In this document: one piece after another, positions 1 through 64,000 of the stretch
Numbering within the stretch: the first letter of the stretch is position 1
Layout of the letters: each line of letters starts with the position of its first letter
Position numbers and translations under genes: made by a program
Assembly (NCBI RefSeq): GCF_014109765.1
Contig: NZ_CP059139.1
Location: 5,539,001-5,603,000 of the forward strand
Source: Pseudomonas berkeleyensis
GTDB taxonomy: Bacteria > Pseudomonadota > Gammaproteobacteria > Pseudomonadales > Pseudomonadaceae
DNA length: 64,000 nucleotides
Direction of reading: 5' to 3'
Notes under the pieces: model-generated
The model's input: the letters and a program-made list of their open reading frames with translations, nothing else
Told to the model about the DNA's origin: nothing
The model's database searches: none

Positions 1-91
1 CATTCCCTGGGTAGCCGTGGCAGGATGGTCGGCGAACACCGCGCAAAGCCCGTGGTCAGCTGCACACAGCCCATGCGAAGGACGCCCCTGC

Positions 92-1537
92 ATGCCTGCG
101 GATTTCGGCATTCCCCACCTGTTCGCCTACCTGATCGCCACCATTCACGCGCTCGGCACGCTTGCGGCCATCCATGCCGTGCTCACCGTGCGTACCGCCC
201 AGGGCGCGCTGGCCTGGGGCCTGTCGCTGTTCTTCATGCCGTACCTGACCCTGCTGCCGTACCTGATCTTCGGCCGCAGCCGCTTCGACGCCTACGTGAA
301 GGCGCGCCGCGAAGCGGACAAGGAGATGCACCACGCCATGGCCGCACAGGACTGGCGCCCCTGGGTCGAAGAGGCCAAGGCCGCGCACCTGTCACCAGCC
401 TATGATCGCCTGCGCGCCCTGCCCCGGCTGTCGCACCTGCCCGGCCTGACCGGTAACCGCGCCGAGTTGCTGATCGATGGCGAGGCCACCTTCGCCGCCC
501 TCTTCGAAGCCCTGTCCAGCGCCCAGCAGGTGATCCTGCTGCAGTTCTTCATCATCCGCGATGACAGCCTCGGCCGGCGCCTGCACGACATCCTGCTGGA
601 GCGCGCGGCCGCCGGGGTGAAGGTGCATGTGCTGTACGACGGCGTCGGCAGCCACTCGCTGTCCAGCGCCTTCATCGACCGCCTGCGCCGTGGCGGCGTA
701 CAGGTGCACGCCTTCCCTACCCGTTCCGGGCTGTTCAACCGCTTCCAGCTGAATTTCCGCAACCACCGCAAGATCGTCGTGGTCGACGGCGAGATCGGCT
801 TTCTCGGCGGCCTCAACGTCGGCATCGAATACCTCGGCCAGAAACCGCCGCTCTCGCCCTGGCGCGACACCCACGTGGAGGTACGCGGGCCGGTGGTGGC
901 CAGCCTGCAGGAGGCGTTCGCCGAAGACTGGTACTGGGCCTGCCAGCAGTTGCCGCCGCTCTTGATGCCGAGCAAGCAGGACGAGCCCGGCCTGCTCTGC
1001 CAGGTGATCGCCAGCGGCCCGGCCGACCCGCAGGAAACCTGCTCGCTGCTGTTCGTCGAGGCGATTCATGCGGCGCGCGAACGGGTCTGGCTGAGCAGCC
1101 CGTACTTCGTGCCCGACGAGGCGCTGTTCGCCGCGCTACGCCTGGCGGTGATGCGCGGCGTCGACGTACGCCTGCTGCTGCCGGCGCGCCCGGATCATCG
1201 CATCGTCTACGCCGCTTCCAGCCTGTATGCCTTCGAGGCGTTGCGTGCCGGAGTGCGGGTATTCCGCTACCAACCCGGCTTCCTGCACCAGAAGGCCTTG
1301 CTGATCGACCACGACGCCTGCGTGCTGGGCAGCGCCAACCTGGACAATCGCTCGTTCCGCTTGAATTTCGAGGTCAGCCTGCTGACCTTCGACGAAGGCT
1401 TCAACGCCAAGGTCGCCGACATGCTGGAAGAGGACTTCAGCCGCTCGCGCGAACTGGTCAATGCCGACCGGCGCAACGTGCATCGCCTGCAGCAACTGGG
1501 CATGCGCGTGGCGCGACTGATCTCACCCATCCTCTGA
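92..1537 (+). CDS. cls: cardiolipin synthase (phospholipase D family)
   Basis: Joins two phosphatidylglycerol molecules into cardiolipin at the inner membrane. The 481-residue product has two N-terminal hydrophobic segments (about residues 5-30 and 40-60) and two PLD-type HKD motifs: HRKIVVVD followed by GEIGFLGG, and HQKALLID followed by [10 protein letters not shown]. That arrangement and length match the bacterial ClsA-type enzymes. The reading frame is open back to position 17, but the ATG at 92 is preferred: it begins the membrane-segment-compatible N-terminus (MPADFGIPH) and follows an AAGGA ribosome-binding sequence. It stands alone, 40 bp before the next gene. Confidence 0.93.
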
Positions 1538-1577
1538 GCTATGGTTAAGGGGCCGCTCCGTAGTCGGTCGCACCTTC

Positions 1578-2306
1578 ATGAAAAGATTGTTCATCCTGCT
1601 CTGTCTCAGCCTGTACGCCTGGCCCGTCCTGGCGCAGGAGGAGCTTCGCGTCGGCGTCGAGTTGCAGCCCTATCAGCCGTATTCCGACGTGCAGAACGGC
1701 GAGTACCGCGGCTACGCACGCGATCTGCTGGATGCCTTCGCCGAGGAGTACGGCTACCACTTCGTCTACACGCCGCTGCCGGTGCGACGGCTGCTCAGTG
1801 ATTTTCTCTCCGGCCGGGTCGATCTCAAGTTTCCCGATCACCCGCAATGGAACGCGAACCAGAAAGCCGGCCATGACATTCACTACAGCCAGCCGGCCGC
1901 GCCCTACATCGACGGCATTCTGCTTAAACCGAACTACCTGGGGTTGGGCAAGGGGCACATCCGCCTGCTCGGTACGCAGAACGGCTTCACCCCCTGGCCC
2001 TACCTGGCGGACGTTCGCTCCGGGCGCATCCGGCTGATCCAGGCCAACCAGATCGACTCGCTGTTGCGCATGGCCGTCAGTGACCGCGTCGATGCCGTCT
2101 ACCTCAACCCGCAGGTGGTCGCCCATCAACTGCGCAAGATGCGCCTGCCGGCCGATATCCTGGTCTTCGATCCCGAGCTGGATCACGTGCGCGATCACTA
2201 TTACCTGTCGAGCATCAACCACCCGCAGGTGATCGCGGCCTTCGACCGCTTTCTCCAGGAGCGCGCCGAACTGGTCGCGGCGCTGCGCCTACGCCATGGC
2301 CTGTGA
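1578..2306 (+). CDS. periplasmic solute-binding protein, SBP_bac_3-like
   Basis: A 242-residue secreted protein with a clear signal peptide (residues 1-20, ending VLA-QEE). The mature part starts with the LRVGVELQPYQPYS type of strand seen in the amino-acid-binding family 3 of extracellular binding proteins. No permease or ATPase gene adjoins it, so it is an orphan; such proteins are common in Pseudomonas and often of unknown ligand. Its 3' end overlaps the convergent PepSY gene by 18 bp. Family assignment is fairly sure; ligand is unknown. Confidence 0.75.
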   Translation: MKRLFILLCLSLYAWPVLAQEELRVGVELQPYQPYSDVQNGEYRGYARDLLDAFAEEYGYHFVYTPLPVRRLLSDFLSGRVDLKFPDHPQWNANQKAGHDIHYSQPAAPYIDGILLKPNYLGLGKGHIRLLGTQNGFTPWPYLADVRSGRIRLIQANQIDSLLRMAVSDRVDAVYLNPQVVAHQLRKMRLPADILVFDPELDHVRDHYYLSSINHPQVIAAFDRFLQERAELVAALRLRHGL

Positions 2307-3500
2307 CGCAGCGCGGCTGCGCTGATCGGCCAGCACACGCGAGCGCCGCTTCTTCGCCCAGATCACCAGCCCGGTCAATGACAGCCCCGCCACCACCAGC
2401 CCCAGCAACGACACCAGGATGCGCCCTGGCAGACCGATGATGCGCCCGGAGTGCAGCGGGAACTGCGCCTGCAGGAAGATATCGCCGGCGCTGCCGGTGC
2501 CCGGCACGTGCGCGCCGGCCAGTTCGCCGCTGCGGCTGTCGACGTAGATCCACGGGTTGCCCAGGCCGGCACTGCCATGATCATCGCCCGGCGCATAGAA
2601 GCCGACGCCATAGACACCGAATTCGGCCGAGTGGAACAACCCACCGGGCGGCGCCTGCCAGCCAAGACGCCGGGCTTCGGCCGAGGCGACGGCGATGGCC
2701 TGGCGCCGGTCGAGTTGCGGCACGATCTGCTCGTCCAGAGTCACCGGCGTGCGGCTGGCGAAGGGGCTCGGCGTCAGCGGCGAGAACAGCTCCACCAGCG
2801 GGCGAACCACCTGGCGTTCGAGGTTCATCGATACCGAGGTGACAGCGAGGATCAGCAGCAACAGCCAGACCCAGACGCCGCCCGAGCGATGCAGATCGAA
2901 GTTCAGCTTGTAGCCACCCTGGCGCCAGCGAAAGGCGAACGACTTGCGCCAGCTGCGCAGGTTGGGGAACGACAGCCACAGCGCCACCAAGCAATCCAGG
3001 CACCAGACAAGGGCGACGATGCCGAAGAACAGCACGCCCAGCTCGATGCCGAAACCCTCGGGGATATGCAGGCTGTAATGCAGCTTGTAGAGAAACGGCA
3101 GCAGGTTCTCCCGGCTCAGGGAAATCGCGCCCCACTCACGCTGCCCCTGAATATCGCCGGTTACCGGATCGACCCCGAGTTGGTTGAAGCCCAGCTTGTA
3201 CGCCTTGCCCGTCGCAGGATCGATACGCGGGTCGACGAAGATCCCCAGCGCATGGCCCGGCTCCAGCGCCAGCGGCATGAAGCTCACCTGCAGGCGCGGG
3301 TCGCGTGCCTCCAGCGCATCGACCAATTGCAGCGGATCCTGGGCCGGGCCGGCGCTCTGCGCGTCGAACAAGTGTGGATTGAGCCACTCGTCCAGTTCGT
3401 GATCCCAGGAAATGACGGCGCCGGTCAAACCGGCGGTAAACAGGAACAGGGCGATGAACAGGCCGCACCAGCGGTGCAGCAATACCAGAATCGGACGCAT
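2289..3500 (-). CDS. PepSY-associated membrane protein (putative periplasmic iron-siderophore reductase)
   Basis: A 403-residue inner-membrane protein starting with the typical LHRWCGLFIALFLF first helix (HRW motif), then a periplasmic PepSY-type domain, further helices around residues 140-165 and 205-225, and a last helix near residue 370 followed by a basic tail (KKRRSR). This topology matches the PepSY_TM family, which includes FoxB/FpvG-like proteins that help reduce and release iron from siderophores in the periplasm. It lies 48 bp downstream of the TonB receptor on the same strand, so cotranscription is likely. The reductase role is inferred from family and context. Confidence 0.85.
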   Translation of the reverse strand: MRPILVLLHRWCGLFIALFLFTAGLTGAVISWDHELDEWLNPHLFDAQSAGPAQDPLQLVDALEARDPRLQVSFMPLALEPGHALGIFVDPRIDPATGKAYKLGFNQLGVDPVTGDIQGQREWGAISLSRENLLPFLYKLHYSLHIPEGFGIELGVLFFGIVALVWCLDCLVALWLSFPNLRSWRKSFAFRWRQGGYKLNFDLHRSGGVWVWLLLLILAVTSVSMNLERQVVRPLVELFSPLTPSPFASRTPVTLDEQIVPQLDRRQAIAVASAEARRLGWQAPPGGLFHSAEFGVYGVGFYAPGDDHGSAGLGNPWIYVDSRSGELAGAHVPGTGSAGDIFLQAQFPLHSGRIIGLPGRILVSLLGLVVAGLSLTGLVIWAKKRRSRVLADQRSRAASQAMA

Positions 3501-3522
3501 GAGATTTTCTCGTCAACCAGCA

Positions 3523-3542
3523 GGGCGGCCCGAGGGCCGCCC
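3523..3542. other. GC-rich hairpin between the TonB receptor and PepSY gene
   Basis: Nine-base perfect inverted repeat GGGCGGCCC/GGGCCGCCC with a GA loop. There is no T-run on either strand, so it may tune read-through or mRNA stability within the iron operon rather than terminate fully. Confidence 0.5.
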
Positions 3543-3548
3543 TTCCAG

Positions 3549-5685
3549 TCAGTACTTCCAGGTCAGGGTGGCACTGACGTTACGCGGTGCGCCGTAATAG
3601 GCCTGAGTCCAGTACAGGCTGCTCAGGTACTTCTCGTCGGTGAGGTTGTTGAGGTTGGCCGACACGCTCCAGTTCGGGTCGATGTCGTAGCTGGCCATCA
3701 GGTCGACTACGGCGTAGGCCTTCTGCGTGACGTCGGCACTGCCGATGGAAGTGCGGCCATCATCGGCCGTCAACGGTACTGCGGTTTTTATGCTGTCCTG
3801 CCAGCGCACGGCAGCGCCCACCTTGAGCTTGTCCATACCCGGTACGCGATAGGTAGCCGCGGCCTTGACCATGTGCTTCGGCGAGTAGGTCACGGCATGC
3901 GCGTCATCGGCATCGGTGATGTCGACGAAGGTGTAGCCGGCGCTGAGCTGCAACCCATCCAGCGGTTCACCGGAAAACTCCAGCTCGTAGCCTTCGCTGG
4001 TCAGGCCTTCGATAGCGCGGTAGTAGGCCACGCCCCCAATGACACCGGCCTGCTCGGCAAAGTTGTCCTGCTCGGTGCGAAATACCGACAAGGCAACGTT
4101 GACCTTGTCGTCGAACAGCTCGCCCTTGATGCCGGCCTCATAGTTGACACCCTCTACCGGCGCCAGACGTGAGCCGGTGATATCGACCTTGGTCTGTGGA
4201 TCGAAGATCTCGGTATAGCTGGCGTACAGCGAGTACTGTTCGGTGAGGTCGTAGACCACGCCAGCATAGGGTACGACCTTGCCACTGTTCTTCGAGGACT
4301 TGGCCAGGCTGTAGTTGATGCCGTTGCTCCTCACGTCGATCACGCGGGCGCCCGTGATCAGGCTCAGATCGTCGGTCAGGCTCCAGCGTGCCGCAGCGTA
4401 GGCACTCTTCATGCGGTCGGTGAAATCGCTGCCGGCGCTGCCGTTGTCATTGCGCGGTTTCGCGTAATCGCCGCTCCAGTCCTCCAGTGGCGGCAGCATG
4501 GTGCCGGTAGTCGAGTCGTACCAGGAACGATCCTCGAGTTCGGAGCGCGACCAACTGGCACCCAGCGTCGCCTCATGCTCGCGTCCGGCCAGGCTGAAGG
4601 GGCCGCTGGCCTGCAGGTCGGCGATCAGCTGGGTGTTCTTTTCCTTGTACTCGGAAGGGTAGGAATACAGACCGGCGCCGGTCGCACGATTGGGCGTGCC
4701 GTAGATGTAGAACATCGAACCGTCGCTCTTCTTCTCCACACGCGTGAGCACGGTCTTGGCCTGCCAGCCGTTGGCGAAGGTATGCGCCAGTTCGGCGAAG
4801 GTGCGATTTTCCTGATTGTCCCAATAAGCCCAGTCAGTGGCGGTGCTGGTGGAGCGCGAATAGTTGGTCTTGCCACCATCCTGATAGACCAACGGCAGCG
4901 CCCCCCACATCGGCGATGTTGGCATCGCTGGTCTGCAGGGTGTGGCCGAGGGTGAAGATCGTGCTGTCATTCAGATCGAACTCCAGCACGCCATGGAACA
5001 TGTTCTTCTCGCGCGAATAGCGGTCGAGGTAGGAGTTCTTGTTTTCGTTGGCGTACACCACGCGGCCGCGCAACGTGCCAGCGTCGTTGAGCGCGCCGGA
5101 TACGTCGGTATCGATACGGCGTTTGTCCCAGGAGCCGGCGGTCAGGTCGACCCGTGCCTGCGGGATTGCCGTCGGGCGCTTGCGCACGAAGTTGACGGTC
5201 GCCGAAGGGTTGCCGGTGCCGGAGATCAGGCCGTTGGCGCCGCGAATCACCTCGACCCGCTCGTACATGGCGGTATCCAGATCACCCTCGACGTTGCCAT
5301 AGACGAACGGCACGGAGATGCCGTCGTACTGGAAGTTGGTGATGTCGAAACCACGCGCGGTGTAATAGGTGCGATCCGTCTCGACTTCCTGCACCTGCAC
5401 GCCCGGCACGGCCTTGAGCGCGTCGTTGACGCTGGTGAGATTGAAGTCGCGCAATTGCGCGCCGCTGAGTGTGGAAACCGCCTGCGGCGTCTGCCGTGGG
5501 GTCAGATCCAGCTTGGTCGCGGCGCTGCTCGATTGGGCACGGTAGCTGTCGCGATCAGCGGCGGCACTGCTGCCGACGACAGTCTGGGCGTCCAGCTCCA
5601 GCTGGTTGGTTTCCTCGGCCATGGCCTGGGTAAAGCTGCAAGCAGCCGCGATGGCCACAGCCAGGTGGGTCTTTTTGCTGAACAA
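3549..5685 (-). pseudogene. TonB-dependent siderophore receptor, disrupted by a +1 frameshift
   Basis: Outer-membrane ferric-siderophore receptor. The first part (codons from 5685) has a signal peptide ending AMA, a possible TonB box after it, and a plug domain (TPRQTPQAVSTLS, VPGVQVQEVETDR, RGFDI, VIRGANGLISGTGNPSATVNFVRKRP). The frame then ends in unrelated residues. The beta-barrel continues in another frame from about 4905 to 3549, ending in the classical C-terminal aromatic signature (TLTWKY). The switch falls at six C at 4901-4906 (plus strand). Removing one base restores 711 residues, normal for the family, reading DVGALPLVYQDG. The start is TTG at 5685 after a strong AGGAG. A real mutation and a sequencing error cannot be told apart here. 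Confidence 0.88.
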
Positions 5686-5766
5686 AGGGGTGTACTCCTG
5701 ATGCGCTGTCGATAGCCGCGGATAGTCCCTTTGCAGCTGGGTGCCTCACTGGCGCACTCGCACATT

Positions 5767-5785
5767 GCAAATGCTAATAATTATC
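5767..5785 (-). promoter_or_regulatory. Fur box
   Basis: GCAAATGCTAATAATTATC matches 15 of 19 positions of the Fur consensus GATAATGATAATCATTATC. It lies about 80 bp upstream of the TonB siderophore receptor, as expected for iron-repressed control of the receptor and PepSY gene. Confidence 0.75.
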
Positions 5786-5856
5786 GACAAAATTCTCGCA
5801 ACAAGCCGTTACACCCGTCAATACAAATAAATTACATCTGCAAATCAATATCAGTT

Positions 5857-6366
5857 TTATTTAAGCGCCGCACAATCCGCCCCGATCCAACGCGCCTGAC
5901 TCTCCATGCTGCTTGGCTGACCTTTGTAGGTACCTTTGACCTGGGTGGTGAATTCCTTGTCGCTGATGAAACGTGTCTCCCCTTCACCCTGAGCCTGCGG
6001 GCAGGTGAAACGGAATTTCCACAGGTTGCCGCTGCGTTCGGTGATCTGCTGGTTACAACCGGAGTTGGGATCCTGCAGGGGAATGTCCTGCGCCTTGATC
6101 TGCTCTTCGGTCAGGCAGATTTGCACTCCGCCGGCACCGAGTTTCACGCCGCGCTCGGCCATCATGCCTTCCATCATCTGGCGCTGCTCCGGCGGCAGGT
6201 TCTTCATCTGCGCGAGGATCTGATCCATGCCCGGCATCGCCTGACCGCCGACTTGCATGTTGTGCGCGCTGACCTCCCAGACACCGGGCTGCAGCTGTAC
6301 GGCGCTGGCCAGTGCTGGGGCCAGGGCGAAGGTGAGAAACAAGGCGCAACGGGTGTGACGACGCAT
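5857..6366 (-). CDS. DUF3617 family secreted protein
   Basis: A 169-residue protein with a signal peptide (MRRHTRCALFLTFALAPALASA) and the DUF3617 pattern: LQPGVWEVSAHN near the mature N-terminus, a Met/Gln-rich stretch (LPPEQRQMMEGMMAERG), and four later cysteines (VQICLT, GCNQQ, FTCPQ, ADCAALK). Function of the family is unknown. The frame is open further upstream to 6438, but the ATG at 6366 gives the signal peptide and is preferred. It reads towards the siderophore receptor promoter. Confidence 0.8.
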   Translation of the reverse strand: MRRHTRCALFLTFALAPALASAVQLQPGVWEVSAHNMQVGGQAMPGMDQILAQMKNLPPEQRQMMEGMMAERGVKLGAGGVQICLTEEQIKAQDIPLQDPNSGCNQQITERSGNLWKFRFTCPQAQGEGETRFISDKEFTTQVKGTYKGQPSSMESQARWIGADCAALK

Positions 6367-6405
6367 GGTGGTGCTCCAGTGCAAGGGTCTGAAAAAGCTT
6401 AGAGT

Positions 6406-6537
6406 CTGTTCACGATCTCGCGAGCTAGAGCCAGGCAAGGCGAAATCAGGCGAAAAAGCACAGTTTACAAGCTGTAAATGAGCATTTTGAGCTTGGTTTC
6501 AACGCAGCATGGCCGACGCGCAGCAGATCGTGAACAG
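6406..6537. mobile_element. MITE-like repeat, copy 1
   Basis: A 132-bp non-coding element bounded by a perfect 13-bp inverted repeat (CTGTTCACGATCT at 6406-6418, its complement at 6525-6537). It has an internal dyad TTTACA-AGC-TGTAAA. A second copy lies inverted at 45721-45854 with 110 of 126 core positions identical. It codes for nothing recognisable. Size, terminal repeats and dispersed copies fit a non-autonomous miniature element. Confidence 0.75.
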
Positions 6538-6561
6538 GTTCTTAGACAGCATAAAGAACAA

Positions 6562-6604
6562 AACCCCCACAGGCTCACACCATATGGGGGTTCTCTTCTT
6601 TTCC
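6562..6604 (-). terminator. rho-independent terminator of the TAXI-TRAP operon
   Basis: Stem AACCCCCA (6562-6569) pairs with TGGGGGTT (6585-6592) around a 15-nt loop. On the minus strand it is followed by TTTTGTTCTTT, downstream of the DUF1850 gene. The plus strand also has a T-rich tail (TTCTCTTCTTTT), so it could work both ways. Confidence 0.75.
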
Positions 6605-6647
6605 ACCGACGCTTGTGGCGCCGGGAGCCTGGTTCGCTCTGGCGAAC

Positions 6648-7055
6648 CTACTTCGCGTCAGACGAGGCGGAGCCCAGCTCGCAGCTCCAGAGTTCCAGCG
6701 TTGGCTGGCTCGCTTGTGGCGGGCCTAGCCAGTCGCTCATCGGGCGACAACGCTGGTCGATACACAGTTGGTAATCCCCGGCTTCGGGCGTACGCCCCAC
6801 TCGCAGGGGTTGCAAAGGCGGTAGCTGACGCTGGTAGTGCCAGCTGCCATTGCGCAGTTCGGCGCCGTCGGGAATCTCCATACCGGCGCCGGAACCCTTG
6901 ACCCGCGCCTCACCGAGAACCAGGCCTTCGGCAGTGACGCGGTAATCCTCTTCCCAGCGAATCTTCTCGATGGTGTGCGTCCAGGCCAGGGTGAAGGCCG
7001 GCACGGGCAGTTCTGCCCAGACCACCCCGGCCAACCCCAGGCACAATCCGATCAC
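6648..7055 (-). CDS. DUF1850 domain protein, TAXI-TRAP associated
   Basis: A 135-residue small protein with an N-terminal hydrophobic segment (residues 1-15) and the DUF1850 pattern (FTLAWTHTIEKIRWEEDYRV, EARVKGSGAGMEIPDGA). DUF1850 proteins are typically encoded directly beside fused TAXI-type TRAP permeases, as here, where its start overlaps the permease stop by 4 bp. A periplasmic or membrane accessory role in transport is inferred; no activity is known. Confidence 0.82.
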   Translation of the reverse strand: MIGLCLGLAGVVWAELPVPAFTLAWTHTIEKIRWEEDYRVTAEGLVLGEARVKGSGAGMEIPDGAELRNGSWHYQRQLPPLQPLRVGRTPEAGDYQLCIDQRCRPMSDWLGPPQASQPTLELWSCELGSASSDAK

Positions 7056-9115
7056 GCGGCCGCCGGCGCCAGCTGGCGACGAGCGCGCAGCACGTGCAGG
7101 GCGATGACCACCGCCGCGACCAGGAAGCCGATTTCATCGGTGGTCACGCTGTACAGGCCCAGCAGGTCATAGCTGAATACCGAGGCCGGGATCACCAGCG
7201 AGGCACCGGCGGCGAAGATCAGCAGGCGTTCCCACGCGCGCATCGGCGCCGAGAAGTAGCCCACCACCGCCATGCCCCACAGGCCCACGGCAAACACCGA
7301 TTTGAGCAACATGTAGATGATCGCGCCCCAGTCGTCGCCCTGCATCAGCAACGCCGGGTCGTACACCGCCATGAACGGCACGACGAAGCCACACGCGGCG
7401 ATACGCACCGACCACAGGCTGATCTTCAAGCCGTTTTCCTTGGCGATCGAACCCGCGGCGAAGCAGGCCAGCGCCACTGGCGGTGTCAGGTCGGCCATCA
7501 GGCCGAAGTAGAAGACGAACATGTGCGAGACGATCAGCGGCACACCCAGCTCCAGCAGCGCCGGCGCGGCGATGGCGCTGGTGATGATGTAGTTGGGAAT
7601 GGTCGGAATGCCCATGCCCAGCACCAGGCAGGTGAGCATGGTCAGCACCAGCGACAGGAACAGATTGTTCTCGCCGATGGCCATGATGTAGCCCGCGAAG
7701 GTGGTGGCGATGCCGGTCAGCGACACGACGCCGATGATCACACCCACCAGGATGCAGGCGACGGCGACCGGTACCGCATGGCGCGCGCCATCGGCCAGCG
7801 CCCAGACGCAGGCGCGCAGGGTTTCACGGCCGCCCTTGACGTAGAAGCAGCCGGCAACCAGCACGCCGATCACACCGAACACCACACCGATGCCGTACTT
7901 GAGGAAGCCGGAACTGACCAGACCCAGGGCGATCCAGAAGGCGATCTTCAGCCACAGGTTGCTGGCACGCATGACGATGGCCGTGCCCAGAATCACGATG
8001 GCGGTCAGGGCCAGGCCCACGGTGCCGGAGAACATCGGGGTGAAACCGGCGAACAGCAGATACACCAGCACGCCCAGCGGAATCAGCAGGTACCAGCGCT
8101 CCTTGATGGCCGCGAACGGATCCGGGCACTCTTCTTTCGGCAGGCCGGTCAGCTTCAGGCGCTGAGCCTCCAGGTGCACGGTCCAGAAGATCGAGCCAAA
8201 CCACAGCAGGGCCGGGATCAGCGCCGCCTTGGCGATCTCCACATATGGCACGTTGATGGTCTCGGCCATAATGAACGCCACGGCGCCCATGATCGGCGGC
8301 ATGATCTGGCTGCCCATGCTGGCCGAAGCCTCCACGGCAGCGGCGAAGGTGCCCTTGTAGCCGAAACGCTTCATCAGCGGAATGGTGAACTGGCCGGTGG
8401 TGACCACGTTGGCCACACCCGAACCGGTGATGGTGCCCATCAGGGCCGAAGTCACCACCGATACCTTGGCCGGGCCGCCAGTCTTGTGACCGAACATGCC
8501 CATGGCGAAATCGGTGAACAGCTTGATCATCCCGGCCTGCTCGAGGAAGGCGCCGAACAGGATGAACAGGAAGATGTAGGTACCCGACACATAGGTCGGC
8601 GTGCCATAGAGCCCTTCGGTACCGAAGGACAGCTGGTTGATGATCTGGTCGAGGTCGTAGCCACGGTGCGCCAGGTCGCCCGGCAAATACTCGCCGAACA
8701 GTCCATACGCCAGGAAGCAACCGCAAATGATCGGCAAGGCCAGGCCCATGACCCGTCGCGCCGCTTCGAACACCAGCACCAGCAAGGTGATGCCGACCAC
8801 CATGTCGAAGGTGGTGAGGTCACCCGAGCGCTGGATCAGATCCGCCTCGAAGTACCACTGGTAGAGCGCCGTGCCCATACCAGCCAAGCCCAGAGCCCAG
8901 GCCACCGGAGCCCATGGCCGGCCTTGGCCGTGCGACGGGAAGCACAGGTAAACCATCAGCAGCACGAAGCCGACGTGCCCGGCACGCAGCACCTGGCTGG
9001 AGAACGGATGGAACGCGGCCCCGATGATCTGATAGACCGAAAACAGGATCGCGACGTAAAACACGGCCTTGGGCCACTGACTGGGGTTACCGGTCAGACC
9101 TGGATGATCGCTCAT
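7052..9115 (-). CDS. TRAP transporter permease, fused 4TM/12TM, TAXI type
   Basis: Inner-membrane permease of about 687 residues, from the ATG at 9115 (MSDHPGLTGNP). The N-terminal third is DctQ-like helices; the rest is DctM-like, with many helices and the conserved GSGVANVVTTGQFTIPLMKR and EASASMGSQIMPPIMGAVAF stretches. A second repeat carries LGMGIPTIPNYI and GLMADLTPPVALA. The fused form pairs with TAXI binding proteins and is driven by an ion gradient. It sits between the binding protein and DUF1850 genes in one operon. Confidence 0.93.
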   Translation of the reverse strand: MSDHPGLTGNPSQWPKAVFYVAILFSVYQIIGAAFHPFSSQVLRAGHVGFVLLMVYLCFPSHGQGRPWAPVAWALGLAGMGTALYQWYFEADLIQRSGDLTTFDMVVGITLLVLVFEAARRVMGLALPIICGCFLAYGLFGEYLPGDLAHRGYDLDQIINQLSFGTEGLYGTPTYVSGTYIFLFILFGAFLEQAGMIKLFTDFAMGMFGHKTGGPAKVSVVTSALMGTITGSGVANVVTTGQFTIPLMKRFGYKGTFAAAVEASASMGSQIMPPIMGAVAFIMAETINVPYVEIAKAALIPALLWFGSIFWTVHLEAQRLKLTGLPKEECPDPFAAIKERWYLLIPLGVLVYLLFAGFTPMFSGTVGLALTAIVILGTAIVMRASNLWLKIAFWIALGLVSSGFLKYGIGVVFGVIGVLVAGCFYVKGGRETLRACVWALADGARHAVPVAVACILVGVIIGVVSLTGIATTFAGYIMAIGENNLFLSLVLTMLTCLVLGMGIPTIPNYIITSAIAAPALLELGVPLIVSHMFVFYFGLMADLTPPVALACFAAGSIAKENGLKISLWSVRIAACGFVVPFMAVYDPALLMQGDDWGAIIYMLLKSVFAVGLWGMAVVGYFSAPMRAWERLLIFAAGASLVIPASVFSYDLLGLYSVTTDEIGFLVAAVVIALHVLRARRQLAPAAA

Positions 9116-9232
9116 GGATAGACTCTCGATGCAGCTGGAATAACAGCGGGTCATTACCGCCAGGCAACGACCGGACGCCGATACGGTGACGAAGGGAGCC
9201 GGACTCTCGATCCGGCTCTCCAGGCATCCCTG

Positions 9233-10189
9233 TTACTTGAGAACGCCGACTTCCTTGTAGAAGCGCTCGGCGCCCGGGTGCAGCGGAATCGGCAGCGCCT
9301 CGGTAGCCGCTTCCAGGCTGATGTCGTTGGACGCGGAATGGGCGGTACGCAGACGCGGAAGGTTGTCGAACAGCAGCTTGGTCATCTGGTAGGCAACGTC
9401 GTCGGAGACCTTCTCGTGGCTGACCAGCAGGTTGACGATGGCCGCGGTCGGCACGTCCTGATCCTGGCCGTCGTAGGTGCCGGCCGGGATGACCTTGGCC
9501 TGGTAGGCCTGGCTGTCGATCTTGGCCACGACCTCTTCAGGGATGGCGACGAAGGTGATTGGCACCATCGACGCGAGGTCACGGATGGCCGCCATGCCCA
9601 GGCCGGACGACTGCAGGGTAGCGTCCAGCTGGCGGTTCTTGATCAGCTCGACCGACTCGGCGTAGGGCATGAATTCCACACGGCCCATGTCCTTGTAGCT
9701 CAGGCCGGCAGCCTCGAAGATCGCCCGGGCGTTGAGCTCGGTACCCGACTTCGGTGCACCGACGGAGATGCGCTTGCCTTTCAGGTCTTCCAGGGTCTTG
9801 ATCCCGGATTCCTTGCTGGCAACGATCTGGATGTAGTTCGGGTAGGTCGCGGCGATGGCGCGAATGCGCGTCAGCGGCGCCTTGAAGCCTGCGTCTTCCA
9901 CGCCGTTCCAGGCGTCTTCCACCGAGTCGCCCAGGGCAAAGGCGATTTCGCCACGGCCGGACTGCAGCAGGTTGAGGTTTTCCACCGAGGCCTTGGTCGC
10001 CTGTACCGAGGTTTTCGCGCCCTCGATGTTGTTGCCATAGATCTGCGACATGGCCACGCCAATCGGGTAGTAGACCCCGCTGGTGCCGCCGGTGAGGACG
10101 TTGATGAAGGTGGGAGCGGCAATGGCCGCAGTGCTGGCAGTGATGGCCGCGGCAGCGGCGAACAGACTCAGACGCTTGGTCAGTCGCAT
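9233..10189 (-). CDS. TAXI family TRAP transporter solute-binding protein
   Basis: A 318-residue periplasmic binding protein with signal peptide MRLTKRLSLFAAAAAITAS...AIAA. The mature start FINVLTGGTSGVYYPIGVAM is the TAXI family signature, and KGKRISVGAPKSGTELNARAI is typical of the second lobe. It feeds the fused permease downstream. Ligand is not readable; known TAXI systems move dicarboxylates or glutamate. Upstream lie a sigma-54 promoter and an AACAACAA motif 16 nt before the start codon. Confidence 0.93.
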   Translation of the reverse strand: MRLTKRLSLFAAAAAITASTAAIAAPTFINVLTGGTSGVYYPIGVAMSQIYGNNIEGAKTSVQATKASVENLNLLQSGRGEIAFALGDSVEDAWNGVEDAGFKAPLTRIRAIAATYPNYIQIVASKESGIKTLEDLKGKRISVGAPKSGTELNARAIFEAAGLSYKDMGRVEFMPYAESVELIKNRQLDATLQSSGLGMAAIRDLASMVPITFVAIPEEVVAKIDSQAYQAKVIPAGTYDGQDQDVPTAAIVNLLVSHEKVSDDVAYQMTKLLFDNLPRLRTAHSASNDISLEAATEALPIPLHPGAERFYKEVGVLK

Positions 10190-10204
10190 GGGGGAAAATC
10201 TCCA

Positions 10205-10212
10205 TTGTTGTT
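10205..10212 (-). promoter_or_regulatory. candidate Crc/Hfq CA motif, TAXI operon
   Basis: AACAACAA on the minus strand, 16 nt before the binding-protein ATG, fits the AAnAAnAA motif bound by Hfq/Crc in Pseudomonas catabolite repression. Confidence 0.5.
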
Positions 10213-10255
10213 ATGGTTGCCGGCTCAGACATGAACCTAGGCACACAGAGCCTTT

Positions 10256-10271
10256 AGCAGGCGTCATGCCA
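10256..10271 (-). promoter_or_regulatory. sigma-54 (RpoN) promoter of the TAXI-TRAP operon
   Basis: TGGCATGACGCCTGCT on the minus strand. It keeps the invariant GG-N10-GC spacing and differs from the TGGCACG-N4-TTGCT consensus at two positions. It would start transcription near 10245, about 55 nt before the binding-protein gene. A neighbouring gene encodes a sigma-54 activator. An inverted repeat AAACCCC/GGGGTTT (10280-10301) lies just upstream. Confidence 0.72.
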
Positions 10272-10385
10272 GAACCGGAAAACCCCGGGCCAGAGGGGTT
10301 TCAACAACGAACACGGAGAGAGGTGCGCAAGATTCCGCCGACCTCGAACGCGGCCATAGGCAAAATTCCGCTTATGGCAGAGGCT

Positions 10386-10455
10386 CCCGTAGGGTGCGCC
10401 ATGCGCACCGAGCGAACACCGCCGTTCTAGGGTGCGTTCGCCCCACGCCACCCTA
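10386..10455. repeat. REP-like repeats
   Basis: Two degenerate units of the CGTAGGGTGCGC...GCGCACC type separated by about 25 bp, between the sigma-54 activator stop and the TAXI promoter. The same unit recurs at 11896, 23569 and 26831. Confidence 0.55.
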
Positions 10456-11796
10456 TATTTCTTCGCCGCCAGGCAGGTAATCGCTGCGGCTCAGGCCATG
10501 GCGCTGCATCTTCTCGTTGAGGGTGCGGCGTGGCAGTTGCAGCATCTCCATCACCGCCGCAATGTTGCCCTGGCATTGCAGCAGGGCGTTGCGCAGGCAT
10601 TGCGCCTCGAAGGTCTCCATCTGCTGCGCCAGTGACTGATCCACCACCTGCTCGTTCGAGGACGAATTGGAAAGCCCCAGCGCATGACGCTCGGCAGCGT
10701 TGGCCAACTCACGCACGTTGCCAGGCCAGTCATGGCTGAGCAGCCGCGCCAGCTCGCTCGGTGGCAGTGGCGGCGCCTCACGCTCATGACGCAGCGCAGC
10801 TTCGGCGGCGAAGTGCTCGAACAGCAACGGAATGTCTTCGCGGCGATCACGCAGCGGCGGAATGTGCAGGGTGGCGACGTTGAGGCGATAGAGCAGATCC
10901 TCACGGAAACGCCCGGCGCGCACCTCGTCCTGCAGATCCGGTTTGACCGCGCTGATCACCCGCAGGTCGACCTTGATGCTCTTGTTCGAGCCCAGGCGCT
11001 CCAGGGTTTTCTCCTGCAACACGCGCAGCAGCTTGACCTGCTGCGCCAGCGGCAGGCTTTCCACCTCATCGAGGAACAGCGTGCCGCCGTCGGCGTGCTC
11101 GATACGCCCGATGCGCCGGCCCTGGGCACCGGTAAAGGCGCCGCTCTCGTGGCCGAACAGCTCGCTCTCGAAGATGGTTTCCGGAATCGCTGCGCAGTTG
11201 AGCGCGGCGAAGGCCTTGCCGGCACGCGGGCTGAAGTCGTGCAGGCAACGCGCGACGCGTTCCTTGCCGCTGCCGGTTTCACCGCGAATCAGCACGTTGA
11301 CCGAGGTGCCGGCCAGTTCGAGGATCTGCCGCCGCAGATTTTCCATCGGCCGGGAAATGCCGATCAGCTGGTTTTCGATGCGGCCCTTGTCGGCCACCTG
11401 ACGACGCAGTTGGCGGTTCTCACAGACCAGGCGGCGCTTGTCCAGCGCGCGGCGCACGCTATCGAGCAAACGCTCGGGGGTGAAGGGCTTCTCGATGAAA
11501 TCGTAAGCACCCTGACGCAACGCCTGCACCGCCATCGGCACGTCGCCATGGCCCGTGACCAGAATCACCGGCAGGTCGGCATCTACTTGCAGCAGCTTGT
11601 CCAGCAATTGCAGGCCATCGCTGCCCGGCATGCGCACATCGCTGACGACGATACCGGGATAGTCGCGGTCGACCAGCGCCAACGCTTCTCTGGCACTGCT
11701 ACAGGTGCGCACCTCGAAGCCAGACAGCTCCAGCCACTGCTGAACCGCCTCGCGAATCGCCGCTTCGTCATCGACCACTATCACCTGATCGCTCAT
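10453..11796 (-). CDS. sigma-54-dependent response regulator, DctD family
   Basis: A 447-residue NtrC-class activator. Residues 1-120 are a receiver domain (acidic VDDE at 8-11, phospho-acceptor Asp53 in VSDVRMPG). A central AAA+ domain follows, with Walker A GETGSGKE and the sigma-54-contacting GAFTGA loop ([12 protein letters not shown]). The C-terminus is a Fis-type helix-turn-helix ([21 protein letters not shown]). The ATG at 11796 has a GGGAGG site. It is followed by a sigma-54 promoter for the TAXI operon, its most likely target. Its cognate sensor is encoded just upstream. Confidence 0.92.
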
Positions 11797-11821
11797 GGCA
11801 CCTCCCGTTATGAACCGCGGC

Positions 11822-11863
11822 AGTGTAGCCCGGATGAATTCCAGGGGAGCAACCCCGGGTGTG
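11822..11863. repeat. REP-like hairpin (GTAGCCCGGAT type), degenerate
   Basis: GTAGCCCGGATGAATTCCAG followed by CAACCCCGGGTG resembles the REP unit at 23527 and 31921-31972. It lies in the spacer between the sensor kinase and regulator genes. Confidence 0.45.
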
Positions 11864-11895
11864 ACGAGCGTCACCCTCGGCGCAACGGCGACAGA

Positions 11896-11988
11896 CCGTA
11901 GGGTGCGCTGCGCGCACCGGTAATGTCATAGCGCAGAGGCATAACCCATGGCGCATCGATGGCTGCCGTGCCACGGCGCACCCTACGG
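11896..11988. repeat. REP pair overlapping the sensor kinase stop codon
   Basis: CCGTAGGGTGCGC (11896-11908) and its exact complement (11976-11988) form a 13-bp stem around 67 bp. The TAG stop codon of the kinase gene (11983-11985) lies inside the right arm. Confidence 0.75.
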
Positions 11989-13731
11989 CGCGGCCGGCAG
12001 GCTCAAGGTGAATACCGCGCCGTGCTCACCATTGGTTGCGCTCAACGTGCCGCCCAGTTCCCGCACAATGCCATAGGACACCGCCAGACCCAGGCCCAGG
12101 CCCTGACCCACCGGTTTGGTGGTGAAGAAGGGTTCGAACACGTGGCCCAAGGTCTCTTCGGCAATCCCGCCACCGCTGTCCTCGACCATCAGGCGGCACT
12201 CATCACCCAGCCGCACGATGCGCACGTCGAGGCTGCGCCGCTCGCTGTCGACCATCGCATCCAGCGCGTTGTGCAGCAGGTTGAGCAGCACCTGCTCCAG
12301 GCGAATGGCATCGCCCAGAACCAACGCATCGGCGGCCACCTCGACGTGCAGCTCCACCTGCTCGCTGCGAATGCGCGGCGCCAGCAATTGCAGCGCCTGC
12401 TCCAGCACGTCGCCCAGGCGCAAGCGCTCACTGAGGCCGGCCGGGGTCTTGCGGGCGAACGTCTTCAAATGCCCGGTCAGCGCCGCCATGCGTTGCAACA
12501 AGCCATCCATGCGTTGCAGGCCTTCGCGCATGGCCTCGGGCCGCCCGCTTTCGAGCAACAGCCGCTGGCTGCCCAGCTGCATCTGCAAGGCGGTCAGCGG
12601 CTGGTTGATCTCATGCGCCATGGCCGCTGACATCTGCCCCAGCGCCGCCATCTTGGCCGCATGCACCAAGCCCTCCTGGGCCTGGCGCAGCTCGGCGGTA
12701 CGCAACTCCACTTCGCGCTCCAGGCGCTCGCGAATGTTCGCCTGCAGACGCAGGTTCTTGCGCCGCTGGGCGAGGAACAGCAGCAGGAAAGTCAGCGCCA
12801 GCCAGGCACCGGCCGCCGCCAGGCTGTAGCTGAGGCGAGCATCGGCCAGGTTGCTGGGATCACTGAGCAGATGCAGCGTCCAGCCTTCATCGGGCAACGT
12901 CATCCGCTGCCAGAGGTAATCGCGCGGCCCATCGGGGCCGTCCAGGCGCGTCCAGGCCGTCTCGTCGTCGATATAGCGATGAACACGGCTGGGTAAGGGC
13001 TTGAGCGCCTGCTCGGCGTATTTGCGCACGTCGATCAGCTCGGCGCGCGCCTGATCGTCCAGTGCCTGCAAGGTACGAAAACGCCAGGCCGGACGATTGC
13101 TGAGAATCGCCACCTGGTGACTGTCGGCCACCAGCAGCACGCCGGGTTGATCCACCCATTCGCGCTGCAATTCCTCCAGCTCCAGCTTGACCACCAACAC
13201 GCCGATCAGGCTGCCATCGTCGTCACGCACGACATGGGACAGGAAGTAGCCGGGTATGCCGGTGGTCACACCGACGGCGAAGTAACGGGCACCACCTTCG
13301 CGCAACGCATTCTGGAAATAGGGGCGGAAGGCGTAGTTGTTGCCGACGAAGCTGCTCCAGTCGCGCCAGTTGCTGGCCGACAGCGTCTCACCCTGGGTGT
13401 CGAGCAGGTACAGAACGGTGGAACCGGCCGCCTTGTTCAGGCGCTCCAGACGCAGGTTGAGCGCCATGCGCAGGTGGCGATCCTCCGGCGCACGCAGCAG
13501 GCTGCGGATATCGCTGTCCAGCGACAGCACCTCCGGCACCGAGTTGAAGCGCTCGACCAGCGTGCGAATCGACTGCGCATAGAGTTGCAGCTGACCGCGC
13601 GCCTCCAGGCTGCGTTCGACCCATGCACGCTGCTCGGCATAACGCCCGGCGAGCCACACGCTCAACACCAGCCCGACCAGAATCGGCAGGACGGTGAAGA
13701 GCACGCGATGGCGTTGCAGCAACGTGGACAT
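11983..13731 (-). CDS. sensor histidine kinase, DctB-like
   Basis: A 582-residue membrane kinase. A first helix (VLFTVLPILVGLVLSVWLAG, near residue 10-30) precedes a periplasmic double-Cache domain of about 260 residues containing the DctB-type stretches VLYLLDTQGETLSASNW and PYFQNALREGGARYFAVGVTT. A second helix lies near residue 300, followed by a coiled coil, an H-box (AAMAHEINQPLTAL) and an ATPase domain (NLLHNALDA, VEDSGGGI, GLGLGLAVSYG). DctB homologues sense C4-dicarboxylates; the actual ligand here is not known. It presumably phosphorylates the DctD-like regulator encoded downstream. Confidence 0.9.
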   Translation of the reverse strand: MSTLLQRHRVLFTVLPILVGLVLSVWLAGRYAEQRAWVERSLEARGQLQLYAQSIRTLVERFNSVPEVLSLDSDIRSLLRAPEDRHLRMALNLRLERLNKAAGSTVLYLLDTQGETLSASNWRDWSSFVGNNYAFRPYFQNALREGGARYFAVGVTTGIPGYFLSHVVRDDDGSLIGVLVVKLELEELQREWVDQPGVLLVADSHQVAILSNRPAWRFRTLQALDDQARAELIDVRKYAEQALKPLPSRVHRYIDDETAWTRLDGPDGPRDYLWQRMTLPDEGWTLHLLSDPSNLADARLSYSLAAAGAWLALTFLLLFLAQRRKNLRLQANIRERLEREVELRTAELRQAQEGLVHAAKMAALGQMSAAMAHEINQPLTALQMQLGSQRLLLESGRPEAMREGLQRMDGLLQRMAALTGHLKTFARKTPAGLSERLRLGDVLEQALQLLAPRIRSEQVELHVEVAADALVLGDAIRLEQVLLNLLHNALDAMVDSERRSLDVRIVRLGDECRLMVEDSGGGIAEETLGHVFEPFFTTKPVGQGLGLGLAVSYGIVRELGGTLSATNGEHGAVFTLSLPAAP

Positions 13732-13769
13732 GGGCAGCTCGATGGCGAGGACTGCCGCATGTTACCCCA

Positions 13770-14954
13770 TCAGCGATAGAGGTCAGCGCGGCTCCATGGC
13801 AGGTCGTGATGGCCGTCCGCGTAGGGTTTCACCGCGAGAATCTGGTGCAGGTTCATCCAGCCATGCTGGAAGCCGTAGGCGCAGCCGGCCAGGTACAAAC
13901 GCCAGATGCGCAGCGACTTTTCCGGCACCCACTGCGCGGCGGCCTGTAACTGTCGCTCCAGGCCCTGACTCCACAACTGCAGCGTGCGCGCGTAATGCAG
14001 ACGCAGGCTCTCGACATCGACGACCTCCAGCCCGGCCTCGCTGATCGCCTTGGCGATGGTCACCAGGTGCGGCAACTCACCCTGGGGAAAGACGTAGCGG
14101 TCGATGAACTCGCCCGCACCACGCGCCACCGGGCGGCCGTCGGTGAAACGCGAGGTAATGCCATGGTTCATCACCAGGCCACCGGGTCTGACCGCACCGA
14201 ACAGACGCTCGCAATACAGCAGCAGATTGGCATGGCCGACGTGCTCGAACATGCCGACGCTGACCACCTTGTCGAAGCGTCCGTCCTGCGGCAGGTCGCG
14301 GTAATCCAGCAGTTCCAGGGTGACGCGTTCGCTGAGCCCCTCCTCGGCCACACGTTGCAACCCCAGCTCCAGCTGCGCCTTGCTCAGGGTGATGCCGTAG
14401 ACCTCGACATCGAACTCGCGTGCGGCGAAACGCGCCAGGCCGCCCCAGCCACAACCGACGTCGAGCAATCTGTCGCCTGGCTGCAGGCGCAGCTTGCGAC
14501 ACAGGTGACGCAACTTGGCCTGCTGGGCCTGGTCGAGGTCTTCCTGGCCGGTTTCGAAATAGGCGCAGGAGTAGACCATGTCGCGATCCAGCCACAGGCG
14601 GTAGAACTCATTGGACAGGTCGTAGTGGTAACTGATGGCGGCGGCGTCACTACCCTTGTCGTGGACGGTGTACAACTCGGTGGAGGTGGATTCATCACCG
14701 AGCAGCGCCGTGCTCAGCGCGTCACCGACTTCGATCGCCTCTTCTATGGGGCCTTCCAGATCCACCCGGCCTTCGACATAGGCCGCGCCCAGCGCATCCA
14801 GGCTGGGGTGAGCCAGTTGCATGACCAGCGCGGGATCTTTCACCACCAGCGTCACCCTGGGTTTCGGCCCCAGATCGATCTGCTTGCCGTCCCATAATTT
14901 CAGGCGCAGCGGTAGTTGCAGATCACGAAATGCAGCGGGCAATTGCGCGAGCAT
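13770..14954 (-). CDS. cfa: cyclopropane-fatty-acyl-phospholipid synthase
   Basis: Transfers a methylene from SAM to unsaturated acyl chains of membrane phospholipids. The 394-residue protein has the N-terminal lipid-binding region (LVVKDPALVMQLAHPSLDALGAAYVEG) and a SAM-methyltransferase domain: DVGCGWGGLARFAA, then GITLSKAQ, MFEHVGHANL and RYVFPQGELP, all diagnostic of the Cfa family. The frame is open to 15206, but the ATG at 14954 is chosen because AGGAGGG precedes it at proper spacing; an ATG six bases earlier abuts that site too closely. Confidence 0.93.
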   Translation of the reverse strand: MLAQLPAAFRDLQLPLRLKLWDGKQIDLGPKPRVTLVVKDPALVMQLAHPSLDALGAAYVEGRVDLEGPIEEAIEVGDALSTALLGDESTSTELYTVHDKGSDAAAISYHYDLSNEFYRLWLDRDMVYSCAYFETGQEDLDQAQQAKLRHLCRKLRLQPGDRLLDVGCGWGGLARFAAREFDVEVYGITLSKAQLELGLQRVAEEGLSERVTLELLDYRDLPQDGRFDKVVSVGMFEHVGHANLLLYCERLFGAVRPGGLVMNHGITSRFTDGRPVARGAGEFIDRYVFPQGELPHLVTIAKAISEAGLEVVDVESLRLHYARTLQLWSQGLERQLQAAAQWVPEKSLRIWRLYLAGCAYGFQHGWMNLHQILAVKPYADGHHDLPWSRADLYR

Positions 14955-15428
14955 GGTCATCCCTCCTGGCCAGGTTTCATGGAACCTGAAGCAGATGACC
15001 TGAGCAATTTGGCCTGGTTCGTTCATTGCGACTAACGGCTCGAACAGCGGCGGCAACACGCGACGGCAAGCAATTTCATGCGCCCAATTAATGCGTAAAA
15101 CAAAACAAAATCCATTAAAAATGCATTGGATGGATTTATAACGCCCTGCCATAGTCCCAAGCACCCTCGTGCCACTTGCCAGGTTCTCGCACAGGCTCAG
15201 ATTCACGTCCTACCCCAATAAAACGGCGCCGATCAGCCATTCGAGCTGCCGAAAAGAATAACGACCACCCATGACTTTTTCTCGTTGCCTGCCTCCGCAA
15301 AACCTCCACCTCGCCATGCGCCGGTGGTTCCTGATCGAAGGGGAGCCGAACCGCGGCATGCCTGCCCCTGAACGCGCAGCGCGTTGCACGAGACGTCCCA
15401 TCCCCCTCACGAATCAGGAGTGCGTCCT
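14955..15428. other. intergenic region between cfa and a chemoreceptor gene
   Basis: About 470 bp with divergent genes on each side. It contains an AT-rich inverted repeat AAATCCAT (15108-15115)/ATGGATTT (15130-15137), unusual in this GC-rich DNA and a possible operator for cfa. No ORF or RNA gene in it looks real. Confidence 0.5.
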
Positions 15429-17351
15429 ATGTATCGCTGGCTTGCCAATCTGAGTGTCGGCAGAAAACTGATGACGGGCTTCGGCCTGCTGCTGCTGATG
15501 AGCCTTCTGATCTTCTGGGCAGGCTGGGACTCCATCAACAACCTGTCCTACCGCATGGATCGCATGAGCGCGGTCAACCACCTGATGCAGGATCTCTCGG
15601 AAATGCGCCTGGCGCGCGCCGCCTACCTGCAGAGCGGTGGAGACGAGAAGAGCGCCAGCGAGCTGAAGCAGAAGATCGCCAGCATCGAGCAGAACCTGGC
15701 GGGCCTGCGCGGCTTCTTCACGACCGACGCCAACCGGCAGCGGATCGCCCAGATGGATCAGGCCCTGACCAGCTACCAGGCCATCATTCAAGACCTGCAA
15801 GGGGCCTACCAGCAGATCGCGACCTCGCGTAACGAACGCCGCAGCAGCGGCGACCAGGCCCTCGCCGCACTGGACAAGCTCGACGGCTACGTCAGCGACG
15901 ATACGCAGGACATGCTCGGCACGCACGAACGCTACAAGGTGGTGAAGACCATCCAGATGCAGTTCCTCTACGCCCGTTTCGAGACACGCGCCTATAGCTA
16001 CAGCGGCAAGAAGGATCAGTACCAGTCCACCGTCGATGCCATCGACAAGACTCTTGCCAATCTCCAGCCCCTGCGGGAAACGCTGAGCGATGCGCCGCCC
16101 GAGCTGTTCCAGGCGATGGAGCAATCCATCCGCACCTACCGCGATACGCTCGACACCCACCAGGCCGCCCTGCAACGCATCGACGGTGATCTGCAGCAGG
16201 CTCAGCAACTGGTGCTGTCGATGGTCGAGAACTGCCTGGCGCTGTATGAAAACCAGATGCAGCAGCGCACTGAAGACACCCGTCATGCCGCCTGGATACT
16301 GCTCACCTGCCTGGGCCTGGCCCTGGTTTTCGGGATCGCCGGTGCAACGCTGATCACCCGGCAGATCGTCCCGGCTCTGCGCAACGCCCTGCACAACGTG
16401 CAGCGCATCGCCAGCGGCGACCTCAGCCATCAGGACAACGTGCAGCGTACGGACGAGATCGGCCAGTTGCAGCATGGCGTCAGCGCCATGGCCAGCAGCC
16501 TGAGGCAACTGATCGGGCATATCGGCGACGGCGCGACGCAGATCGCCAGCGCCACCGAAGAACTCTCCGCCATCACCCAGCAGACCCGTGCCGGTGCCAA
16601 CGAGCAGAAACTGGAAACCGACCAGGTCGCCACCGCCATGCACGAGATGGCCACCTCGGTGCAGGACGTGGCGCGTAATGCGGTCGAAACGGCGCACGCG
16701 GTCGAACTCACCGCGCAGGACGCCAGCAACGGCGCGCAGATCGTCAGGAAGGCCATCGAACAGATCAACAGCCTGTCCGGAGAAGTCGAACTGACCGGCG
16801 AGGCCATCAGTGCCCTGGCCGAGGAAAGCGGGCGCATCGGCAGCATGCTCGACGTCATCAAGTCGGTCGCCGAGCAGACCAACCTGCTGGCCCTCAATGC
16901 CGCCATCGAGGCCGCCCGTGCCGGGGAAGCCGGGCGCGGCTTCGCCGTGGTCGCCGACGAGGTGCGTGGTCTGGCCCAGCGCACCCAGCAGTCCACCCAG
17001 GAAATCGAGGCGCTGATCGCCGCCCTGCAACAAGGCACGCTCAAGGCCGTGCAACGCATGGAAGGCAGCCGCAGCCTGACCCACAACAGCGTCGAGCTGG
17101 CCCGTCAGGCCGGCGATGCGTTGCAGAGCATCACCGCGAGCATCGGCAACGCCCAGGGCATGACCCAGCAGATCGCCGCCGCCGCCGAGCAACAAGGCGC
17201 CGTCGCCGAGGAAATCAACCGCAGCGTGCTCAATGTGCGCAGCATCACCGAGCAGGCCTACACCGCCAGCGAACAGACCAGCCAAGCGAGCCTGGAGCTG
17301 GCCCGCCTCGGCAGTACGCTGCAAAACCAGGTGCAGCGTTTTCGACTGTGA
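15429..17351 (+). CDS. methyl-accepting chemotaxis protein, large helical sensor domain
   Basis: A 640-residue chemoreceptor. Helix 1 is at residues 12-32; an all-helical periplasmic domain of about 260 residues follows (size fits the HBM type); helix 2 is near residues 290-320 ([19 protein letters not shown]). HAMP and a cytoplasmic signalling domain come next, with the conserved hairpin tip [19 protein letters not shown]. The ATG at 15429 is chosen over upstream in-frame codons because AGGAG lies 8 nt before it. The ligand is not predictable. It converges on the ABC permease gene with only 9 bp between. Confidence 0.92.
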
Positions 17352-17360
17352 GGCCGCTGG

Positions 17361-18368
17361 CTAACGACGCCTGAGCAGGGCCACGAAAAACACCCCGCCG
17401 ATGGCGGCGGTGACGATGCCGATGGGCAGATCCTGCGGCGCCAGCCAGGTGCGCGCCGCGACATCGACCCAGACCAGGAACAGCGCACCGAGCAGCGCCG
17501 CCACCGGTAGCAGGCGGCGGTGCTCGGCGCCGACCAGGAAACGCGCCACGTGCGGCAGCATCAGGCCGACGAAGCCGATGGCGCCGGACAGCGACACCAG
17601 CACGCCGGTCAGCAGCGAGGCCACCACGAACACCAGCAGACGCACCCGGCGTGGTTCAAGGCCGAGGCTTACCGCGCTCTGCTCGCCAGCCATCAGCGCG
17701 TTCAGCGCGCGCCCCAATCCCAGCAGCACGGCCAGCGCCAGCAACAGGCACACGGCCGGCAGCCAGAGCAGTTCCCAACGCGCCAGGCCGAGGCCGCCAA
17801 GCATCCAGAACAGCACCGAACTGGCCGCGTGCGGGTTGCCCAGGTACAGCAGCAGGTTGCTCGCCGCCATCATCACGAACGACACCGCCACCCCGGCCAG
17901 CAGCAGGCGGTCGCTCTCCAGCCGCCCGCTGCGACTGGCGATGGCCAGCACCAGCAGCATGCTCGCCAATGCGCCGACGAAGGCCGCCAACGGCAGGCTG
18001 AGCAGCCCGGCGAACTCGCCCAGGTAGAGCACCACGAGCACCGCACCGAAGGCCGCGCCGGAGCTGACGCCGAGCAGGTGCGGGTCAGCCAGCGGGTTGC
18101 GCGTCACCGCCTGCAAAGCGGTGCCGACCAGCGCCAGCCCGGCGCCCACCAGCGCGCCGAGCAGCACCCGTGGCGCGCGCAGTTGCCAGACGATGCTGTC
18201 CTGCCCACTGCTGACCGGCGCAGCGGGCGTGATGCCGAACAGGTGCTGGCCGAGGATCGCCAGCACGCGTTCGAGCGGCACCTGCGCCGCGCCGAAACCC
18301 AGCGAAACCGCACAGGACAGCGCCAGCAACACGATCAACCCGAGCAGCAACAGGCGATAGCGACTCAC
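17361..18368 (-). CDS. FecCD/BtuC family ABC transporter permease
   Basis: A 335-residue inner-membrane permease with about ten helices. It has the FecCD/BtuC landmarks LRAPRVLLGALVGAGLALVGTALQ, NPLADPHLLGVSSGAAFGAVL and GAIGFVGLMLPHVARFLVG. It is the last gene of a riboswitch-controlled operon (TonB receptor, ATPase, binding protein, permease), overlapping the binding-protein gene by 4 bp. Cargo is a corrinoid or metal chelate; the B12 riboswitch supports corrinoid, a candidate Zur box suggests a metal link. Confidence 0.92.
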   Translation of the reverse strand: MSRYRLLLLGLIVLLALSCAVSLGFGAAQVPLERVLAILGQHLFGITPAAPVSSGQDSIVWQLRAPRVLLGALVGAGLALVGTALQAVTRNPLADPHLLGVSSGAAFGAVLVVLYLGEFAGLLSLPLAAFVGALASMLLVLAIASRSGRLESDRLLLAGVAVSFVMMAASNLLLYLGNPHAASSVLFWMLGGLGLARWELLWLPAVCLLLALAVLLGLGRALNALMAGEQSAVSLGLEPRRVRLLVFVVASLLTGVLVSLSGAIGFVGLMLPHVARFLVGAEHRRLLPVAALLGALFLVWVDVAARTWLAPQDLPIGIVTAAIGGVFFVALLRRR

Positions 18369-19345
18369 TGGGCGAAAACCTCGGGATGCAGCGCGGCAGC
18401 CAGGGTCTCGATAGCGGCGGCGTTATCCAGGCTCGGTGTGACGGCGAGGTAGGAGAGCACCACGAAACGCTGCTCGCGGATCGCCGTGACGCCTTGCAAG
18501 GCCGGATGCTGCAGGAGGAAGTCGCGCTTCTGTGCGGCCGTGCGCTCGCCATAGTCGACGATCAGGATCAGCTCGGGATCCTCCTCGACCACCGACTCCC
18601 AGCCGACCTTCATCCAGTTGGCTGCGACGCTGTCCATCACATTGCGCCCGCCGGCCGCCTCGATCAGCGGCTGCGGCATGCCCAAACGCCCGGCGCTGAA
18701 GGGCACGTCCTCGCCGCTGTCGTAGACGAACACCCGCGGCCGCGTCGGCTGCACGCCCAGACGTGCCTGCACCGCCGCCACCCGCACCTGCATGCCCTGC
18801 ACCAGGGCCTCGGCGCGATCCACGACGGCGAAGATACGGCCGAGGTTGCGCAGGTCGTTGTAGACATCGTCGAGGCTGGCAACGCGGCCGGGCATGACAT
18901 GCGCACAGGACTCGCTCAGCTCGTAAACCGGGATGTCGAAGCGCGCCAGGCTGGCCGGGGTGATCTCGCCGCCGATGCGCATGCCGTAGTTCCAGCCGGC
19001 AAAGACGAAGTCGGTGCCGGCATCGAGCAGGTTCTCCAGCGACGGGTAGCGCGCGGCCAGTTCGGGCAGGCCGTCGAGTTGCGCGCGCATGTCCGGGTCG
19101 AGGGTCTTCCAGCCGCTGATGCCGGTGTAGCCGGCCATGCGCTCGCGCAGGCCCAGGGCCAGCAACATGGCGGTCATGTTGACGTCATGGCTGACCGCAC
19201 GCTGCGGCGGCTGCTCGATGGTTACCTGACGGTCGCAGCTGGTCACGGTGGCGGCCCAGGCGGGGCTGGCGGGGCTGGCCAGCAACAGAGACGAGAGCAC
19301 GAGCGTGGGTAGGAGCGGCTTCAGCCGCGAATGGCACAGACTCAT
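18365..19345 (-). CDS. BtuF/FecB-type periplasmic binding protein
   Basis: A 326-residue secreted binding protein. From the ATG at 19345 the N-terminus is a long signal peptide (SRLKPLLPTLVLSSLLLAS...AWAA). The mature protein has family III features: VTSCDRQVTIEQPPQRAVS, then LGLRERMAGYTG and LENLLDAGTDFVFAGWNYG. The start overlaps the ATPase stop as TGATG, implying translational coupling. Odd point: codons 5-12 are formed by a REP-type repeat (19309-19332). The frame is open upstream to 19492 but that part lies inside the ATPase gene. Confidence 0.9.
   Translation of the reverse strand: MSLCHSRLKPLLPTLVLSSLLLASPASPAWAATVTSCDRQVTIEQPPQRAVSHDVNMTAMLLALGLRERMAGYTGISGWKTLDPDMRAQLDGLPELAARYPSLENLLDAGTDFVFAGWNYGMRIGGEITPASLARFDIPVYELSESCAHVMPGRVASLDDVYNDLRNLGRIFAVVDRAEALVQGMQVRVAAVQARLGVQPTRPRVFVYDSGEDVPFSAGRLGMPQPLIEAAGGRNVMDSVAANWMKVGWESVVEEDPELILIVDYGERTAAQKRDFLLQHPALQGVTAIREQRFVVLSYLAVTPSLDNAAAIETLAAALHPEVFAQ
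19309..19332. repeat. REP unit inside the signal-peptide coding region
   Basis: GTAGGAGCGGCTTCAGCCGC followed by GAAT, the same family as the hairpin at 47745-47797. Here it is read as the basic n-region (SRLKPLLP) of the binding protein's signal peptide. Confidence 0.7.
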
Positions 19346-20112
19346 CAGACTATCCAGGTAATGCGCGGGTGCCCCGCCAGTGGATGGGTGTCGACCAGCG
19401 CCTGCAGGCCGAACACCTGCTGCAGCAGCTCGGCGGTCAGCACTTCGGTGGGCCTGCCAACGGCCACCAGGCGGCCTTGGTCGAGCACGCACAGGCGGTC
19501 GCAGAAGGCCGCCGCCAGGTTGAGGTCATGGAAGCTGGCCAGGGTCGCCAGGCCCAGCGCCTTGATCTGCCGCAACAGCTCCAGCTGGTAACGCGGGTCG
19601 AGGTGATTGGTCGGCTCGTCGAGGATCAGCAGGTGTGGCTGCTGCACCAGGGCACGGGCGAGCAGCACGCGTTGTTTCTCGCCCCCGGACAGCCGGGCGA
19701 AGGGCTGCTGCGCTAAGTCGCTCAGACCGACGCGAGCCAGCGCCTCGTCGACCAGACGCCGATCCTCGGCATCGTCACCATCGAACAGCCCCTTGTGCGG
19801 CGTGCGGCCCATGGCCGCCAGTTCGTGCACACGCAGGCCGAAGTCCTGCGGGAATTCCTGCAGCACCACCGCCACGCGCTGCGCGCTCCAGCGCGGCGAG
19901 CGCTGCCACAGCGCCTCGCCATCCAGTTCGACCTGGCCGGCGCTGGGCCGCTGAAAGCGATAGGCGCAGCGCAATAGGCTGGTCTTGCCGCTGCCGTTGG
20001 GGCCGATCATCCCCACCAGCTCGCCGTCGTCGACCGCCAGGTCGATGCCGTCGAGCAGCGGCCGTTGGCCATCGGGCGACCAGGCCAGCTCGCGGATGCG
20101 CAGGCGCTGCAT
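19345..20112 (-). CDS. ABC transporter ATP-binding protein (BtuD/FecE type)
   Basis: A 255-residue ATPase with Walker A GPNGSGKTSLL, Q-loop, signature LSGGEKQRVLLARAL and Walker B LLILDEPTNHLD. The ATG at 20112 overlaps the TonB-receptor stop (TGATG), so the longer upstream frame to 20166 is rejected. It energises the FecCD-type permease of the same operon. Confidence 0.93.
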   Translation of the reverse strand: MQRLRIRELAWSPDGQRPLLDGIDLAVDDGELVGMIGPNGSGKTSLLRCAYRFQRPSAGQVELDGEALWQRSPRWSAQRVAVVLQEFPQDFGLRVHELAAMGRTPHKGLFDGDDAEDRRLVDEALARVGLSDLAQQPFARLSGGEKQRVLLARALVQQPHLLILDEPTNHLDPRYQLELLRQIKALGLATLASFHDLNLAAAFCDRLCVLDQGRLVAVGRPTEVLTAELLQQVFGLQALVDTHPLAGHPRITWIV

Positions 20113-22220
20113 CAGAAGCTGTAGTCCGCGGTGACGAAGAACGAGCGCGGCTGGCCGAGCAGCCACTGCTGGCCGTTGTGCATCTGGCTACGGGCGTAGG
20201 TGCGGTCGAACAGATTGTTCAACTGCAGGCCCAGGCGCACATCCGGCTGCACCTGCCAGGCAACATGGGCATCGACCACGGTATAGCCCGGCACGTCCAC
20301 GGTGTTGGCAGTATCGGCGTAGCGGGCATCGACATAGCGAGCGCCAATACCGGCCTCCAGACCCTGTCCCAGATCCTTGTTCAGCCACAGGTTGGCGGTA
20401 CGCCGCGGCACATCGGTCGGACGATTACCGCTACGATCACCGCCGCCTTCGACGAAGTCATCGTATTCGGCGCGCACCAACGCTGCGTTGGCCGACACCT
20501 GCCAACCGCCGTCGAGCGCCAGCTCCAGGGTCGCTTCCAGGCCATCGGACGATTGCTGGCCGATCTGCACAGTCGCCGAGGCTGGGGTTTCGCGGCTGAG
20601 CAGCTTCTTCTTGACGATGTGGTAGGCCGCCAGCGTCCATTCACCACGGCCATTCCAGAACGCCTGCTTGAGACCGAACTCGGTCTGCTTGGACTCGGTG
20701 AGATCCATCTGCTGCTGGGTCGGGTTGAGGGTAAGCAGGTTGTTCACCCCGTCCTCGCTGGTGGAATACTGGCCATACAGCGACAGTTGCGGAGTGACAG
20801 CGAACACCAGGCCGGCGCGCCAGTTACCGCCACTCAGGCTGCGGTCACTGCGACTGCCGTCACGCAGGTTATCGCGATCGATATGGTTCTGGTCGCGACG
20901 AATGCCGGTGATCAGCGACCAGCGCTCAGTGAGCTGCAACTGGTTCTCGGCGAACACGGCAAAGGTATTGAGCTGGCTACGCGAGAGCGGGCTGTATGCG
21001 TCGGCGCTCTGGTAATAACCGGGTGCCGGGTTCCAGGGATCGATGTAGTCGGGGCCAACATCGGTGTAGGGCGAGTTGTTGCTCAGGTTGAAACGTACAC
21101 GGTTGTACTCGCCACCGATCAGGGTGCGGCTAGCCAGGCCAAACAACGAATGGTTGAAGGTGAACGTCTGGCGGTCGCCGATCTGTTCCTGACCGTGCTT
21201 GATCTCCAGATGTTCGCGGCGGTTGAGCTGACCCTGAGCGGCGTCCCAGGTGAAGTTCTCGGCGTTACGCCAGTAGCGGCGCGCTTTGAGGTAGTAAAGC
21301 TGGTTGCTGGCGCTGACCTGATCGGAAAGCGTCCAGTCGGTGGTCAGTCGCGTCCACTGCTCGTGGTAGGCGATCTCGGCGTTGCGCACGTTGTAGTTTT
21401 TCTCGCGCAGGCTGTCGCGCAACTTGCCATCGACCAGCGGAGTACCGAAGTAACTACCGGGCTGCAGCTTGCCCTGATCGTGAGCCAGGGTGAATGCCAG
21501 GTCATCGTTGGCTTGCCAGCGCAACGCAGCGCTCAGGCCCAGGTTCTGCGAATCGTCGCGATCGGCCCAGCCATGGCTGGCCTCACGGTTGAGATTGAGG
21601 CGGTAACTCAGGGTGTCGCTCAGCGAACCGCCACTATCCAGCGCCTGCTGATTGCGGTCGAACGAGCCGTAGCCGAAGCGCACATGGTTTTTGATTTCGC
21701 CCTCGAAGGGCTTCTTCGCCAGCACGTTGACCACCGCGCCCGTGGCGCCTTCGCCGTACAGCACCGAGGCCGGGCCACGCAGCACGTCGATACGCTCGAC
21801 CATCCAGGGATCGTGCGGGAACGACACGGTGCCCATGCCGGTGTACATGCGGATGCCATCGAACAACGTCATCACCGAGGCATGACCGGTGAAACCGCGC
21901 GCCGACAGCGCCGTGCCACCGTTACCGGGCGCGCCGATATCGCTGATACCCGCCGTACGCGTCACCGCATCCTGCACGCTGCGGTTGTTGCGTTCGCGCA
22001 CCTCCGCGCCGCTGAGGCTGGTGCTGCTGGCCGGGGTTTGCAGGGCCGTAAGACCCAGGCGCGAACCGGCGACGGTCGGGGTATGCAGGTCGGTAGCACC
22101 CTCCTCGGCGGTCTTGGCCTGGATGGTGAGTTCGGGCAGATCGACGGCTTCGTTGGCCATGACCAGGCCGCTGAGCAGCAGAGCCAGTGGCCAGGTGCAG
22201 TGAAGGACAGGGTTTCGCAC
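20112..22220 (-). CDS. TonB-dependent receptor of the B12/zinc-linked uptake operon
   Basis: A 702-residue outer-membrane receptor. From the GTG at 22220 (GGAAG seven bases upstream) the N-terminus is a clean signal peptide ending LVMA. Next come a TonB box-like DLPELTIQAK, a plug (SLSGAEVRERNNRSVQDAVTRTAGI, ERIDVLRGPASVLYGEGATGAVVNV) and a beta-barrel ending in FFVTADYSF. The frame is open to 22529, but that part lies in the riboswitch. Gene order receptor-ATPase-binding protein-permease matches, as I recall it, P. aeruginosa PA2911-PA2914. Probable cargo is a corrinoid; a metal chelate is the alternative. Confidence 0.92.
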   Translation of the reverse strand: MRNPVLHCTWPLALLLSGLVMANEAVDLPELTIQAKTAEEGATDLHTPTVAGSRLGLTALQTPASSTSLSGAEVRERNNRSVQDAVTRTAGISDIGAPGNGGTALSARGFTGHASVMTLFDGIRMYTGMGTVSFPHDPWMVERIDVLRGPASVLYGEGATGAVVNVLAKKPFEGEIKNHVRFGYGSFDRNQQALDSGGSLSDTLSYRLNLNREASHGWADRDDSQNLGLSAALRWQANDDLAFTLAHDQGKLQPGSYFGTPLVDGKLRDSLREKNYNVRNAEIAYHEQWTRLTTDWTLSDQVSASNQLYYLKARRYWRNAENFTWDAAQGQLNRREHLEIKHGQEQIGDRQTFTFNHSLFGLASRTLIGGEYNRVRFNLSNNSPYTDVGPDYIDPWNPAPGYYQSADAYSPLSRSQLNTFAVFAENQLQLTERWSLITGIRRDQNHIDRDNLRDGSRSDRSLSGGNWRAGLVFAVTPQLSLYGQYSTSEDGVNNLLTLNPTQQQMDLTESKQTEFGLKQAFWNGRGEWTLAAYHIVKKKLLSRETPASATVQIGQQSSDGLEATLELALDGGWQVSANAALVRAEYDDFVEGGGDRSGNRPTDVPRRTANLWLNKDLGQGLEAGIGARYVDARYADTANTVDVPGYTVVDAHVAWQVQPDVRLGLQLNNLFDRTYARSQMHNGQQWLLGQPRSFFVTADYSF

Positions 22221-22265
22221 GGCAGAACTTCCGTTGTTGCGCGGAGAATCGAGAGATGAAATGTT

Positions 22266-22284
22266 AGTGTTATAACATAACATT
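22266..22284 (-). promoter_or_regulatory. candidate Zur box
   Basis: AGTGTTATAACATAACATT matches the Zur consensus AATGTTATANTATAACATT at 16 of 18 defined positions, with the correct 3-base spacing between the TGTTAT and ATAACA arms. It is an AT-rich island 46 nt upstream of the TonB receptor start and downstream of the riboswitch, consistent with a second, zinc-controlled promoter. Confidence 0.62.
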
Positions 22285-22484
22285 ATCGATCTTCGCAGCC
22301 GGGAAGGCAGGCGAACGGGTGCTGCAGCCGAAACGGCCTGGAAGGATTGTTTGAAACGGAAATGGCGCGCCATGAGTGTTCCATCGTCAGGGAAAAGGCA
22401 CGGCAATCCGATGGAAATGCGCAACAGCAGACAGAGGCACGGGGGCGCCCTGCTGGAGTCAACGCCCGCCCACCGCGGGTTGCC

Positions 22485-22665
22485 AGACACAAACGACTCC
22501 AGGCCGGTCTCCGGGCTTGCGAGGGTCATGAACGCATCGCCTTCCCATGCGCGTGGCGCACAGTGGCGTTTCGATGCGGTCGCTCGCTTACCGTTGCGGG
22601 GGCAGCGTCGGACTTCAACCGACTTCCCGTTTCACCTCACGCACGGCGGCGTGAGACACCTGAAG
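22485..22665 (-). ncRNA. cobalamin riboswitch upstream of the TonB receptor-ABC operon
   Basis: The minus strand carries all landmarks of the B12 aptamer in order: GGTG start (near 22660), GAAACGGGAAGTCGGTTGAA, GTCCGACGCTGCCCCCGCAA, CGGTAAGCGAGCGACC, and the B12 box AAGCCCGGAGACCGGCCTGG (near 22518). Just downstream, CTGGAGTC (22495-22502) can pair with GACTCCAG (22453-22460); this would compete with the B12 box and is a likely expression platform. High adenosylcobalamin should reduce operon expression. Confidence 0.95.
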
Positions 22666-22779
22666 CGGGGCGGATATGACCATCCGACTCCGCTCAAGTC
22701 AAGGCACGGGGCAATTGTGGGAGGCGCTTTAGCGGCGATTGCTCATAGCCTGGATTCGCCGCAGGCGTAATCCGGGTTG

Positions 22780-23478
22780 CTAATTGTTGCCCTGCTCGTC
22801 GATGCGCAACTCCGGCAGCGCCCTGCCCACCACCAGGCGTTCGTCGACTAGGCGAATCACTGCCGCTTCATCCTTGATCCCGTACCACTCGCCCTGTGGA
22901 TAAAGGCTCGCGGTCGGCCCCAGGTCGCAGGGGAACTGGCACTGGCTGCGGGTGATGTGCACCCCGCCCTCGCACTCCAGCTTGCCGGCGGCCTTGAGTC
23001 GCTGACGCAGGGTTTTCCACAGGCCCAGTGCGCCCTTGCGCGTGCAGCGTGGGCCGTTGCACAGCAGCAGGCGTTGCGCGTGTGGCGGAATCTGCGACCA
23101 GGCGTGGTGCGCCGGCACGGGCGGCACGTCGCTGCAGGGAAGATGCGCCTGACGATGCGCCAGCAACGCGCCCAGACCATCGAGCCAGGTGTCCTCCAGC
23201 GCCGTGCAGACCACGAACACCTCGGCCCCGTCGCCGCGCTCGGCGATACGCTCGCGCAGCCAGTCGCGATGCGCGGCATCGGCGCGCGGTTCCAGATCGA
23301 CCACCAGCAACGGTCGCGGCGCCTCATCGATGGCCTGCAACCAATCGTCCTGATCCGTGTCATGCAGGTGCGCCTCGCCCAACAGCGCTTCGATGCGTTG
23401 CTGCAGACGCTCGGCCGACGCCCCACGAGCCAGGCCGGGGCCGATGAACAGAACGCGGGCGTAGGGGGCTTGGCTCAT
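22780..23478 (-). CDS. thioredoxin-like [2Fe-2S] ferredoxin domain protein, cobalamin-cluster associated
   Basis: A 232-residue protein from the ATG at 23478. The C-terminal ~100 residues show the thioredoxin-like ferredoxin cysteine pattern: CNGPRCTRKGA (about residue 135) and ITRSQCQFPCDLGP, followed by YPQGEWYG. The N-terminal half (VLFIGPGLARGASAERLQQR, then PLLVVDLEPRADAAH) resembles a degenerate CbiX-like chelatase fold, which is a tentative reading. It stands alone upstream of the riboswitch. A part in cobalt or iron-sulfur handling for corrin synthesis is inferred from location only. Confidence 0.72.
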   Translation of the reverse strand: MSQAPYARVLFIGPGLARGASAERLQQRIEALLGEAHLHDTDQDDWLQAIDEAPRPLLVVDLEPRADAAHRDWLRERIAERGDGAEVFVVCTALEDTWLDGLGALLAHRQAHLPCSDVPPVPAHHAWSQIPPHAQRLLLCNGPRCTRKGALGLWKTLRQRLKAAGKLECEGGVHITRSQCQFPCDLGPTASLYPQGEWYGIKDEAAVIRLVDERLVVGRALPELRIDEQGNN

Positions 23479-23526
23479 GACGGTCTCCAAAACGGGCCGG
23501 CAGTCTAGCGGCAATGGCGCGCCAGT

Positions 23527-23589
23527 CGTAGCCCGGATGCAATCCGGGTCGCCCCACCAACACCCTACGTAGGGTGCGCCGCGCGCACC
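23527..23589. repeat. two REP units
   Basis: One unit of the GTAGCCCGGATGCAATCCGG family and one of the GTAGGGTGCGCCGCGCGCAC family lie 21 bp apart. Both families recur in other intergenic spaces of the window. Confidence 0.7.
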
Positions 23590-23747
23590 GCCAACCACAC
23601 CAATCTCGATGCGCGGAGGGACTTCAGTCACGACGCTAGCCCGGTCTTACCAGTTGCTGACGGCCTTCGTATTCCCGTTCGTCGCCACTGCTCATGGCAT
23701 TCACAGAGAGGGGGTTGTCAGCCCTGGCGATTGCGCATAGCCTGAAC

Positions 23748-23767
23748 TGGTCATACCGGTAATACCA
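23748..23767. promoter_or_regulatory. putative FadR-type GntR operator
   Basis: TGGTCATACCGGTAATACCA contains two abutting near-copies of TGGTNNNACCA, the motif typical of FadR-subfamily regulators (PdhR, LldR). It is about 75 bp upstream of the symporter, and a FadR-type regulator gene lies just beyond it. Confidence 0.5.
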
Positions 23768-23840
23768 TAAAAAAAATCAGGCGTTCATTTCCGGGCCTCC
23801 GTGCGGGCGTGGATCAACGCGCCTAACGGAGACCCCCGCA

Positions 23841-25175
23841 ATGTTCATGAAACTGCTTCCCCGCTCGCTATTCCTGCAAGTCGTGATAGGCCTGGTGCTT
23901 GGCGTGTTGTGCGGCCTCAGCCTGCCGGAGCTGGCCACCCAGCTCAAACCCCTGGGCGACGGCTTCATCAAGCTGATCAAGATGCTCATCGCACTGATCG
24001 TGTTCTGCGTGGTAGTCAGCGGCATTTCCGGTGCCGGTGATCTGAAGAAAGTGGGCCGCATCGGCCTGAAGTCGGTGATCTATTTCGAGGTGCTGACCAC
24101 CTTCGCTCTGATTCTCGGGCTGGTGGTGGCCTATGGCTTGGGCCTGGGTTCTGGCGCCAACCTCCACCTCAACGAGTTGTCGGCCAGCGATGCCGCGCTC
24201 TACGCCAGTCGCACCCAGGAGCTGCACGGCCCGGCGACCTTCATCATGGACTTGATCCCCTCCTCGGTACTCGGCGCATTCGCCGAGAACAACATCCTCC
24301 AGGTGTTGCTGTTCGCCGTGCTGTTCGGCAGCGCGCTGAACCTCGTCGGTGAGCAGGCCAGCGGCGTGGCCCGGCTGATCAATGAATTCAGCCATGTGAT
24401 CTTCCGCATCATGGGCATGATCGTGCGCCTGGCGCCGATCGGCGTGTTCGGCGCCGTCGCCTTCACCACCAGCAAGTACGGCATCGACTCGCTCAAGCAC
24501 CTGGGCGCCCTGGTGGCGGTGTTCTACGTGACCTGCGTGTTGTTCGTGCTGATCGTGCTGGGCGGCGTGTTGCGCCTGTGCGGCGTGGGCCTGTTCCCTT
24601 TCCTGCGCTACTTCCGCGAAGAGCTGACCATCGTCATGGGCACCGCCTCGTCCGACGCCGTGCTGCCGCAGATCATGCGCAAGCTCGAACATATGGGCGT
24701 GCGCAGCTCCACGGTCGGCCTGGTGATTCCCACCGGCTACTCGTTCAATCTGGACGGTTTCTCCATCTACCTGACCCTGGCGGTGGTGTTCATCGCCCAC
24801 GCCACCGGCACCGATCTGGCGATGAGCGACCTGATCACCATCCTGCTGGTCTCGCTGATCACCTCCAAGGGCGCTCACGGCATTCCCGGTTCGGCGCTGG
24901 TGATCCTCGCCGCGACCCTGACCGCCGTGCCGGCGATTCCCGCCGCCGGCCTGGTGCTGGTGCTCGCGGTCGACTGGTTCATGGGCATCGGCCGTGCGCT
25001 GACCAACCTGATCGGCAACTGCACCGCCACCGTGGCCATCGCCCGCTGGGACAATGACATCGACCTGCAACGCGCCCACGCGGTGCTGGACGGCAAACCT
25101 GTGCAAGCCAGCGCCAGCAACGATTCGGCCAGCATGCGCGTAGCGCTGCCGCAAGAGAGTGAGGCTCGCGGCTGA
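23841..25175 (+). CDS. C4-dicarboxylate/cation symporter, DctA family
   Basis: A 444-residue inner-membrane symporter of the dicarboxylate/amino acid:cation (DAACS) family. Landmarks are the first-helix block LKPLGDGFIKLIKMLIALIVF, the serine-rich reentrant loop of the family as TIVMGTASSDAVLPQIMRK, the GYSFNLDGFSIY block and SKGAHGIPGSALVIL. Sodium- or proton-coupled uptake of C4-dicarboxylates or related acids is expected; the exact substrate is not certain. A GGAGA site precedes the ATG. The next gene on the strand is a FadR-type regulator, a plausible local regulator. Confidence 0.9.
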   Translation: MFMKLLPRSLFLQVVIGLVLGVLCGLSLPELATQLKPLGDGFIKLIKMLIALIVFCVVVSGISGAGDLKKVGRIGLKSVIYFEVLTTFALILGLVVAYGLGLGSGANLHLNELSASDAALYASRTQELHGPATFIMDLIPSSVLGAFAENNILQVLLFAVLFGSALNLVGEQASGVARLINEFSHVIFRIMGMIVRLAPIGVFGAVAFTTSKYGIDSLKHLGALVAVFYVTCVLFVLIVLGGVLRLCGVGLFPFLRYFREELTIVMGTASSDAVLPQIMRKLEHMGVRSSTVGLVIPTGYSFNLDGFSIYLTLAVVFIAHATGTDLAMSDLITILLVSLITSKGAHGIPGSALVILAATLTAVPAIPAAGLVLVLAVDWFMGIGRALTNLIGNCTATVAIARWDNDIDLQRAHAVLDGKPVQASASNDSASMRVALPQESEARG

Positions 25176-25291
25176 TGACAACCTGGGCTCGGTCTGCTCT
25201 TATCGCCACGGCGCCTGGAGCCCATGGCGGTGAGTGCCGCCCTGCCCGCGCGTGCGGCCGCTCGTATCGTTTCGCTGATTAGGGGGGACCC

Positions 25292-25981
25292 ATGTTTTCT
25301 TCATCCAAGCTGGTCGATTCGGTCGTCCGCAAGCTGCTCGAACCCATCGATCAGGGGCTCTGGCCTGCGGGCCAGATGCTGCCGGGTCAACGCGAGCTGG
25401 CCGAGCAGATGGAGGTCAGCCGTCCCAGCCTGCGCGAGGCGATCACGGTGCTGGAAACCCTCGGCGTGCTGCGCTCACTGCCCGGCAAGGGCGTCATGGT
25501 GCTGGAACGCCGGGGCGCTGCCCTGCCGGAAGTGAAGGCGCCGCCGAGCGCCACCATGGCCGATGTGCTGCAGCTGCGCTATGCGCTGGAGCCGTTCATG
25601 GCCGGGCTGGTCGCGCAGACACTCGACGGCGCCGAGCTGAGCCAGCTGCGCCTGCTGCTGCTGGACATGCGTGAGGCGGTCGAGGACGGCGACATGCAAG
25701 CGCTGGCGGGCACCTACACCAGCTTCCACCGCAAGCTGGTGGCGCTCACCTCCAACCCGATCTTTCTTAGTGTTTCCAAGCAGATCGGTAGCGCCCTGGA
25801 ACAGAGCGATCAGTTGATGCTGCGCCACCCGGAATATGCCGAGGAAATCCTTCAGGAACACGAGGCGATCCTGCGTGCCATTCGCCGCCAGGACAGCGAG
25901 CAGGCCAGCCAGGCGATGCGCCAGCACATCCTCAACGAAGGCACTCGCTTGAACATCAACCTGCGCGTGCCGCAGGCATAA
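25292..25981 (+). CDS. GntR/FadR-family transcriptional regulator
   Basis: A 229-residue regulator with an N-terminal winged helix (residues 10-75: LPGQRELAEQMEVSRPSLREAITVLETLGVLRSLPGKGVMV) and a C-terminal FCD ligand-binding domain (RYALEPFMAGLVAQ, FHRKLVALTSNPIF, HEAILRAIRRQD). FCD regulators of the LldR/PdhR group bind organic acids. Adjacent to the symporter gene, whose promoter region has a matching TGGTNNNACCA-type operator. Confidence 0.9.
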   Translation: MFSSSKLVDSVVRKLLEPIDQGLWPAGQMLPGQRELAEQMEVSRPSLREAITVLETLGVLRSLPGKGVMVLERRGAALPEVKAPPSATMADVLQLRYALEPFMAGLVAQTLDGAELSQLRLLLLDMREAVEDGDMQALAGTYTSFHRKLVALTSNPIFLSVSKQIGSALEQSDQLMLRHPEYAEEILQEHEAILRAIRRQDSEQASQAMRQHILNEGTRLNINLRVPQA

Positions 25982-26086
25982 ACCGCCGCCAACCGGCAGG
26001 CAAACCAGACAACTTCTTCACCCAGGCGCTACGTGGGTACAGGCGCTCGCCTGCACGCAGCCCCGAACCAGTCGACAGGTGTGATC

Positions 26087-26812
26087 ATGAGTGCAAACGC
26101 AGCTGTTCAGCAGCCAATCCAGACTGCCCGCAAGGAAGGCAGACCCACCAGCCACTTCGTCTACCAGAGCATCTACGCGGCGATTCTGGAAAAACGCCTG
26201 ACGCCCACAGCCAAGCTGGACAAAGGCACCCTTGGGCGGATCTTCGGCGTCAGTGAATGGACGGTGCAACGCGCCCTGACCAAGCTCGCCGAAGAAGGCG
26301 CGGTGACCCTCGAACCGAGGCAGATCGCCCAGGTCAGCAGGCCCAGCGAACGCCAGGCCCGACAGGTGCTGGAGGCGCGCCTGCTGGTGGAAGTGGAAGT
26401 CATCCGCCAACTCGGCAAGCACCTGGCGGACAGCCCATTGCACGAACTGCACACCCTGGTGGAAAACCAGCAGCGCTGCCTGGCTGCCGGCGATGGCGCC
26501 GGCCTGATCGAGCAGGCCGGCCAGTTCCACCTGAAGCTGGCGGAGCTTGCCGGTAACAAGCTGCTGCTGGATTTCCTCCGCGGTCTGCTGTCGCGATCAT
26601 CGCTGAGCATCGCGCTGAGCAGGGGTACGGTCTATTCGGCGCAAACCTGCGAGGAACACCTGGCGCTGATCACGGCGCTGCAAGCCGGCGACATTACCCG
26701 CGCGACCCAACTGCTGGTCGACCACCTGCATGGCGTGTTCGACAGGATGTGCTTCGCGCCCACGCCGACGGCGGATCTGCATGCCGCATTCAAGGTCAGA
26801 CGCACAGCCTGA
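26087..26812 (+). CDS. GntR-family transcriptional regulator with FCD domain
   Basis: A 241-residue regulator from the ATG at 26087 (the open frame runs back to 26033). The winged helix (SIYAAILEKRLTPTAKLDKG, then VSEWTVQRALTKLAEEGAVTL) precedes an FCD domain (ARLLVEVEVIRQLG, AGQFHLKLAELAGNKLL, EEHLALITALQAGD). It is distinct from the preceding GntR gene, with which it may be cotranscribed (105 bp gap). Target is unknown. Confidence 0.85.
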   Translation: MSANAAVQQPIQTARKEGRPTSHFVYQSIYAAILEKRLTPTAKLDKGTLGRIFGVSEWTVQRALTKLAEEGAVTLEPRQIAQVSRPSERQARQVLEARLLVEVEVIRQLGKHLADSPLHELHTLVENQQRCLAAGDGAGLIEQAGQFHLKLAELAGNKLLLDFLRGLLSRSSLSIALSRGTVYSAQTCEEHLALITALQAGDITRATQLLVDHLHGVFDRMCFAPTPTADLHAAFKVRRTA

Positions 26813-26830
26813 TCAGCCATCACGACTCCC

Positions 26831-26852
26831 CGTAGGGTGCGCCACGCGCACC
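26831..26852. repeat. REP unit
   Basis: CGTAGGGTGCGCCACGCGCA plus CC, between the GntR gene and the convergent cobK gene; same family as at 10386, 11896 and 23569. Confidence 0.65.
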
Positions 26853-26906
26853 AGCTTCCCGCGTACACACAGGGTAGGTCAGGGTACGTCGCTATCAGAC
26901 CCCGTA

Positions 26907-27632
26907 TCAGAGCCGCTGCTGCAGCGCCTCCCACAATGTCCCCATCTCGGCGAACTCCCGATCCACCACCGGCAGCGCCGGCCGACGCAGCAGCAGCACC
27001 GGCAGGCCCAACTCGCGGGCGACCTGCAACTTCGGCTCGGTGGAGTGGCTGCCGCTGTTCTTGCTCACCAGCACGTCGCAGGCGATACGGGCAAACAGCT
27101 CGCGCTCGCTTTCCAGGCTGAATGGCCCGCGCGCACCGATCACCTCGGCACGGGTTGGCGCCGGCTCGACCTGCAGGCAGCGCACCGTCCAGTGCTGGTG
27201 TTCGGGTATTTCATGCAGATGCGCCAGCGGCTCACGCCCGGAGGTGAAGAAAGGCCTACTGAAAGGCGCCAGCAGGCGGATCAGATCGTCCCAATCCTCG
27301 AACTCACGCCAGTCATCCTGAGGGCCGGCCTGCCAGCCAGGGCGACGCAGCGCCCAACAGGGCACATCTGCGATCTCGGCAGCACGCGCAGCGTTCTGAC
27401 TGATCTGCGCCGCATAGGGGTGAGTCAGATCCAGCAGCAACTCGATGCCTTCATTGGCGATAAAGGCAGCCAGGCCATCGGCGCCACCGAAACCGCCGAC
27501 CCGCACGCGGCAGGCCAGGTCATCCGGCACACGACCCAGGCCGGCCAGGCTGTAGATCGCCTCCGCCCCCAACCGGCGCGCCAGGCGCAGCGCCTCGGTG
27601 GTGCCGCCGAGCAGCAGAATGCGCCGGTTCAA
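26907..27632 (-). CDS. cobK: precorrin-6A reductase
   Basis: Reduces precorrin-6A to precorrin-6B with NADPH in corrin ring synthesis. The 241-residue length fits CobK/CbiJ. The N-terminal nucleotide-binding motif [17 protein letters not shown], the block [17 protein letters not shown] and the near C-terminal [15 protein letters not shown] (usually NSGG) are family landmarks. Its start overlaps the cobL stop by 4 bp. In P. aeruginosa, as I recall, cbiD lies between cobL and cobK; it is absent here. Confidence 0.93.
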
Positions 27633-28831
27633 GGTTTGCGCACCGCCAGCAAGGTGATTGGCAGCGCTGCACGCCAGGTGTCGAAGCTGCCCAGCGGCTG
27701 CGCCTGGGCTACGACAAGGCGCAGCAGCTCACCGCCATGCTGCTCACGGAAGGCGACCAACGCCGCCTCACTCTGAATGGTCACGGCATTGGCCAGCAGA
27801 CGCCCGCCCGGCTTGAGCGCGGCCCAGCAATCATCGAGCACGCCAGGCACGGTAACGCCACCGCCAATGAAGATCGCATCCGGCGCCGGCAGTCCGGCCA
27901 AGGCCTCGGGTGCATGCCCGGCGACCAGTTGTAGACCGGGTACACCGAGGGCATCACGATTGTGGCGAATGTGTTCCTGGCGCCCCTCGTTGGCCTCGAT
28001 GGCGATAGCTCCGCAGGCCGGGTGCGCGCGCATCCACTCGATGCCGATGGAACCGCAGCCGGCGCCAACGTCCCATAGCAGCTCGCCGGGCAGCGGCGCC
28101 AGGCGCGCCAGGGTGACCGCGCGCACATCACGCTTGGTCAGTTGGCCGTCGTGGCGGTAAGCGTCGTCCGGCAGGCCGCAGGTCGGTGGCAGCAATTGCG
28201 CCCCAGCGTCGGCCAAACATTCCACAGCCAGCAGGTTGAGATCGGCGCCACGCGGCAGGTCCCAGCTCGCGGCCTGACCATCGAGTCGGCGCTCATCCGC
28301 CCCGCCAAGATGCTCCAGCAAGGTCAGCCGACTGGCGCCGAAACCACGCGCACGCAGGGCTTCGGCGACCTGCGCAGGCGTGTCGCCATCGGCGCTCAAT
28401 ACCAGCAGGCGCGTGCCGGGATACAGCCGGGCGTTGAGCGTGGCCAGCGACCGGCCTACCAACGACAGCACCTCCACCTCCTGCAGCGGCCAGCCCAGGC
28501 GCGCCGCTGCCAGCGACACCGAGGACGGTGCCGGCAACACCTGCAACTCATCGGCCGGCACCTGGCGCGCCAGGCTGGCGCCGACGCCATAGAACATCGG
28601 GTCACCGCTGGCCAGCACGCACACTGCCTCGCCACGCCGGGCCAGCAGCGGTTGCAGGTCGAAGGGGCTCGGCCAGGTTTCCCGCTCGCCGCTGATGCAC
28701 GGCGGCAGCAGCGCCAGCTGGCGCGGCGCGCCAACGATACGGGTGGCCGCCAGCAGGGCACGGCGCGCGGCCTTGCCCAAACCGGGATAGCCGTCTTCGC
28801 CGATGCCGACCAGGGTCAACCAGGGTTTCAT
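27629..28831 (-). CDS. cobL: precorrin-6Y C5,15-methyltransferase (CbiE-CbiT fusion)
   Basis: Methylates precorrin-6B at C5 and C15 and decarboxylates the C12 acetate. The 400-residue protein has an N-terminal tetrapyrrole methyltransferase domain ([47 protein letters not shown]) and a C-terminal CbiT domain ([37 protein letters not shown]). It is divergent from the cobG operon; the ~280-bp gap holds a riboswitch on the other strand. Confidence 0.95.
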
Positions 28832-28900
28832 CCACCTACCTCACAAGTAGCCGACAAGGCGCGTGTCGCGGCGCCGGGCAAAGCGGGCATAATACAGCCT

Positions 28901-29070
28901 TCGTCGGTGCCCTTGAGTCGATACGACTCTGCAACGGGCCTAAGAGGGAACACGGCTAAACCGTGGCTGCCCCCGCAACTGTAAACAGCGAGTCTGCTGC
29001 ACCCACGCCACTGGATTTCCGGGAAGGCCGCAACAGACCAAGACCTGTCAGCCAGGAGACCTGCCGACGA
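28901..29070 (+). ncRNA. cobalamin riboswitch of the cobG-cobH-cobI-cobJ operon
   Basis: Contains the B12 aptamer elements in order: CGGTGCCC start, AAGAGGGAACACGGCTAAAC, GTGGCTGCCCCCGCAACTGT, AAACAGCGAGTCTGC, a CCGGGAAGGCC stem, and the B12 box CAGCCAGGAGACCTGCCGAC ending near 29068. The first operon codon is about 45 nt downstream. It should shut corrin synthesis down when adenosylcobalamin is plentiful. Confidence 0.97.
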
Positions 29071-29114
29071 ACGCTGGTCGCGAGTGCCAACATCGGGCGG
29101 GGTGTACCGATGCC

Positions 29115-30491
29115 ATGAAATCCCCTACGGGGAATTTCGCTGGTTCGGTCGCCGCGTCGTTATCCACAGGTGACCGTTTGAACGCCTCCATCCGCCCTTC
29201 CGCCTGCCCCGGCCTGCTGCGCATCGTGCCTGCGCTGGACGGTGGCATCTGCCGGGTCAAGCTGCCCGGCGGCGTGCTGCGCAGCACCCAGGCGCGGGCA
29301 CTTGCCGAGGCGGCACGGCGCCATGCCAGCGGCGTGCTGGAGCTGACCAACCGCAGCAACCTGCAGATCCGTGGCGTGCTGCCCGGCCAGGAAGCACCGC
29401 TGATCGATGCCCTGCTCGACGCCGAGCTCGGCCCGCGAGTGGCCGCCGCCGACGATGTACGCAACCTGATGCTCAGTCCCGCCGCCGGCCTCGACCCGCA
29501 GGCACGGATGAACGTGCGTCCGTTGGCCAACCAATTGCTCGATCTGCTGCAGGACACCCCGGCGCTGCATGCCCTGTCACCCAAGTTCGCCCTGCAACTG
29601 GACGGCGGCGAAGCCCTGGCCATGCGCGAACATCCCCATGACCTGTGGCTGGCTGCCGAAGACGACCAGCACCTGCTGCTGGGCCTGGCCGGCTGCCCCG
29701 GTGACGAACCACTGGCTCGCATTGAGGCAACGCAGGCGCTCGACGTGGTGCGCGAATTCCTGTTGCTGTTCCTCGAACAGGCCACACCCGAACAGTCGCG
29801 CATGCGCCAGTTGCTGGCACACATCGCCCCTGACGACCTGCTGCAACACCTGCAAGCTCGACTGGATTTCCCTCTGCAACCGGCACCGGCCAATTGGCGG
29901 CCCAGCGCGACGCTCATGCGCCCACCGGCAGGTATTTATCCACAAGCACAGAGAGGCCTGTGCATGGTCGCAGCTGGCGCCCAGCTGGGCCGTCTGCATG
30001 CCGAGCAACTCCTCGCCCTCGCCGATCTGAGCGAGCGACATGGCGACAGCGAGCTGCGCCTGACCCCCTGGCAAGGCGTGCTGCTGGGCAATGTGGCGGA
30101 GGAACAGGCCGACGAAGTGCTGGCCGCTCTGGGCGAACTGGGCCTGTTGAACCATGCCGACGAACCGCTTCTCGGCCTGGTCGCCTGCACCGGTTCGGCG
30201 GCCTGCGCCCGCGGTCTGGCCGACAGCAAGCACCACGCCCTGCACCTGGCCGACCTGCTGCGCGAAAGCGGCGCCCGCCCGCAAGTGCACCTCAGCGCCT
30301 GCCCACGCAGTTGCGCCAGCGCTCGCGTGCAGCCCTATACCCTGCTCGCCAGCACTCCCGACCACTATCAGCTCTATCGACGCACACCCGAGGCGCCCGG
30401 TTTCGGTCGTCTGCTGGTGCCGGCCATGACCATCGACGAGGCCGGCGCCTGGTTCGCCCGCCAACACCCCGCAGGAACCCCCGATGCTTGA
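29115..30491 (+). CDS. cobG: precorrin-3B synthase
   Basis: O2-dependent monooxygenase converting precorrin-3A to precorrin-3B (aerobic route). The product is up to 458 residues, built like nitrite/sulfite reductases: CPGLLRIVPALDGGICRVKLPGG at the N-terminus, RSNLQIRGV, and a cluster/siroheme cysteine set CTGSAACARG and SACPRSCA. Two starts are possible: the ATG at 29115, or a TTG at 29178 with AGGTGA upstream, which fits the usual N-terminus better. Overlaps cobH by 8 bp. Confidence 0.93.
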   Translation: MKSPTGNFAGSVAASLSTGDRLNASIRPSACPGLLRIVPALDGGICRVKLPGGVLRSTQARALAEAARRHASGVLELTNRSNLQIRGVLPGQEAPLIDALLDAELGPRVAAADDVRNLMLSPAAGLDPQARMNVRPLANQLLDLLQDTPALHALSPKFALQLDGGEALAMREHPHDLWLAAEDDQHLLLGLAGCPGDEPLARIEATQALDVVREFLLLFLEQATPEQSRMRQLLAHIAPDDLLQHLQARLDFPLQPAPANWRPSATLMRPPAGIYPQAQRGLCMVAAGAQLGRLHAEQLLALADLSERHGDSELRLTPWQGVLLGNVAEEQADEVLAALGELGLLNHADEPLLGLVACTGSAACARGLADSKHHALHLADLLRESGARPQVHLSACPRSCASARVQPYTLLASTPDHYQLYRRTPEAPGFGRLLVPAMTIDEAGAWFARQHPAGTPDA

Positions 30492-31110
30492 TTACATCCG
30501 CGACGGCCAGGAAATCTACCGCCGCTCCTTCGCCACCATCCGCGCCGAAGCCAACCTCGAAGGCATACCCGCCGACCTGGAAAAACTCGCCGTGCGGGTG
30601 ATCCACGCCTGCGGCATGGTCGACGTGGTCGAGGATCTGCGCTTCTCCCCCGGTGCTGGCGCCGCTGGCCGCGCCGCCCTGCTGGCCGGCGCGCCGATCC
30701 TCTGCGATGCGCGCATGGTCGCCGAAGGCATCACCCGCCCGCGCCTGCCGGCGAACAACGCGGTGATCTGCACCCTGCACGACGCCGGCGTACCGGAGCT
30801 GGCCCGCGAAGTCGGCAACACCCGCTCGGCGGTGGCCCTGGAACATTGGCGTGAACATCTGGAAGGCAGCGTAGTGGTGATCGGCAATGCCCCCACCGCC
30901 CTGTTCTACCTGCTGGAAATGCTCGACGCCGGCGCGCCGAAACCGGCATTGATCGTCGGCATGCCGGTGGGTTTTATCGGCGCGGCAGAATCCAAGGACG
31001 CCCTGGCCGCAGACAGCCGCGGCGTGCCCTACGTGATCGTCCGTGGTCGCCGTGGCGGCAGCGCCATGGCGGTGGCCGCGGTCAACGCACTCGCCTCGGA
31101 GGTGGAATGA
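30484..31110 (+). CDS. cobH: precorrin-8X methylmutase
   Basis: Moves a methyl group from C11 to C12 to give hydrogenobyrinate. The 208-residue length is normal. Conserved landmarks are [13 protein letters not shown], the catalytic-histidine block [27 protein letters not shown] and the C-terminal [13 protein letters not shown]. Overlaps cobG upstream and cobI downstream (ATGA). Confidence 0.96.
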
Positions 31111-31850
31111 TGGCTGGCCGTCTGCTTGGTCTGGGCGTCGGCCCCGGCGACCCCGAGCTGCTTACCCTCAAGGCTCTGCGCCTGCTGAAGTCGGCGCCAG
31201 TGGTGGCCTACTTCGTGGCCAAGGCCAAGCACAACGCCGGCCACGGCGGTAACGCCTTCGGCATCATCGAAGAGCACCTGGACGCGGCCCAGCAGCGCCT
31301 GCCGCTGGTCTACCCGGTGACCACCGAGAAACTCGCCCCGCCGCTGAGCTACGAAGATGTGATCGCCGATTTCTACGACACCTGCGCGCAGCAGATCGCC
31401 CAGTTGCTCGATGCCGGGCAGGACGTGGCGGTGATCTGCGAGGGCGACCCGTTCTTCTATGGCTCCTACATGTACCTGCACGACCGTCTGGCCGAACGCT
31501 ACGACGTCGAGGTGGTGCCCGGCGTGTGCTCGATGCTCGGCTGCGCCTCGGTGCTCGGCACGCCGCTGGTGTATCGCAACCAGAGCTTGAGCGTGCTCTC
31601 CGGCGTGCTGCCGGAAGACGAACTGGAACAACGCCTGCGCGATGCCGAAGCGGCGGTGGTGATGAAGCTCGGGCGCAACTTCGACAAGGTGCGCCGCGTG
31701 CTGCGCAAGCTCGGTCTGGACGACCGCGCCCACTACGTCGAACGCGCCACCATGGCCAGCCAGAAGATCGTGCCGCTGGACGAGGTAGAGCCGATGGATT
31801 CGCCGTATTTCTCGATGATTCTGGTGCCCGGCCAGAAATGGCGGGGCTAA
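31107..31850 (+). CDS. cobI: precorrin-2 C20-methyltransferase
   Basis: SAM-dependent methylation of precorrin-2 at C20. The 247-residue protein has the tetrapyrrole methylase blocks [36 protein letters not shown] and [20 protein letters not shown]. Starts inside the cobH stop (ATGA). A REP-filled spacer follows before the next gene. Confidence 0.96.
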
Positions 31851-31854
31851 TCCC

Positions 31855-31972
31855 GTAGGGCGGGTGCAACCCGCCGACAGCGAACCGGCGGGTTATACCC
31901 GCCCTACCCGTCACAAGGCCGTAGCCCGGATGAAATCCGGGAACCCCATTCCCCGGATTGCATCCGGGCTAC
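31855..31972. repeat. two consecutive REP hairpins (BIME-like) between cobI and cobJ
   Basis: Hairpin one has arms GTAGGGCGGGT (31855-31865) and ACCCGCCCTAC (31897-31907). Hairpin two has arms GTAGCCCGGAT (31921-31931) and ATCCGGGCTAC (31962-31972). Together they fill almost the entire spacer inside the operon. Confidence 0.85.
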
Positions 31973-31984
31973 AGGATTTACCGC

Positions 31985-33643
31985 ATGAACATCGTCATCC
32001 TCGGCGCCAGCGCGCTGGCCACTGCACAACGCCTCAAGGCACTTTATCCACAGGCCGTGATCCATGGTCTGCGAGGCCGTGCTGATGGCGCCGAGCGCCA
32101 CTACGACGAGTTCGGCGAGCACCTGCGCGCCCTCTACCGCGCTGACCAGCCGCTGGTGGTGCTGTGCGCCGCCGGTATCGTTATCCGCAGCCTCGCCGCG
32201 CTGCTGGCGGAAAAAGGCGCTGAACCGCCGGTGCTCGCCCTGGCCGAAGACGGCAGCGCCGTGGTGCCGCTGCTTGGCGGCCTGGCCGGGGTCAACCGCC
32301 TAGCCCGCGAGATCGCCGCGCACCTGGGCGTCACACCGGCCATCACCACCAGTGGCGAGCTGCGCTTCGGCACCTGCCTGCTGGAGCCACCGGCCGGCTA
32401 CGCCCTGGCCGACCTGCAGCAGGGCAAGCGCTTCGTCAGCGACCTGCTCGGCGGCGAGACGGTACGCATCGAAGGCCAGGCGCCCTGGCTGGAAGCGGCA
32501 CAACTGCCTGTGGATAACGCCGCCAGCCGGATTATCCATATCACCCCCGAGACCCGCCCGGCGCAGCCCGATGAACTGCTGATCCATCCGCGCAGCGTCG
32601 CCGTGCTGATCGACCGCCCCAGCGCCGACCTGCCGGCTCGACTGCAGCAAGCACTGAGCACCACCAACCTGGCACCACAAGCGCTGGCCTGCCTGCTCGC
32701 GGAGAAAAGCTGGATGGCCAACACCGAGCTGCACGCCGCCGCAGCCGAGTTGAAGCTGCCACTGCGCTTTATCCATAGCACTTCCGAACTGCCGCCCGAG
32801 CACCATGCCGGCGACGGCCTGCACCTGCTGCTGAGTGAACAACCGCTGGATATCGAACGCCTTGGCCAACGCCGTGGCCGTCTCAGCGTGGTCGGCCTCG
32901 GCCCTGGCGCCGCCGAGCACATGACCCCCGCCGTACGCCGTGCCCTGGACGAGGCCGAAGACCTGCTCGGCTACGACACCTATGTGAAGATGGCCGGCCC
33001 GCTGCGCGCCGATCAATGCCTGCATCCCAGCGACAACCGCGAGGAGCTGCAGCGCGCCGCCCACGCCTTCGAACTGGCCGCCAGCGGCCGCCGGGTGGTG
33101 ATGATCTCCTCCGGCGATCCCGGCGTGTTCGCCATGGCCGCCGCCGTGATGGAGGCCCTGGAAAGCCCGCAGAGCGAGGCCTGGCAAGGCGTCGAGCTGG
33201 AGGTACTGCCGGGCGTCTCCGCCGCTCTGGCCACCGCCGCCAAGGCCGGCGCGCCGCTGGGTCATGACTTCTGCCTGATCTCGCTATCGGACAACCTCAA
33301 GCCCTGGGCGGTGATCGAGAAACGCCTGGAGCACGCTGCCCTGGCCGACCTGGCCATGGCCTTCTATAACCCGATCTCCAAATCCCGCCCCTGGCAACTC
33401 GGCCGCGCGCTCGACTTGCTGCACCAACACCGCGCGCCGGAAACCCTGGTGGTGCTCGGCCGCGATATCGGCCGCCCTGCCGAGGCGCTACGCAGCCTCA
33501 CCCTCGGCGAGCTGACACCGGAGATGGTCGACATGCGCACCCTGGTGATCATCGGCTCCAGCCAGACCCGCCGCTTCCCCCGCGCCGATGGTGGTGAGTG
33601 GGTGTATACGCCGCGCTGGTATCCGGCACTCACTACCGACTAA
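31985..33643 (+). CDS. cobJ: CbiG-like/precorrin-3B C17-methyltransferase fusion
   Basis: A 552-residue fusion. The N-terminal ~300 residues are CbiG/CobE-like (VVLCAAGIVIRSLAALLAEKG, GLAGVNRLAREIAAHLG, PAITTSGEL, ALACLLAEKSW), a domain tied to lactone opening in the anaerobic route. The C-terminal ~250 are CobJ (RLSVVGLGPGAAEHMTPAVR, LLGYDTYVKMAG, MISSGDPGVFAMAAAV), which contracts the ring by C17 methylation. The ATG at 31985 follows the REP pair. Confidence 0.93.
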   Translation: MNIVILGASALATAQRLKALYPQAVIHGLRGRADGAERHYDEFGEHLRALYRADQPLVVLCAAGIVIRSLAALLAEKGAEPPVLALAEDGSAVVPLLGGLAGVNRLAREIAAHLGVTPAITTSGELRFGTCLLEPPAGYALADLQQGKRFVSDLLGGETVRIEGQAPWLEAAQLPVDNAASRIIHITPETRPAQPDELLIHPRSVAVLIDRPSADLPARLQQALSTTNLAPQALACLLAEKSWMANTELHAAAAELKLPLRFIHSTSELPPEHHAGDGLHLLLSEQPLDIERLGQRRGRLSVVGLGPGAAEHMTPAVRRALDEAEDLLGYDTYVKMAGPLRADQCLHPSDNREELQRAAHAFELAASGRRVVMISSGDPGVFAMAAAVMEALESPQSEAWQGVELEVLPGVSAALATAAKAGAPLGHDFCLISLSDNLKPWAVIEKRLEHAALADLAMAFYNPISKSRPWQLGRALDLLHQHRAPETLVVLGRDIGRPAEALRSLTLGELTPEMVDMRTLVIIGSSQTRRFPRADGGEWVYTPRWYPALTTD

Positions 33644-33759
33644 GGCAAAATCACATCATAGAGCTGGTGCTGCTGCAGCCACTCCATTAACGTACCGCCG
33701 GTTCGAGGCCTGGATACTTGTCCGTGGTCTCACTACATGGATATGCCTTGGAGAGGCGA

Positions 33760-34533
33760 ATGGCGATCAATTGGTTATCGCGGCTGCGTTTTCTGTTCAA
33801 CAAGGCCACAGGCCGCATCGATAGCAAACTCAATCTCGACGATATCGAGCGCTATTGGAATTACCCACGCACGGGCGATGCCTACCTGGAGGCCTACCAG
33901 CACTCCCGGCGCCTCACCGCCTCCAGCGACGACCTGGCCAAGCAGATGCGCTTTCATACGCTGATGCAGGCAGTGCAGCGCGTAGCCAACGGGCAGGTCA
34001 CCGGCGATATTGCCGAGTGTGGCTGCTGGAGAGGGCACTCCAGCCACATGATCGCCAGCGCGCTGGCTACCAGCGCCTGGTCGGGCCGTTTCCTGATCTT
34101 CGACAGTTTCGAGGGCGGCCTTTCCGACAAGACCGCGCAGGATCGCACGCAACTGGGTGATACCAGCCCGGAAGAAACGCTCAAGCAAAAACTCCTGTTT
34201 TCATCCAATCAGGAGGCAGTGGCCAATGTCCTCAGCCCGTTTGACTTCGTCGAGCTGCACAAGGGCTGGATTCCCGAGGTTTTCGAGCAGGCAGCGGATC
34301 TCGCTTCACGCCGCTTCGCCCTCGTGCACATCGATGTTGACCTGTACGCCCCGATCCTGGCTTCCTTGCGCTTTTTCGGCCCGCGCATGAGCGAGGGTGG
34401 CGTCATCGTGGTCGACGACTATGCCGCCAGTCATTTCCCAGGCGCCACGACCGCTGTCGAAGAATTCATCGCCGAGTACCCACCCAAGCTGGCCCTGGCC
34501 GGACAGACCGGCGGCATGCTGTTGCTGTACTAG
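33760..34533 (+). CDS. TylF/MycF-family SAM-dependent methyltransferase
   Basis: A 257-residue protein with the TylF-type SAM fold: GDIAECGCWRGHSSHMIASA, FLIFDSFEGGL, then a metal-binding-like FALVHIDVDLYAPILASLRF and GGVIVVDDYAA. The family O-methylates sugars or other metabolites. No neighbour points to a pathway; it is 116 bp after the cobalamin operon but has its own GGAGAGG site. Function open. Confidence 0.82.
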   Translation: MAINWLSRLRFLFNKATGRIDSKLNLDDIERYWNYPRTGDAYLEAYQHSRRLTASSDDLAKQMRFHTLMQAVQRVANGQVTGDIAECGCWRGHSSHMIASALATSAWSGRFLIFDSFEGGLSDKTAQDRTQLGDTSPEETLKQKLLFSSNQEAVANVLSPFDFVELHKGWIPEVFEQAADLASRRFALVHIDVDLYAPILASLRFFGPRMSEGGVIVVDDYAASHFPGATTAVEEFIAEYPPKLALAGQTGGMLLLY

Positions 34534-34610
34534 CCCAGCACAAACCTTCTAGCCCTGCTCGGCGAACGCGCTAAGCTCAGGCGTTCACAAGCAGTGACAG
34601 GCAACAGGCG

Positions 34611-35450
34611 ATGAACGCGCAATCATGGGTCGACCTCAAGCAGGATGCCGATACCGGCATCGAGGTGATCCGTGCGCATTTCGAGGGCCACGCCTACGAT
34701 CCGCATTGGCATGACAGCTACCTGATCGGCTTCACCGAACAGGGTGTGCAGCAGTTCCATTGCCGCCGCGCGCTGTTCAGTAGCGTCCCCGGGCAGACCT
34801 TCTTCCTCGAGCCCGGCGATATTCACGACGGCCACGCGCCGACGCCGGGCGGTTTCACCTACTCCACGCTCTACCTTGAGCCAGCCTGGCTGGAAAAGGC
34901 ATTGCCAGCGCTGTTCGAACAGGCACCCGCCGACTGCCTACCCGGCGTGCCGCGCACCCAGCCGGACGACCCCGGATTACTGCCATGTATCGCCAACGCC
35001 CTGCAGGCGCTGCGCGACGGTGAACCACGCATGGTGCGCGACGCCGCGCTGGATACACTGCTGGAACGCATCTCGCGCAGTCTGCACTGGCGCCAGCGCC
35101 TGTCGGGCAACCCACAGATCGCCAGTGTGGCCCTGCGTGCTCGCGACTACCTGCATGCTCACTTTCACGAAAACATCGGCCTCGACGAACTGGCGCAGGT
35201 CTGCGGCGTCGACCGCTTCCGGCTGAGCCGTGCCTTCAAGGCAGCCTTCGGCATCGCCCCGCATGGCTACCTGATCCAGCTGCGTCTGGTACGCGCGCGG
35301 CGCCTGCTGGCCATCGGCACGTCACCCGCGGATGTCGCCAGCGACCTGGGTTTTGCCGACCAGAGCCACCTGGGCCGCTGGTTCCGCCGCGCCAACGGCC
35401 TCACCCCGGGCGCCTACCGCAACCTCTGCACAAAGCTTCAAGACCACTGA
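34611..35450 (+). CDS. AraC-family transcriptional regulator
   Basis: A 279-residue regulator with an N-terminal cupin sensor (AYDPHWHDSYLIGFTEQGVQ, FFLEPGDIHDGHAP) and a C-terminal double helix-turn-helix (IGLDELAQVCGVDRFRLSRA; SPADVASDLGFADQSHLGRW). The next gene, a LysE exporter 77 bp downstream on the same strand, is the common partner of this type of regulator, so amino-acid efflux control is likely. Confidence 0.9.
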   Translation: MNAQSWVDLKQDADTGIEVIRAHFEGHAYDPHWHDSYLIGFTEQGVQQFHCRRALFSSVPGQTFFLEPGDIHDGHAPTPGGFTYSTLYLEPAWLEKALPALFEQAPADCLPGVPRTQPDDPGLLPCIANALQALRDGEPRMVRDAALDTLLERISRSLHWRQRLSGNPQIASVALRARDYLHAHFHENIGLDELAQVCGVDRFRLSRAFKAAFGIAPHGYLIQLRLVRARRLLAIGTSPADVASDLGFADQSHLGRWFRRANGLTPGAYRNLCTKLQDH

Positions 35451-35527
35451 CCGAGCGAGCCGGACAATCGCGCCATAACCCATATGGAGCGACGCCCAAT
35501 GCCTTTCACCACCTGCCGGGCCCAGCC

Positions 35528-36124
35528 ATGAACCAGTGGCTGCCCTTTATCCTGTTCGCTTCGGTGGCGTCGATCACCCCCGGCCCGACCAACCTGCTGA
35601 TCCTCGGCAGCGCCGCACGCTTCGGGCTGCCTGTTGCGCTGGCCATCGCCCTTGGTGCCTGCGTCGGCGCCAGCCTCATGCTGCTGGTGATCGGCCTCGG
35701 CCTGGGCGAACTGCTGCTACGTACCCCCCTGCTGCAAACGGCGATGACCTGGGCCGGCGTCGCCTGGATCAGCTGGATGGCCTGCAAGCTGATGCGCCGC
35801 GATGCGGCCGGTATCGACGACAAGCCCATCGACCGGCGCCAGGGCTTCATCCACGGTGCCGGCCTGCAACTGGTCAACCCCAAGACCTGGCTGATGACCG
35901 TCTCGGTCACGGCGATCTTCCTTGGCGGCGACGCCTCATTCGCCGCCGTGACGGCCTATGCCGCGCTGTTCCTGCTGGTGTCCACGCCATGCCTGCTGGT
36001 CTGGGGGCTGCTCGGCGTGGGCGGCGCACACCTGTTGCGACAGCCCGCCAGGCTGCTGCTGTTCAACCGGGCCATGGCGTTGTTGCTGCTGGCTTCGGTG
36101 TGGCTGCCGCTGCTACTGCGCTGA
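35528..36124 (+). CDS. LysE/RhtB-family amino acid exporter
   Basis: A 198-residue inner-membrane protein with about six helices and the LysE start signature SITPGPTNLLILGSAARFG, followed by QLVNPKTWLMTVSV. Exports amino acids or derivatives by proton exchange. It follows the AraC gene and converges on dgdA with 23 bp between stops. Confidence 0.92.
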   Translation: MNQWLPFILFASVASITPGPTNLLILGSAARFGLPVALAIALGACVGASLMLLVIGLGLGELLLRTPLLQTAMTWAGVAWISWMACKLMRRDAAGIDDKPIDRRQGFIHGAGLQLVNPKTWLMTVSVTAIFLGGDASFAAVTAYAALFLLVSTPCLLVWGLLGVGGAHLLRQPARLLLFNRAMALLLLASVWLPLLLR

Positions 36125-36147
36125 GCGATCGAGTGTTCAACAACCCA

Positions 36148-37527
<1,380 letters not shown>

Positions 37528-37556
37528 TTATACAAGATAGAAGCGAGACGAATAAC

Positions 37557-38408
37557 TTGAGCCTGTCCCTCGACATCGATCTGCTGCGTTCCTTCGTCGC
37601 TATCTCCGAGGCACGCTCCCTCAGCCGCGCGGCCAGCCGCGTCGGGCGTACCCAGTCAGCGCTGAGCCAGCAACTCAAGCGTCTGGAAGAAATCGTCGAA
37701 CAACCGCTGTTCCAGCGCACCGGCCGCGGCGTGCTGCTCACCGCTCATGGCGAGCGTCTGCTGACACATGCCCAGCGCATTCTGCGCCTGCACGACGAGG
37801 CCATGGCCGATCTGTCCGCCAAGGGGCTGTCCGGCACCATCCGCTTCGGCTGTCCGGACGACTATGCCGCCGTATTCCTGCCCTACCTGCTGCGCCAGTT
37901 CGCCAGCCAGCACCCCAGCGTGCTGGTCGAGGTAATCTGCGCGCCCACACCACGACTGCTGCAGCAATGGGACAAACATGCACTGGATCTGGCCCTGATC
38001 TCCCTGCCGGACGGTGCACCGGACGAGACCATCATTCGCCGCGAGCCGCTGGTATGGGTCGGCTGTCCCGGCACCGAAACCGCAGATTTCGACCCGCTGC
38101 CATTGGCGCTGTCGAGCCCCGATACCCTGGATCACCTGGCCGCCCGCGCCAGCCTCGACCGTGCCGGCCGGGGTTATCGCATCGCCTATGCCAGCGACAG
38201 CCTGGCCGGCCTGACCGCACTGGTGCGCTCAGGCCAGGCCATCGCCGTACTCACACGTACCGCCGTACCGGCTGACCTGTGCATTCTCGACACCACGGCA
38301 ACGCTACCGGCGCTGCCGAGCGTCGGGATCAGCCTGAAACTGGGCCGCAGCACACCGTTGAGCGAAGCCTTCGCAGAGCACACCCGGCGCAGCCTGCCGC
38401 TGCTCTGA
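37557..38408 (+). CDS. dgdR: LysR-family regulator, DgdR-like
   Basis: A 283-residue LysR protein with N-terminal winged helix (LLRSFVAISEARSLSRAASR, GRTQSALSQQLKRLEEIV) and an inducer-binding domain. The first codon is TTG at 37557 (MSLSLDIDLL); no better ATG exists before the helix-turn-helix. Divergent from dgdA across a 107-bp shared promoter region, as in the Burkholderia dgd locus where DgdR represses dgdA. Symbol inferred from context. Confidence 0.82.
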   Translation: MSLSLDIDLLRSFVAISEARSLSRAASRVGRTQSALSQQLKRLEEIVEQPLFQRTGRGVLLTAHGERLLTHAQRILRLHDEAMADLSAKGLSGTIRFGCPDDYAAVFLPYLLRQFASQHPSVLVEVICAPTPRLLQQWDKHALDLALISLPDGAPDETIIRREPLVWVGCPGTETADFDPLPLALSSPDTLDHLAARASLDRAGRGYRIAYASDSLAGLTALVRSGQAIAVLTRTAVPADLCILDTTATLPALPSVGISLKLGRSTPLSEAFAEHTRRSLPLL

Positions 38409-38428
38409 TCGACGCCTCACTGAGAACT

Positions 38429-38567
38429 CTTCAGCGCCTCGCCAATCGCGTAGTAGTGCCCGCCCGCCACGTGATGCAGGCTGCGCAGGCTCAGGTCGGC
38501 CGTCTCGAAATGCCAGCGACCGTCGCGGAATACGCGCTCGTCGGCCCAGGCCGCGATCACCTCGCCG
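38429..38567 (-). pseudogene. duplicated 3' tail of the flavin reductase gene
   Basis: These 139 bp match 60419-60557, the C-terminal coding part of the flavin reductase gene, at 136 positions (three substitutions counted by eye). On the minus strand it still reads EVIAAWADERVFRDGRWHFE and LHHVAGGHYYAIGEAL. The rest of the gene is missing, so it is a non-functional copy lying between dgdR and a chemoreceptor gene. Confidence 0.9.
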
Positions 38568-38625
38568 TGGTCGAGTCTCTGCTGGCCGTGATGCTCGGCG
38601 TAGCACTGCGGCGGGCGCGCTAGGT

Positions 38626-40260
38626 TCAGATGATCACCAGCCCCACCTGTTCTTCGAGCTGCCGCGCCAGGGCTCGCAGTTGTTCGCAGGATTGCCGCGT
38701 GCGCTGGATCGCCTGGCCGTTGTTGGACGAAGCGCTGTGGATGCGGGTGATGCTGCGATTGATCTCGTCGGCAGTAGCGGCCTGCTGCTCAGCCGCGCTG
38801 GCGATCTGGAAGGTCATCTGGCTGACGGTACCCGCCGAGGCACTGAGCAGTTCCAGCACCTCACCAGCGCGGCCGGATGCCCGTACCGGCTGCTGCGCGG
38901 CCTCGACGGTGGCCCCGAGGCGCCCTGCTGCCCGCGCCGCGCCGGACTGCAGGCGCTCGACGATCTGCTGGATCTCCAGAGTCGATTGCTGGGTTCGCAT
39001 GGCCAGGGTGCGCACCTCATCGGCGACCACGGCGAAGCCACGGCCATGTTCGCCGGCACGCGCCGCCTCGATAGCGGCATTGAGTGCCAGCAGGTTGGTC
39101 TGCTCGGCGATGGCGGTGATCACGTCCAGCACCCGTCCCACGCTGCCGGAGTCGATGGCCAGTTGATCCACCGCCTGGCGACTCGACTCCAGCTCATCGA
39201 CCAGCTCGCGAATCGAACCGACGGTATCGCGTACCGCGCCGCTGCCCGCACCGGCCTGGCGTTCGGCATCCTGAGTGGCACTGGCGGCGACGCTGGCGTT
39301 GTGCGCGACCTCCTGCACGGTGGCGACCATCTGGGTCATCGCCGCCACCACGCTGTCGGTTTCCTGCTGCTGCGCAGCCATGCTGCTTTCTGCGGCCTCG
39401 GTTACCTCGCCGAGGTCATCACCGGCACGTGAGATCGACTGGCTGGCCAGTGCCATGCTGCTGGTCACCTGGTGGGCAGCGTCGACCAGGCGGTTGAAGC
39501 TGTGCGCCACCTGGGTCAGTTCGTCGTTGCCATCAGTGGGTAGACGCAAGGTCAGGTCGGTCTGCCCCTGGGTCGCCCGTGACAGTGCCGAGACCGTGTC
39601 GTTGAGCGGGCGGATGATGCTGTGGATCAGCAGCCAGGCGAACAGCGCCATGACGATCAGCGCCAGCAACGCGACCACGCCCGGCGCCAGCAGCACACGG
39701 TTGACCACCTGGCTGACGTCCTGCGGGTGGATACCGCTGGCCAGCACCCAGCCCCAGGGTTGGAATAGACGCACTTCGGACACCTTGAATTCCGGCGCGC
39801 TGGAGCCGGCACGCGGGAACCAGTAGTCGACGATCGCACTGCCCTTGCTGCGTGCGCCCTCGATCATGTCCTGAGCGAACAGCTTGCCGTTGACATCCTT
39901 GAAACCCTCGACCTGCTTACCGACCAGCGCAGGTGCGGTTGGGTGCATGACCATCCGGTAGTCCAGGTTGAGGATCAGCAGGTAGTTGTCGCCCAGATAG
40001 CGAATGGTACTAACCACATCGGCTGCCTGGCGCTGCGCCTCTTCGCGGCTCAGATGACCATCGCGCACCTGCCGCTCATAGTGCGCCAGCAGGTTGCTCG
40101 CGGTATCCAGCGCGGTACCGACGCCGGACATCTTTTCCTGCAGCAGGTTGCGCTGCAGCACCGAGCCCAACCACAGGCTCAGGCAGAGGATGAACAGCAC
40201 CACGCTGCCGGTCAGCAGCAGGATGCGGGTACGGATACGCAGATTTCTCAAGCTGAGCAT
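38626..40260 (-). CDS. methyl-accepting chemotaxis protein, sCache_2 sensor
   Basis: A 544-residue chemoreceptor. Helix 1 (residues 10-32) precedes a periplasmic single-Cache domain whose blocks [40 protein letters not shown] and [15 protein letters not shown] are typical of sCache_2, which often binds small carboxylic acids. Helix 2 is near residue 190, then HAMP and the signalling tip [21 protein letters not shown]. It sits next to the aromatic catabolic operon on the same strand, and AACAACAA lies 23 nt before its start, hinting at linkage to carbon-source use. Confidence 0.92.
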
Positions 40261-40282
40261 GATCGGAGTTGGCCTCGATTTA

Positions 40283-40290
40283 TTGTTGTT
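40283..40290 (-). promoter_or_regulatory. candidate Crc/Hfq CA motif, chemoreceptor gene
   Basis: AACAACAA on the minus strand, 23 nt before the sCache_2 chemoreceptor ATG, followed by TAAAT. Confidence 0.45.
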
Positions 40291-40332
40291 CTGCCAGATG
40301 ACGCACCACGCAAGGCGTACAGCCGCCCAACA

Positions 40333-40355
40333 CGGCGAGCGTTATCTGCTCGCCG
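40333..40355 (-). terminator. hairpin after the catabolic operon
   Basis: CGGCGAGC/GCTCGCCG with a 7-nt loop, 32 bp past the stop of the reductase gene. There is no T-run, so it is a weak or factor-dependent terminator at best. Confidence 0.35.
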
Positions 40356-40386
40356 AGCGGGTCTCGTTCAGGAACCTGGCGGCCAG

Positions 40387-41388
40387 CTAGACGAAGGCGT
40401 CGGCGAAGAAGTTGTCCACCGGTAGGCCGAGCTGCTCGACGTAATCGCGCCGCGCCGAATCGACCACGATGGGCGCGCCGCAGGCATACACCTCGAACTC
40501 GCGCAGCGAGCGGAAATCCTTGAGCACCTGCTGATGGACGAAGCCGGTCGCACCCTGCCAGTCGCATGTCTCGCTGGCATCGGACAACACCGGCGTGTAG
40601 CTGAGCCAGGGCAGTTCGGCGGCCCATTGCAGCAGTTGTTCGTGACGATACAGATCCTCGCGCCGACGACCGCCCCAGTAGAGGTAGACCGGTCGCGTAT
40701 TGCCCTGCTCGCGCAGTTGCTCGAGCAGCGCTTGGATCGGCGCGAAGCCGGTGCCGCTGGCGAGGAAGATCATCGGCGCAGCGGTGTCGCGCAGGAAGAA
40801 GGAGCCGAACGGCCCTTCCATGCGCAGCATCGCCTTGGGTTGCAGACCGTTGAAGACGAAGCCACTGAACACCCCGCCCGGCATATGGCGGATATGCAAC
40901 TCCAGCTGGTTGTCACGCAGCGCGGCCGTGGCCATCGAGTAGCTGCGCCGCGAGCCGTCCTTGAGCAGGAACTGCACGTACTGCCCTGGCAGGTAACGGA
41001 AGGTACTGCCCGGTGGCAAGGCCACGCGCAACACCATCACATCGTGGCTGACCTTCTCCAGCGCCATCACCCGTCCAGCCGTCTGCTGGATGCTGATGCC
41101 ACGCAGCTCGGTGACTTCCGGAGCGTCGATGACCAGATCGGACTTGGCCCGCGCGCAGCAGAACAGTGCCAGCCCCTGCTCACGCTCCGCCGCGCTGAGC
41201 ACGTCCAGCGGGCTGTCGCCATGATCGACTTCCCCGGATACCAGCCGGCCCTTGCAACTGCCGCAGGTGCCCTCGCGGCAACTGTGCTTGAGCATCAGGC
41301 CATCGGCCAGGGCACCATCGAGGATGCTCAGGTTTTCCGCCAGCTCGAAGCGCTGGCCGGAGGGTTGAATCTTCACTGCATAACTCAT
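40387..41388 (-). CDS. NAD(P)H:ferredoxin reductase component with plant-type [2Fe-2S] domain
   Basis: Electron-transfer subunit of about 333 residues. N-terminal plant-type ferredoxin (CREGTCGSCKGRLVSG, with a fourth Cys in LFCCARA), then an FAD-binding FNR domain (RYLPGQYVQFLLKDGSRRSYS) and an NAD-binding domain (PMIFLASGTGFAPIQALLEQ, EVYACGAPIVV). Such reductases pass electrons from NAD(P)H to the Rieske ferredoxin or directly to an oxygenase. Last gene of the leftward operon; the most likely partner is the dioxygenase encoded upstream. Confidence 0.9.
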   Translation of the reverse strand: MSYAVKIQPSGQRFELAENLSILDGALADGLMLKHSCREGTCGSCKGRLVSGEVDHGDSPLDVLSAAEREQGLALFCCARAKSDLVIDAPEVTELRGISIQQTAGRVMALEKVSHDVMVLRVALPPGSTFRYLPGQYVQFLLKDGSRRSYSMATAALRDNQLELHIRHMPGGVFSGFVFNGLQPKAMLRMEGPFGSFFLRDTAAPMIFLASGTGFAPIQALLEQLREQGNTRPVYLYWGGRRREDLYRHEQLLQWAAELPWLSYTPVLSDASETCDWQGATGFVHQQVLKDFRSLREFEVYACGAPIVVDSARRDYVEQLGLPVDNFFADAFV

Positions 41389-41398
41389 GAGCCTGCCC

Positions 41399-41839
41399 TC
41401 AATACCGGTTGGCGCCTTCCAGCACCGCCATGGTCACGCGCGACAGGCAGACCAGACCGCCCTGCTCGTTCTCGATGCGCACTTCCCAGACCTGCACCTT
41501 GCGCCCCAGCGAGGCGGGCTTGGCCGTGCCATACACGACGCTACCGCCCATGGCCGGGCGCACGTGGTTGCCATTGATATCCAGCCCCACGCAGTGATGC
41601 GTGGCACTGTCCAGCACGAAGGCGCCGGCCCAGGAGGCCAGGGTTTCGGCAAAGGCGATGGAGGCGCCGCCATGCAGCACGCCGGCCGGATTGGCGGTGC
41701 GCTCGTCCACCGGCATGCGGCCCTTGAGGTAGTCCGCGCCGGCTTCCAACAGCTCGATGCCGAGGTTGCCGTTGAGGGTGCGGGCGTTACGCCGGTTGCA
41801 GTATTCAAGGGGGAACTCGCCCCCGAACCATATCGACAT
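41399..41839 (-). CDS. PaaI-family hotdog thioesterase
   Basis: A 146-residue acyl-CoA thioesterase of the PaaI/4HBT group: GRMPVDERTANPAGVLHGGA (with the HGG-type active-site loop), ALASW-like AETLASWAGAFVL and GLDINGNHVRPAMGG. Located next to aldolase and acetaldehyde dehydrogenase genes and in the same operon as a CoA ligase. A housekeeping role in freeing CoA from dead-end aryl-CoA is inferred. Confidence 0.88.
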   Translation of the reverse strand: MSIWFGGEFPLEYCNRRNARTLNGNLGIELLEAGADYLKGRMPVDERTANPAGVLHGGASIAFAETLASWAGAFVLDSATHHCVGLDINGNHVRPAMGGSVVYGTAKPASLGRKVQVWEVRIENEQGGLVCLSRVTMAVLEGANRY

Positions 41840-41849
41840 GACCGTCTCC

Positions 41850-42869
41850 TCAGGCTTGCCGGCGGGCGGCGAGCAGATCCAGCGCCACGTCGACGATCAT
41901 GTCCTCCTGGCCGCCGACCATACGCCGCTTGCCCAGCTCGACGAGGATATCCAGGGTCTTCAGCCCGTACTTCTGCGCCGCCACTTCAGCATGACGGAGG
42001 AAGCTGGAATACACACCGGCATACCCCAGGCCGAGGGTTTCCCGGTCGACCCGCACCGGACGATCCTGCAGCGGGCGCACCAGATCGTCGGCGGCGTCCA
42101 TCAGCTTGTAGAGGTCGGTGCCGTGGTTCCAGCCCAGGCGTTCGGCGGCGGCGATGAACACCTCCAGCGGCGCGTTACCGGCACCGGCGCCCATCCCGGC
42201 CAGGCTGGCGTCGACGCGATCACAGCCCTCTTCCACCGCGACGATGGAGTTGGCCACGCCCAGGCTGAGGTTGTGGTGGGCATGCATACCGGTCTGGGTC
42301 TCGGGGTTCAGCGTGGCCTTGAACGCGCGCATGCGCTCGCGGATGTCGTTCATGTTCATGGCGCCGCCGGAGTCGGCCATGTAGATGCACTGCGCGCCGT
42401 AGCTCTCCATCAGCTTGCCCTGCTCGGCGAGTTTTTCCGCCGGGATCATATGGCTCATCATCAGAAAGCCCACGGTGTCCATGCCCAGACTGCGCGCATA
42501 TTCGATGTGCTGTTTCGACACATCCGCCTCGGTGCAGTGGGTGGCCACGCGCACGGTACGCGCACCGGCATCGTAGGCGGCCTTGAGGTCGTGCACGGTG
42601 CCGATGCCCGGCAGCAACAGCACGGCGATGCGCGCGTGCTCGATGACGTCGGCCGCCGCTTCGATCCACTCCAGATCGCTGTGGGCACCGAAGCCATAGT
42701 TGAAACTGGAACCCTGCAGACCGTCACCGTGAGTGACTTCGATGGAGTCGACCCTGGCCTGATCCAGCGCACGGGCGATGTCCTGCACGTTCTGGATCGA
42801 GTACTGGTGGCGGATCGCGTGGCTGCCGTCGCGCAGGGTCACGTCGGAGATAAAGAGTTTCTTGCTCAT
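41850..42869 (-). CDS. 4-hydroxy-2-oxovalerate aldolase
   Basis: Splits 4-hydroxy-2-oxopentanoate into pyruvate and acetaldehyde. The 339-residue sequence has DmpG/BphI/MhpE landmarks: [18 protein letters not shown] (metal-binding RDG), [39 protein letters not shown] and the [13 protein letters not shown] metal site. The start overlaps the acetaldehyde dehydrogenase stop by 4 bp, fitting the known channelled complex. Confidence 0.95.
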
Positions 42870-43807
42870 GCCGAGGCTCCCATCGACTGCGCCATGCGCT
42901 CGGCGGTGGCCAGCGCGGCGGAGGTCATGATGTCGAGGTTGCCGGCGTAGGCCGGCAGGTAATGGGCGGCGCCTTCCACTTCGAGGAAGATCGAGGTCTT
43001 CAGGCCGCTGAAGCGACCGTGGCCGGGAATGTTCAAAGGCGCGGATTCGGGGATCACGTCGAACTGCACCTGCTGCTTGAGGCGATAGCCCGGCACATAG
43101 GCCTGCACGGCGGCGGCCATTTCCTCGACGCTGGCGGCGATCTGCGCCTGGTCGGCGGCTTCGCTGAGCACGAACACGGTGTCGCGCATCATCAGCGGCG
43201 GCTCGGCCGGGTTCATGATGATGATTGCCTTGCCCTTGGCCGCACCGCCGATCACTTCGATGGCCTTGGAGGTGGTCTCGGTGAATTCGTCGATATTGGC
43301 GCGGGTACCGGGGCCGGCGGACTTGCTGGCGATCGAGGCGATGATCTCGGCGTAGTGCACCTTGGCCACGCGCGATACAGCCGCCACCATCGGGATGGTC
43401 GCCTGGCCGCCGCAGGTGACCATGTTGACGTTGAGCTGGCTCAGGTTCTGCTCAAGATTCACCACCGGCACGCAGTACGGGCCGATGGCTGCCGGCGTCA
43501 GGTCGATCAGGCGGATACCCGGCTTGATGCCGCGCAGGAAGGCGTCGTTCTTCACGTGGGCGCCGGCGCTGGTGGCATCGAAGACGAAGTCGATATCGGC
43601 GAACACCGACAGGCGGGTCAGACCCTCGACCCCTTCATGGGTGGTCGCCACGCCCAGGCGCGCTGCACGGGCCAGGCCATCGGAGGCCGGATCGATGCCG
43701 ACCATCGCGCCCATTTCCAGGTGCTTGGCGTTGCGCATCACCTTGATCATCAGGTCGGTGCCGATATTGCCCGAGCCGACGATGGCGACTTTCAGTTTCT
43801 TGCTCAT
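42866..43807 (-). CDS. acylating acetaldehyde dehydrogenase
   Basis: Oxidises acetaldehyde with CoA and NAD+ to acetyl-CoA. The 313-residue protein has the DmpF/BphJ pattern: [20 protein letters not shown] (NAD site), [15 protein letters not shown], catalytic cysteine in [16 protein letters not shown], and [14 protein letters not shown]. Overlaps the CoA-ligase stop upstream and the aldolase start downstream. Confidence 0.95.
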
Positions 43808-45663
43808 GCGGGTTCTCCATAGGCTTCAGCCAACAGAATCACGGCAGGGTCGAGAGAGTCGGCGTACAGCCGCTTGACCTGCTCGGCACGCAGGCTCAGG
43901 GCCGTGCGCTGGTTGATGTAGCCCTTGTCGGTGATCTCGCCGGCTTCCAGGCTCGGTGGCGTATCGAGGATCAGCGCGCGGAAGGCATGCTGCGATGAAG
44001 CCGGACACTCCTTGGCCAATGCCTGCAGGCCGGCGCACAGGGCCAGGCGCACTTCCGGCAGCAACGCCAGTTCATCGGCGCTCATGCTTGCGCCAGCGGC
44101 GCCGGCCAGCTCACGCAGGGCCGGGCCGGGGTAGATCAGCGCGCCGATCATTTCCTGGTCATGGCCGCAGATCACGCAGTCCGTGGCATAGGGCGCCAGG
44201 GCGCTGACCAGCTTGGGCCGCAGGGTGCCGACCGACACCCAGGTACCGCTGCTGAGCTTGAAGTCCTCGGTGACCCGGCCATCGAACTGGATACCCAGCT
44301 CGGGCCGTTCGGGATCGACCAGGCGCCCGGCATCGCCGATGCAGTAGAAGCCTTCGGCATCGAAGGCCTCGGCAGTTTTCTCCGGCGCGCCCAGGTATTC
44401 GCGAAACACCGACGGGCCGCGCACGCGCATCTCGTGCTTGTCGCCGGAAGGCACGAACTTGATCTCCGTGCCCGGCACCGGCAAACCGATGGTGCCGGGG
44501 CGATCGATCAGGTAATGCACGCTGGTCAGCACCGGCGAGGTCTCGGTCGCGCCCCATTCGCTGGCGAAAAACAGCGGCTCGCTGCGTACCGTGCGGCCAC
44601 AGGCGACCAACCGATCCCAGGTGCTGCCCGGAAGCGAAGCCGCCGCATAGAACAGCAGCTCCAGACGGCCGAACAGGGCCTGGGCCAACGCCTCGTCACG
44701 CTCCAGATAGGGCAGCAACGCGTCGTAACCACGCGGCACGTTGAAGTACAGGGTCGGCTTGACCAGCTTGATGTTCTCGATGCTGCGCTCGATCAGCCCC
44801 GGCACCGGACGGCCATCGTCGATATACAGGCTGCCGCCGTTGCGCAGCACCAGATTGAAGTTGTGGTTGGCGCCGAACACGTGGCTCCACGGCAACCAGT
44901 CGAGCACCACCACCGGCACCTGTTCGAGGAACGGCCAGCACTGGGCGATGGCCTGCTGGTTGGCGCAGAGCATGCCGTGGCTGTTGATCACCGCCTTGGG
45001 CGTGCCGGTCGAGCCCGAGGTCATCAGGTAGCGCGCCGGGGTGTCGCCGGTGATTCGGGCGAAGGCCTCCATCACCGCAGGCGTCTCGGTCTTGTACAGC
45101 TGCGCCAGCGACCAGGCGCCGGGGTATTCCTGGGCGTTGCGCGCGGCCACCACCAGGCAGTCGGGTTTGACCAGTTGCAGCGCACGGTAATAGGTATCGC
45201 CGTCGCTGACGAAGATCACGGCCGGGTCGAGTACCTCGATGATCGCCTTGAGCTTGCTGCAGCCGTCCCCCGTGCTGCGTGAATAGGCCACCGAGGTGGT
45301 CGCCACGGGAATGCCGACGTGCATCGCGGCCAGGCTCAGCAGCGCCTGGTCGACGTCGATATCGGACAGGTTGAGCAGCGGACGACCGGCGGGAATGTCC
45401 AGGTCGAGCAGGCCCTGGGCCAGGCTGCCGACACGCTGGCGCACCTCGCGGTAGGTCATGCGGTGCCAGCCGCCATTGTGCCGCTCGGCCAGATAGACCT
45501 GATCCGGGCGCTCGCGCGCCCAGCGCTCCAGCCATTCGCCGATGCAGCGCGCGTAGGGTTGCAGGGGTTGCGGCGAACGCAGGACGAATTCGCCATTGTC
45601 ACGGGGTTCGAAAATCACCTCGGCAGGGGCCAGCCGCGCCGCAAGGTTCGGGAAATCGGTCAT
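43804..45663 (-). CDS. feruloyl-CoA-synthase-like aryl-CoA ligase
   Basis: Adenylate-forming ligase of 619 residues, from the ATG at 45663. It shows the ANL core [20 protein letters not shown], the family's [20 protein letters not shown], then [24 protein letters not shown] and the C-terminal hinge [20 protein letters not shown]. This pattern is that of feruloyl-CoA synthases (Fcs), acting on hydroxycinnamates or related aryl acids. No enoyl-CoA hydratase/vanillin dehydrogenase pair is nearby, so ferulate itself is doubtful. A MITE-like element lies just upstream inside the operon. Confidence 0.87.
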
Positions 45664-45705
45664 ATCCAGGTGCCTCGTGAGTCGGCGCGGGCGCCGCTCA
45701 TACGG

Positions 45706-45713
45706 TTGTTCTT
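45706..45713 (-). promoter_or_regulatory. candidate Crc/Hfq CA motif, CoA ligase gene
   Basis: AAGAACAA on the minus strand within ACAAGAACAACCG, 43 nt before the CoA-ligase ATG. Confidence 0.4.
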
Positions 45714-45720
45714 GTATGAC

Positions 45721-45854
45721 CCCCTTCACGATCTGCTGCGCGTCGGCCCTGCTTCGTTGAAACCAAGCTCGGAATGCTCATTTACAACTCGTAAACTCCG
45801 CTTCCTCGCTTGCTTTCGCCTTGCATGGCTCTAGCTCGCTAGCCCGTGAAGGGG
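45721..45854. mobile_element. MITE-like repeat, copy 2
   Basis: Inverted copy of the element at 6406-6537, with 110 of 126 core positions identical. Its ends are a perfect 10-bp inverted repeat CCCCTTCACG/CGTGAAGGGG, different from copy 1 but again fully complementary. It sits between the hydratase stop (45905) and the CoA-ligase start and may carry a processing or polar effect on the operon. Confidence 0.75.
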
Positions 45855-45904
45855 CTCAAAGCACTTATTGGTTTGGGCCTGACGGCCCTGCACGCACGCT
45901 CGGG

Positions 45905-46687
45905 TCAGATAAACCGGCAGCTCACCTCGCCCAGTCGAGTCAAACGCAGGCGCAGGCTGTCGCCGGCCACCACCGGCGTCATCGGCCCCAGCGCGCCGGA
46001 CAGCAGCACATCGCCGGCGCGCAACGGCTGGCCCAGTTCGGCCATGGTGCGCGCCAGCCACAGGCAGGCATTCAGCGGGTTGCCCAGGCAGGCCGCACCG
46101 AGACCGACCGAGGCCTGCACGCCGTTCTTCTCCAGCAGCATGCCTTCGAGGGTCAGATCGAGGCCGTCCAGCTTCACCGGCTGATCGCCGAGCACGTAGA
46201 GGCCCGAGGAGGCGTTGTCGGCGACGGTGTCGACCAGGGTGATCTTCCAGTCCTCGATGGCCGAGTCGACGATCTCCAGCGCCGGCAGCAGGTAGTCGAC
46301 CGCGCTGATCAGCTCGCCCAGGGTGGTGTCGGCATGCGGCAGGTCACGACCAAGGACGAAGGCGATCTCGCCCTCGGCCTTCGGCTGGATCAGCCGTGCG
46401 GTCGGCACATCCTGACCGTGGCGGTATTCCATGTCGGCGAACAGCATGCCGAAGTCCGGCTGGTCGACGCCCAATTGCTGCTGCACGGCCAGCGAGGTGA
46501 GGCCGATCTTGCAGCCGCTGAGGCGGCGCCCGGCATCCAGCGCCGCGCGGGTGTTGATGGCCTGCACGGCATAGGCGTCCTGCAGGCTGACGATGTCGAA
46601 ACGCTCGGACACACGCCCGCAGGGTTGTCGGTTCTGGCGCGCCTGGGCCAGTGCGGCGGCGGCGGATTGCAGATGGGGTTGGCTCAT
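45905..46687 (-). CDS. 2-hydroxypenta-2,4-dienoate hydratase
   Basis: Adds water to the dienoate left after C-C cleavage, giving 4-hydroxy-2-oxovalerate. The 260-residue protein fits the DmpE/BphH/MhpD family: AYAVQAINTRAALDAGRRLSG, CKIGLTSLAVQQQLGVDQPD, PKAEGEIAFVLGRDLP, PALEIVDSAIEDWKITLVDT. ATG at 46687 with AGGAG upstream; 17 bp after the NMO-like gene. Supplies the aldolase encoded downstream. Confidence 0.93.
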   Translation of the reverse strand: MSQPHLQSAAAALAQARQNRQPCGRVSERFDIVSLQDAYAVQAINTRAALDAGRRLSGCKIGLTSLAVQQQLGVDQPDFGMLFADMEYRHGQDVPTARLIQPKAEGEIAFVLGRDLPHADTTLGELISAVDYLLPALEIVDSAIEDWKITLVDTVADNASSGLYVLGDQPVKLDGLDLTLEGMLLEKNGVQASVGLGAACLGNPLNACLWLARTMAELGQPLRAGDVLLSGALGPMTPVVAGDSLRLRLTRLGEVSCRFI

Positions 46688-46704
46688 GATCGGTGCACTC
46701 CTGT

Positions 46705-47685
46705 TCAACGACGGTTGTGGCCCAGCGGGCGGTCGAGGCTGGCGCGATAACCATCGACCAGCTCGCTGACGAGTTCGCCGACACTGCACGGGTGGGTGAT
46801 CTGGCCCACGCCCTGGCCAGCAGACCAGACGTGCTTCCAGGCCTTGTTGGCGCTGGCGATGTTGCCGGAGAAATCGACACCGGCCTTGCTCTCGCCAGAG
46901 GGGTCGATGCCGGCCTTCTCGAGCGACGGACGCATCCAGTTGGCCAGCACACCGCTGACCGCCTTGGTCACGACCACGTCGTCCATGCTGCAATCGACCA
47001 GCATCTGTCGGTAGTCGTCCTCGACCAGGCTTTCGCGGGTGACAACCAGACGCGTGCCGACCACCGCGAAGTCGTAACCGAGCACCTGGGCGGCATGCAC
47101 GTCGCGACCATTGGAAATGGCCCCGGCAACACCCAGTGGACCGTCCCAGAAGCGTCGAACTTCATCGACGAAGGCGAACGGGTTATTGGTGCCGGTATGC
47201 CCGCCAGCGCCGTTGCACACCAGGATCAGCGCATCGACACCGGCATCGGCAGCCTTGCGCGCCATGGCCGGGGTGATCACGTCGGCCATCACCACACCGC
47301 CATAGGCGTGCACGTCTTCAAGCACCCGCTTGGGGCTGCCCAGGGCGGTGGAAACGATCGGTGGCTGGAAGCGTTTCACCAGTTCCAGCTCGGCGGCGAA
47401 GCGGTCATAGGTGCTGTGCACGATCATGTTCAGCATCCACGGCGCCAGCGTTGTACCAGCCGCCTGGGCCTGCTCACGCTCGGCGCTGATCTGCTCCAGC
47501 CACTGCTCGAGGATTTCCACCGTACGGGCGTTGGGCGCCGGCATGCTGCCGATGATGCCGGCGTGGCAGCAGGCGCTCAGCAGTTGCGGGCCGGAGACCA
47601 GGAACATCGGCGCCGCCAGCACAGGTACGGGCAACGCAGCGAACAGCTCCAGCACCTTGTGCTGGGAAGGAGTATGCGCACTCAT
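46705..47685 (-). CDS. nitronate monooxygenase-family FMN protein
   Basis: A 326-residue TIM-barrel flavoprotein of the NMO/2-nitropropane dioxygenase family: PVLAAPMFLVSGPQLLSACC, VMADVITPAMARKAADAGVD, LILVCNGAGGHTGTNNPFAF, VAGAISNGRDVHAAQVLGYD. The family includes true nitronate monooxygenases but also FabK-type enoyl reductases and acyl-CoA-active members of steroid pathways. Beside a CoA ligase, an acyl-CoA redox role is at least as likely as nitronate chemistry. ATG at 47685; AACAACAA lies 21 nt upstream. Confidence 0.85.
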   Translation of the reverse strand: MSAHTPSQHKVLELFAALPVPVLAAPMFLVSGPQLLSACCHAGIIGSMPAPNARTVEILEQWLEQISAEREQAQAAGTTLAPWMLNMIVHSTYDRFAAELELVKRFQPPIVSTALGSPKRVLEDVHAYGGVVMADVITPAMARKAADAGVDALILVCNGAGGHTGTNNPFAFVDEVRRFWDGPLGVAGAISNGRDVHAAQVLGYDFAVVGTRLVVTRESLVEDDYRQMLVDCSMDDVVVTKAVSGVLANWMRPSLEKAGIDPSGESKAGVDFSGNIASANKAWKHVWSAGQGVGQITHPCSVGELVSELVDGYRASLDRPLGHNRR

Positions 47686-47705
47686 CGGCAATGACTCTTT
47701 TATGT

Positions 47706-47713
47706 TTGTTGTT
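47706..47713 (-). promoter_or_regulatory. candidate Crc/Hfq CA motif, NMO gene
   Basis: AACAACAA (continuing ACATAAAAG) on the minus strand, 21 nt before the NMO-family ATG. Confidence 0.5.
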
Positions 47714-47744
47714 ATCGGTAACGCGTTGTTAGGTTTTCCACATC

Positions 47745-47797
47745 TGTAGGAGCGGATTTATCCGCGAAGCCTTTTCGCGGCTGAAGCCGCTCCTACA
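47745..47797. repeat. REP hairpin inside the catabolic operon
   Basis: TGTAGGAGCGG (47745-47755) and CCGCTCCTACA (47787-47797), with a nested TCCGCGAA/TTCGCGG stem, between the SDR and NMO genes. Same family as the unit at 19309. Confidence 0.8.
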
Positions 47798-47813
47798 TAA
47801 GGCCTTTCCCTGT

Positions 47814-48611
47814 CTAGCGGCCACCTGCGCTGCGGATTTCCCAGCCACCATCACTGTGAATGATGTGCGCGGTGGTCAACGACGAATCCTTGCGCGAAGC
47901 CAGCAGCACGTAATGGCCGGTGTGATCCTCCGGCTCGGCGATGCGCTGCAGCGGCACCGCACGCGCGGCGGCCTCCTCGAAACCGGGAATGGCATTGAGT
48001 GGCTGACTGCGCTTGTTCAGCCCTTCGAGGCTCTTCATCGGCGTATTGGTGGCGCCCGGCGCGACGCCGTTGACGCGAATATCCGGCGCCAGCTCGTAGG
48101 CCAACTGGCGGATCATGCCGACCAGTGCGTGCTTGGCGGTGACGTAGAGAATGCCGCCGCCACCGGCGTAGAAGGCGCTGTTGGACAGGGTGAAGATCAT
48201 GCTGCCGCGCGTCTCACGCAAAGCGTCGGTGGCGCAGCGCGCGCCGAGCAGATAGCCCTGCACGTTGATCGCGAACAGGCGCTGGAAGGCCTGCTCCAGC
48301 TCCTCCGGGGCGATGCGGTCGAGACGGGTGAAATAGTCGAATACCGCCGCGTTGCCGACGAAGGTATCCAGCTTGCCGAAAGCCTCCAGCGTCTGCGCCA
48401 CGGCGCGCTGGTTATCGGCCAGGCTGGAGACGTCCCCCTGGATCACCACGACGGCATCGCCCAGCTCAGTCTGCAGCGCATCGAGCTGCTCACGGTTGCG
48501 CGCCATCACCCCGACGCGCGCCCCTTCCTGCACGTAGCGGCGCACGATGGCGCTGCCGATGCCACCGGTACCGCCGGTGATCAGGGCCACCTGCCCTTCT
48601 AGCCAACCCAT
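47814..48611 (-). CDS. cis-dihydrodiol dehydrogenase (SDR family)
   Basis: Re-aromatises the cis-dihydrodiol made by the dioxygenase, giving a catechol and NADH. The 265-residue SDR has GXXXGXG motif TGGTGGIGSAIVRRY, VGNAAVFDY (NAG-like), Ser in TLSNSAFYAGGGG and YVTAKHALVGM (YxxxK). Length and the GNAAVFDY block resemble BphB/HcaB-type dehydrogenases. ATG at 48611, overlapping the stop region of the beta-subunit gene by a gap of only 11 bp. Confidence 0.9.
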   Translation of the reverse strand: MGWLEGQVALITGGTGGIGSAIVRRYVQEGARVGVMARNREQLDALQTELGDAVVVIQGDVSSLADNQRAVAQTLEAFGKLDTFVGNAAVFDYFTRLDRIAPEELEQAFQRLFAINVQGYLLGARCATDALRETRGSMIFTLSNSAFYAGGGGILYVTAKHALVGMIRQLAYELAPDIRVNGVAPGATNTPMKSLEGLNKRSQPLNAIPGFEEAAARAVPLQRIAEPEDHTGHYVLLASRKDSSLTTAHIIHSDGGWEIRSAGGR

Positions 48612-48622
48612 GACGCGCTCCT

Positions 48623-49153
48623 TCAGAGAAAGGTGTTGATGTTCTTGCACAGCAACATCGCATTGGGGATGAGGATCTTGCGCTTGAGCAGCTTCAGCCC
48701 GTCCGCCTCACGGCGGATGACGTCCTCGCGCCGCCCGCTGATCTGGTGCTGTTCGTCCAGGCCACGGCTGCGCACGTTGATGAAGCAGGAGTGGACGATA
48801 TATTCGTCCGCCTCGGCGCCAGCGAAGACCTCGATATTGGTAACCAGATGCACGTTGCGCGTCGGCGGATTCTCGGCCCAGGCCGACGGCTGCTTGAAAC
48901 GCGCCACACGCCGCTGCAACTCGCGCAGGCCGTCGTCGAAATAGGCCATGTGCTCAAGGCGGTATGGCCCGGAGCGATCCTCGCGGCGACGGTTCTCGAT
49001 GCCCGGCATCCAGTAGTGGATGGCCTCGGAAAGGCCCGCCAGCCAGTCATCCCAGCGCTCGTCATCGAGCAGGCGTGCTTCACGCAGGAGGAACGCCTCG
49101 ACTTCGCGGGCCTGTTCGAACGGCACCGGCAGTTCACGATCGATATCGGTCAT
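48623..49153 (-). CDS. ring-hydroxylating dioxygenase beta subunit
   Basis: Structural small subunit of the terminal oxygenase, 176 residues, NTF2-like fold: EVEAFLLREARLLDDERWDD, WLAGLSEAIHYWMPGIENRR, VHLVTNIEV and SCFINVRSRGLDEQHQISGR. ATG at 49153 with GAGGTGA upstream, 10 bp after the alpha-subunit stop. Confidence 0.93.
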   Translation of the reverse strand: MTDIDRELPVPFEQAREVEAFLLREARLLDDERWDDWLAGLSEAIHYWMPGIENRRREDRSGPYRLEHMAYFDDGLRELQRRVARFKQPSAWAENPPTRNVHLVTNIEVFAGAEADEYIVHSCFINVRSRGLDEQHQISGRREDVIRREADGLKLLKRKILIPNAMLLCKNINTFL

Positions 49154-49163
49154 GGCATTCACC

Positions 49164-50507
49164 TCAGCGCATCTTGCCGTTGCGATCCGGCACATCCGCC
49201 CAGGTCGGCGACTGCAGCAGATCCTTCCAGCGCTGATAGAAGGCGCGGGCGTTGCATTCGTTGAGCTGGCCACGGAACACGTTGCCGGGCAGCTCGCTGT
49301 CGTCGATGCGCGTGTGCATGCCCAGGCCGACGTACAGGTCCTGGTAGCGCGTGACCATGCCGCGGCTGGTCTTGGTGCAGTATTCCCAGTTCTCGCCGTC
49401 GTCCATCTCGAATACGCCGGTGGGCGAGAAGGTCATCATCGCGCCGCGACGCCACTTGTCCTTGATCTCCTGCGGGGCGTTCTTGTTGACGATCACCCAG
49501 GTGTACAGGTCAATCTTGTCCGGCCCGCGTGGCTGCCAGACGCGCACGGTGTTCTGCCCCGGCAGGAAGGAGAAGTTGGGGAACACGGTGAACGAGGAAA
49601 TCGCCCCGATCAGCTTGGAGCGGAACTCGCCCAAACGCTCGGCCACCTTCGGCCGCAGGGTATGCAGGTACTTGTTGATCTCGCGCTCGCCGAGGGTCGC
49701 GGCGTTGCCCACCACATCGGTGGCGAACTCGTAGCCGTGGCCGTTCCAGTTCACCGAATAGGATTCCGGCAGCTCGCCGACATTGGTCACCGGCCCGCCG
49801 AGCATGGCCTTGGCTGCCGAATCGTGCGTCCAGCCGCCGTGGAGGATGTCACCGACGAAGTTCTCGGCGGCGATCTTCCAGTTGCACTCGATGGTCGAAC
49901 GAATGCAGCCGCCGAAGAACTCGCTGCCGCCCTCGTCCATGTCGAGCATCACGTCCAGGTACCAGGTCATCGGCCCCAGGTATTCCTCCAGTGTCGGCGC
50001 ATCCTCGGCAAAGGTGGCGAACACCAGGCCCTTGTAACTGGCCACACGTGCCTGACGCAGGCCATGCTGGGACTTGTCGAAACCGCTTTCCTCGTAGCAC
50101 TTGGATTCGTGCATGCCCATCAACCGGCCGCCATCGGCGCCGAACGACCAACCGTGGTAGTTACAGATGAAACCGCGCGCGTTACCCGCCTCGGCGAAGC
50201 ACACCTTGTTGCCACGGTGCGGGCAGGCATTGAGCATGACGCGGATCGAGGCATCCTTCTGCCGCACCACCAGCACCTCGTCCTCGCCCATGGTGGTGGT
50301 CAGGTAGTCACCGGCCTTGGGCAGTTGCGACTCATGGGCGACGAACAGCCAGCAGCGGGCGAAGACTTTCTCCAGCTCCTGCTCGTAGATGTCCTTGTCC
50401 CAGAAGATCTTGCCGGACATCCGGCCCGACTCCATGTCGCAGATACGGTCGAGGTTCTTCAGCGGCTCGCTGGTTTCGATCGGCCGGAGTTTGATGATCT
50501 CGTTCAT
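49164..50507 (-). CDS. Rieske ring-hydroxylating dioxygenase alpha subunit
   Basis: Catalytic large subunit, 447 residues, adding O2 to an aromatic ring as a cis-diol. The Rieske centre is Cys95-x-His97 (NACPHRGNKVC) and Cys115-xx-His118 (CNYHGWSFGADG). The mononuclear iron site is AENFVGDILHGGWTH, giving Asp220, His223 and His228. This layout is that of naphthalene/biphenyl-type alpha-beta enzymes, not the single-subunit carbazole type. ATG at 50507; a GTG nine bases earlier is possible. A CA motif lies 14 nt upstream. Confidence 0.94.
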   Translation of the reverse strand: MNEIIKLRPIETSEPLKNLDRICDMESGRMSGKIFWDKDIYEQELEKVFARCWLFVAHESQLPKAGDYLTTTMGEDEVLVVRQKDASIRVMLNACPHRGNKVCFAEAGNARGFICNYHGWSFGADGGRLMGMHESKCYEESGFDKSQHGLRQARVASYKGLVFATFAEDAPTLEEYLGPMTWYLDVMLDMDEGGSEFFGGCIRSTIECNWKIAAENFVGDILHGGWTHDSAAKAMLGGPVTNVGELPESYSVNWNGHGYEFATDVVGNAATLGEREINKYLHTLRPKVAERLGEFRSKLIGAISSFTVFPNFSFLPGQNTVRVWQPRGPDKIDLYTWVIVNKNAPQEIKDKWRRGAMMTFSPTGVFEMDDGENWEYCTKTSRGMVTRYQDLYVGLGMHTRIDDSELPGNVFRGQLNECNARAFYQRWKDLLQSPTWADVPDRNGKMR

Positions 50508-50520
50508 GGCGCTCACACGA

Positions 50521-50528
50521 TTGTTCTT
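50521..50528 (-). promoter_or_regulatory. candidate Crc/Hfq CA motif, dioxygenase alpha gene
   Basis: Minus strand reads AAAACAAGAACAA, containing overlapping AAnAAnAA matches, 14 nt before the alpha-subunit ATG. Strongest such site in the catabolic operon. Confidence 0.55.
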
Positions 50529-50542
50529 GTTTTAGGGGGAAC

Positions 50543-50896
50543 TCAAATGGGGCTGGCGGCGGCCAGCTCGGCCTCTTCCGACTCGGCCGAGGTATCGGCG
50601 AATACCTCCTTGTCGGTGGTGATGATCCGGTAGGTGCGTACCGCCCGCTCGCAGGGGAAGGTCACCGCCTGGCCGCTGGGAATATGGAACTGCCCCCAGT
50701 GCACCGGGCAGGTGATCAGGTCACCTTCCATATCGCCTTCGGCCAGCGAGGCGGTGGCATGGGTGCACATGTCGGCGGTGGCGTAGAACTTGCCGTCGAG
50801 GTTGTACACGCAGATGTCGCCGGCATCGCCACCGGCGACCTTCTTCAAGGTGCCCGGTTCGAGCTCGTCACGATTGCAAAGGAATACCTGGCTCAT
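50543..50896 (-). CDS. Rieske-type [2Fe-2S] ferredoxin of the dioxygenase
   Basis: A 117-residue electron carrier with CTHATASLAEGDMEGDLITC then PVHWGQFHIPSGQAV, i.e. the Cys-x-His and Cys-xx-His ligands of dioxygenase ferredoxins. It has a C-terminal acidic tail of about 15 residues (ADTSAESEEAELAAASPI) beyond the usual end. ATG at 50896 overlaps the extradiol gene stop by 4 bp (ATGA). Confidence 0.93.
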   Translation of the reverse strand: MSQVFLCNRDELEPGTLKKVAGGDAGDICVYNLDGKFYATADMCTHATASLAEGDMEGDLITCPVHWGQFHIPSGQAVTFPCERAVRTYRIITTDKEVFADTSAESEEAELAAASPI

Positions 50897-51747
50897 CGGG
50901 CTATCTCCTGGGCATGCAGTTGCAGGAAGCCGAGGCCGGTCACCCAAGCTGGCACCGGCTCGTAGGCGATCACTTCGCCACGGGCATTGGGCACGGCCGC
51001 CATGGCCAGGGCGAAGTTGCGGATTTCCATGGCGCCATTGCCGCCACGCTCGAGAATGTCCTCGTCGCGGTAGGCGCACAGCGCTTCCAGATCACCCTCG
51101 ATGCCCAGCGCCAGCACTTCGCGGTCGAAGTCCTCGCTGACCCGGCCCATGTCGTGGGTGCCGACGCGATGGCTGATGCCGCCACTGCCGATCACCACCA
51201 CGCGCTCGTCTTCGGCGAAGCTCTCGACGGCGGCGCGGATCTGCCGACCGAGGTCGGCGGCGCGACGGAAACTGATGTAAGGGTCGACACCGCAGGCCAG
51301 GTACACCGGAATGCTCGGCAGCTCGCGGCCCAGGCGCTGTTCGGCGACCTGGACGATCAACTGATGCGGGATGGCGAAGGAGTGATCCATGGTGAAGCTG
51401 CGCGCCACCGTCCAGTCGACGTCCTGCTGTTCACCCTGCTCGACGATGTGATTGGCCAGTTGCTCCTGATTCTTCACTACCCGCCGCGGCAGGCCCGGCA
51501 GGCGATCGATCGGCCCGTCGACGTCGCCGGTACCGATCAGGTAGCGCGGCAGGCAATGGGTGCCGAACAGGATGTAGTGGTCGCAGCCGACGATGATCAC
51601 CGAGGTGGCATCCAGCTCAGCCAGGCGCTCACCGCACTGACGATAGGCATCCCAGACGATGTCGCGCTGCGCCTGCGGCGGTGCTTCGGGGGCGACGAAC
51701 ATCACCGGGTCGTGTGGCACCCAGAAACCACCAACGATCTTGCCCAT
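50893..51747 (-). CDS. class III extradiol ring-cleavage dioxygenase, LigB-type catalytic subunit
   Basis: Fe(II) enzyme opening a catechol ring beside the diol (meta cleavage). The 284-residue protein has His12 in GGFWVPHDPVMF and His57 in VIIVGCDHYILF as iron ligands, a catalytic His in VIGSGGISHRVG and a Glu in GGNGAMEIRNF, as in LigB. It is paired with a LigA-like small subunit gene 4 bp upstream. Two-subunit class III enzymes act on protocatechuate, 2-aminophenols or 2'-aminobiphenyl-2,3-diol; substrate here is open. Confidence 0.9.
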   Translation of the reverse strand: MGKIVGGFWVPHDPVMFVAPEAPPQAQRDIVWDAYRQCGERLAELDATSVIIVGCDHYILFGTHCLPRYLIGTGDVDGPIDRLPGLPRRVVKNQEQLANHIVEQGEQQDVDWTVARSFTMDHSFAIPHQLIVQVAEQRLGRELPSIPVYLACGVDPYISFRRAADLGRQIRAAVESFAEDERVVVIGSGGISHRVGTHDMGRVSEDFDREVLALGIEGDLEALCAYRDEDILERGGNGAMEIRNFALAMAAVPNARGEVIAYEPVPAWVTGLGFLQLHAQEIAR

Positions 51748-51751
51748 GGCC

Positions 51752-52048
51752 CTACCCCTTCAATGCCGCGGAGAAACCCGCGCTGTGTTCATCGGTCGCC
51801 CCGAGCAAAGCCTTGTATTGCTTCATGCTGCGAGTGGGCGACAACTCCTGCCAGAACCCCATGGTCAGCATCGGGTTGACCCCGATGCGCTGCAGAGCGG
51901 CAACGTCGAAACCGGCGACCATTTCCACCTCGTCCTCGCTCAGGGCGAAGCGGGCAAGGAACTGGCGCGGGTCTTCACGAAACCTGTCCTTGGCGGCGCG
52001 CTCGACGGACAACTGCCAGAGCACGCGTTCCAGCGTATTGCGGCTCAT
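51752..52048 (-). CDS. LigA-type small subunit of the extradiol dioxygenase
   Basis: A 98-residue helical protein: LWQLSVERAAKDRFREDPRQ, LARFALSEDEVEMVAGFDVA and LQRIGVNPMLTMGFWQEL. This is the LigA/CarBa-like small-subunit pattern that caps the LigB active site. It lies 4 bp before the LigB-type gene and 6 bp after the hydrolase stop. Confidence 0.85.
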   Translation of the reverse strand: MSRNTLERVLWQLSVERAAKDRFREDPRQFLARFALSEDEVEMVAGFDVAALQRIGVNPMLTMGFWQELSPTRSMKQYKALLGATDEHSAGFSAALKG

Positions 52049-52054
52049 GACCCA

Positions 52055-52870
52055 TCACTCCGAGAGGAAGTCGCGCACCAGCGCAACGAAACGACGCGGC
52101 TGCTCGGCCTGCACCCAGTGGCCGCAACGACCGAACAGATGCAGGTCGGCGTCCGGCACGCTGTTGGCGATCAGCAGCCCGCATTGCGGCGGCACCACAC
52201 GGTCTTCGCGACCATGCACCACCAGGGTTGGCGCGGTGATCTTGGCCAACGCGGCAGCCGGGAACCCCTTGACGATGGTTTCGCCATCCGGGTTCGGCTG
52301 TGGGATCAGCTTGCGCAGCGCCGCCTGCGCGCCCGGCCGGGCCGAGGCCTCGTAGCGGCTCTGCACCAGCTCGGGGGTAATCAGCGCCTGGTCGTAGGGG
52401 AACAGAGCCATCAGCTCGCGCATGTTGTCCAGCGACGGTTCGTATTCCCAGGCGCCGCGCAGGCCGGCGGTCTGCACGAACTCACCGGCCGGAGTGCCGA
52501 GCAGCACCAGGCGCTTGACCCGCTCAGGGGCGAACACCGCCAGGCCGATGGCCAAAGCGCCACCGAAGGAATTGCCGACGAAGGAGGCCTTGTCGATGTC
52601 GAGCGCATCCATGATGTCGACGAGATGGGCGACCCACAGCTTGATGTCGTATTTGACGTCGTCCTTGAGTTCAGTGAAGCCGAAACCGGCGATGTCCGGA
52701 ACGATCACCCGCCACTTGTCGGAGAAGGCCGGCATGCTCCGCGCCCAGTTGCTCCACCCGGAAACCCCGGGACCCGAGCCGTGCAGCAGAAACAGCGCCT
52801 CACCCTGCCCAGCCTCGTGATAGTTGGTCTTGTGCCCAGCCGCAACCAGACTCCTGCCGATACCGTCCAT
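52055..52870 (-). CDS. alpha/beta hydrolase for meta-cleavage product (C-C bond hydrolase)
   Basis: Cleaves the ring-fission product into 2-hydroxypenta-2,4-dienoate and an acid. The 271-residue protein has the oxyanion block LLHGSGPGVSGWSNW, nucleophile Ser in VGNSFGGALAIG, Asp in VVHGREDRVVP and His in FGRCGHWVQAEQP, the MCP-hydrolase pattern (BphD, DmpD, CarC). First gene of the leftward operon; GGAGG precedes the ATG and a putative operator lies 31 nt upstream. Confidence 0.93.
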   Translation of the reverse strand: MDGIGRSLVAAGHKTNYHEAGQGEALFLLHGSGPGVSGWSNWARSMPAFSDKWRVIVPDIAGFGFTELKDDVKYDIKLWVAHLVDIMDALDIDKASFVGNSFGGALAIGLAVFAPERVKRLVLLGTPAGEFVQTAGLRGAWEYEPSLDNMRELMALFPYDQALITPELVQSRYEASARPGAQAALRKLIPQPNPDGETIVKGFPAAALAKITAPTLVVHGREDRVVPPQCGLLIANSVPDADLHLFGRCGHWVQAEQPRRFVALVRDFLSE

Positions 52871-52900
52871 CCTGCCTCCACGATTCTTGTGATTGTTAGA

Positions 52901-52920
52901 ATACAGATGTGTATGTGCAT
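52901..52920. promoter_or_regulatory. putative TetR operator O1 (catabolic operon)
   Basis: ATACAGATGTGTATGTGCAT, an imperfect dyad that matches the reverse complement of the perfect dyad at 54054-54073 at 17 of 20 positions. It overlaps the expected promoter zone of the leftward operon. Confidence 0.62.
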
Positions 52921-52976
52921 GTTAGGGAGGCAAAATAATTCCGTCAACACTCTTCGATGCACTGCAGCAAGTCTCC

Positions 52977-53030
52977 GTAGCCCGCATAAATGCTTGCATA
53001 CAGGGTATAATCAGGAAATATGCGGGCTAC
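52977..53030. repeat. long inverted repeat upstream of tetR
   Basis: GTAGCCCGCATA (52977-52988) is perfectly complementary to TATGCGGGCTAC (53019-53030) across a 30-nt AT-rich loop that contains TATAAT. Sequence resembles a diverged REP hairpin. Confidence 0.6.
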
Positions 53031-53158
53031 ACGGCTGTTCGCCAACCGTCGAGTGATCGTCAAAACAAACCTACAGACTTGTATTTTCATGGCAATTCAC
53101 GCGCACAAAAACCGCTCATCGAGGTGTCGCCAGGACGCTGGAGATTTTCAGGAAGATG

Positions 53159-53176
53159 ACATGCATCAATGCATGT
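53159..53176. promoter_or_regulatory. palindrome upstream of tetR
   Basis: ACATGCAT-CA-ATGCATGT is a perfect 8-2-8 dyad about 145 bp before the tetR start. It shares the ACAT/ATGT edges with the other two putative operators but has different spacing; autoregulatory use is speculative. Confidence 0.4.
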
Positions 53177-53320
53177 GAGATGAGCGATAACGACAATGGC
53201 CAGGTTCGTAGCACGCATGCCACGCCCCATGGCGGAAACATGAGCTAGAATCGCAACCTCGCTACCGACCGACAGCCATGCACGGTCAGCCCCTCACCTT
53301 CTCAGAACAAGGCTCCGACA

Positions 53321-53896
53321 ATGTCTGTACGCCCTAATCTGACCCGGGAAGATTGGATCCATGCCGCCCAGCAGGTACTGGTCAAGGGCGGCGTCGATGC
53401 CGTCCGGGTCGACACGCTGGCCAAGGAACTGAACATCACCCGCGGCAGCTTCTACTACCACTTCAAGAGCCGTAACGAGCTGCTCGAAGGCATCCTCGGT
53501 GGCTGGCGCACGCGCGCCACGGAAGACGTCATTCTCCACCTCAGCGACGCCCAGACCACACCACAGCAGCAACTCCAGCGCCTGATGGAACTGCCCCTGC
53601 ACGGCCAGACCGCCAAGGAAGCTGCCGCCATCGAGCTGGCCATTCGCGCCTGGGCACGCCGTGACGAGCACGCCCGTCAGGCCATCGACGAGGTCGACCG
53701 CTATCGCCTCAGCTACATCAAGGGCTTGCTGCTGCAGGCCGGCGTCGAGGCACAGGACGCCAGCGACCGCGCCTACCTGATCTACGCCTACCAGATCAGC
53801 CTGTCGTTGCTGAACAACAACGAACCCGCAGGCGAGCGCCTGTCCCGCAATACCCGCCTGGCCGAGCTGCTGGTACCCACCGCACAGCGCGCCTGA
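53321..53896 (+). CDS. TetR-family regulator of the catabolic and uptake operons
   Basis: A 191-residue regulator. Residues 8-55 form the TetR helix-turn-helix (DWIHAAQQVLVKGGVDAVRV, LAKELNITRGSFYYHFKSRN). The rest is a ligand and dimerisation domain with no close named match. It lies between the leftward catabolic operon and the rightward transport operon, each preceded by a similar 20-bp dyad, so it is probably the substrate-responsive repressor of both. The ligand is likely a pathway intermediate (inference). Confidence 0.9.
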   Translation: MSVRPNLTREDWIHAAQQVLVKGGVDAVRVDTLAKELNITRGSFYYHFKSRNELLEGILGGWRTRATEDVILHLSDAQTTPQQQLQRLMELPLHGQTAKEAAAIELAIRAWARRDEHARQAIDEVDRYRLSYIKGLLLQAGVEAQDASDRAYLIYAYQISLSLLNNNEPAGERLSRNTRLAELLVPTAQRA

Positions 53897-53925
53897 AACC
53901 TGCAGCGGCCAGCAGTGGCGGCCGC

Positions 53926-53949
53926 ACGCCCTACAGCCTTGTAGGGCGT
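53926..53949 (+). terminator. hairpin after tetR
   Basis: ACGCCCTACA/TGTAGGGCGT with a GCCT loop, 30 bp past the tetR stop. Stable 10-bp stem but no T-run, so termination is uncertain; the sequence is REP-like. Confidence 0.4.
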
Positions 53950-54053
53950 AGACCTCGTAGAGCGCTGCCCAGGCAGCACCAGAACAAGCCCGGAAATACC
54001 TGAGCACTCGGCGGCTGTTGACAGCCTCGAAGGGTTCCGGCTAGCCTTTCAAC

Positions 54054-54073
54054 ATACACATTCACATGTGTAT
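54054..54073. promoter_or_regulatory. putative TetR operator O2 (uptake operon)
   Basis: ATACACATTCACATGTGTAT: perfect 8-bp arms ATACACAT/ATGTGTAT with a 4-base spacer, upstream of the ABC importer genes. Closely related to the site at 52901. Confidence 0.65.
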
Positions 54074-54292
54074 CTCTGAAGGACGAAATCGTCATCGTCT
54101 GCAGAAAATCAATTACAAGAACAACAACCCGGATAGCCGCTATGCGCCTGCATGCTCCTCCAGGGTGCGCAATATCTGGCCTGCAAGGCCGATACATGCA
54201 CCCAGCCCAGTCCCGCCCCCTATTCCGACCGGACGGCCCGAGCATTGCGCTTCGTGCCGCGAACCTGCACAACTGTCTGGAGAGAAGCTGAC

Positions 54293-55330
54293 ATGGATGC
54301 GACCATTGCCGCCTTTCTTCTCCAGGATGGTCTGACCACCGGTGCGATCTACGCACTGATCGCCCTGGCCCTGGTGCTGGTATTCGCCGTGACCCGGGTG
54401 ATCTTCGTCGGCCAGGGCGACTTCGTCGTGTTCGGCGCACTGACCCTGGCCTCGCTGCAGGCCGGCATGCTGCCACCGACCTTCTGGTTGTTGCTCGGCT
54501 GCGCCGTCGCCGGTTGCGTGCTGGACTGCGCCATCGCCATCCGTCATCAGCACCTGTGGCGCCTGCCACGCATCCTGCTCAATTACCTGCTGCCCAGCAC
54601 CCTGGTCTGGGCCGCGCTGAGCGCCTTCGACCTGAGGAACCTGCCAGGCCTGGCGCAAGTCGCGCTGACCCTGCTGGTGGTCACCCCACTCGGCCCGCTG
54701 CTCTATCGCCTGGTCTACCAGCGCCTGGCGGAAACCTCGGTGCTGATGTTGCTGATCGTCTCGGTGGCGCTGCACATCGTGCTGCTGGGCTTGAGCCTGC
54801 TGATGTTCGGCGCCGAGGGCTTCCGCACCGAAGCATTGAGCGATGTCGCGCTGACCGTCGGCGAAATGCAGGTCAGCCTGCAGAGCCTGATGGTGATCGG
54901 TTGCGCCCTGAGCCTGATCATCATGCTCTATCTCCTGTTCGGCCACACGCTGTACGGCAAGGCGCTACGTGCCACCGCGTTCAACCGCAACGGTGCGCAA
55001 CTGGTGGGCATTCCCACGCGTCTGGCCGGGCAGGCCGCATTCGCCCTGGCGGCACTGGTCGGCACCTGCTCGGGCATCCTCATCGGCCCGCTAACCACGC
55101 TGTATTACGACTCGGGCTTTCTGATCAGCCTCAAGGGCTTCGTCGCCGCCATCATCGGCGGCCTGGCCAGCTACCCGATGGCCGCTGCCGGCGCCTTCCT
55201 GGTCGGCACGCTGGAAAGTTTCTCGATGTTCTGGGCCTCGGCCTACAAGGAAGTGATCGTCTTCACCCTGGTGATTCCGGTGCTGCTGATCCTCTCCCTG
55301 AAACACTCGCACAGTGGGGAGGAACACTGA
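54293..55330 (+). CDS. LivH-type ABC transporter permease
   Basis: A 345-residue inner-membrane permease of the branched-chain/hydrophobic acid (HAAT) family: GLTTGAIYALIALALVLVFA, TRVIFVGQGDFVVFGAL, TAFNRNGAQLVGIPTRL and GLASYPMAAAGAFLVGTLES. First gene of the rightward operon; the ATG at 54293 has GGAGAGAAG upstream and the stop overlaps the next start (TGATG). HAAT importers carry aromatic acids as well as amino acids, which fits the flanking catabolic genes. Confidence 0.92.
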   Translation: MDATIAAFLLQDGLTTGAIYALIALALVLVFAVTRVIFVGQGDFVVFGALTLASLQAGMLPPTFWLLLGCAVAGCVLDCAIAIRHQHLWRLPRILLNYLLPSTLVWAALSAFDLRNLPGLAQVALTLLVVTPLGPLLYRLVYQRLAETSVLMLLIVSVALHIVLLGLSLLMFGAEGFRTEALSDVALTVGEMQVSLQSLMVIGCALSLIIMLYLLFGHTLYGKALRATAFNRNGAQLVGIPTRLAGQAAFALAALVGTCSGILIGPLTTLYYDSGFLISLKGFVAAIIGGLASYPMAAAGAFLVGTLESFSMFWASAYKEVIVFTLVIPVLLILSLKHSHSGEEH

Positions 55331-57105
55331 TGAACCGCCGTTTGCTTGCGTTGCTTCTGTTGCTGGTCGGCATCGTCCTGGCGCCCCAGGTGCTGCAACC
55401 CTTCCATGTCACCCTGCTCAACTATGTCGGGCTGTACAGCCTGGTGGCGCTGGGCCTGGTGGTGCTCACCGGCGTCGGTGGGCTGACCTCGTTCGGCCAG
55501 GCCGCATTCGTCGGCATTGGCGCCTACGCCACTGCCGTAGTCAGCGCCAATCTCGGTCTGTCGCCCTGGCTGGGCCTGCTCGCCGGCCTCGGTATCACCC
55601 TGGTGGTGGCACTGCTGCTCGGCCTGCTGACCCTGCGTCTGGCCGGCCATTACCTGCCGTTGGGCACTCTGGCCTGGGGCCTGGCGCTGTACTACCTGTT
55701 CGGCAATCTGCCGATGCTCGGCGGCTTCGCCGGGATCGCCGACCTGCCCTACATCCAGCTCGGTGGCTGGACGATTGACAGCGCCAGCGACTTCACCCTG
55801 ATCATCGGCGTGTTGCTGGTGGCTGTGCTGTGGATGCTCGGCAACCTCCTCGACAGCCGCCAGGGCCGCGCCATCCGCTCGCTCAAGGAAGCCAGTGGCA
55901 TGGCCGAGGCGATGGGCGTGAACACCATGCGCAGCAAGCTGCTGGCCTTCGTCCTCGCTGCTCTGCTGGCGGCGCTGTCGGGCTGGATCTACGCGCACAT
56001 GCAGCGCATCGTCAATCCGACACCGTTCTCGGTGACCATGGGCATCGAATACCTGTTCATGATCGTCCTCGGCGGCGCCGCCAGCCTGTGGGGCGCACTG
56101 GTCGGCGCCGCGCTGCTGACGCTGTTCAAGCAGGTGCTGGAAGATGTGCTGCCGCAGTTGCTGGGCGGCGGTGGCGGCACCCTGGAGCTGATCGTTTTCG
56201 GCGCGCTGATCATCCTCGTTCTGCAATACGCCAAGGACGGCCTGCTGCCGCTGCTGCAGAAATACCTACCCAGCCCGAAGCCACGCGTGCTCGATCTGCA
56301 CGATGCCGAACCGTTGCCCCGGCGTGAGCCGGAACCCTTGCGCAGCAACCAGCCGCTGCTGGCCGCCGACCGCCTGGTCAAGCGCTTCGGTGGGCTGGTG
56401 GCCAACAACGACATGAGCCTGGCGGTACACGCTGGTCAGGTCGTCGCGCTGATCGGCCCCAACGGTGCCGGCAAGTCGACCCTGTTCAACCTGCTTACCG
56501 GCGTACTGCCACCAACATCCGGCCAGGTGTTCTTCAAGGGTCAGCGCATCGACGGCCTGTCGCCGCGTGCTATCGCCAAACTTGGCGTCAGCCGCACCTT
56601 CCAGCATGTGCGCCTGCTGCCCGGCATGAGCGTGCTGGAAAATGTCGCCCTCGGCGCCCATCGCCGTGGCAACGCCGGTGTGCTGCGCGCGCTGCTGCGC
56701 TTCGACCGTGCAGAGGAGCGCCGCCTGCTCGCCGAAGCCGCCCGACAGATCGAGCGCGTCGGCCTCGCCGAGTACATGCACACCCCAGCCGGCAGCCTGG
56801 CCCTGGGTCAACAGCGCATCGTCGAGATCGCCCGCGCGCTGTGCAGCGACCCGCAGATGCTGCTGCTCGACGAGCCAGCCGCCGGCCTGCGTTACAACGA
56901 GAAGCAGACCCTCGCCTGCCTGCTCGAACAACTGCGCGAGGAAGGTCTTGGCGTGCTGCTGGTCGAGCACGACATGGACTTCGTCATGGGCCTGGCCGAC
57001 CACATCGTGGTGATGGAATTCGGCCAGCGCCTGGCGACCGGCAGCCCCATGGAAATCCAGGACAACCCGGCGGTACTGGCCGCCTACCTCGGAGGTGTGG
57101 AATGA
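55330..57105 (+). CDS. LivM-LivG fusion: ABC permease/ATP-binding protein
   Basis: A 591-residue two-domain protein. Residues 1-315 are a LivM-type permease (LVVLTGVGGLTSFGQAAFVG, SLKEASGMAEAMGVNTMRSK, LGGAASLWGALVGAALL). Residues ~345-591 are a LivG-type ATPase: Walker A IGPNGAGKSTLFNLL, signature region SLALGQQRIVEIARAL, Walker B LLLDEPAAGL. A Pro/Arg-rich linker joins them. The signature has ALGQQR in place of LSGGQ, as in several HAAT ATPases. Overlaps both neighbours. Confidence 0.93.
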   Translation: MNRRLLALLLLLVGIVLAPQVLQPFHVTLLNYVGLYSLVALGLVVLTGVGGLTSFGQAAFVGIGAYATAVVSANLGLSPWLGLLAGLGITLVVALLLGLLTLRLAGHYLPLGTLAWGLALYYLFGNLPMLGGFAGIADLPYIQLGGWTIDSASDFTLIIGVLLVAVLWMLGNLLDSRQGRAIRSLKEASGMAEAMGVNTMRSKLLAFVLAALLAALSGWIYAHMQRIVNPTPFSVTMGIEYLFMIVLGGAASLWGALVGAALLTLFKQVLEDVLPQLLGGGGGTLELIVFGALIILVLQYAKDGLLPLLQKYLPSPKPRVLDLHDAEPLPRREPEPLRSNQPLLAADRLVKRFGGLVANNDMSLAVHAGQVVALIGPNGAGKSTLFNLLTGVLPPTSGQVFFKGQRIDGLSPRAIAKLGVSRTFQHVRLLPGMSVLENVALGAHRRGNAGVLRALLRFDRAEERRLLAEAARQIERVGLAEYMHTPAGSLALGQQRIVEIARALCSDPQMLLLDEPAAGLRYNEKQTLACLLEQLREEGLGVLLVEHDMDFVMGLADHIVVMEFGQRLATGSPMEIQDNPAVLAAYLGGVE

Positions 57106-57869
57106 GCAGCCTGCTGCAGGTCAAAGGCCTGTCGATCAGCTACGGCAAGGTGGCAGCGGTACGCAACCTCGACCTTGAGGTGGCGCAAGGCAGCATCGTC
57201 AGCCTGATCGGCCCCAACGGCGCCGGCAAGACCACGTTGATGTCGGCGCTGATCGGTTTGCTGCCGTCCGCCGGGGACATCCTCTTCGACGGCCAGCCAC
57301 TGCTGCCCCACCACGATGTGGCGCACCGCGTCGGCCAGGGCATGCTGCTGGTGCCGGAAAGTCGCGAGCTGTTCAGCGAGATGAGCGTCGAGGACAACCT
57401 CCAGCTCGGCGCCTTCAGCCGACGCCGCCAGGGCCATCGAGATCATGCGCAGACCCTGGAGGAGGTCTACGGCCTGTTCCCGCGCCTGCGCGAGCGCCGC
57501 CAGCAGGCCTCCGGCACGCTGTCCGGCGGTGAGCGGCAGATGCTCGCCATCGGCCGCGCGCTGATGGGCAAGCCACGCCTGCTGCTGCTCGACGAACCGA
57601 GCCTGGGCCTGGCGCCACGGGTCATCGGCGAAATCTTCGAGATCATCCAGAACCTGCGTGCCAGCGGTGTTTCCATCCTGCTGGTGGAACAGAACGCCCG
57701 CGCCGCACTGAAGATTTCCGACTACGGCTACGTACTGGAGGTCGGCGAAAAGGTACTGCAAGGCCCGGCCGCCGAGCTGGCCGAAGACCAGCGTGTGATC
57801 GAGACCTACCTCGGTCGCAAGTCTGCCAAGGCCGCACCTGCGGCCAGTCAGGCCGTGGCGGCGCACTAA
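57102..57869 (+). CDS. LivF-type ABC transporter ATP-binding protein
   Basis: A 255-residue ATPase: Walker A IGPNGAGKTTLMSAL, signature LSGGERQMLAIGRALMG, Walker B LLLLDEPSLGLAPRV. Second nucleotide-binding subunit of the importer. Starts inside the fusion-gene stop (ATGA), so the longer upstream frame is rejected. A 20-residue Ala/Lys-rich tail follows the core. Confidence 0.93.
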   Translation: MSSLLQVKGLSISYGKVAAVRNLDLEVAQGSIVSLIGPNGAGKTTLMSALIGLLPSAGDILFDGQPLLPHHDVAHRVGQGMLLVPESRELFSEMSVEDNLQLGAFSRRRQGHRDHAQTLEEVYGLFPRLRERRQQASGTLSGGERQMLAIGRALMGKPRLLLLDEPSLGLAPRVIGEIFEIIQNLRASGVSILLVEQNARAALKISDYGYVLEVGEKVLQGPAAELAEDQRVIETYLGRKSAKAAPAASQAVAAH

Positions 57870-57896
57870 CCACACCCACGGCCTGCAACGTTTCAG

Positions 57897-57907
57897 AACA
57901 ACAACAA
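57897..57907 (+). promoter_or_regulatory. candidate Crc/Hfq CA motif, binding-protein gene
   Basis: AACAACAACAA, 20 nt before the binding-protein ATG; two overlapping AAnAAnAA matches. Confidence 0.55.
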
Positions 57908-57926
57908 CCCCACTGGAGCGTCACCC

Positions 57927-59063
57927 ATGAAGAAACTGATCCCTCTGCTGCTCAGCGCGGCGGTGAGCACTGCCGTGCACGCCGACATCAACATCGGCCT
58001 GGTGCTATCCACCACCGGCCCCGGCGCCTCGCTCGGCATTCCCGAGCAGAACACCGTGGCCCTGCTGCCTCAGGAAATCGCCGGCCAGCGCATCAACTAC
58101 ACCGTGCTCGACGATGCTACCGACAGCACCGCCGCCACCCGCGCGGCGCGCAAGCTGGTCAGCGAGAACAAGGTCGACCTGCTGATCGGCTCGTCCACCG
58201 TGCCGACCTCCGCCGCCGTGGCTCAGGTCGCCCGCGAGACCAACACACCGCAGATCGCCCTGGCCCCCTTCGCCCCCAGTGGCGACGCCAGGCACTGGAT
58301 CTTCACCGTGGCGCAAACCAACCTGCTGATGGCCGACGCCCTGGTCAAACACATGCAGGAGAACGGCGTGAAGACCGTCGGCTACATCGGCTACAACGAC
58401 GTCTGGGGCGAGGACTGGCACAAGGCCCTGGAAGAGCTGCTACCGAAAGCCGGCATCAAGCTGGTGCGCAATGAACGCTTCAACCGCACCGACTCCAGCG
58501 TCAGCGGCCAGGCCCTGAAGATCAAGGCGGCCAACCCGGACGCCGTGCTGATCGGCGCCACCGGCACACCGGCCGCTCTGCCACACACCGAACTGCGTCG
58601 CCTTGGTTACAAGGGCCCGATCTATCACACCCATGGCGCCGCCAACAGCGCCTTCCTGCGCATCGGTGGCAAGGATCTGGAGGGCTCGATTCTCGCCGTC
58701 GGCCCGGTGGTGGTCTGGGATCAACTGCCGGACAGCCACCCATCCAAAGCCCCCGGCAAGCACTACGCCGAAGCCTACGAGGCCAAGTACGGCGCCGGCA
58801 GCCTGTCGCCGTTCGGTGCCTACCTGTACGACGCCATGCAACTGGTCGAAGCCGCCATCCCGAGTGCGCTGCAAGGCAGCGAAGCCGGCACCGTCGAATT
58901 CCGCCAGAAGCTGCGTGACGCCCTCGAGCAATCGAGCGGTGTCGCCGGCAGCCATGGCGTGTACAGCCTCTCGGCTGACGACCACTTCGGCCACGACCAG
59001 CGTGCCCGCGCGCTGATCACCATCAAGGACGGTCAGTGGCAGCTGCTCGAGGCCCCGCAATAA
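57927..59063 (+). CDS. HAAT-type periplasmic substrate-binding protein
   Basis: A 378-residue binding protein with signal peptide MKKLIPLLLSAAVSTAVHA. The mature start DINIGLVLSTTGPGASLGIP, then RAARKLVSENKVDLLIGSST and NGVKTVGYIGYNDVWGEDW, are those of LivK-like aromatic and amino-acid binding proteins. It provides specificity to the importer encoded just upstream and is the best single protein for ligand-binding tests of the pathway substrate. Confidence 0.93.
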   Translation: MKKLIPLLLSAAVSTAVHADINIGLVLSTTGPGASLGIPEQNTVALLPQEIAGQRINYTVLDDATDSTAATRAARKLVSENKVDLLIGSSTVPTSAAVAQVARETNTPQIALAPFAPSGDARHWIFTVAQTNLLMADALVKHMQENGVKTVGYIGYNDVWGEDWHKALEELLPKAGIKLVRNERFNRTDSSVSGQALKIKAANPDAVLIGATGTPAALPHTELRRLGYKGPIYHTHGAANSAFLRIGGKDLEGSILAVGPVVVWDQLPDSHPSKAPGKHYAEAYEAKYGAGSLSPFGAYLYDAMQLVEAAIPSALQGSEAGTVEFRQKLRDALEQSSGVAGSHGVYSLSADDHFGHDQRARALITIKDGQWQLLEAPQ

Positions 59064-59100
59064 CCCTCACCACGCCTTGCCATCGCGTTACCCGAACCAC

Positions 59101-59112
59101 AACAAAAACAAA
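59101..59112 (+). promoter_or_regulatory. candidate Crc/Hfq CA motif, porin gene
   Basis: AACAAAAACAAA, 11-22 nt before the porin ATG, overlapping its AAGG ribosome-binding site. Confidence 0.5.
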
Positions 59113-59122
59113 GGTACGTTCA

Positions 59123-60361
59123 ATGAAACCGCTATACGCACTGCTTCCTCTGCTGGTTGCCACACAGGTCGCCCAGGCCGACTTCATCAAGGACAGCAAA
59201 GGTTCGCTGCAGATTCGCAACTACTACTTCGACCATGATTTCCAGGGCGGTCCAGGCCTGGACGAAATGCGTGAATGGGCCCAGGGCTTCATTCTCAAGG
59301 CCGACTCGGGCTACACCGAAGGGCCGGTGCAGTTCGGCCTGAGCTTCATCGGCATGACCGGCTTTCAGCTCGATTCCAGCCCGGATCGCACCGGCACCGG
59401 CCTGCTGTCGTTCAACCCGCGCACCCGTGAGGTCAACGACAACTATTCCAAGGCCGGTATCTCGGCACGCTTCAAGGTCTCCAACACCGAACTGCAAGTC
59501 GGCCACATGACGCCGCTACTGCCGATCATGTTCCCGGTGACCGCGCGCCTGTTCCCGCCACTGTTCCGCGGTGGCATGGTGACCTCCGGCGAGATCGATG
59601 GGCTGACCTTGCGCGGCGGTTACTTCGACCGGCAGAAATACCGCGACTCCACCGAAGACGCCAAGCTGCGCGTCAGCGGCCTCAACGGTCGCTTCAACGG
59701 CACTGCGGAGTCCAGCGGCTTCATGTTTGGCGGTGGCGACTACAAGCTGCTCGATAACCTCACCGGCTCGTACTACTACGCGCAACTGAACGACATCTAC
59801 AAGCAGCACTACGTCGGCCTGACCCACACCACACCGCTCGGCCCGGGCGCGCTGAAGAGCGAGGCCTATTACTTCGACAGCAGTGAGGACGGTGCGGCCA
59901 AGGCCGGCCGCGTCGACAACGGCAACCTCAACCTGAACGCTGCCTACACCCTGGGCGCCAACACCTTCAGCCTGGGCTACATGCACCTGAGCGGCGATAC
60001 CGGCATGCCGTACCTGGCCAGCATCGACCCCTACGTGATGGTCGGCGGCGCCCTGGCCACCGAGTACCTGAACCCCAAGGAGCGCGTGTGGCAGTTCAAG
60101 CACGACTATGACTTCGCCAGGCACGGCTTGCCGGGCCTGAAGACGCAGATCCGCTTCATTCAGGGCCGCAACATCCACGAGCCGGTGGCCGACGGCAACG
60201 GCGAAGAGTGGGAACGCGATCTGGAGGTGTCCTACGTGGTGCAGAGCGGCAGCCTGGCCGGTCTCGGCCTGCGTCTGCGCCACGGCCACTACCAGAACAA
60301 CTTCAGCCGTGATGTCGAGCAGACCCGCGTCAACATCGACTACACCCTGGCACTCTGGTAA
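59123..60361 (+). CDS. OprD-family outer-membrane porin
   Basis: A 412-residue porin with signal peptide MKPLYALLPLLVATQVAQA and the OprD start FIKDSKGSLQIRNYYFDHDF. A beta-barrel follows, ending in a strand with terminal aromatic residues (RVNIDYTLALW). OprD-family members (OpdK, BenF, PhaK types) admit aromatic or other carboxylates. Last gene of the transport operon; ATG at 59123. Together with the ABC importer it implies an anionic substrate. Confidence 0.92.
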   Translation: MKPLYALLPLLVATQVAQADFIKDSKGSLQIRNYYFDHDFQGGPGLDEMREWAQGFILKADSGYTEGPVQFGLSFIGMTGFQLDSSPDRTGTGLLSFNPRTREVNDNYSKAGISARFKVSNTELQVGHMTPLLPIMFPVTARLFPPLFRGGMVTSGEIDGLTLRGGYFDRQKYRDSTEDAKLRVSGLNGRFNGTAESSGFMFGGGDYKLLDNLTGSYYYAQLNDIYKQHYVGLTHTTPLGPGALKSEAYYFDSSEDGAAKAGRVDNGNLNLNAAYTLGANTFSLGYMHLSGDTGMPYLASIDPYVMVGGALATEYLNPKERVWQFKHDYDFARHGLPGLKTQIRFIQGRNIHEPVADGNGEEWERDLEVSYVVQSGSLAGLGLRLRHGHYQNNFSRDVEQTRVNIDYTLALW

Positions 60362-60382
60362 CCGCAGCACGCTCTCCAGTAC

Positions 60383-60411
60383 AGCCCACGGCATGCCGTG
60401 GGCTTTTTCGT
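60383..60411 (+). terminator. rho-independent terminator of the uptake operon
   Basis: AGCCCACGGC and GCCGTGGGCT form a perfect stem around AT, followed on the plus strand by TTTTTCGTTT; 22 bp past the porin stop. Confidence 0.9.
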
Positions 60412-60412
60412 T

Positions 60413-60982
60413 TCAGGCCTTCAGCGCCTCGCCAATCGCGTAGTAGTGCCCGCCCGCCACGTGATGCAGGCTGCGCAGGCTCGGGTCGGCCGTTTCGAAA
60501 TGCCAGCGACCGTCGCGGAACACGCGCTCGTCGGCCCAGGCCGCGATCACCTCGCCGATGAACAGGTCGTAAGCCTGCTGGTTGTGCGACTCATCGATCA
60601 GCCGGCAGACCAACCAGGCCGAACAGCCCGCTACCAGCGGCAGGTCGTGGCCTTCCATCTCGAACAACTGCACGCCGGCATGGGCCAGCTTCGCCGGATC
60701 GTCGGCCAGGCTGGCGTTACCCACCGCCTGGGTCAGTTGCAGTTGCGCCACGGTCGGCACCTGGATGGCGAACAGGCCACTGCCTTCGATCAGCGCGCGG
60801 GTGCGGGTGGCCTTGTCCAGCACCACGGTGAGCTTCGGCGGGTCGAAGTCCAGCACACAGCACCAGGCCGCCGCCATGACGTTATCCACAGCCTGGTAGC
60901 GAGCCGACACCAGCACGGTGGGGCCGTGATTGAGCAGACGGTAGGCCTTGGCCAGGTCGACGGGACGGATCGACGCGTTCAT
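60413..60982 (-). CDS. flavin reductase-like FMN-binding protein
   Basis: A 189-residue split-barrel flavoprotein (flavin_Reduct family): NHGPTVLVSARYQAVDNVMA, AWCCVLDFDPPKLTVVLDKA, GLFAIQVPT, AGCSAWLVCRLID and LHHVAGGHYYAIGEAL. Such proteins supply reduced flavin to two-component monooxygenases, but no oxygenase partner adjoins it. The last 46 codons are duplicated at 38429-38567. ATG at 60982. Confidence 0.88.
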   Translation of the reverse strand: MNASIRPVDLAKAYRLLNHGPTVLVSARYQAVDNVMAAAWCCVLDFDPPKLTVVLDKATRTRALIEGSGLFAIQVPTVAQLQLTQAVGNASLADDPAKLAHAGVQLFEMEGHDLPLVAGCSAWLVCRLIDESHNQQAYDLFIGEVIAAWADERVFRDGRWHFETADPSLRSLHHVAGGHYYAIGEALKA

Positions 60983-61065
60983 GCAGACTCCTGAAAGCGA
61001 AAAAGGCGCTCGCATGCTGGCCCGTGAAGGCCCGCATCGCAAGCGCCTGCAACAGCGGTTGTGGA

Positions 61066-61809
61066 TCAGAACTCCTGCACGGTCGGGCGCAGGACGATCT
61101 CGTTGATGTCGACGTCGGCCGGCTGCTCGATGGCGAAGGCGATGGCGCGTGCCACCGATTCCGCCGGTATCGCCTGTTTGTAGAAGTCGACGACGAAGTC
61201 GCGGCTTTGCTGGTGCGAGCTGCCGAACTTCAACTCGGAGTCCACCGCGCCCGGTTCGATGGTGGTGGTGCGGATGCTGCCGCCGACCTCATGACGCAGC
61301 CCTTCGGAGATGGCCCGTACGGCGAACTTGGTGCCGCTGTAGACGGTGCCGCCCGGGCTGAACACCTTGATCCCGGCCACCGAGGCGATGTTGATGAAGT
61401 GCCCGGCGTTCTGCTGCTGGAACACCGGCAGCGCCGCGGCGATGCCGTACAGCACGCCCTTGATGTTGATGTCGATCATGCGCTCCCACTCCTCGACACG
61501 CACGTCGCCCAGCGGCGCGATGGCCATATAGCCGGCATTATTGACCAGCACATCGACGCGGCCGAAGCTGTCCAGTGCGCCCTGGATCAGTGCCTTGACC
61601 TCGTCGGCGCGAGCCACGTCGGTGGTGTAGGCCACGGCCTCACCGCCAGCGGCAGCCAGTTCGTCGACCAGTTGCTCGAGACGCTCCTTGCGCCGTGCAG
61701 CCAGCACCACCTTGGCGCCCAGCTTGCTCAGATGACGCGCAGTCGCTTCGCCCAGACCGCTGCTGGCGCCAGTGATGACCACGACCTTGCCGGAAATGTT
61801 GTTGCTCAT
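61066..61809 (-). CDS. SDR-family oxidoreductase
   Basis: A 247-residue short-chain dehydrogenase: TGASSGLGEATARHL (cofactor site), NNAGYMAIAPLG, catalytic Ser in INIASVAG and YSGTKFAVRAIS (YxxxK). The basic VLAARRKERLEQ after strand 2 suggests NADP(H). Divergent from a LysR gene that probably controls it. Substrate unknown; no link to the catabolic operon is evident beyond proximity. Confidence 0.9.
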   Translation of the reverse strand: MSNNISGKVVVITGASSGLGEATARHLSKLGAKVVLAARRKERLEQLVDELAAAGGEAVAYTTDVARADEVKALIQGALDSFGRVDVLVNNAGYMAIAPLGDVRVEEWERMIDINIKGVLYGIAAALPVFQQQNAGHFINIASVAGIKVFSPGGTVYSGTKFAVRAISEGLRHEVGGSIRTTTIEPGAVDSELKFGSSHQQSRDFVVDFYKQAIPAESVARAIAFAIEQPADVDINEIVLRPTVQEF

Positions 61810-61950
61810 GGTGATGCCCTCTCTCGATTCGTTGGAGTGTCCGGCGTCACTCGCTGGACATGGGCTCACGTTAGAGGCGATTTCCGTTTCAATGAATGGA
61901 AGAGTTTGGATTAGGCTATTCCATATTCTGGAACAAAAAGGTGCCCCGAC

Positions 61951-62862
61951 ATGCTCAATCGCATGGAGATGATCCGCATCTTCTGCAGCGCAGCCGACTG
62001 CAGCAATTTCCGCGAAGCAGCGACTCGCCTGGGTGTTTCGCCGCAGGCGGTGACCCGCGCGATCAAGGCGCTGGAAGAGGAGCTGGGCGAGATTCTGTTT
62101 CACCGCAACACCCGCCAGGTGCACATCACTGCCTTCGGCGAGGCTTATGCGGTGCGCGCCCGGCAGATGCTGGAGGATTTCGATGCGCTGTTTCGCGGCC
62201 ATCGCGCCGAGGCCGAATCGGCCATCGCCGGGCGCATCGGCATCACCGCGCCGCAGGCCATCGGCAAGCGCTTTCTGGTGGGCTTCCTGCAACCCTTGCT
62301 CAAGCAGCACCCACAACTGGTGCTGAACCTGCGCCTGGAAGACGAGATCACCGACGCGGTGGAAGCGCAGATCGATATCGGCATCCGCGTCGGCTTCCTG
62401 CGTGATAGCCGCTACGTCGCCCGCGCCCTGGCGCCGGTGCCGTTGCAGGTGGTGGCCACGCCGGAACTGATCGCCGCCAGCGGCGCGCCGCGTGACCTCG
62501 ACGAGTTGCAGCAGCGGCCGCTGTCGGTGCTGATCGACCGCAAGAACGGCCGCCCCTGGCCGTGGACATTCGCCCACGGCCCCAGCCTGCATCCCCCCAC
62601 GCCAGCGCTGGTGTGTGACGACCCCGAAGCCGAGCTGGAAGCCGTGCTCGCCGGCCTGGCCTACGGCCAGTTGCCCGCCTACCTGGCGCAACCGTACCTG
62701 GAGAACGGCCGCCTGCAGGCGGTGCTGACCGAGCAGGCACCCGATCCCTGGCAGTTGTTCATCTACCGCCCGCAGCAAGGCCCCGTGCCGCCAAGGGTGC
62801 GCCTGGTGTTCGATCACCTGCGCGCCTGCTTTTCCAACCCGGCACAGTTTCCCCAGGGCTGA
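61951..62862 (+). CDS. LysR-family transcriptional regulator
   Basis: A 303-residue LysR regulator: helix-turn-helix NRMEMIRIFCSAADCSNFRE, AATRLGVSPQAVTRAIKALE, then an inducer domain (GRIGITAPQAIGKRFLVGFL). It belongs to the CrgA-like branch by pattern. Divergent from the SDR gene across 141 bp containing a dyad-like ATTCCATATTCTGGAA, a likely binding site. Confidence 0.88.
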   Translation: MLNRMEMIRIFCSAADCSNFREAATRLGVSPQAVTRAIKALEEELGEILFHRNTRQVHITAFGEAYAVRARQMLEDFDALFRGHRAEAESAIAGRIGITAPQAIGKRFLVGFLQPLLKQHPQLVLNLRLEDEITDAVEAQIDIGIRVGFLRDSRYVARALAPVPLQVVATPELIAASGAPRDLDELQQRPLSVLIDRKNGRPWPWTFAHGPSLHPPTPALVCDDPEAELEAVLAGLAYGQLPAYLAQPYLENGRLQAVLTEQAPDPWQLFIYRPQQGPVPPRVRLVFDHLRACFSNPAQFPQG

Positions 62863-62890
62863 GGTCGCTCACGGCAACGCCGCTGTCGCC

Positions 62891-62906
62891 TGCGAAGCGC
62901 TTCGCA
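62891..62906. other. short perfect palindrome
   Basis: TGCGAAGCGCTTCGCA in the spacer between the LysR and MFS genes; no T-run. It could be a weak terminator or an operator. Confidence 0.35.
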
Positions 62907-62973
62907 CAGGGCGCAGCCGATAACGTCCAACCTGATCGCCAGACCGTCTGGCCCGAGCATCAGGAGATGACGT

Positions 62974-64000
62974 ATGAACGCCGCAGCCCACGGTCAACAG
63001 GTCAGCCCGGCCACCTTGCACAAGGTGATCGCCGCCTCGGCCATCGGTAACTTCGTCGAGTGGTTCGACTTCGCCGTCTACGGTTTCCTCGCCGTGACCA
63101 TCGCCTCGCTGTTCTTCCCGCCGGGCAACCCGACCCTGGCACTGCTGCAGACCTTTGCGGTGTTCGCCGTGTCGTTCGCCCTGCGGCCGTTGGGTGGCAT
63201 CGTCTTCGGTATCCTCGGCGACCGCATCGGGCGCAAGCGCGTGCTGTCGATCACCGTGCTGCTGATGGCCGGCGCCACCACGCTGATCGGCCTGCTGCCG
63301 ACCTACGCCAGCATCGGCCTGTTCGCCCCGCTGCTGCTGGCCCTGGCGCGCTGCCTGCAAGGCTTCTCCGCCGGTGGCGAGTATGCCGGCGCCTGCGCCT
63401 TCGTCATGGAGCATGCGCCCACCGAGCAGAAGGCGCGCTATGGCAGCTTCGTGCCGGTCTCGACCTTCATGGCATTCGCCTGCGCCGCCGGGCTGGTGTT
63501 CGGCATGGGCGTCTGGCTGGATGAGGTACAGATGCAGGCCTGGGGGTGGCGCGTACCCTTCCTGATCGCCGCGCCGCTGGGCCTGGTCGGCCTGTACATG
63601 CGCCTGCGCCTGGACGAGTCACCGGCCTTCCAGGCCCTGGCTGCGCAACCTCACCCTGAACATTCGCCGCTGCGCGAAACCCTGCGCGAGCATGGCGGCA
63701 CCGTGCTGTGCCTGTCGGCGTTCATCTCGGCGACGGCGCTGTCGTTCTATATGTTCACCACGTATCTCACCACCTACATGCAGGTGGTCGGCGGCGCGGC
63801 GCGGCCGACCGCCTTGCTGGCCAGCCTGATCGCGCTGTTCTTCGCCGCCCTGTTGTGCCCCTTCGTCGGGCGCTATTCGGATCGCGTCGGGCGCCGCCGC
63901 ACCATCCTCACCGCCGGAGTGGCGTTGATCGTCGCGGTGTATCCGGCCTTCACCCTGGCTGCCTCGGGCACCCTGTTGGCTTCAGCCCTGGGCGCCATGC
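62974..64000 (+). CDS. MFS transporter, metabolite:H+ symporter type (cut by window end)
   Basis: The first 342 codons are visible, with no stop before 64000. Family landmarks: [20 protein letters not shown] at the N-terminus, [17 protein letters not shown] (loop 2-3 motif), [14 protein letters not shown], and the second-half motif [16 protein letters not shown]. These place it with MHS symporters (ShiA/ProP/KgtP group), which import organic acids or osmolytes. The ATG at 62974 follows CAGGAGATGACGT. Full members have about 430 residues. Confidence 0.9.

Follow-up and report, generated by a model that had tools for sequence, protein, structure and literature searches.

A conserved oxygenase cluster of Pseudomonas berkeleyensis with a proposed role in the catabolism of cinnamate-type acids

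Which aromatic compound enters a pathway whose genes join an alpha-beta Rieske dioxygenase to a two-subunit LigAB-type extradiol dioxygenase? The question is raised by a locus of Pseudomonas berkeleyensis, analyzed here in a window of 64,000 nt (NZ_CP059139.1, forward-strand positions 5,539,001 to 5,603,000), whose own positions serve as coordinates throughout. A single minus-strand operon runs from 52870 down to 40387, and an ABC importer and an OprD porin lie opposite it on the plus strand (54293-60361; Table 1). Every enzyme named in the original prediction (the dioxygenase with its ferredoxin and reductase, a dihydrodiol dehydrogenase, LigAB, a C-C hydrolase and the pentadienoate route) was recovered as an open frame by Pfam or family models. 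An AMP-binding ligase, a FabK/NMO-type flavoprotein, a 4HBT thioesterase, a chemoreceptor, the TetR gene and the operators had been overlooked. Judging from gene families and conserved residues, we see an even chance that the compound degraded is an arylpropenoic or arylpropanoic acid that has no para-hydroxyl, with trans-cinnamate and/or 3-phenylpropionate as the likeliest candidates.

Table 1. Predicted genes and candidate sites of the locus (positions in the window).
Feature	Position	Strand	Basis
Methyl-accepting chemotaxis protein, sCache_2 ligand domain	38626..40260	-	Pfam; directly downstream of operon
NADH reductase, Fer2 + FAD + NAD domains	40387..41388	-	Pfam; best model BenC, below cut-off
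Hotdog (4HBT) thioesterase	41399..41839	-	TIGR00369 above cut-off
4-hydroxy-2-oxovalerate aldolase	41850..42869	-	TIGR03217 above cut-off; 85% to MhpE
Acetaldehyde dehydrogenase (acylating)	42866..43807	-	TIGR03215 above cut-off; 81% to MhpF
Acyl-CoA ligase near PRK12582 subfamily	43804..45729	-	641 aa, AMP-binding; 666.7 bits, curated cut-off 777
2-hydroxypenta-2,4-dienoate hydratase	45905..46687	-	49% to MhpD; family models below cut-off
Flavoprotein, FabK / nitronate monooxygenase superfamily	46705..47685	-	PF03060
cis-Dihydrodiol dehydrogenase, HcaB-like SDR	47814..48611	-	PRK06200 above cut-off, 378 bits vs 330
Rieske dioxygenase beta subunit	48623..49153	-	PF00866; PRK10069 above cut-off, 200 bits vs 145
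Rieske dioxygenase alpha subunit	49164..50516	-	PF00848 + PF00355
Rieske ferredoxin	50543..50896	-	PF00355; HcaC models below cut-off
LigB-type catalytic subunit, extradiol dioxygenase	50893..51747	-	PF02900, E 2.3e-33
LigA-type small subunit, extradiol dioxygenase	51752..52048	-	PF07746, weak, E 4.8e-7
Meta-cleavage-product C-C hydrolase	52055..52870	-	Pfam and PDB matches; nearest solved structures those of 2-hydroxy-6-oxo-7-methylocta-2,4-dienoate hydrolase (presumably short-named CumD)
Candidate operator copy 2, two mismatches	52901..52920		Upstream of hydrolase gene
TetR-family regulator	53321..53896	+	PF00440; divergent from catabolic operon
Candidate operator copy 1, perfect palindrome	54054..54073		Upstream of importer operon
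ABC importer permease	54293..55330	+	PF02653
Fused ABC permease-ATPase	55330..57105	+	PF02653 + PF00005 in one frame; start codon at 55330
ABC ATPase	57102..57869	+	PF00005
CouP-type periplasmic binding protein	57927..59063	+	PF13458; 47% to CouP 4jb0; contact residues
OprD-family outer-membrane porin	59126..60361	+	PF03573, E 2.1e-124

The arrangement of the genes is not due to chance, since a search of other genomes found the same order again. The comparison covered 77 loci found through LigB, all of which also have the hydrolase and LigA, and 57 longer loci used for wider gene content. Pairwise identities of the hydrolase, LigB, alpha, the SDR, the flavoprotein and the ligase correlate with one another at 0.79-0.91, but with those of the aldolase at only 0.53-0.71. 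Alpha-, beta- and gammaproteobacteria have inherited the core genes together, so that the cluster looks like one old module, and the earlier description of a composite island was too strong. The ligase belongs to the module, because its identities follow those of the core enzymes. It is kept in 46 of the 57 longer loci; eight of the other 11, all alphaproteobacterial, carry another AMP-binding ligase. Importers accompany 39 of the 77 loci (a CouP-like protein with 27 further clusters, a TRAP binding protein with 12), and the remaining loci have none in the stretch examined. Since TRAP replaces ABC elsewhere and most ligase-less loci have a substitute, it looks as if both functions were needed. 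The thioesterase is absent from all 57 other long loci; a copy 61% identical to it lies downstream of one cluster (L065, in L119). An MCP gene likewise adjoins the cluster in L003, L004 and L015.

From the enzyme families we infer the order of reactions. The acid would be taken up through OprD and the CouP-type ABC importer, and its ring converted to a cis-dihydrodiol by the Rieske dioxygenase with its ferredoxin and BenC-like reductase. The HcaB-like SDR would then form a catechol, LigAB would open the ring, and the hydrolase would release 2-hydroxypenta-2,4-dienoate together with the side-chain acid, fumarate in the case of cinnamate or succinate in that of phenylpropionate. Hydratase, aldolase and acetaldehyde dehydrogenase would carry the dienoate to pyruvate and acetyl-CoA. 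More tentatively, the likeliest task of the CoA ligase and the FabK-like flavoprotein would be either to process the C3 side chain (through cinnamoyl-CoA, its reduction and release) or to form an acyl-CoA that relieves repression by TetR. A FabK chain is the top match of the flavoprotein by both sequence and model comparison, with a narrow margin over nitroalkane oxidases.

A comparable set of enzymes is known from E. coli, where the alpha-beta dioxygenase HcaEF, the class III enzyme MhpB and the hydrolase MhpC are spread over two operons. Both systems have an alpha-beta Rieske oxygenase, a ferredoxin, an HcaB-type SDR, a LigB-fold class III enzyme, a C-C hydrolase and the MhpD/F/E lower route. 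The present cluster differs in having a two-subunit LigAB rather than the single-chain MhpB, a hydrolase nearer CumD, a BenC-like rather than an HcaD-like reductase, and one operon instead of two, and in adding the CoA ligase, the flavoprotein, the ABC importer and TetR. The original prediction had held the pairing of an alpha-beta oxygenase with a class III enzyme to be unusual, an argument that falls with HcaEF and MhpB and with Rhodococcus p52. In the latter, alpha, beta, hydrolase, LigB and LigA stand in one run on pDF02, presumably a dibenzofuran-type cluster, and are 29-35% identical to the present proteins.

No characterised pathway matches throughout, so that very high identity of both alpha and the extradiol enzyme to one known pathway, which would have spoken against a new substrate, is not seen: alpha is 40% identical to HcaE, and LigB 30% to CarBb and 23% to MhpB. 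Beta and the SDR exceed the cut-offs of the broader Hca-type subfamilies PRK10069 and PRK06200. Three proteins score below the equivalog models of the E. coli enzymes (alpha, 395 bits against a cut-off of 830 for HcaE; beta, 114 against 230 for the narrower HcaF model; SDR, 325 against 450 for the narrower HcaB model). The carbazole car pathway was rejected, given the presence of a beta subunit, the distance from CarBb and an identity of 33% between the hydrolase and CarC.

The nearest named relatives of alpha and the hydrolase, which we take to be alkylbenzene enzymes, are not HcaE and MhpC, and this runs counter to the cinnamate reading. Alpha is 54% identical to a pNL1 alpha and 53% to that of the Rhodococcus RHA1 pRHL2 cluster, and the hydrolase is 47% identical to the pRHL2 hydrolase and 33% to MhpC; the pRHL2 enzymes are presumably those of ethylbenzene degradation. 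The RHA1 cluster differs in its BphC-type extradiol enzyme, and neither an ABC/TRAP importer nor a CoA ligase lies within the 25 kb examined. EtbAa1 is mentioned in PMC6080516. Together with a cumene-pathway enzyme as the best PDB match of the hydrolase and with P. putida S12, where part of the cluster lies close to styrene genes, these likenesses would suit an alkylbenzene- or styrene-type hydrocarbon, with the ligase activating the small acid from the hydrolase. We consider this quite improbable: a hydrocarbon needs no binding-protein importer, yet one of ABC or TRAP type accompanies the 39 loci, the importer bears the common operator in the window and in six relatives, and the operon has no FadL-type gene.

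The importer had been predicted to point to an aromatic carboxylate, and the likeness of its binding protein to CouP and the recurrence of importers agree with this. Among 28 cluster binding proteins, Arg197 of CouP is kept in all and Ser222 is Ser or Thr in all, but Thr102, the third carboxylate contact, is kept in 3 and lost in 25. His309 is Tyr in all 28, and Gln305 is replaced by Pro, Asn or Leu. On these residues, the acid clamp of CouP appears largely retained and both 4-OH contacts (His309, Gln305) gone. Loss of His309 is no required mark of a ring without a 4-OH, since the control protein 3sg0, whose ligand is presumably benzoylformate (no 4-OH), retains it. CouP itself has Kd values in the nM range for coumarate, ferulate, caffeate and the more weakly bound cinnamate (PMC3610893, in part). 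As far as the excerpted sources describe it, the CouPSTU importer of R. palustris likewise comprises a binding protein, a permease, a fused permease-ATPase and an ATPase (PMC3223731), and CouPSTU and the TRAP importer TarPQM stand beside a p-coumarate-CoA ligase; coumarate is, however, handled by a hydratase-lyase, not by ring dioxygenation (PMC3610893, PMC3223731). The regulator there is, in the same excerpts, a MarR protein, in contrast to the present TetR.

The carboxylate clamp would also suit an aryl acid with another side chain (2-phenylpropionate, 3-phenylbutyrate or similar), whose dicarboxylic acid, left by the hydrolase, would be activated by the conserved ligase. All 79 hydrolase rows have Lys or Arg at CumD position 203, a residue that could bind a carboxylate on the side chain. 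We regard such a substrate as unlikely, since the B. cenocepacia counterpart of the ligase is annotated as feruloyl-CoA synthase, an aryl-acid ligase, and a branched or longer chain is without direct evidence. Against the favored cinnamate-type acid, the listed pocket positions of alpha include no invariant Arg or Lys; an invariant Gln would be the only family mark there relatable to a polar side chain.

Conservation of the ligase is not explained by a cinnamate-type substrate alone, since a free-acid route of the hca/mhp type needs no CoA ligase. The protein is related to PRK12582, a subfamily annotated as feruloyl-CoA synthetase, though under its line, and its second-best family reaches 85.7 bits. 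In the host genome the second-best place for the subfamily scores 101 bits, which makes this the sole ligase near PRK12582, and the best candidate for a feruloyl-CoA hydratase-lyase stays below the cut-off (149 bits vs 276); the ligase therefore hardly serves ferulate. It would gain a natural substrate if an unsubstituted phenyl ring of a biaryl or stilbene-like compound were attacked, the hydrolase freed an aryl-propenoic acid and the ligase activated this acid for side-chain breakdown. LigB is 46% identical to LigB of N. pentaromativorans US6-1 and 43% to that of Pseudomonas XWY-1, and LigA 36% over 69 residues to XWY-1 LigA; outside the cluster, the two closest relatives of LigB sit in apparently naphthol-type regions, which would mean bulky catechols. 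A beta-oxidation operon also adjoins the cluster in three loci (L003, L025, L031). The likeness of the hydrolase to CumD, whose known side chains we assume to be small, speaks against such a pathway, as do the lack of a hydratase-lyase above cut-off in the host and the single-ring phenylpropenoids taken by CouP, and we give it a low probability.

For the arylpropenoic or arylpropanoic acid that we favor, regulation offers a further handle. A candidate palindromic operator, ATACACAT-N4-ATGTGTAT, occurs at both promoters. The copy 5' of the hydrolase gene touches a weak -10-like hexamer. This site is kept in many relatives: with up to two mismatches, the operator is found in the scanned stretch in 36 of 77 loci, whereas 200 shuffled palindromes gave 0.05 such loci on average and never more than 2. 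Six loci (L014, L015, L018, L021, L030, L082) have a perfect copy 5' of the importer. A TetR relative adjoins the cluster in many loci. The module is probably controlled by a TetR protein, and the one encoded here may be the protein that binds the operator.

Judging by its published description, P. veronii Pvy probably carries this cluster too, as its 'dmp/ard1' region; P. veronii DSM 11331 (L021) has the present cluster including the importer. The novelty first claimed thus stands in that no characterised pathway matches throughout, but the genes were probably published before, without a substrate (PMC8022969, in part). In the available portion of that study, ard1 has a diol dehydrogenase, a ring-opening enzyme and a meta pathway as here, its oxygenase is placed near Rhodococcus ethylbenzene/alkylbenzene dioxygenases, and the account gives neither substrate nor importer nor operator (PMC8022969). 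The same portion reports that Pvy grows on trans-cinnamic acid, with growth scored at 15 mM but not at 5 or 10 mM, that it fails to grow on ferulic acid, caffeic acid or biphenyl, and that it has mhp and fcs/ech-like genes besides (PMC8022969). The latter genes could be an alternative source of the growth on cinnamate.

A likely type of substrate, a candidate regulator and operator, and an importer can now be proposed for a group of oxygenases to which a published genome study had assigned no function and whose hosts include proteobacteria from soil, from the sea and from animals. At less than even confidence, the group may represent a widespread route for non-hydroxylated phenylpropenoids, in which side-chain CoA chemistry is set within oxygenase/LigAB ring cleavage, the TetR repressor may sense the aryl-CoA made by its own ligase, and lineages exchange importers and ligases while inheriting one core as a unit. 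Through the operator and the residues of the binding protein, the hypothesis is directly testable. If true, it would account for the generic annotations protocatechuate dioxygenase, nitronate monooxygenase and feruloyl-CoA synthase on these genes, and would add a further aerobic route for cinnamate-type plant acids beside E. coli hca/mhp.

The catabolic genes form a single leftward operon that extends from the start of a hydrolase gene to the end of a reductase gene (see table). The order is hydrolase, LigA, LigB, Rieske ferredoxin, the alpha and beta subunits of a Rieske dioxygenase, SDR, a FabK/NMO-type flavoprotein and hydratase, followed by CoA ligase, acetaldehyde dehydrogenase, aldolase, thioesterase and reductase; a chemoreceptor gene comes next. 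The opposite strand carries genes for TetR, a permease, a fused permease-ATPase, an ATPase, a binding protein and an OprD porin. The original prediction of a catabolic operon facing importer and porin genes is borne out, and the ligase, flavoprotein, thioesterase, chemoreceptor and regulator are additions to it. Base composition is uninformative, G+C being 65% both inside the cluster and across the remainder of the window. Searches of 13 other genomes (nine of the same genus) with the flanking genes gave no boundaries for the island: the class III aminotransferase on the left had no matches at E 1e-100, and the SDR on the right matched in two of the 13 at E 1e-60. Elsewhere in the window are vitamin B12-type genes, encoding a Peripla_BP_2 protein, a TonB receptor, a nitrite/sulfite-reductase-like protein and a CbiG-tetrapyrrole methylase fusion.

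Coordinates of the features in the window
Feature	Position	Strand	Remark
Vitamin B12-type genes	18365-33643		
Class III aminotransferase	36148-37512		Left flank
Ring-cleavage operon	52870-40387	-	Hydrolase gene start to reductase gene end
Second palindrome copy	52901-52920		Two mismatches; ahead of hydrolase gene
Perfect palindrome	54054-54073		Ahead of importer operon
ABC importer and OprD genes	54293-60361	+	

The enzyme mix had been considered odd enough to suggest an undescribed substrate. This argument fails, as E. coli combines HcaEF, an alpha-beta oxygenase, with the class III enzyme MhpB and the hydrolase MhpC, while alpha, beta, hydrolase, LigB and LigA stand side by side in Rhodococcus p52. 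A check against characterised enzymes nevertheless found that none of the compared pathways matches throughout. Membership in a carbazole-type pathway and in the plain hca/mhp type were both rejected on protein identities and family cut-offs. In the accessible parts of the literature searched, no paper assigns a substrate to the cluster; one earlier publication probably describes it, with no substrate named.

Patterns built from four LigB sequences located 76 loci in named genomes. The compared set of 77 adds two plasmid loci, counts one record once and excludes a fragment from P. putida S12 (L004). Hydrolase and LigA are present in all 77 loci, and LigB in all by selection. Among the other core genes, beta is found in 75, alpha and SDR in 74 each, flavoprotein in 70, ferredoxin in 68 and hydratase in 64, part of the missing genes being due to loci that end early at contig ends. 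The 57 long loci (10.5 kb or more beyond the start of LigB) include CoA ligase in 46, aldolase and acetaldehyde dehydrogenase in 48 each, this reductase type in 34 and thioesterase in none. The hosts include Pseudomonas, Azotobacter, Alcaligenaceae, Burkholderia-type genera, Zoogloea, Marinobacterium, Ignatzschineria and alphaproteobacteria. Within Pseudomonas, the genus of the present host, the cluster is rare, occurring in 9 of the 298 genomes searched, host included.

Several loci have features of their own. In P. linyingensis (L013) LigB occurs twice, near 5.8 kb and near 10.0 kb, with a partial second copy (LigA, LigB, alpha and beta) immediately preceding the full cluster. The S12 fragment, on plasmid pTTS12, comprises LigA-LigB-alpha (15700-17700 of that stretch), lies downstream of styrene genes and breaks off just before mercury-resistance and Tn3 genes. 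It is probably different from the 'phenylpropionic acid degradation' genes of pTTS12, which the portion of the report available places by the efflux pump (PMC9537497). A locus titled Pantoea sp. Ap-967 (L023) is probably misnamed Pseudomonas, since its LigB has the same contig position as in a host-genus genome (G063, G187). LigAB relatives (L006 and L007; LigB 43-46% identity) adjoin 2-hydroxychromene-2-carboxylate isomerase genes; the one in L007, where the plasmid also bears resistance genes, lies next to a carbaryl hydrolase gene as well. A beta-oxidation operon, with DUF5938, enoyl-CoA hydratase, acyl-CoA dehydrogenase and its own ligase, adjoins the cluster in Burkholderia (L003), Pseudomonas sp. 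TH10 (L025) and Paraburkholderia (L031). A thiolase gene is included in L003 and L031. Downstream, L003 also has sucC and sucD, as does L107, the DNA that follows L031.

A perfect palindrome, ATACACAT-TCAC-ATGTGTAT, lies ahead of the importer operon; a second copy, ahead of the hydrolase gene, touches the -10 hexamer of a promoter-like match (one found versus 0.4 expected). With up to three mismatches the whole genome (5.65 Mb) has three sites, these two and one more, a number that proves nothing because a reversed control pattern has two and the pattern was derived from the perfect copy itself. The weight for an operator rests on site position and on the relatives, not on the genome count. 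The same site precedes the hydrolase gene in many loci: in the stretch scanned, 36 of 77 have it with at most two mismatches, whereas 200 shuffled palindromes gave 0.05 loci on average and two at most, and the reversed pattern reaches four mismatches at best. These 77 count one record twice (L005 and L072), with one of 78 dropped for want of usable upstream DNA, and are not identical to the gene-content set, which counts that record once; L004 is in neither. The remaining 41 loci have more than two mismatches in the scanned stretch. Alphaproteobacterial and most Marinobacterium/Nitrincola-type loci have three to eight. In the Pseudomonas and other gammaproteobacterial misses the hydrolase-side copy is often degenerate (three to five mismatches), and a perfect copy precedes the importer in six Pseudomonas loci; in L035, L042 and L046 the site is present beyond the scanned stretch. 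The adjacent TetR gene would be the natural candidate for the repressor acting at this operator.

The binding protein of the cluster, encoded at 57927-59063, shares 47% identity with R. palustris CouP. According to the sections available, CouP has nanomolar Kd values for phenylpropenoids, its affinity for cinnamate being lower than for the hydroxylated ones, and the TRAP protein TarP has the same ligand set (PMC3610893). The published CouP contacts match the chain numbering exactly at an offset of 26. All 28 cluster binding proteins keep Arg197 (CouP numbering) and have Ser or Thr at position 222. His309 is Tyr in 28 of 28, Gln305 is replaced by Pro, Asn or Leu, and Thr102 is left in three; 3sg0, which served as a control chain, has His309 and Thr102 as in CouP and lacks Gln305. 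From these contacts, the acid end has largely been kept, unlike the para-hydroxyl end, whose loss, as judged from residues, would suit a ring without a para-hydroxyl. Such rings are the substrates of Hca-type 2,3-dioxygenases. In the hydrolase, the residue that the alignment places at CumD 203 is Lys or Arg in 79 of 79 rows and may hold a side-chain carboxylate; the MhpC Lys aligned there adjoins an alignment gap and was left out of use.

Other evidence counts against an acid of this kind. Both alpha and hydrolase resemble alkylbenzene enzymes, and the listed positions of the alpha pocket include no invariant Arg or Lys, and all 77 rows have Gln at the LB400-336 position (residue and identity rows of both proteins include the window and doubled records). 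A plain hca/mhp-type route, moreover, would require no CoA ligase. On the other side, in favour of such an acid, P. veronii Pvy grows on trans-cinnamic acid and not on ferulic acid, caffeic acid or biphenyl, and the available text places its 'dmp/ard1' oxygenase region near Rhodococcus ethylbenzene/alkylbenzene dioxygenases, gives it no substrate and ties cinnamate to a different region (PMC8022969). The ard1 region is probably this cluster, since another P. veronii (L021) carries the cluster with the importer; other Pvy genes might account for growth on cinnamate. On account of the alkylbenzene-like enzymes, the alpha pocket and the ligase that an hca/mhp-type route would not require, we consider the case for an aryl acid without a para-hydroxyl, such as cinnamate, to be evenly balanced. 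The reaction order is more certain than this substrate class.

The ligase hardly serves ferulate, as it is the sole one near its subfamily within the genome, where no feruloyl-CoA hydratase-lyase reaches the cut-off; ferulate catabolism was rejected as its purpose on these grounds. For the flavoprotein, FabK ranks first, only narrowly ahead of nitroalkane oxidases, in sequence and model comparison, and the model (mean pLDDT 91) does not separate an enoyl reductase from a nitronate monooxygenase. A detour via CoA esters is possible, in which ligase, FabK-like flavoprotein and, in this strain, thioesterase would convert cinnamate to cinnamoyl-CoA, phenylpropionyl-CoA and phenylpropionate. Alternatively, the aryl-CoA product could be an inducer, by analogy with p-coumaroyl-CoA, described as the inducer for CouR in the part of the study available (PMC3610893).

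When the loci are compared in pairs, the identities for hydrolase, LigB, alpha, SDR, flavoprotein and ligase correlate with one another at 0.79-0.91 and with those for aldolase at 0.53-0.71; all these values are partly raised by shared descent of the hosts, the contrast being the informative part. This contrast argues, from sequence comparison, that the core has been inherited as a unit, the ligase with it, and that the lower route can be exchanged. A binding protein of the ABC or TRAP type was found with 39 of the 77 loci (ABC 27, TRAP 12). The ABC and OprD importer occurs in several Pseudomonas (six loci, plus L103 beside L013), and a binding-protein gene within the operon, usually adjoining the ligase, in 18 of the 57 long loci, mostly betaproteobacteria. 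A TRAP importer is found with nine alphaproteobacterial loci (one record twice) and, among 20 downstream stretches surveyed, beyond three Marinobacterium/Nitrincola clusters; L010, L022, L043 and similar loci have MFS transporter genes nearby instead of ABC or TRAP. The first ligase is absent from 11 long loci, eight of which have another AMP-binding ligase upstream; L070 has a distant one, and none was seen in L040 and L078. We take these swaps of importer and ligase across lineages to mean that an acid importer is needed as well as a ligase.
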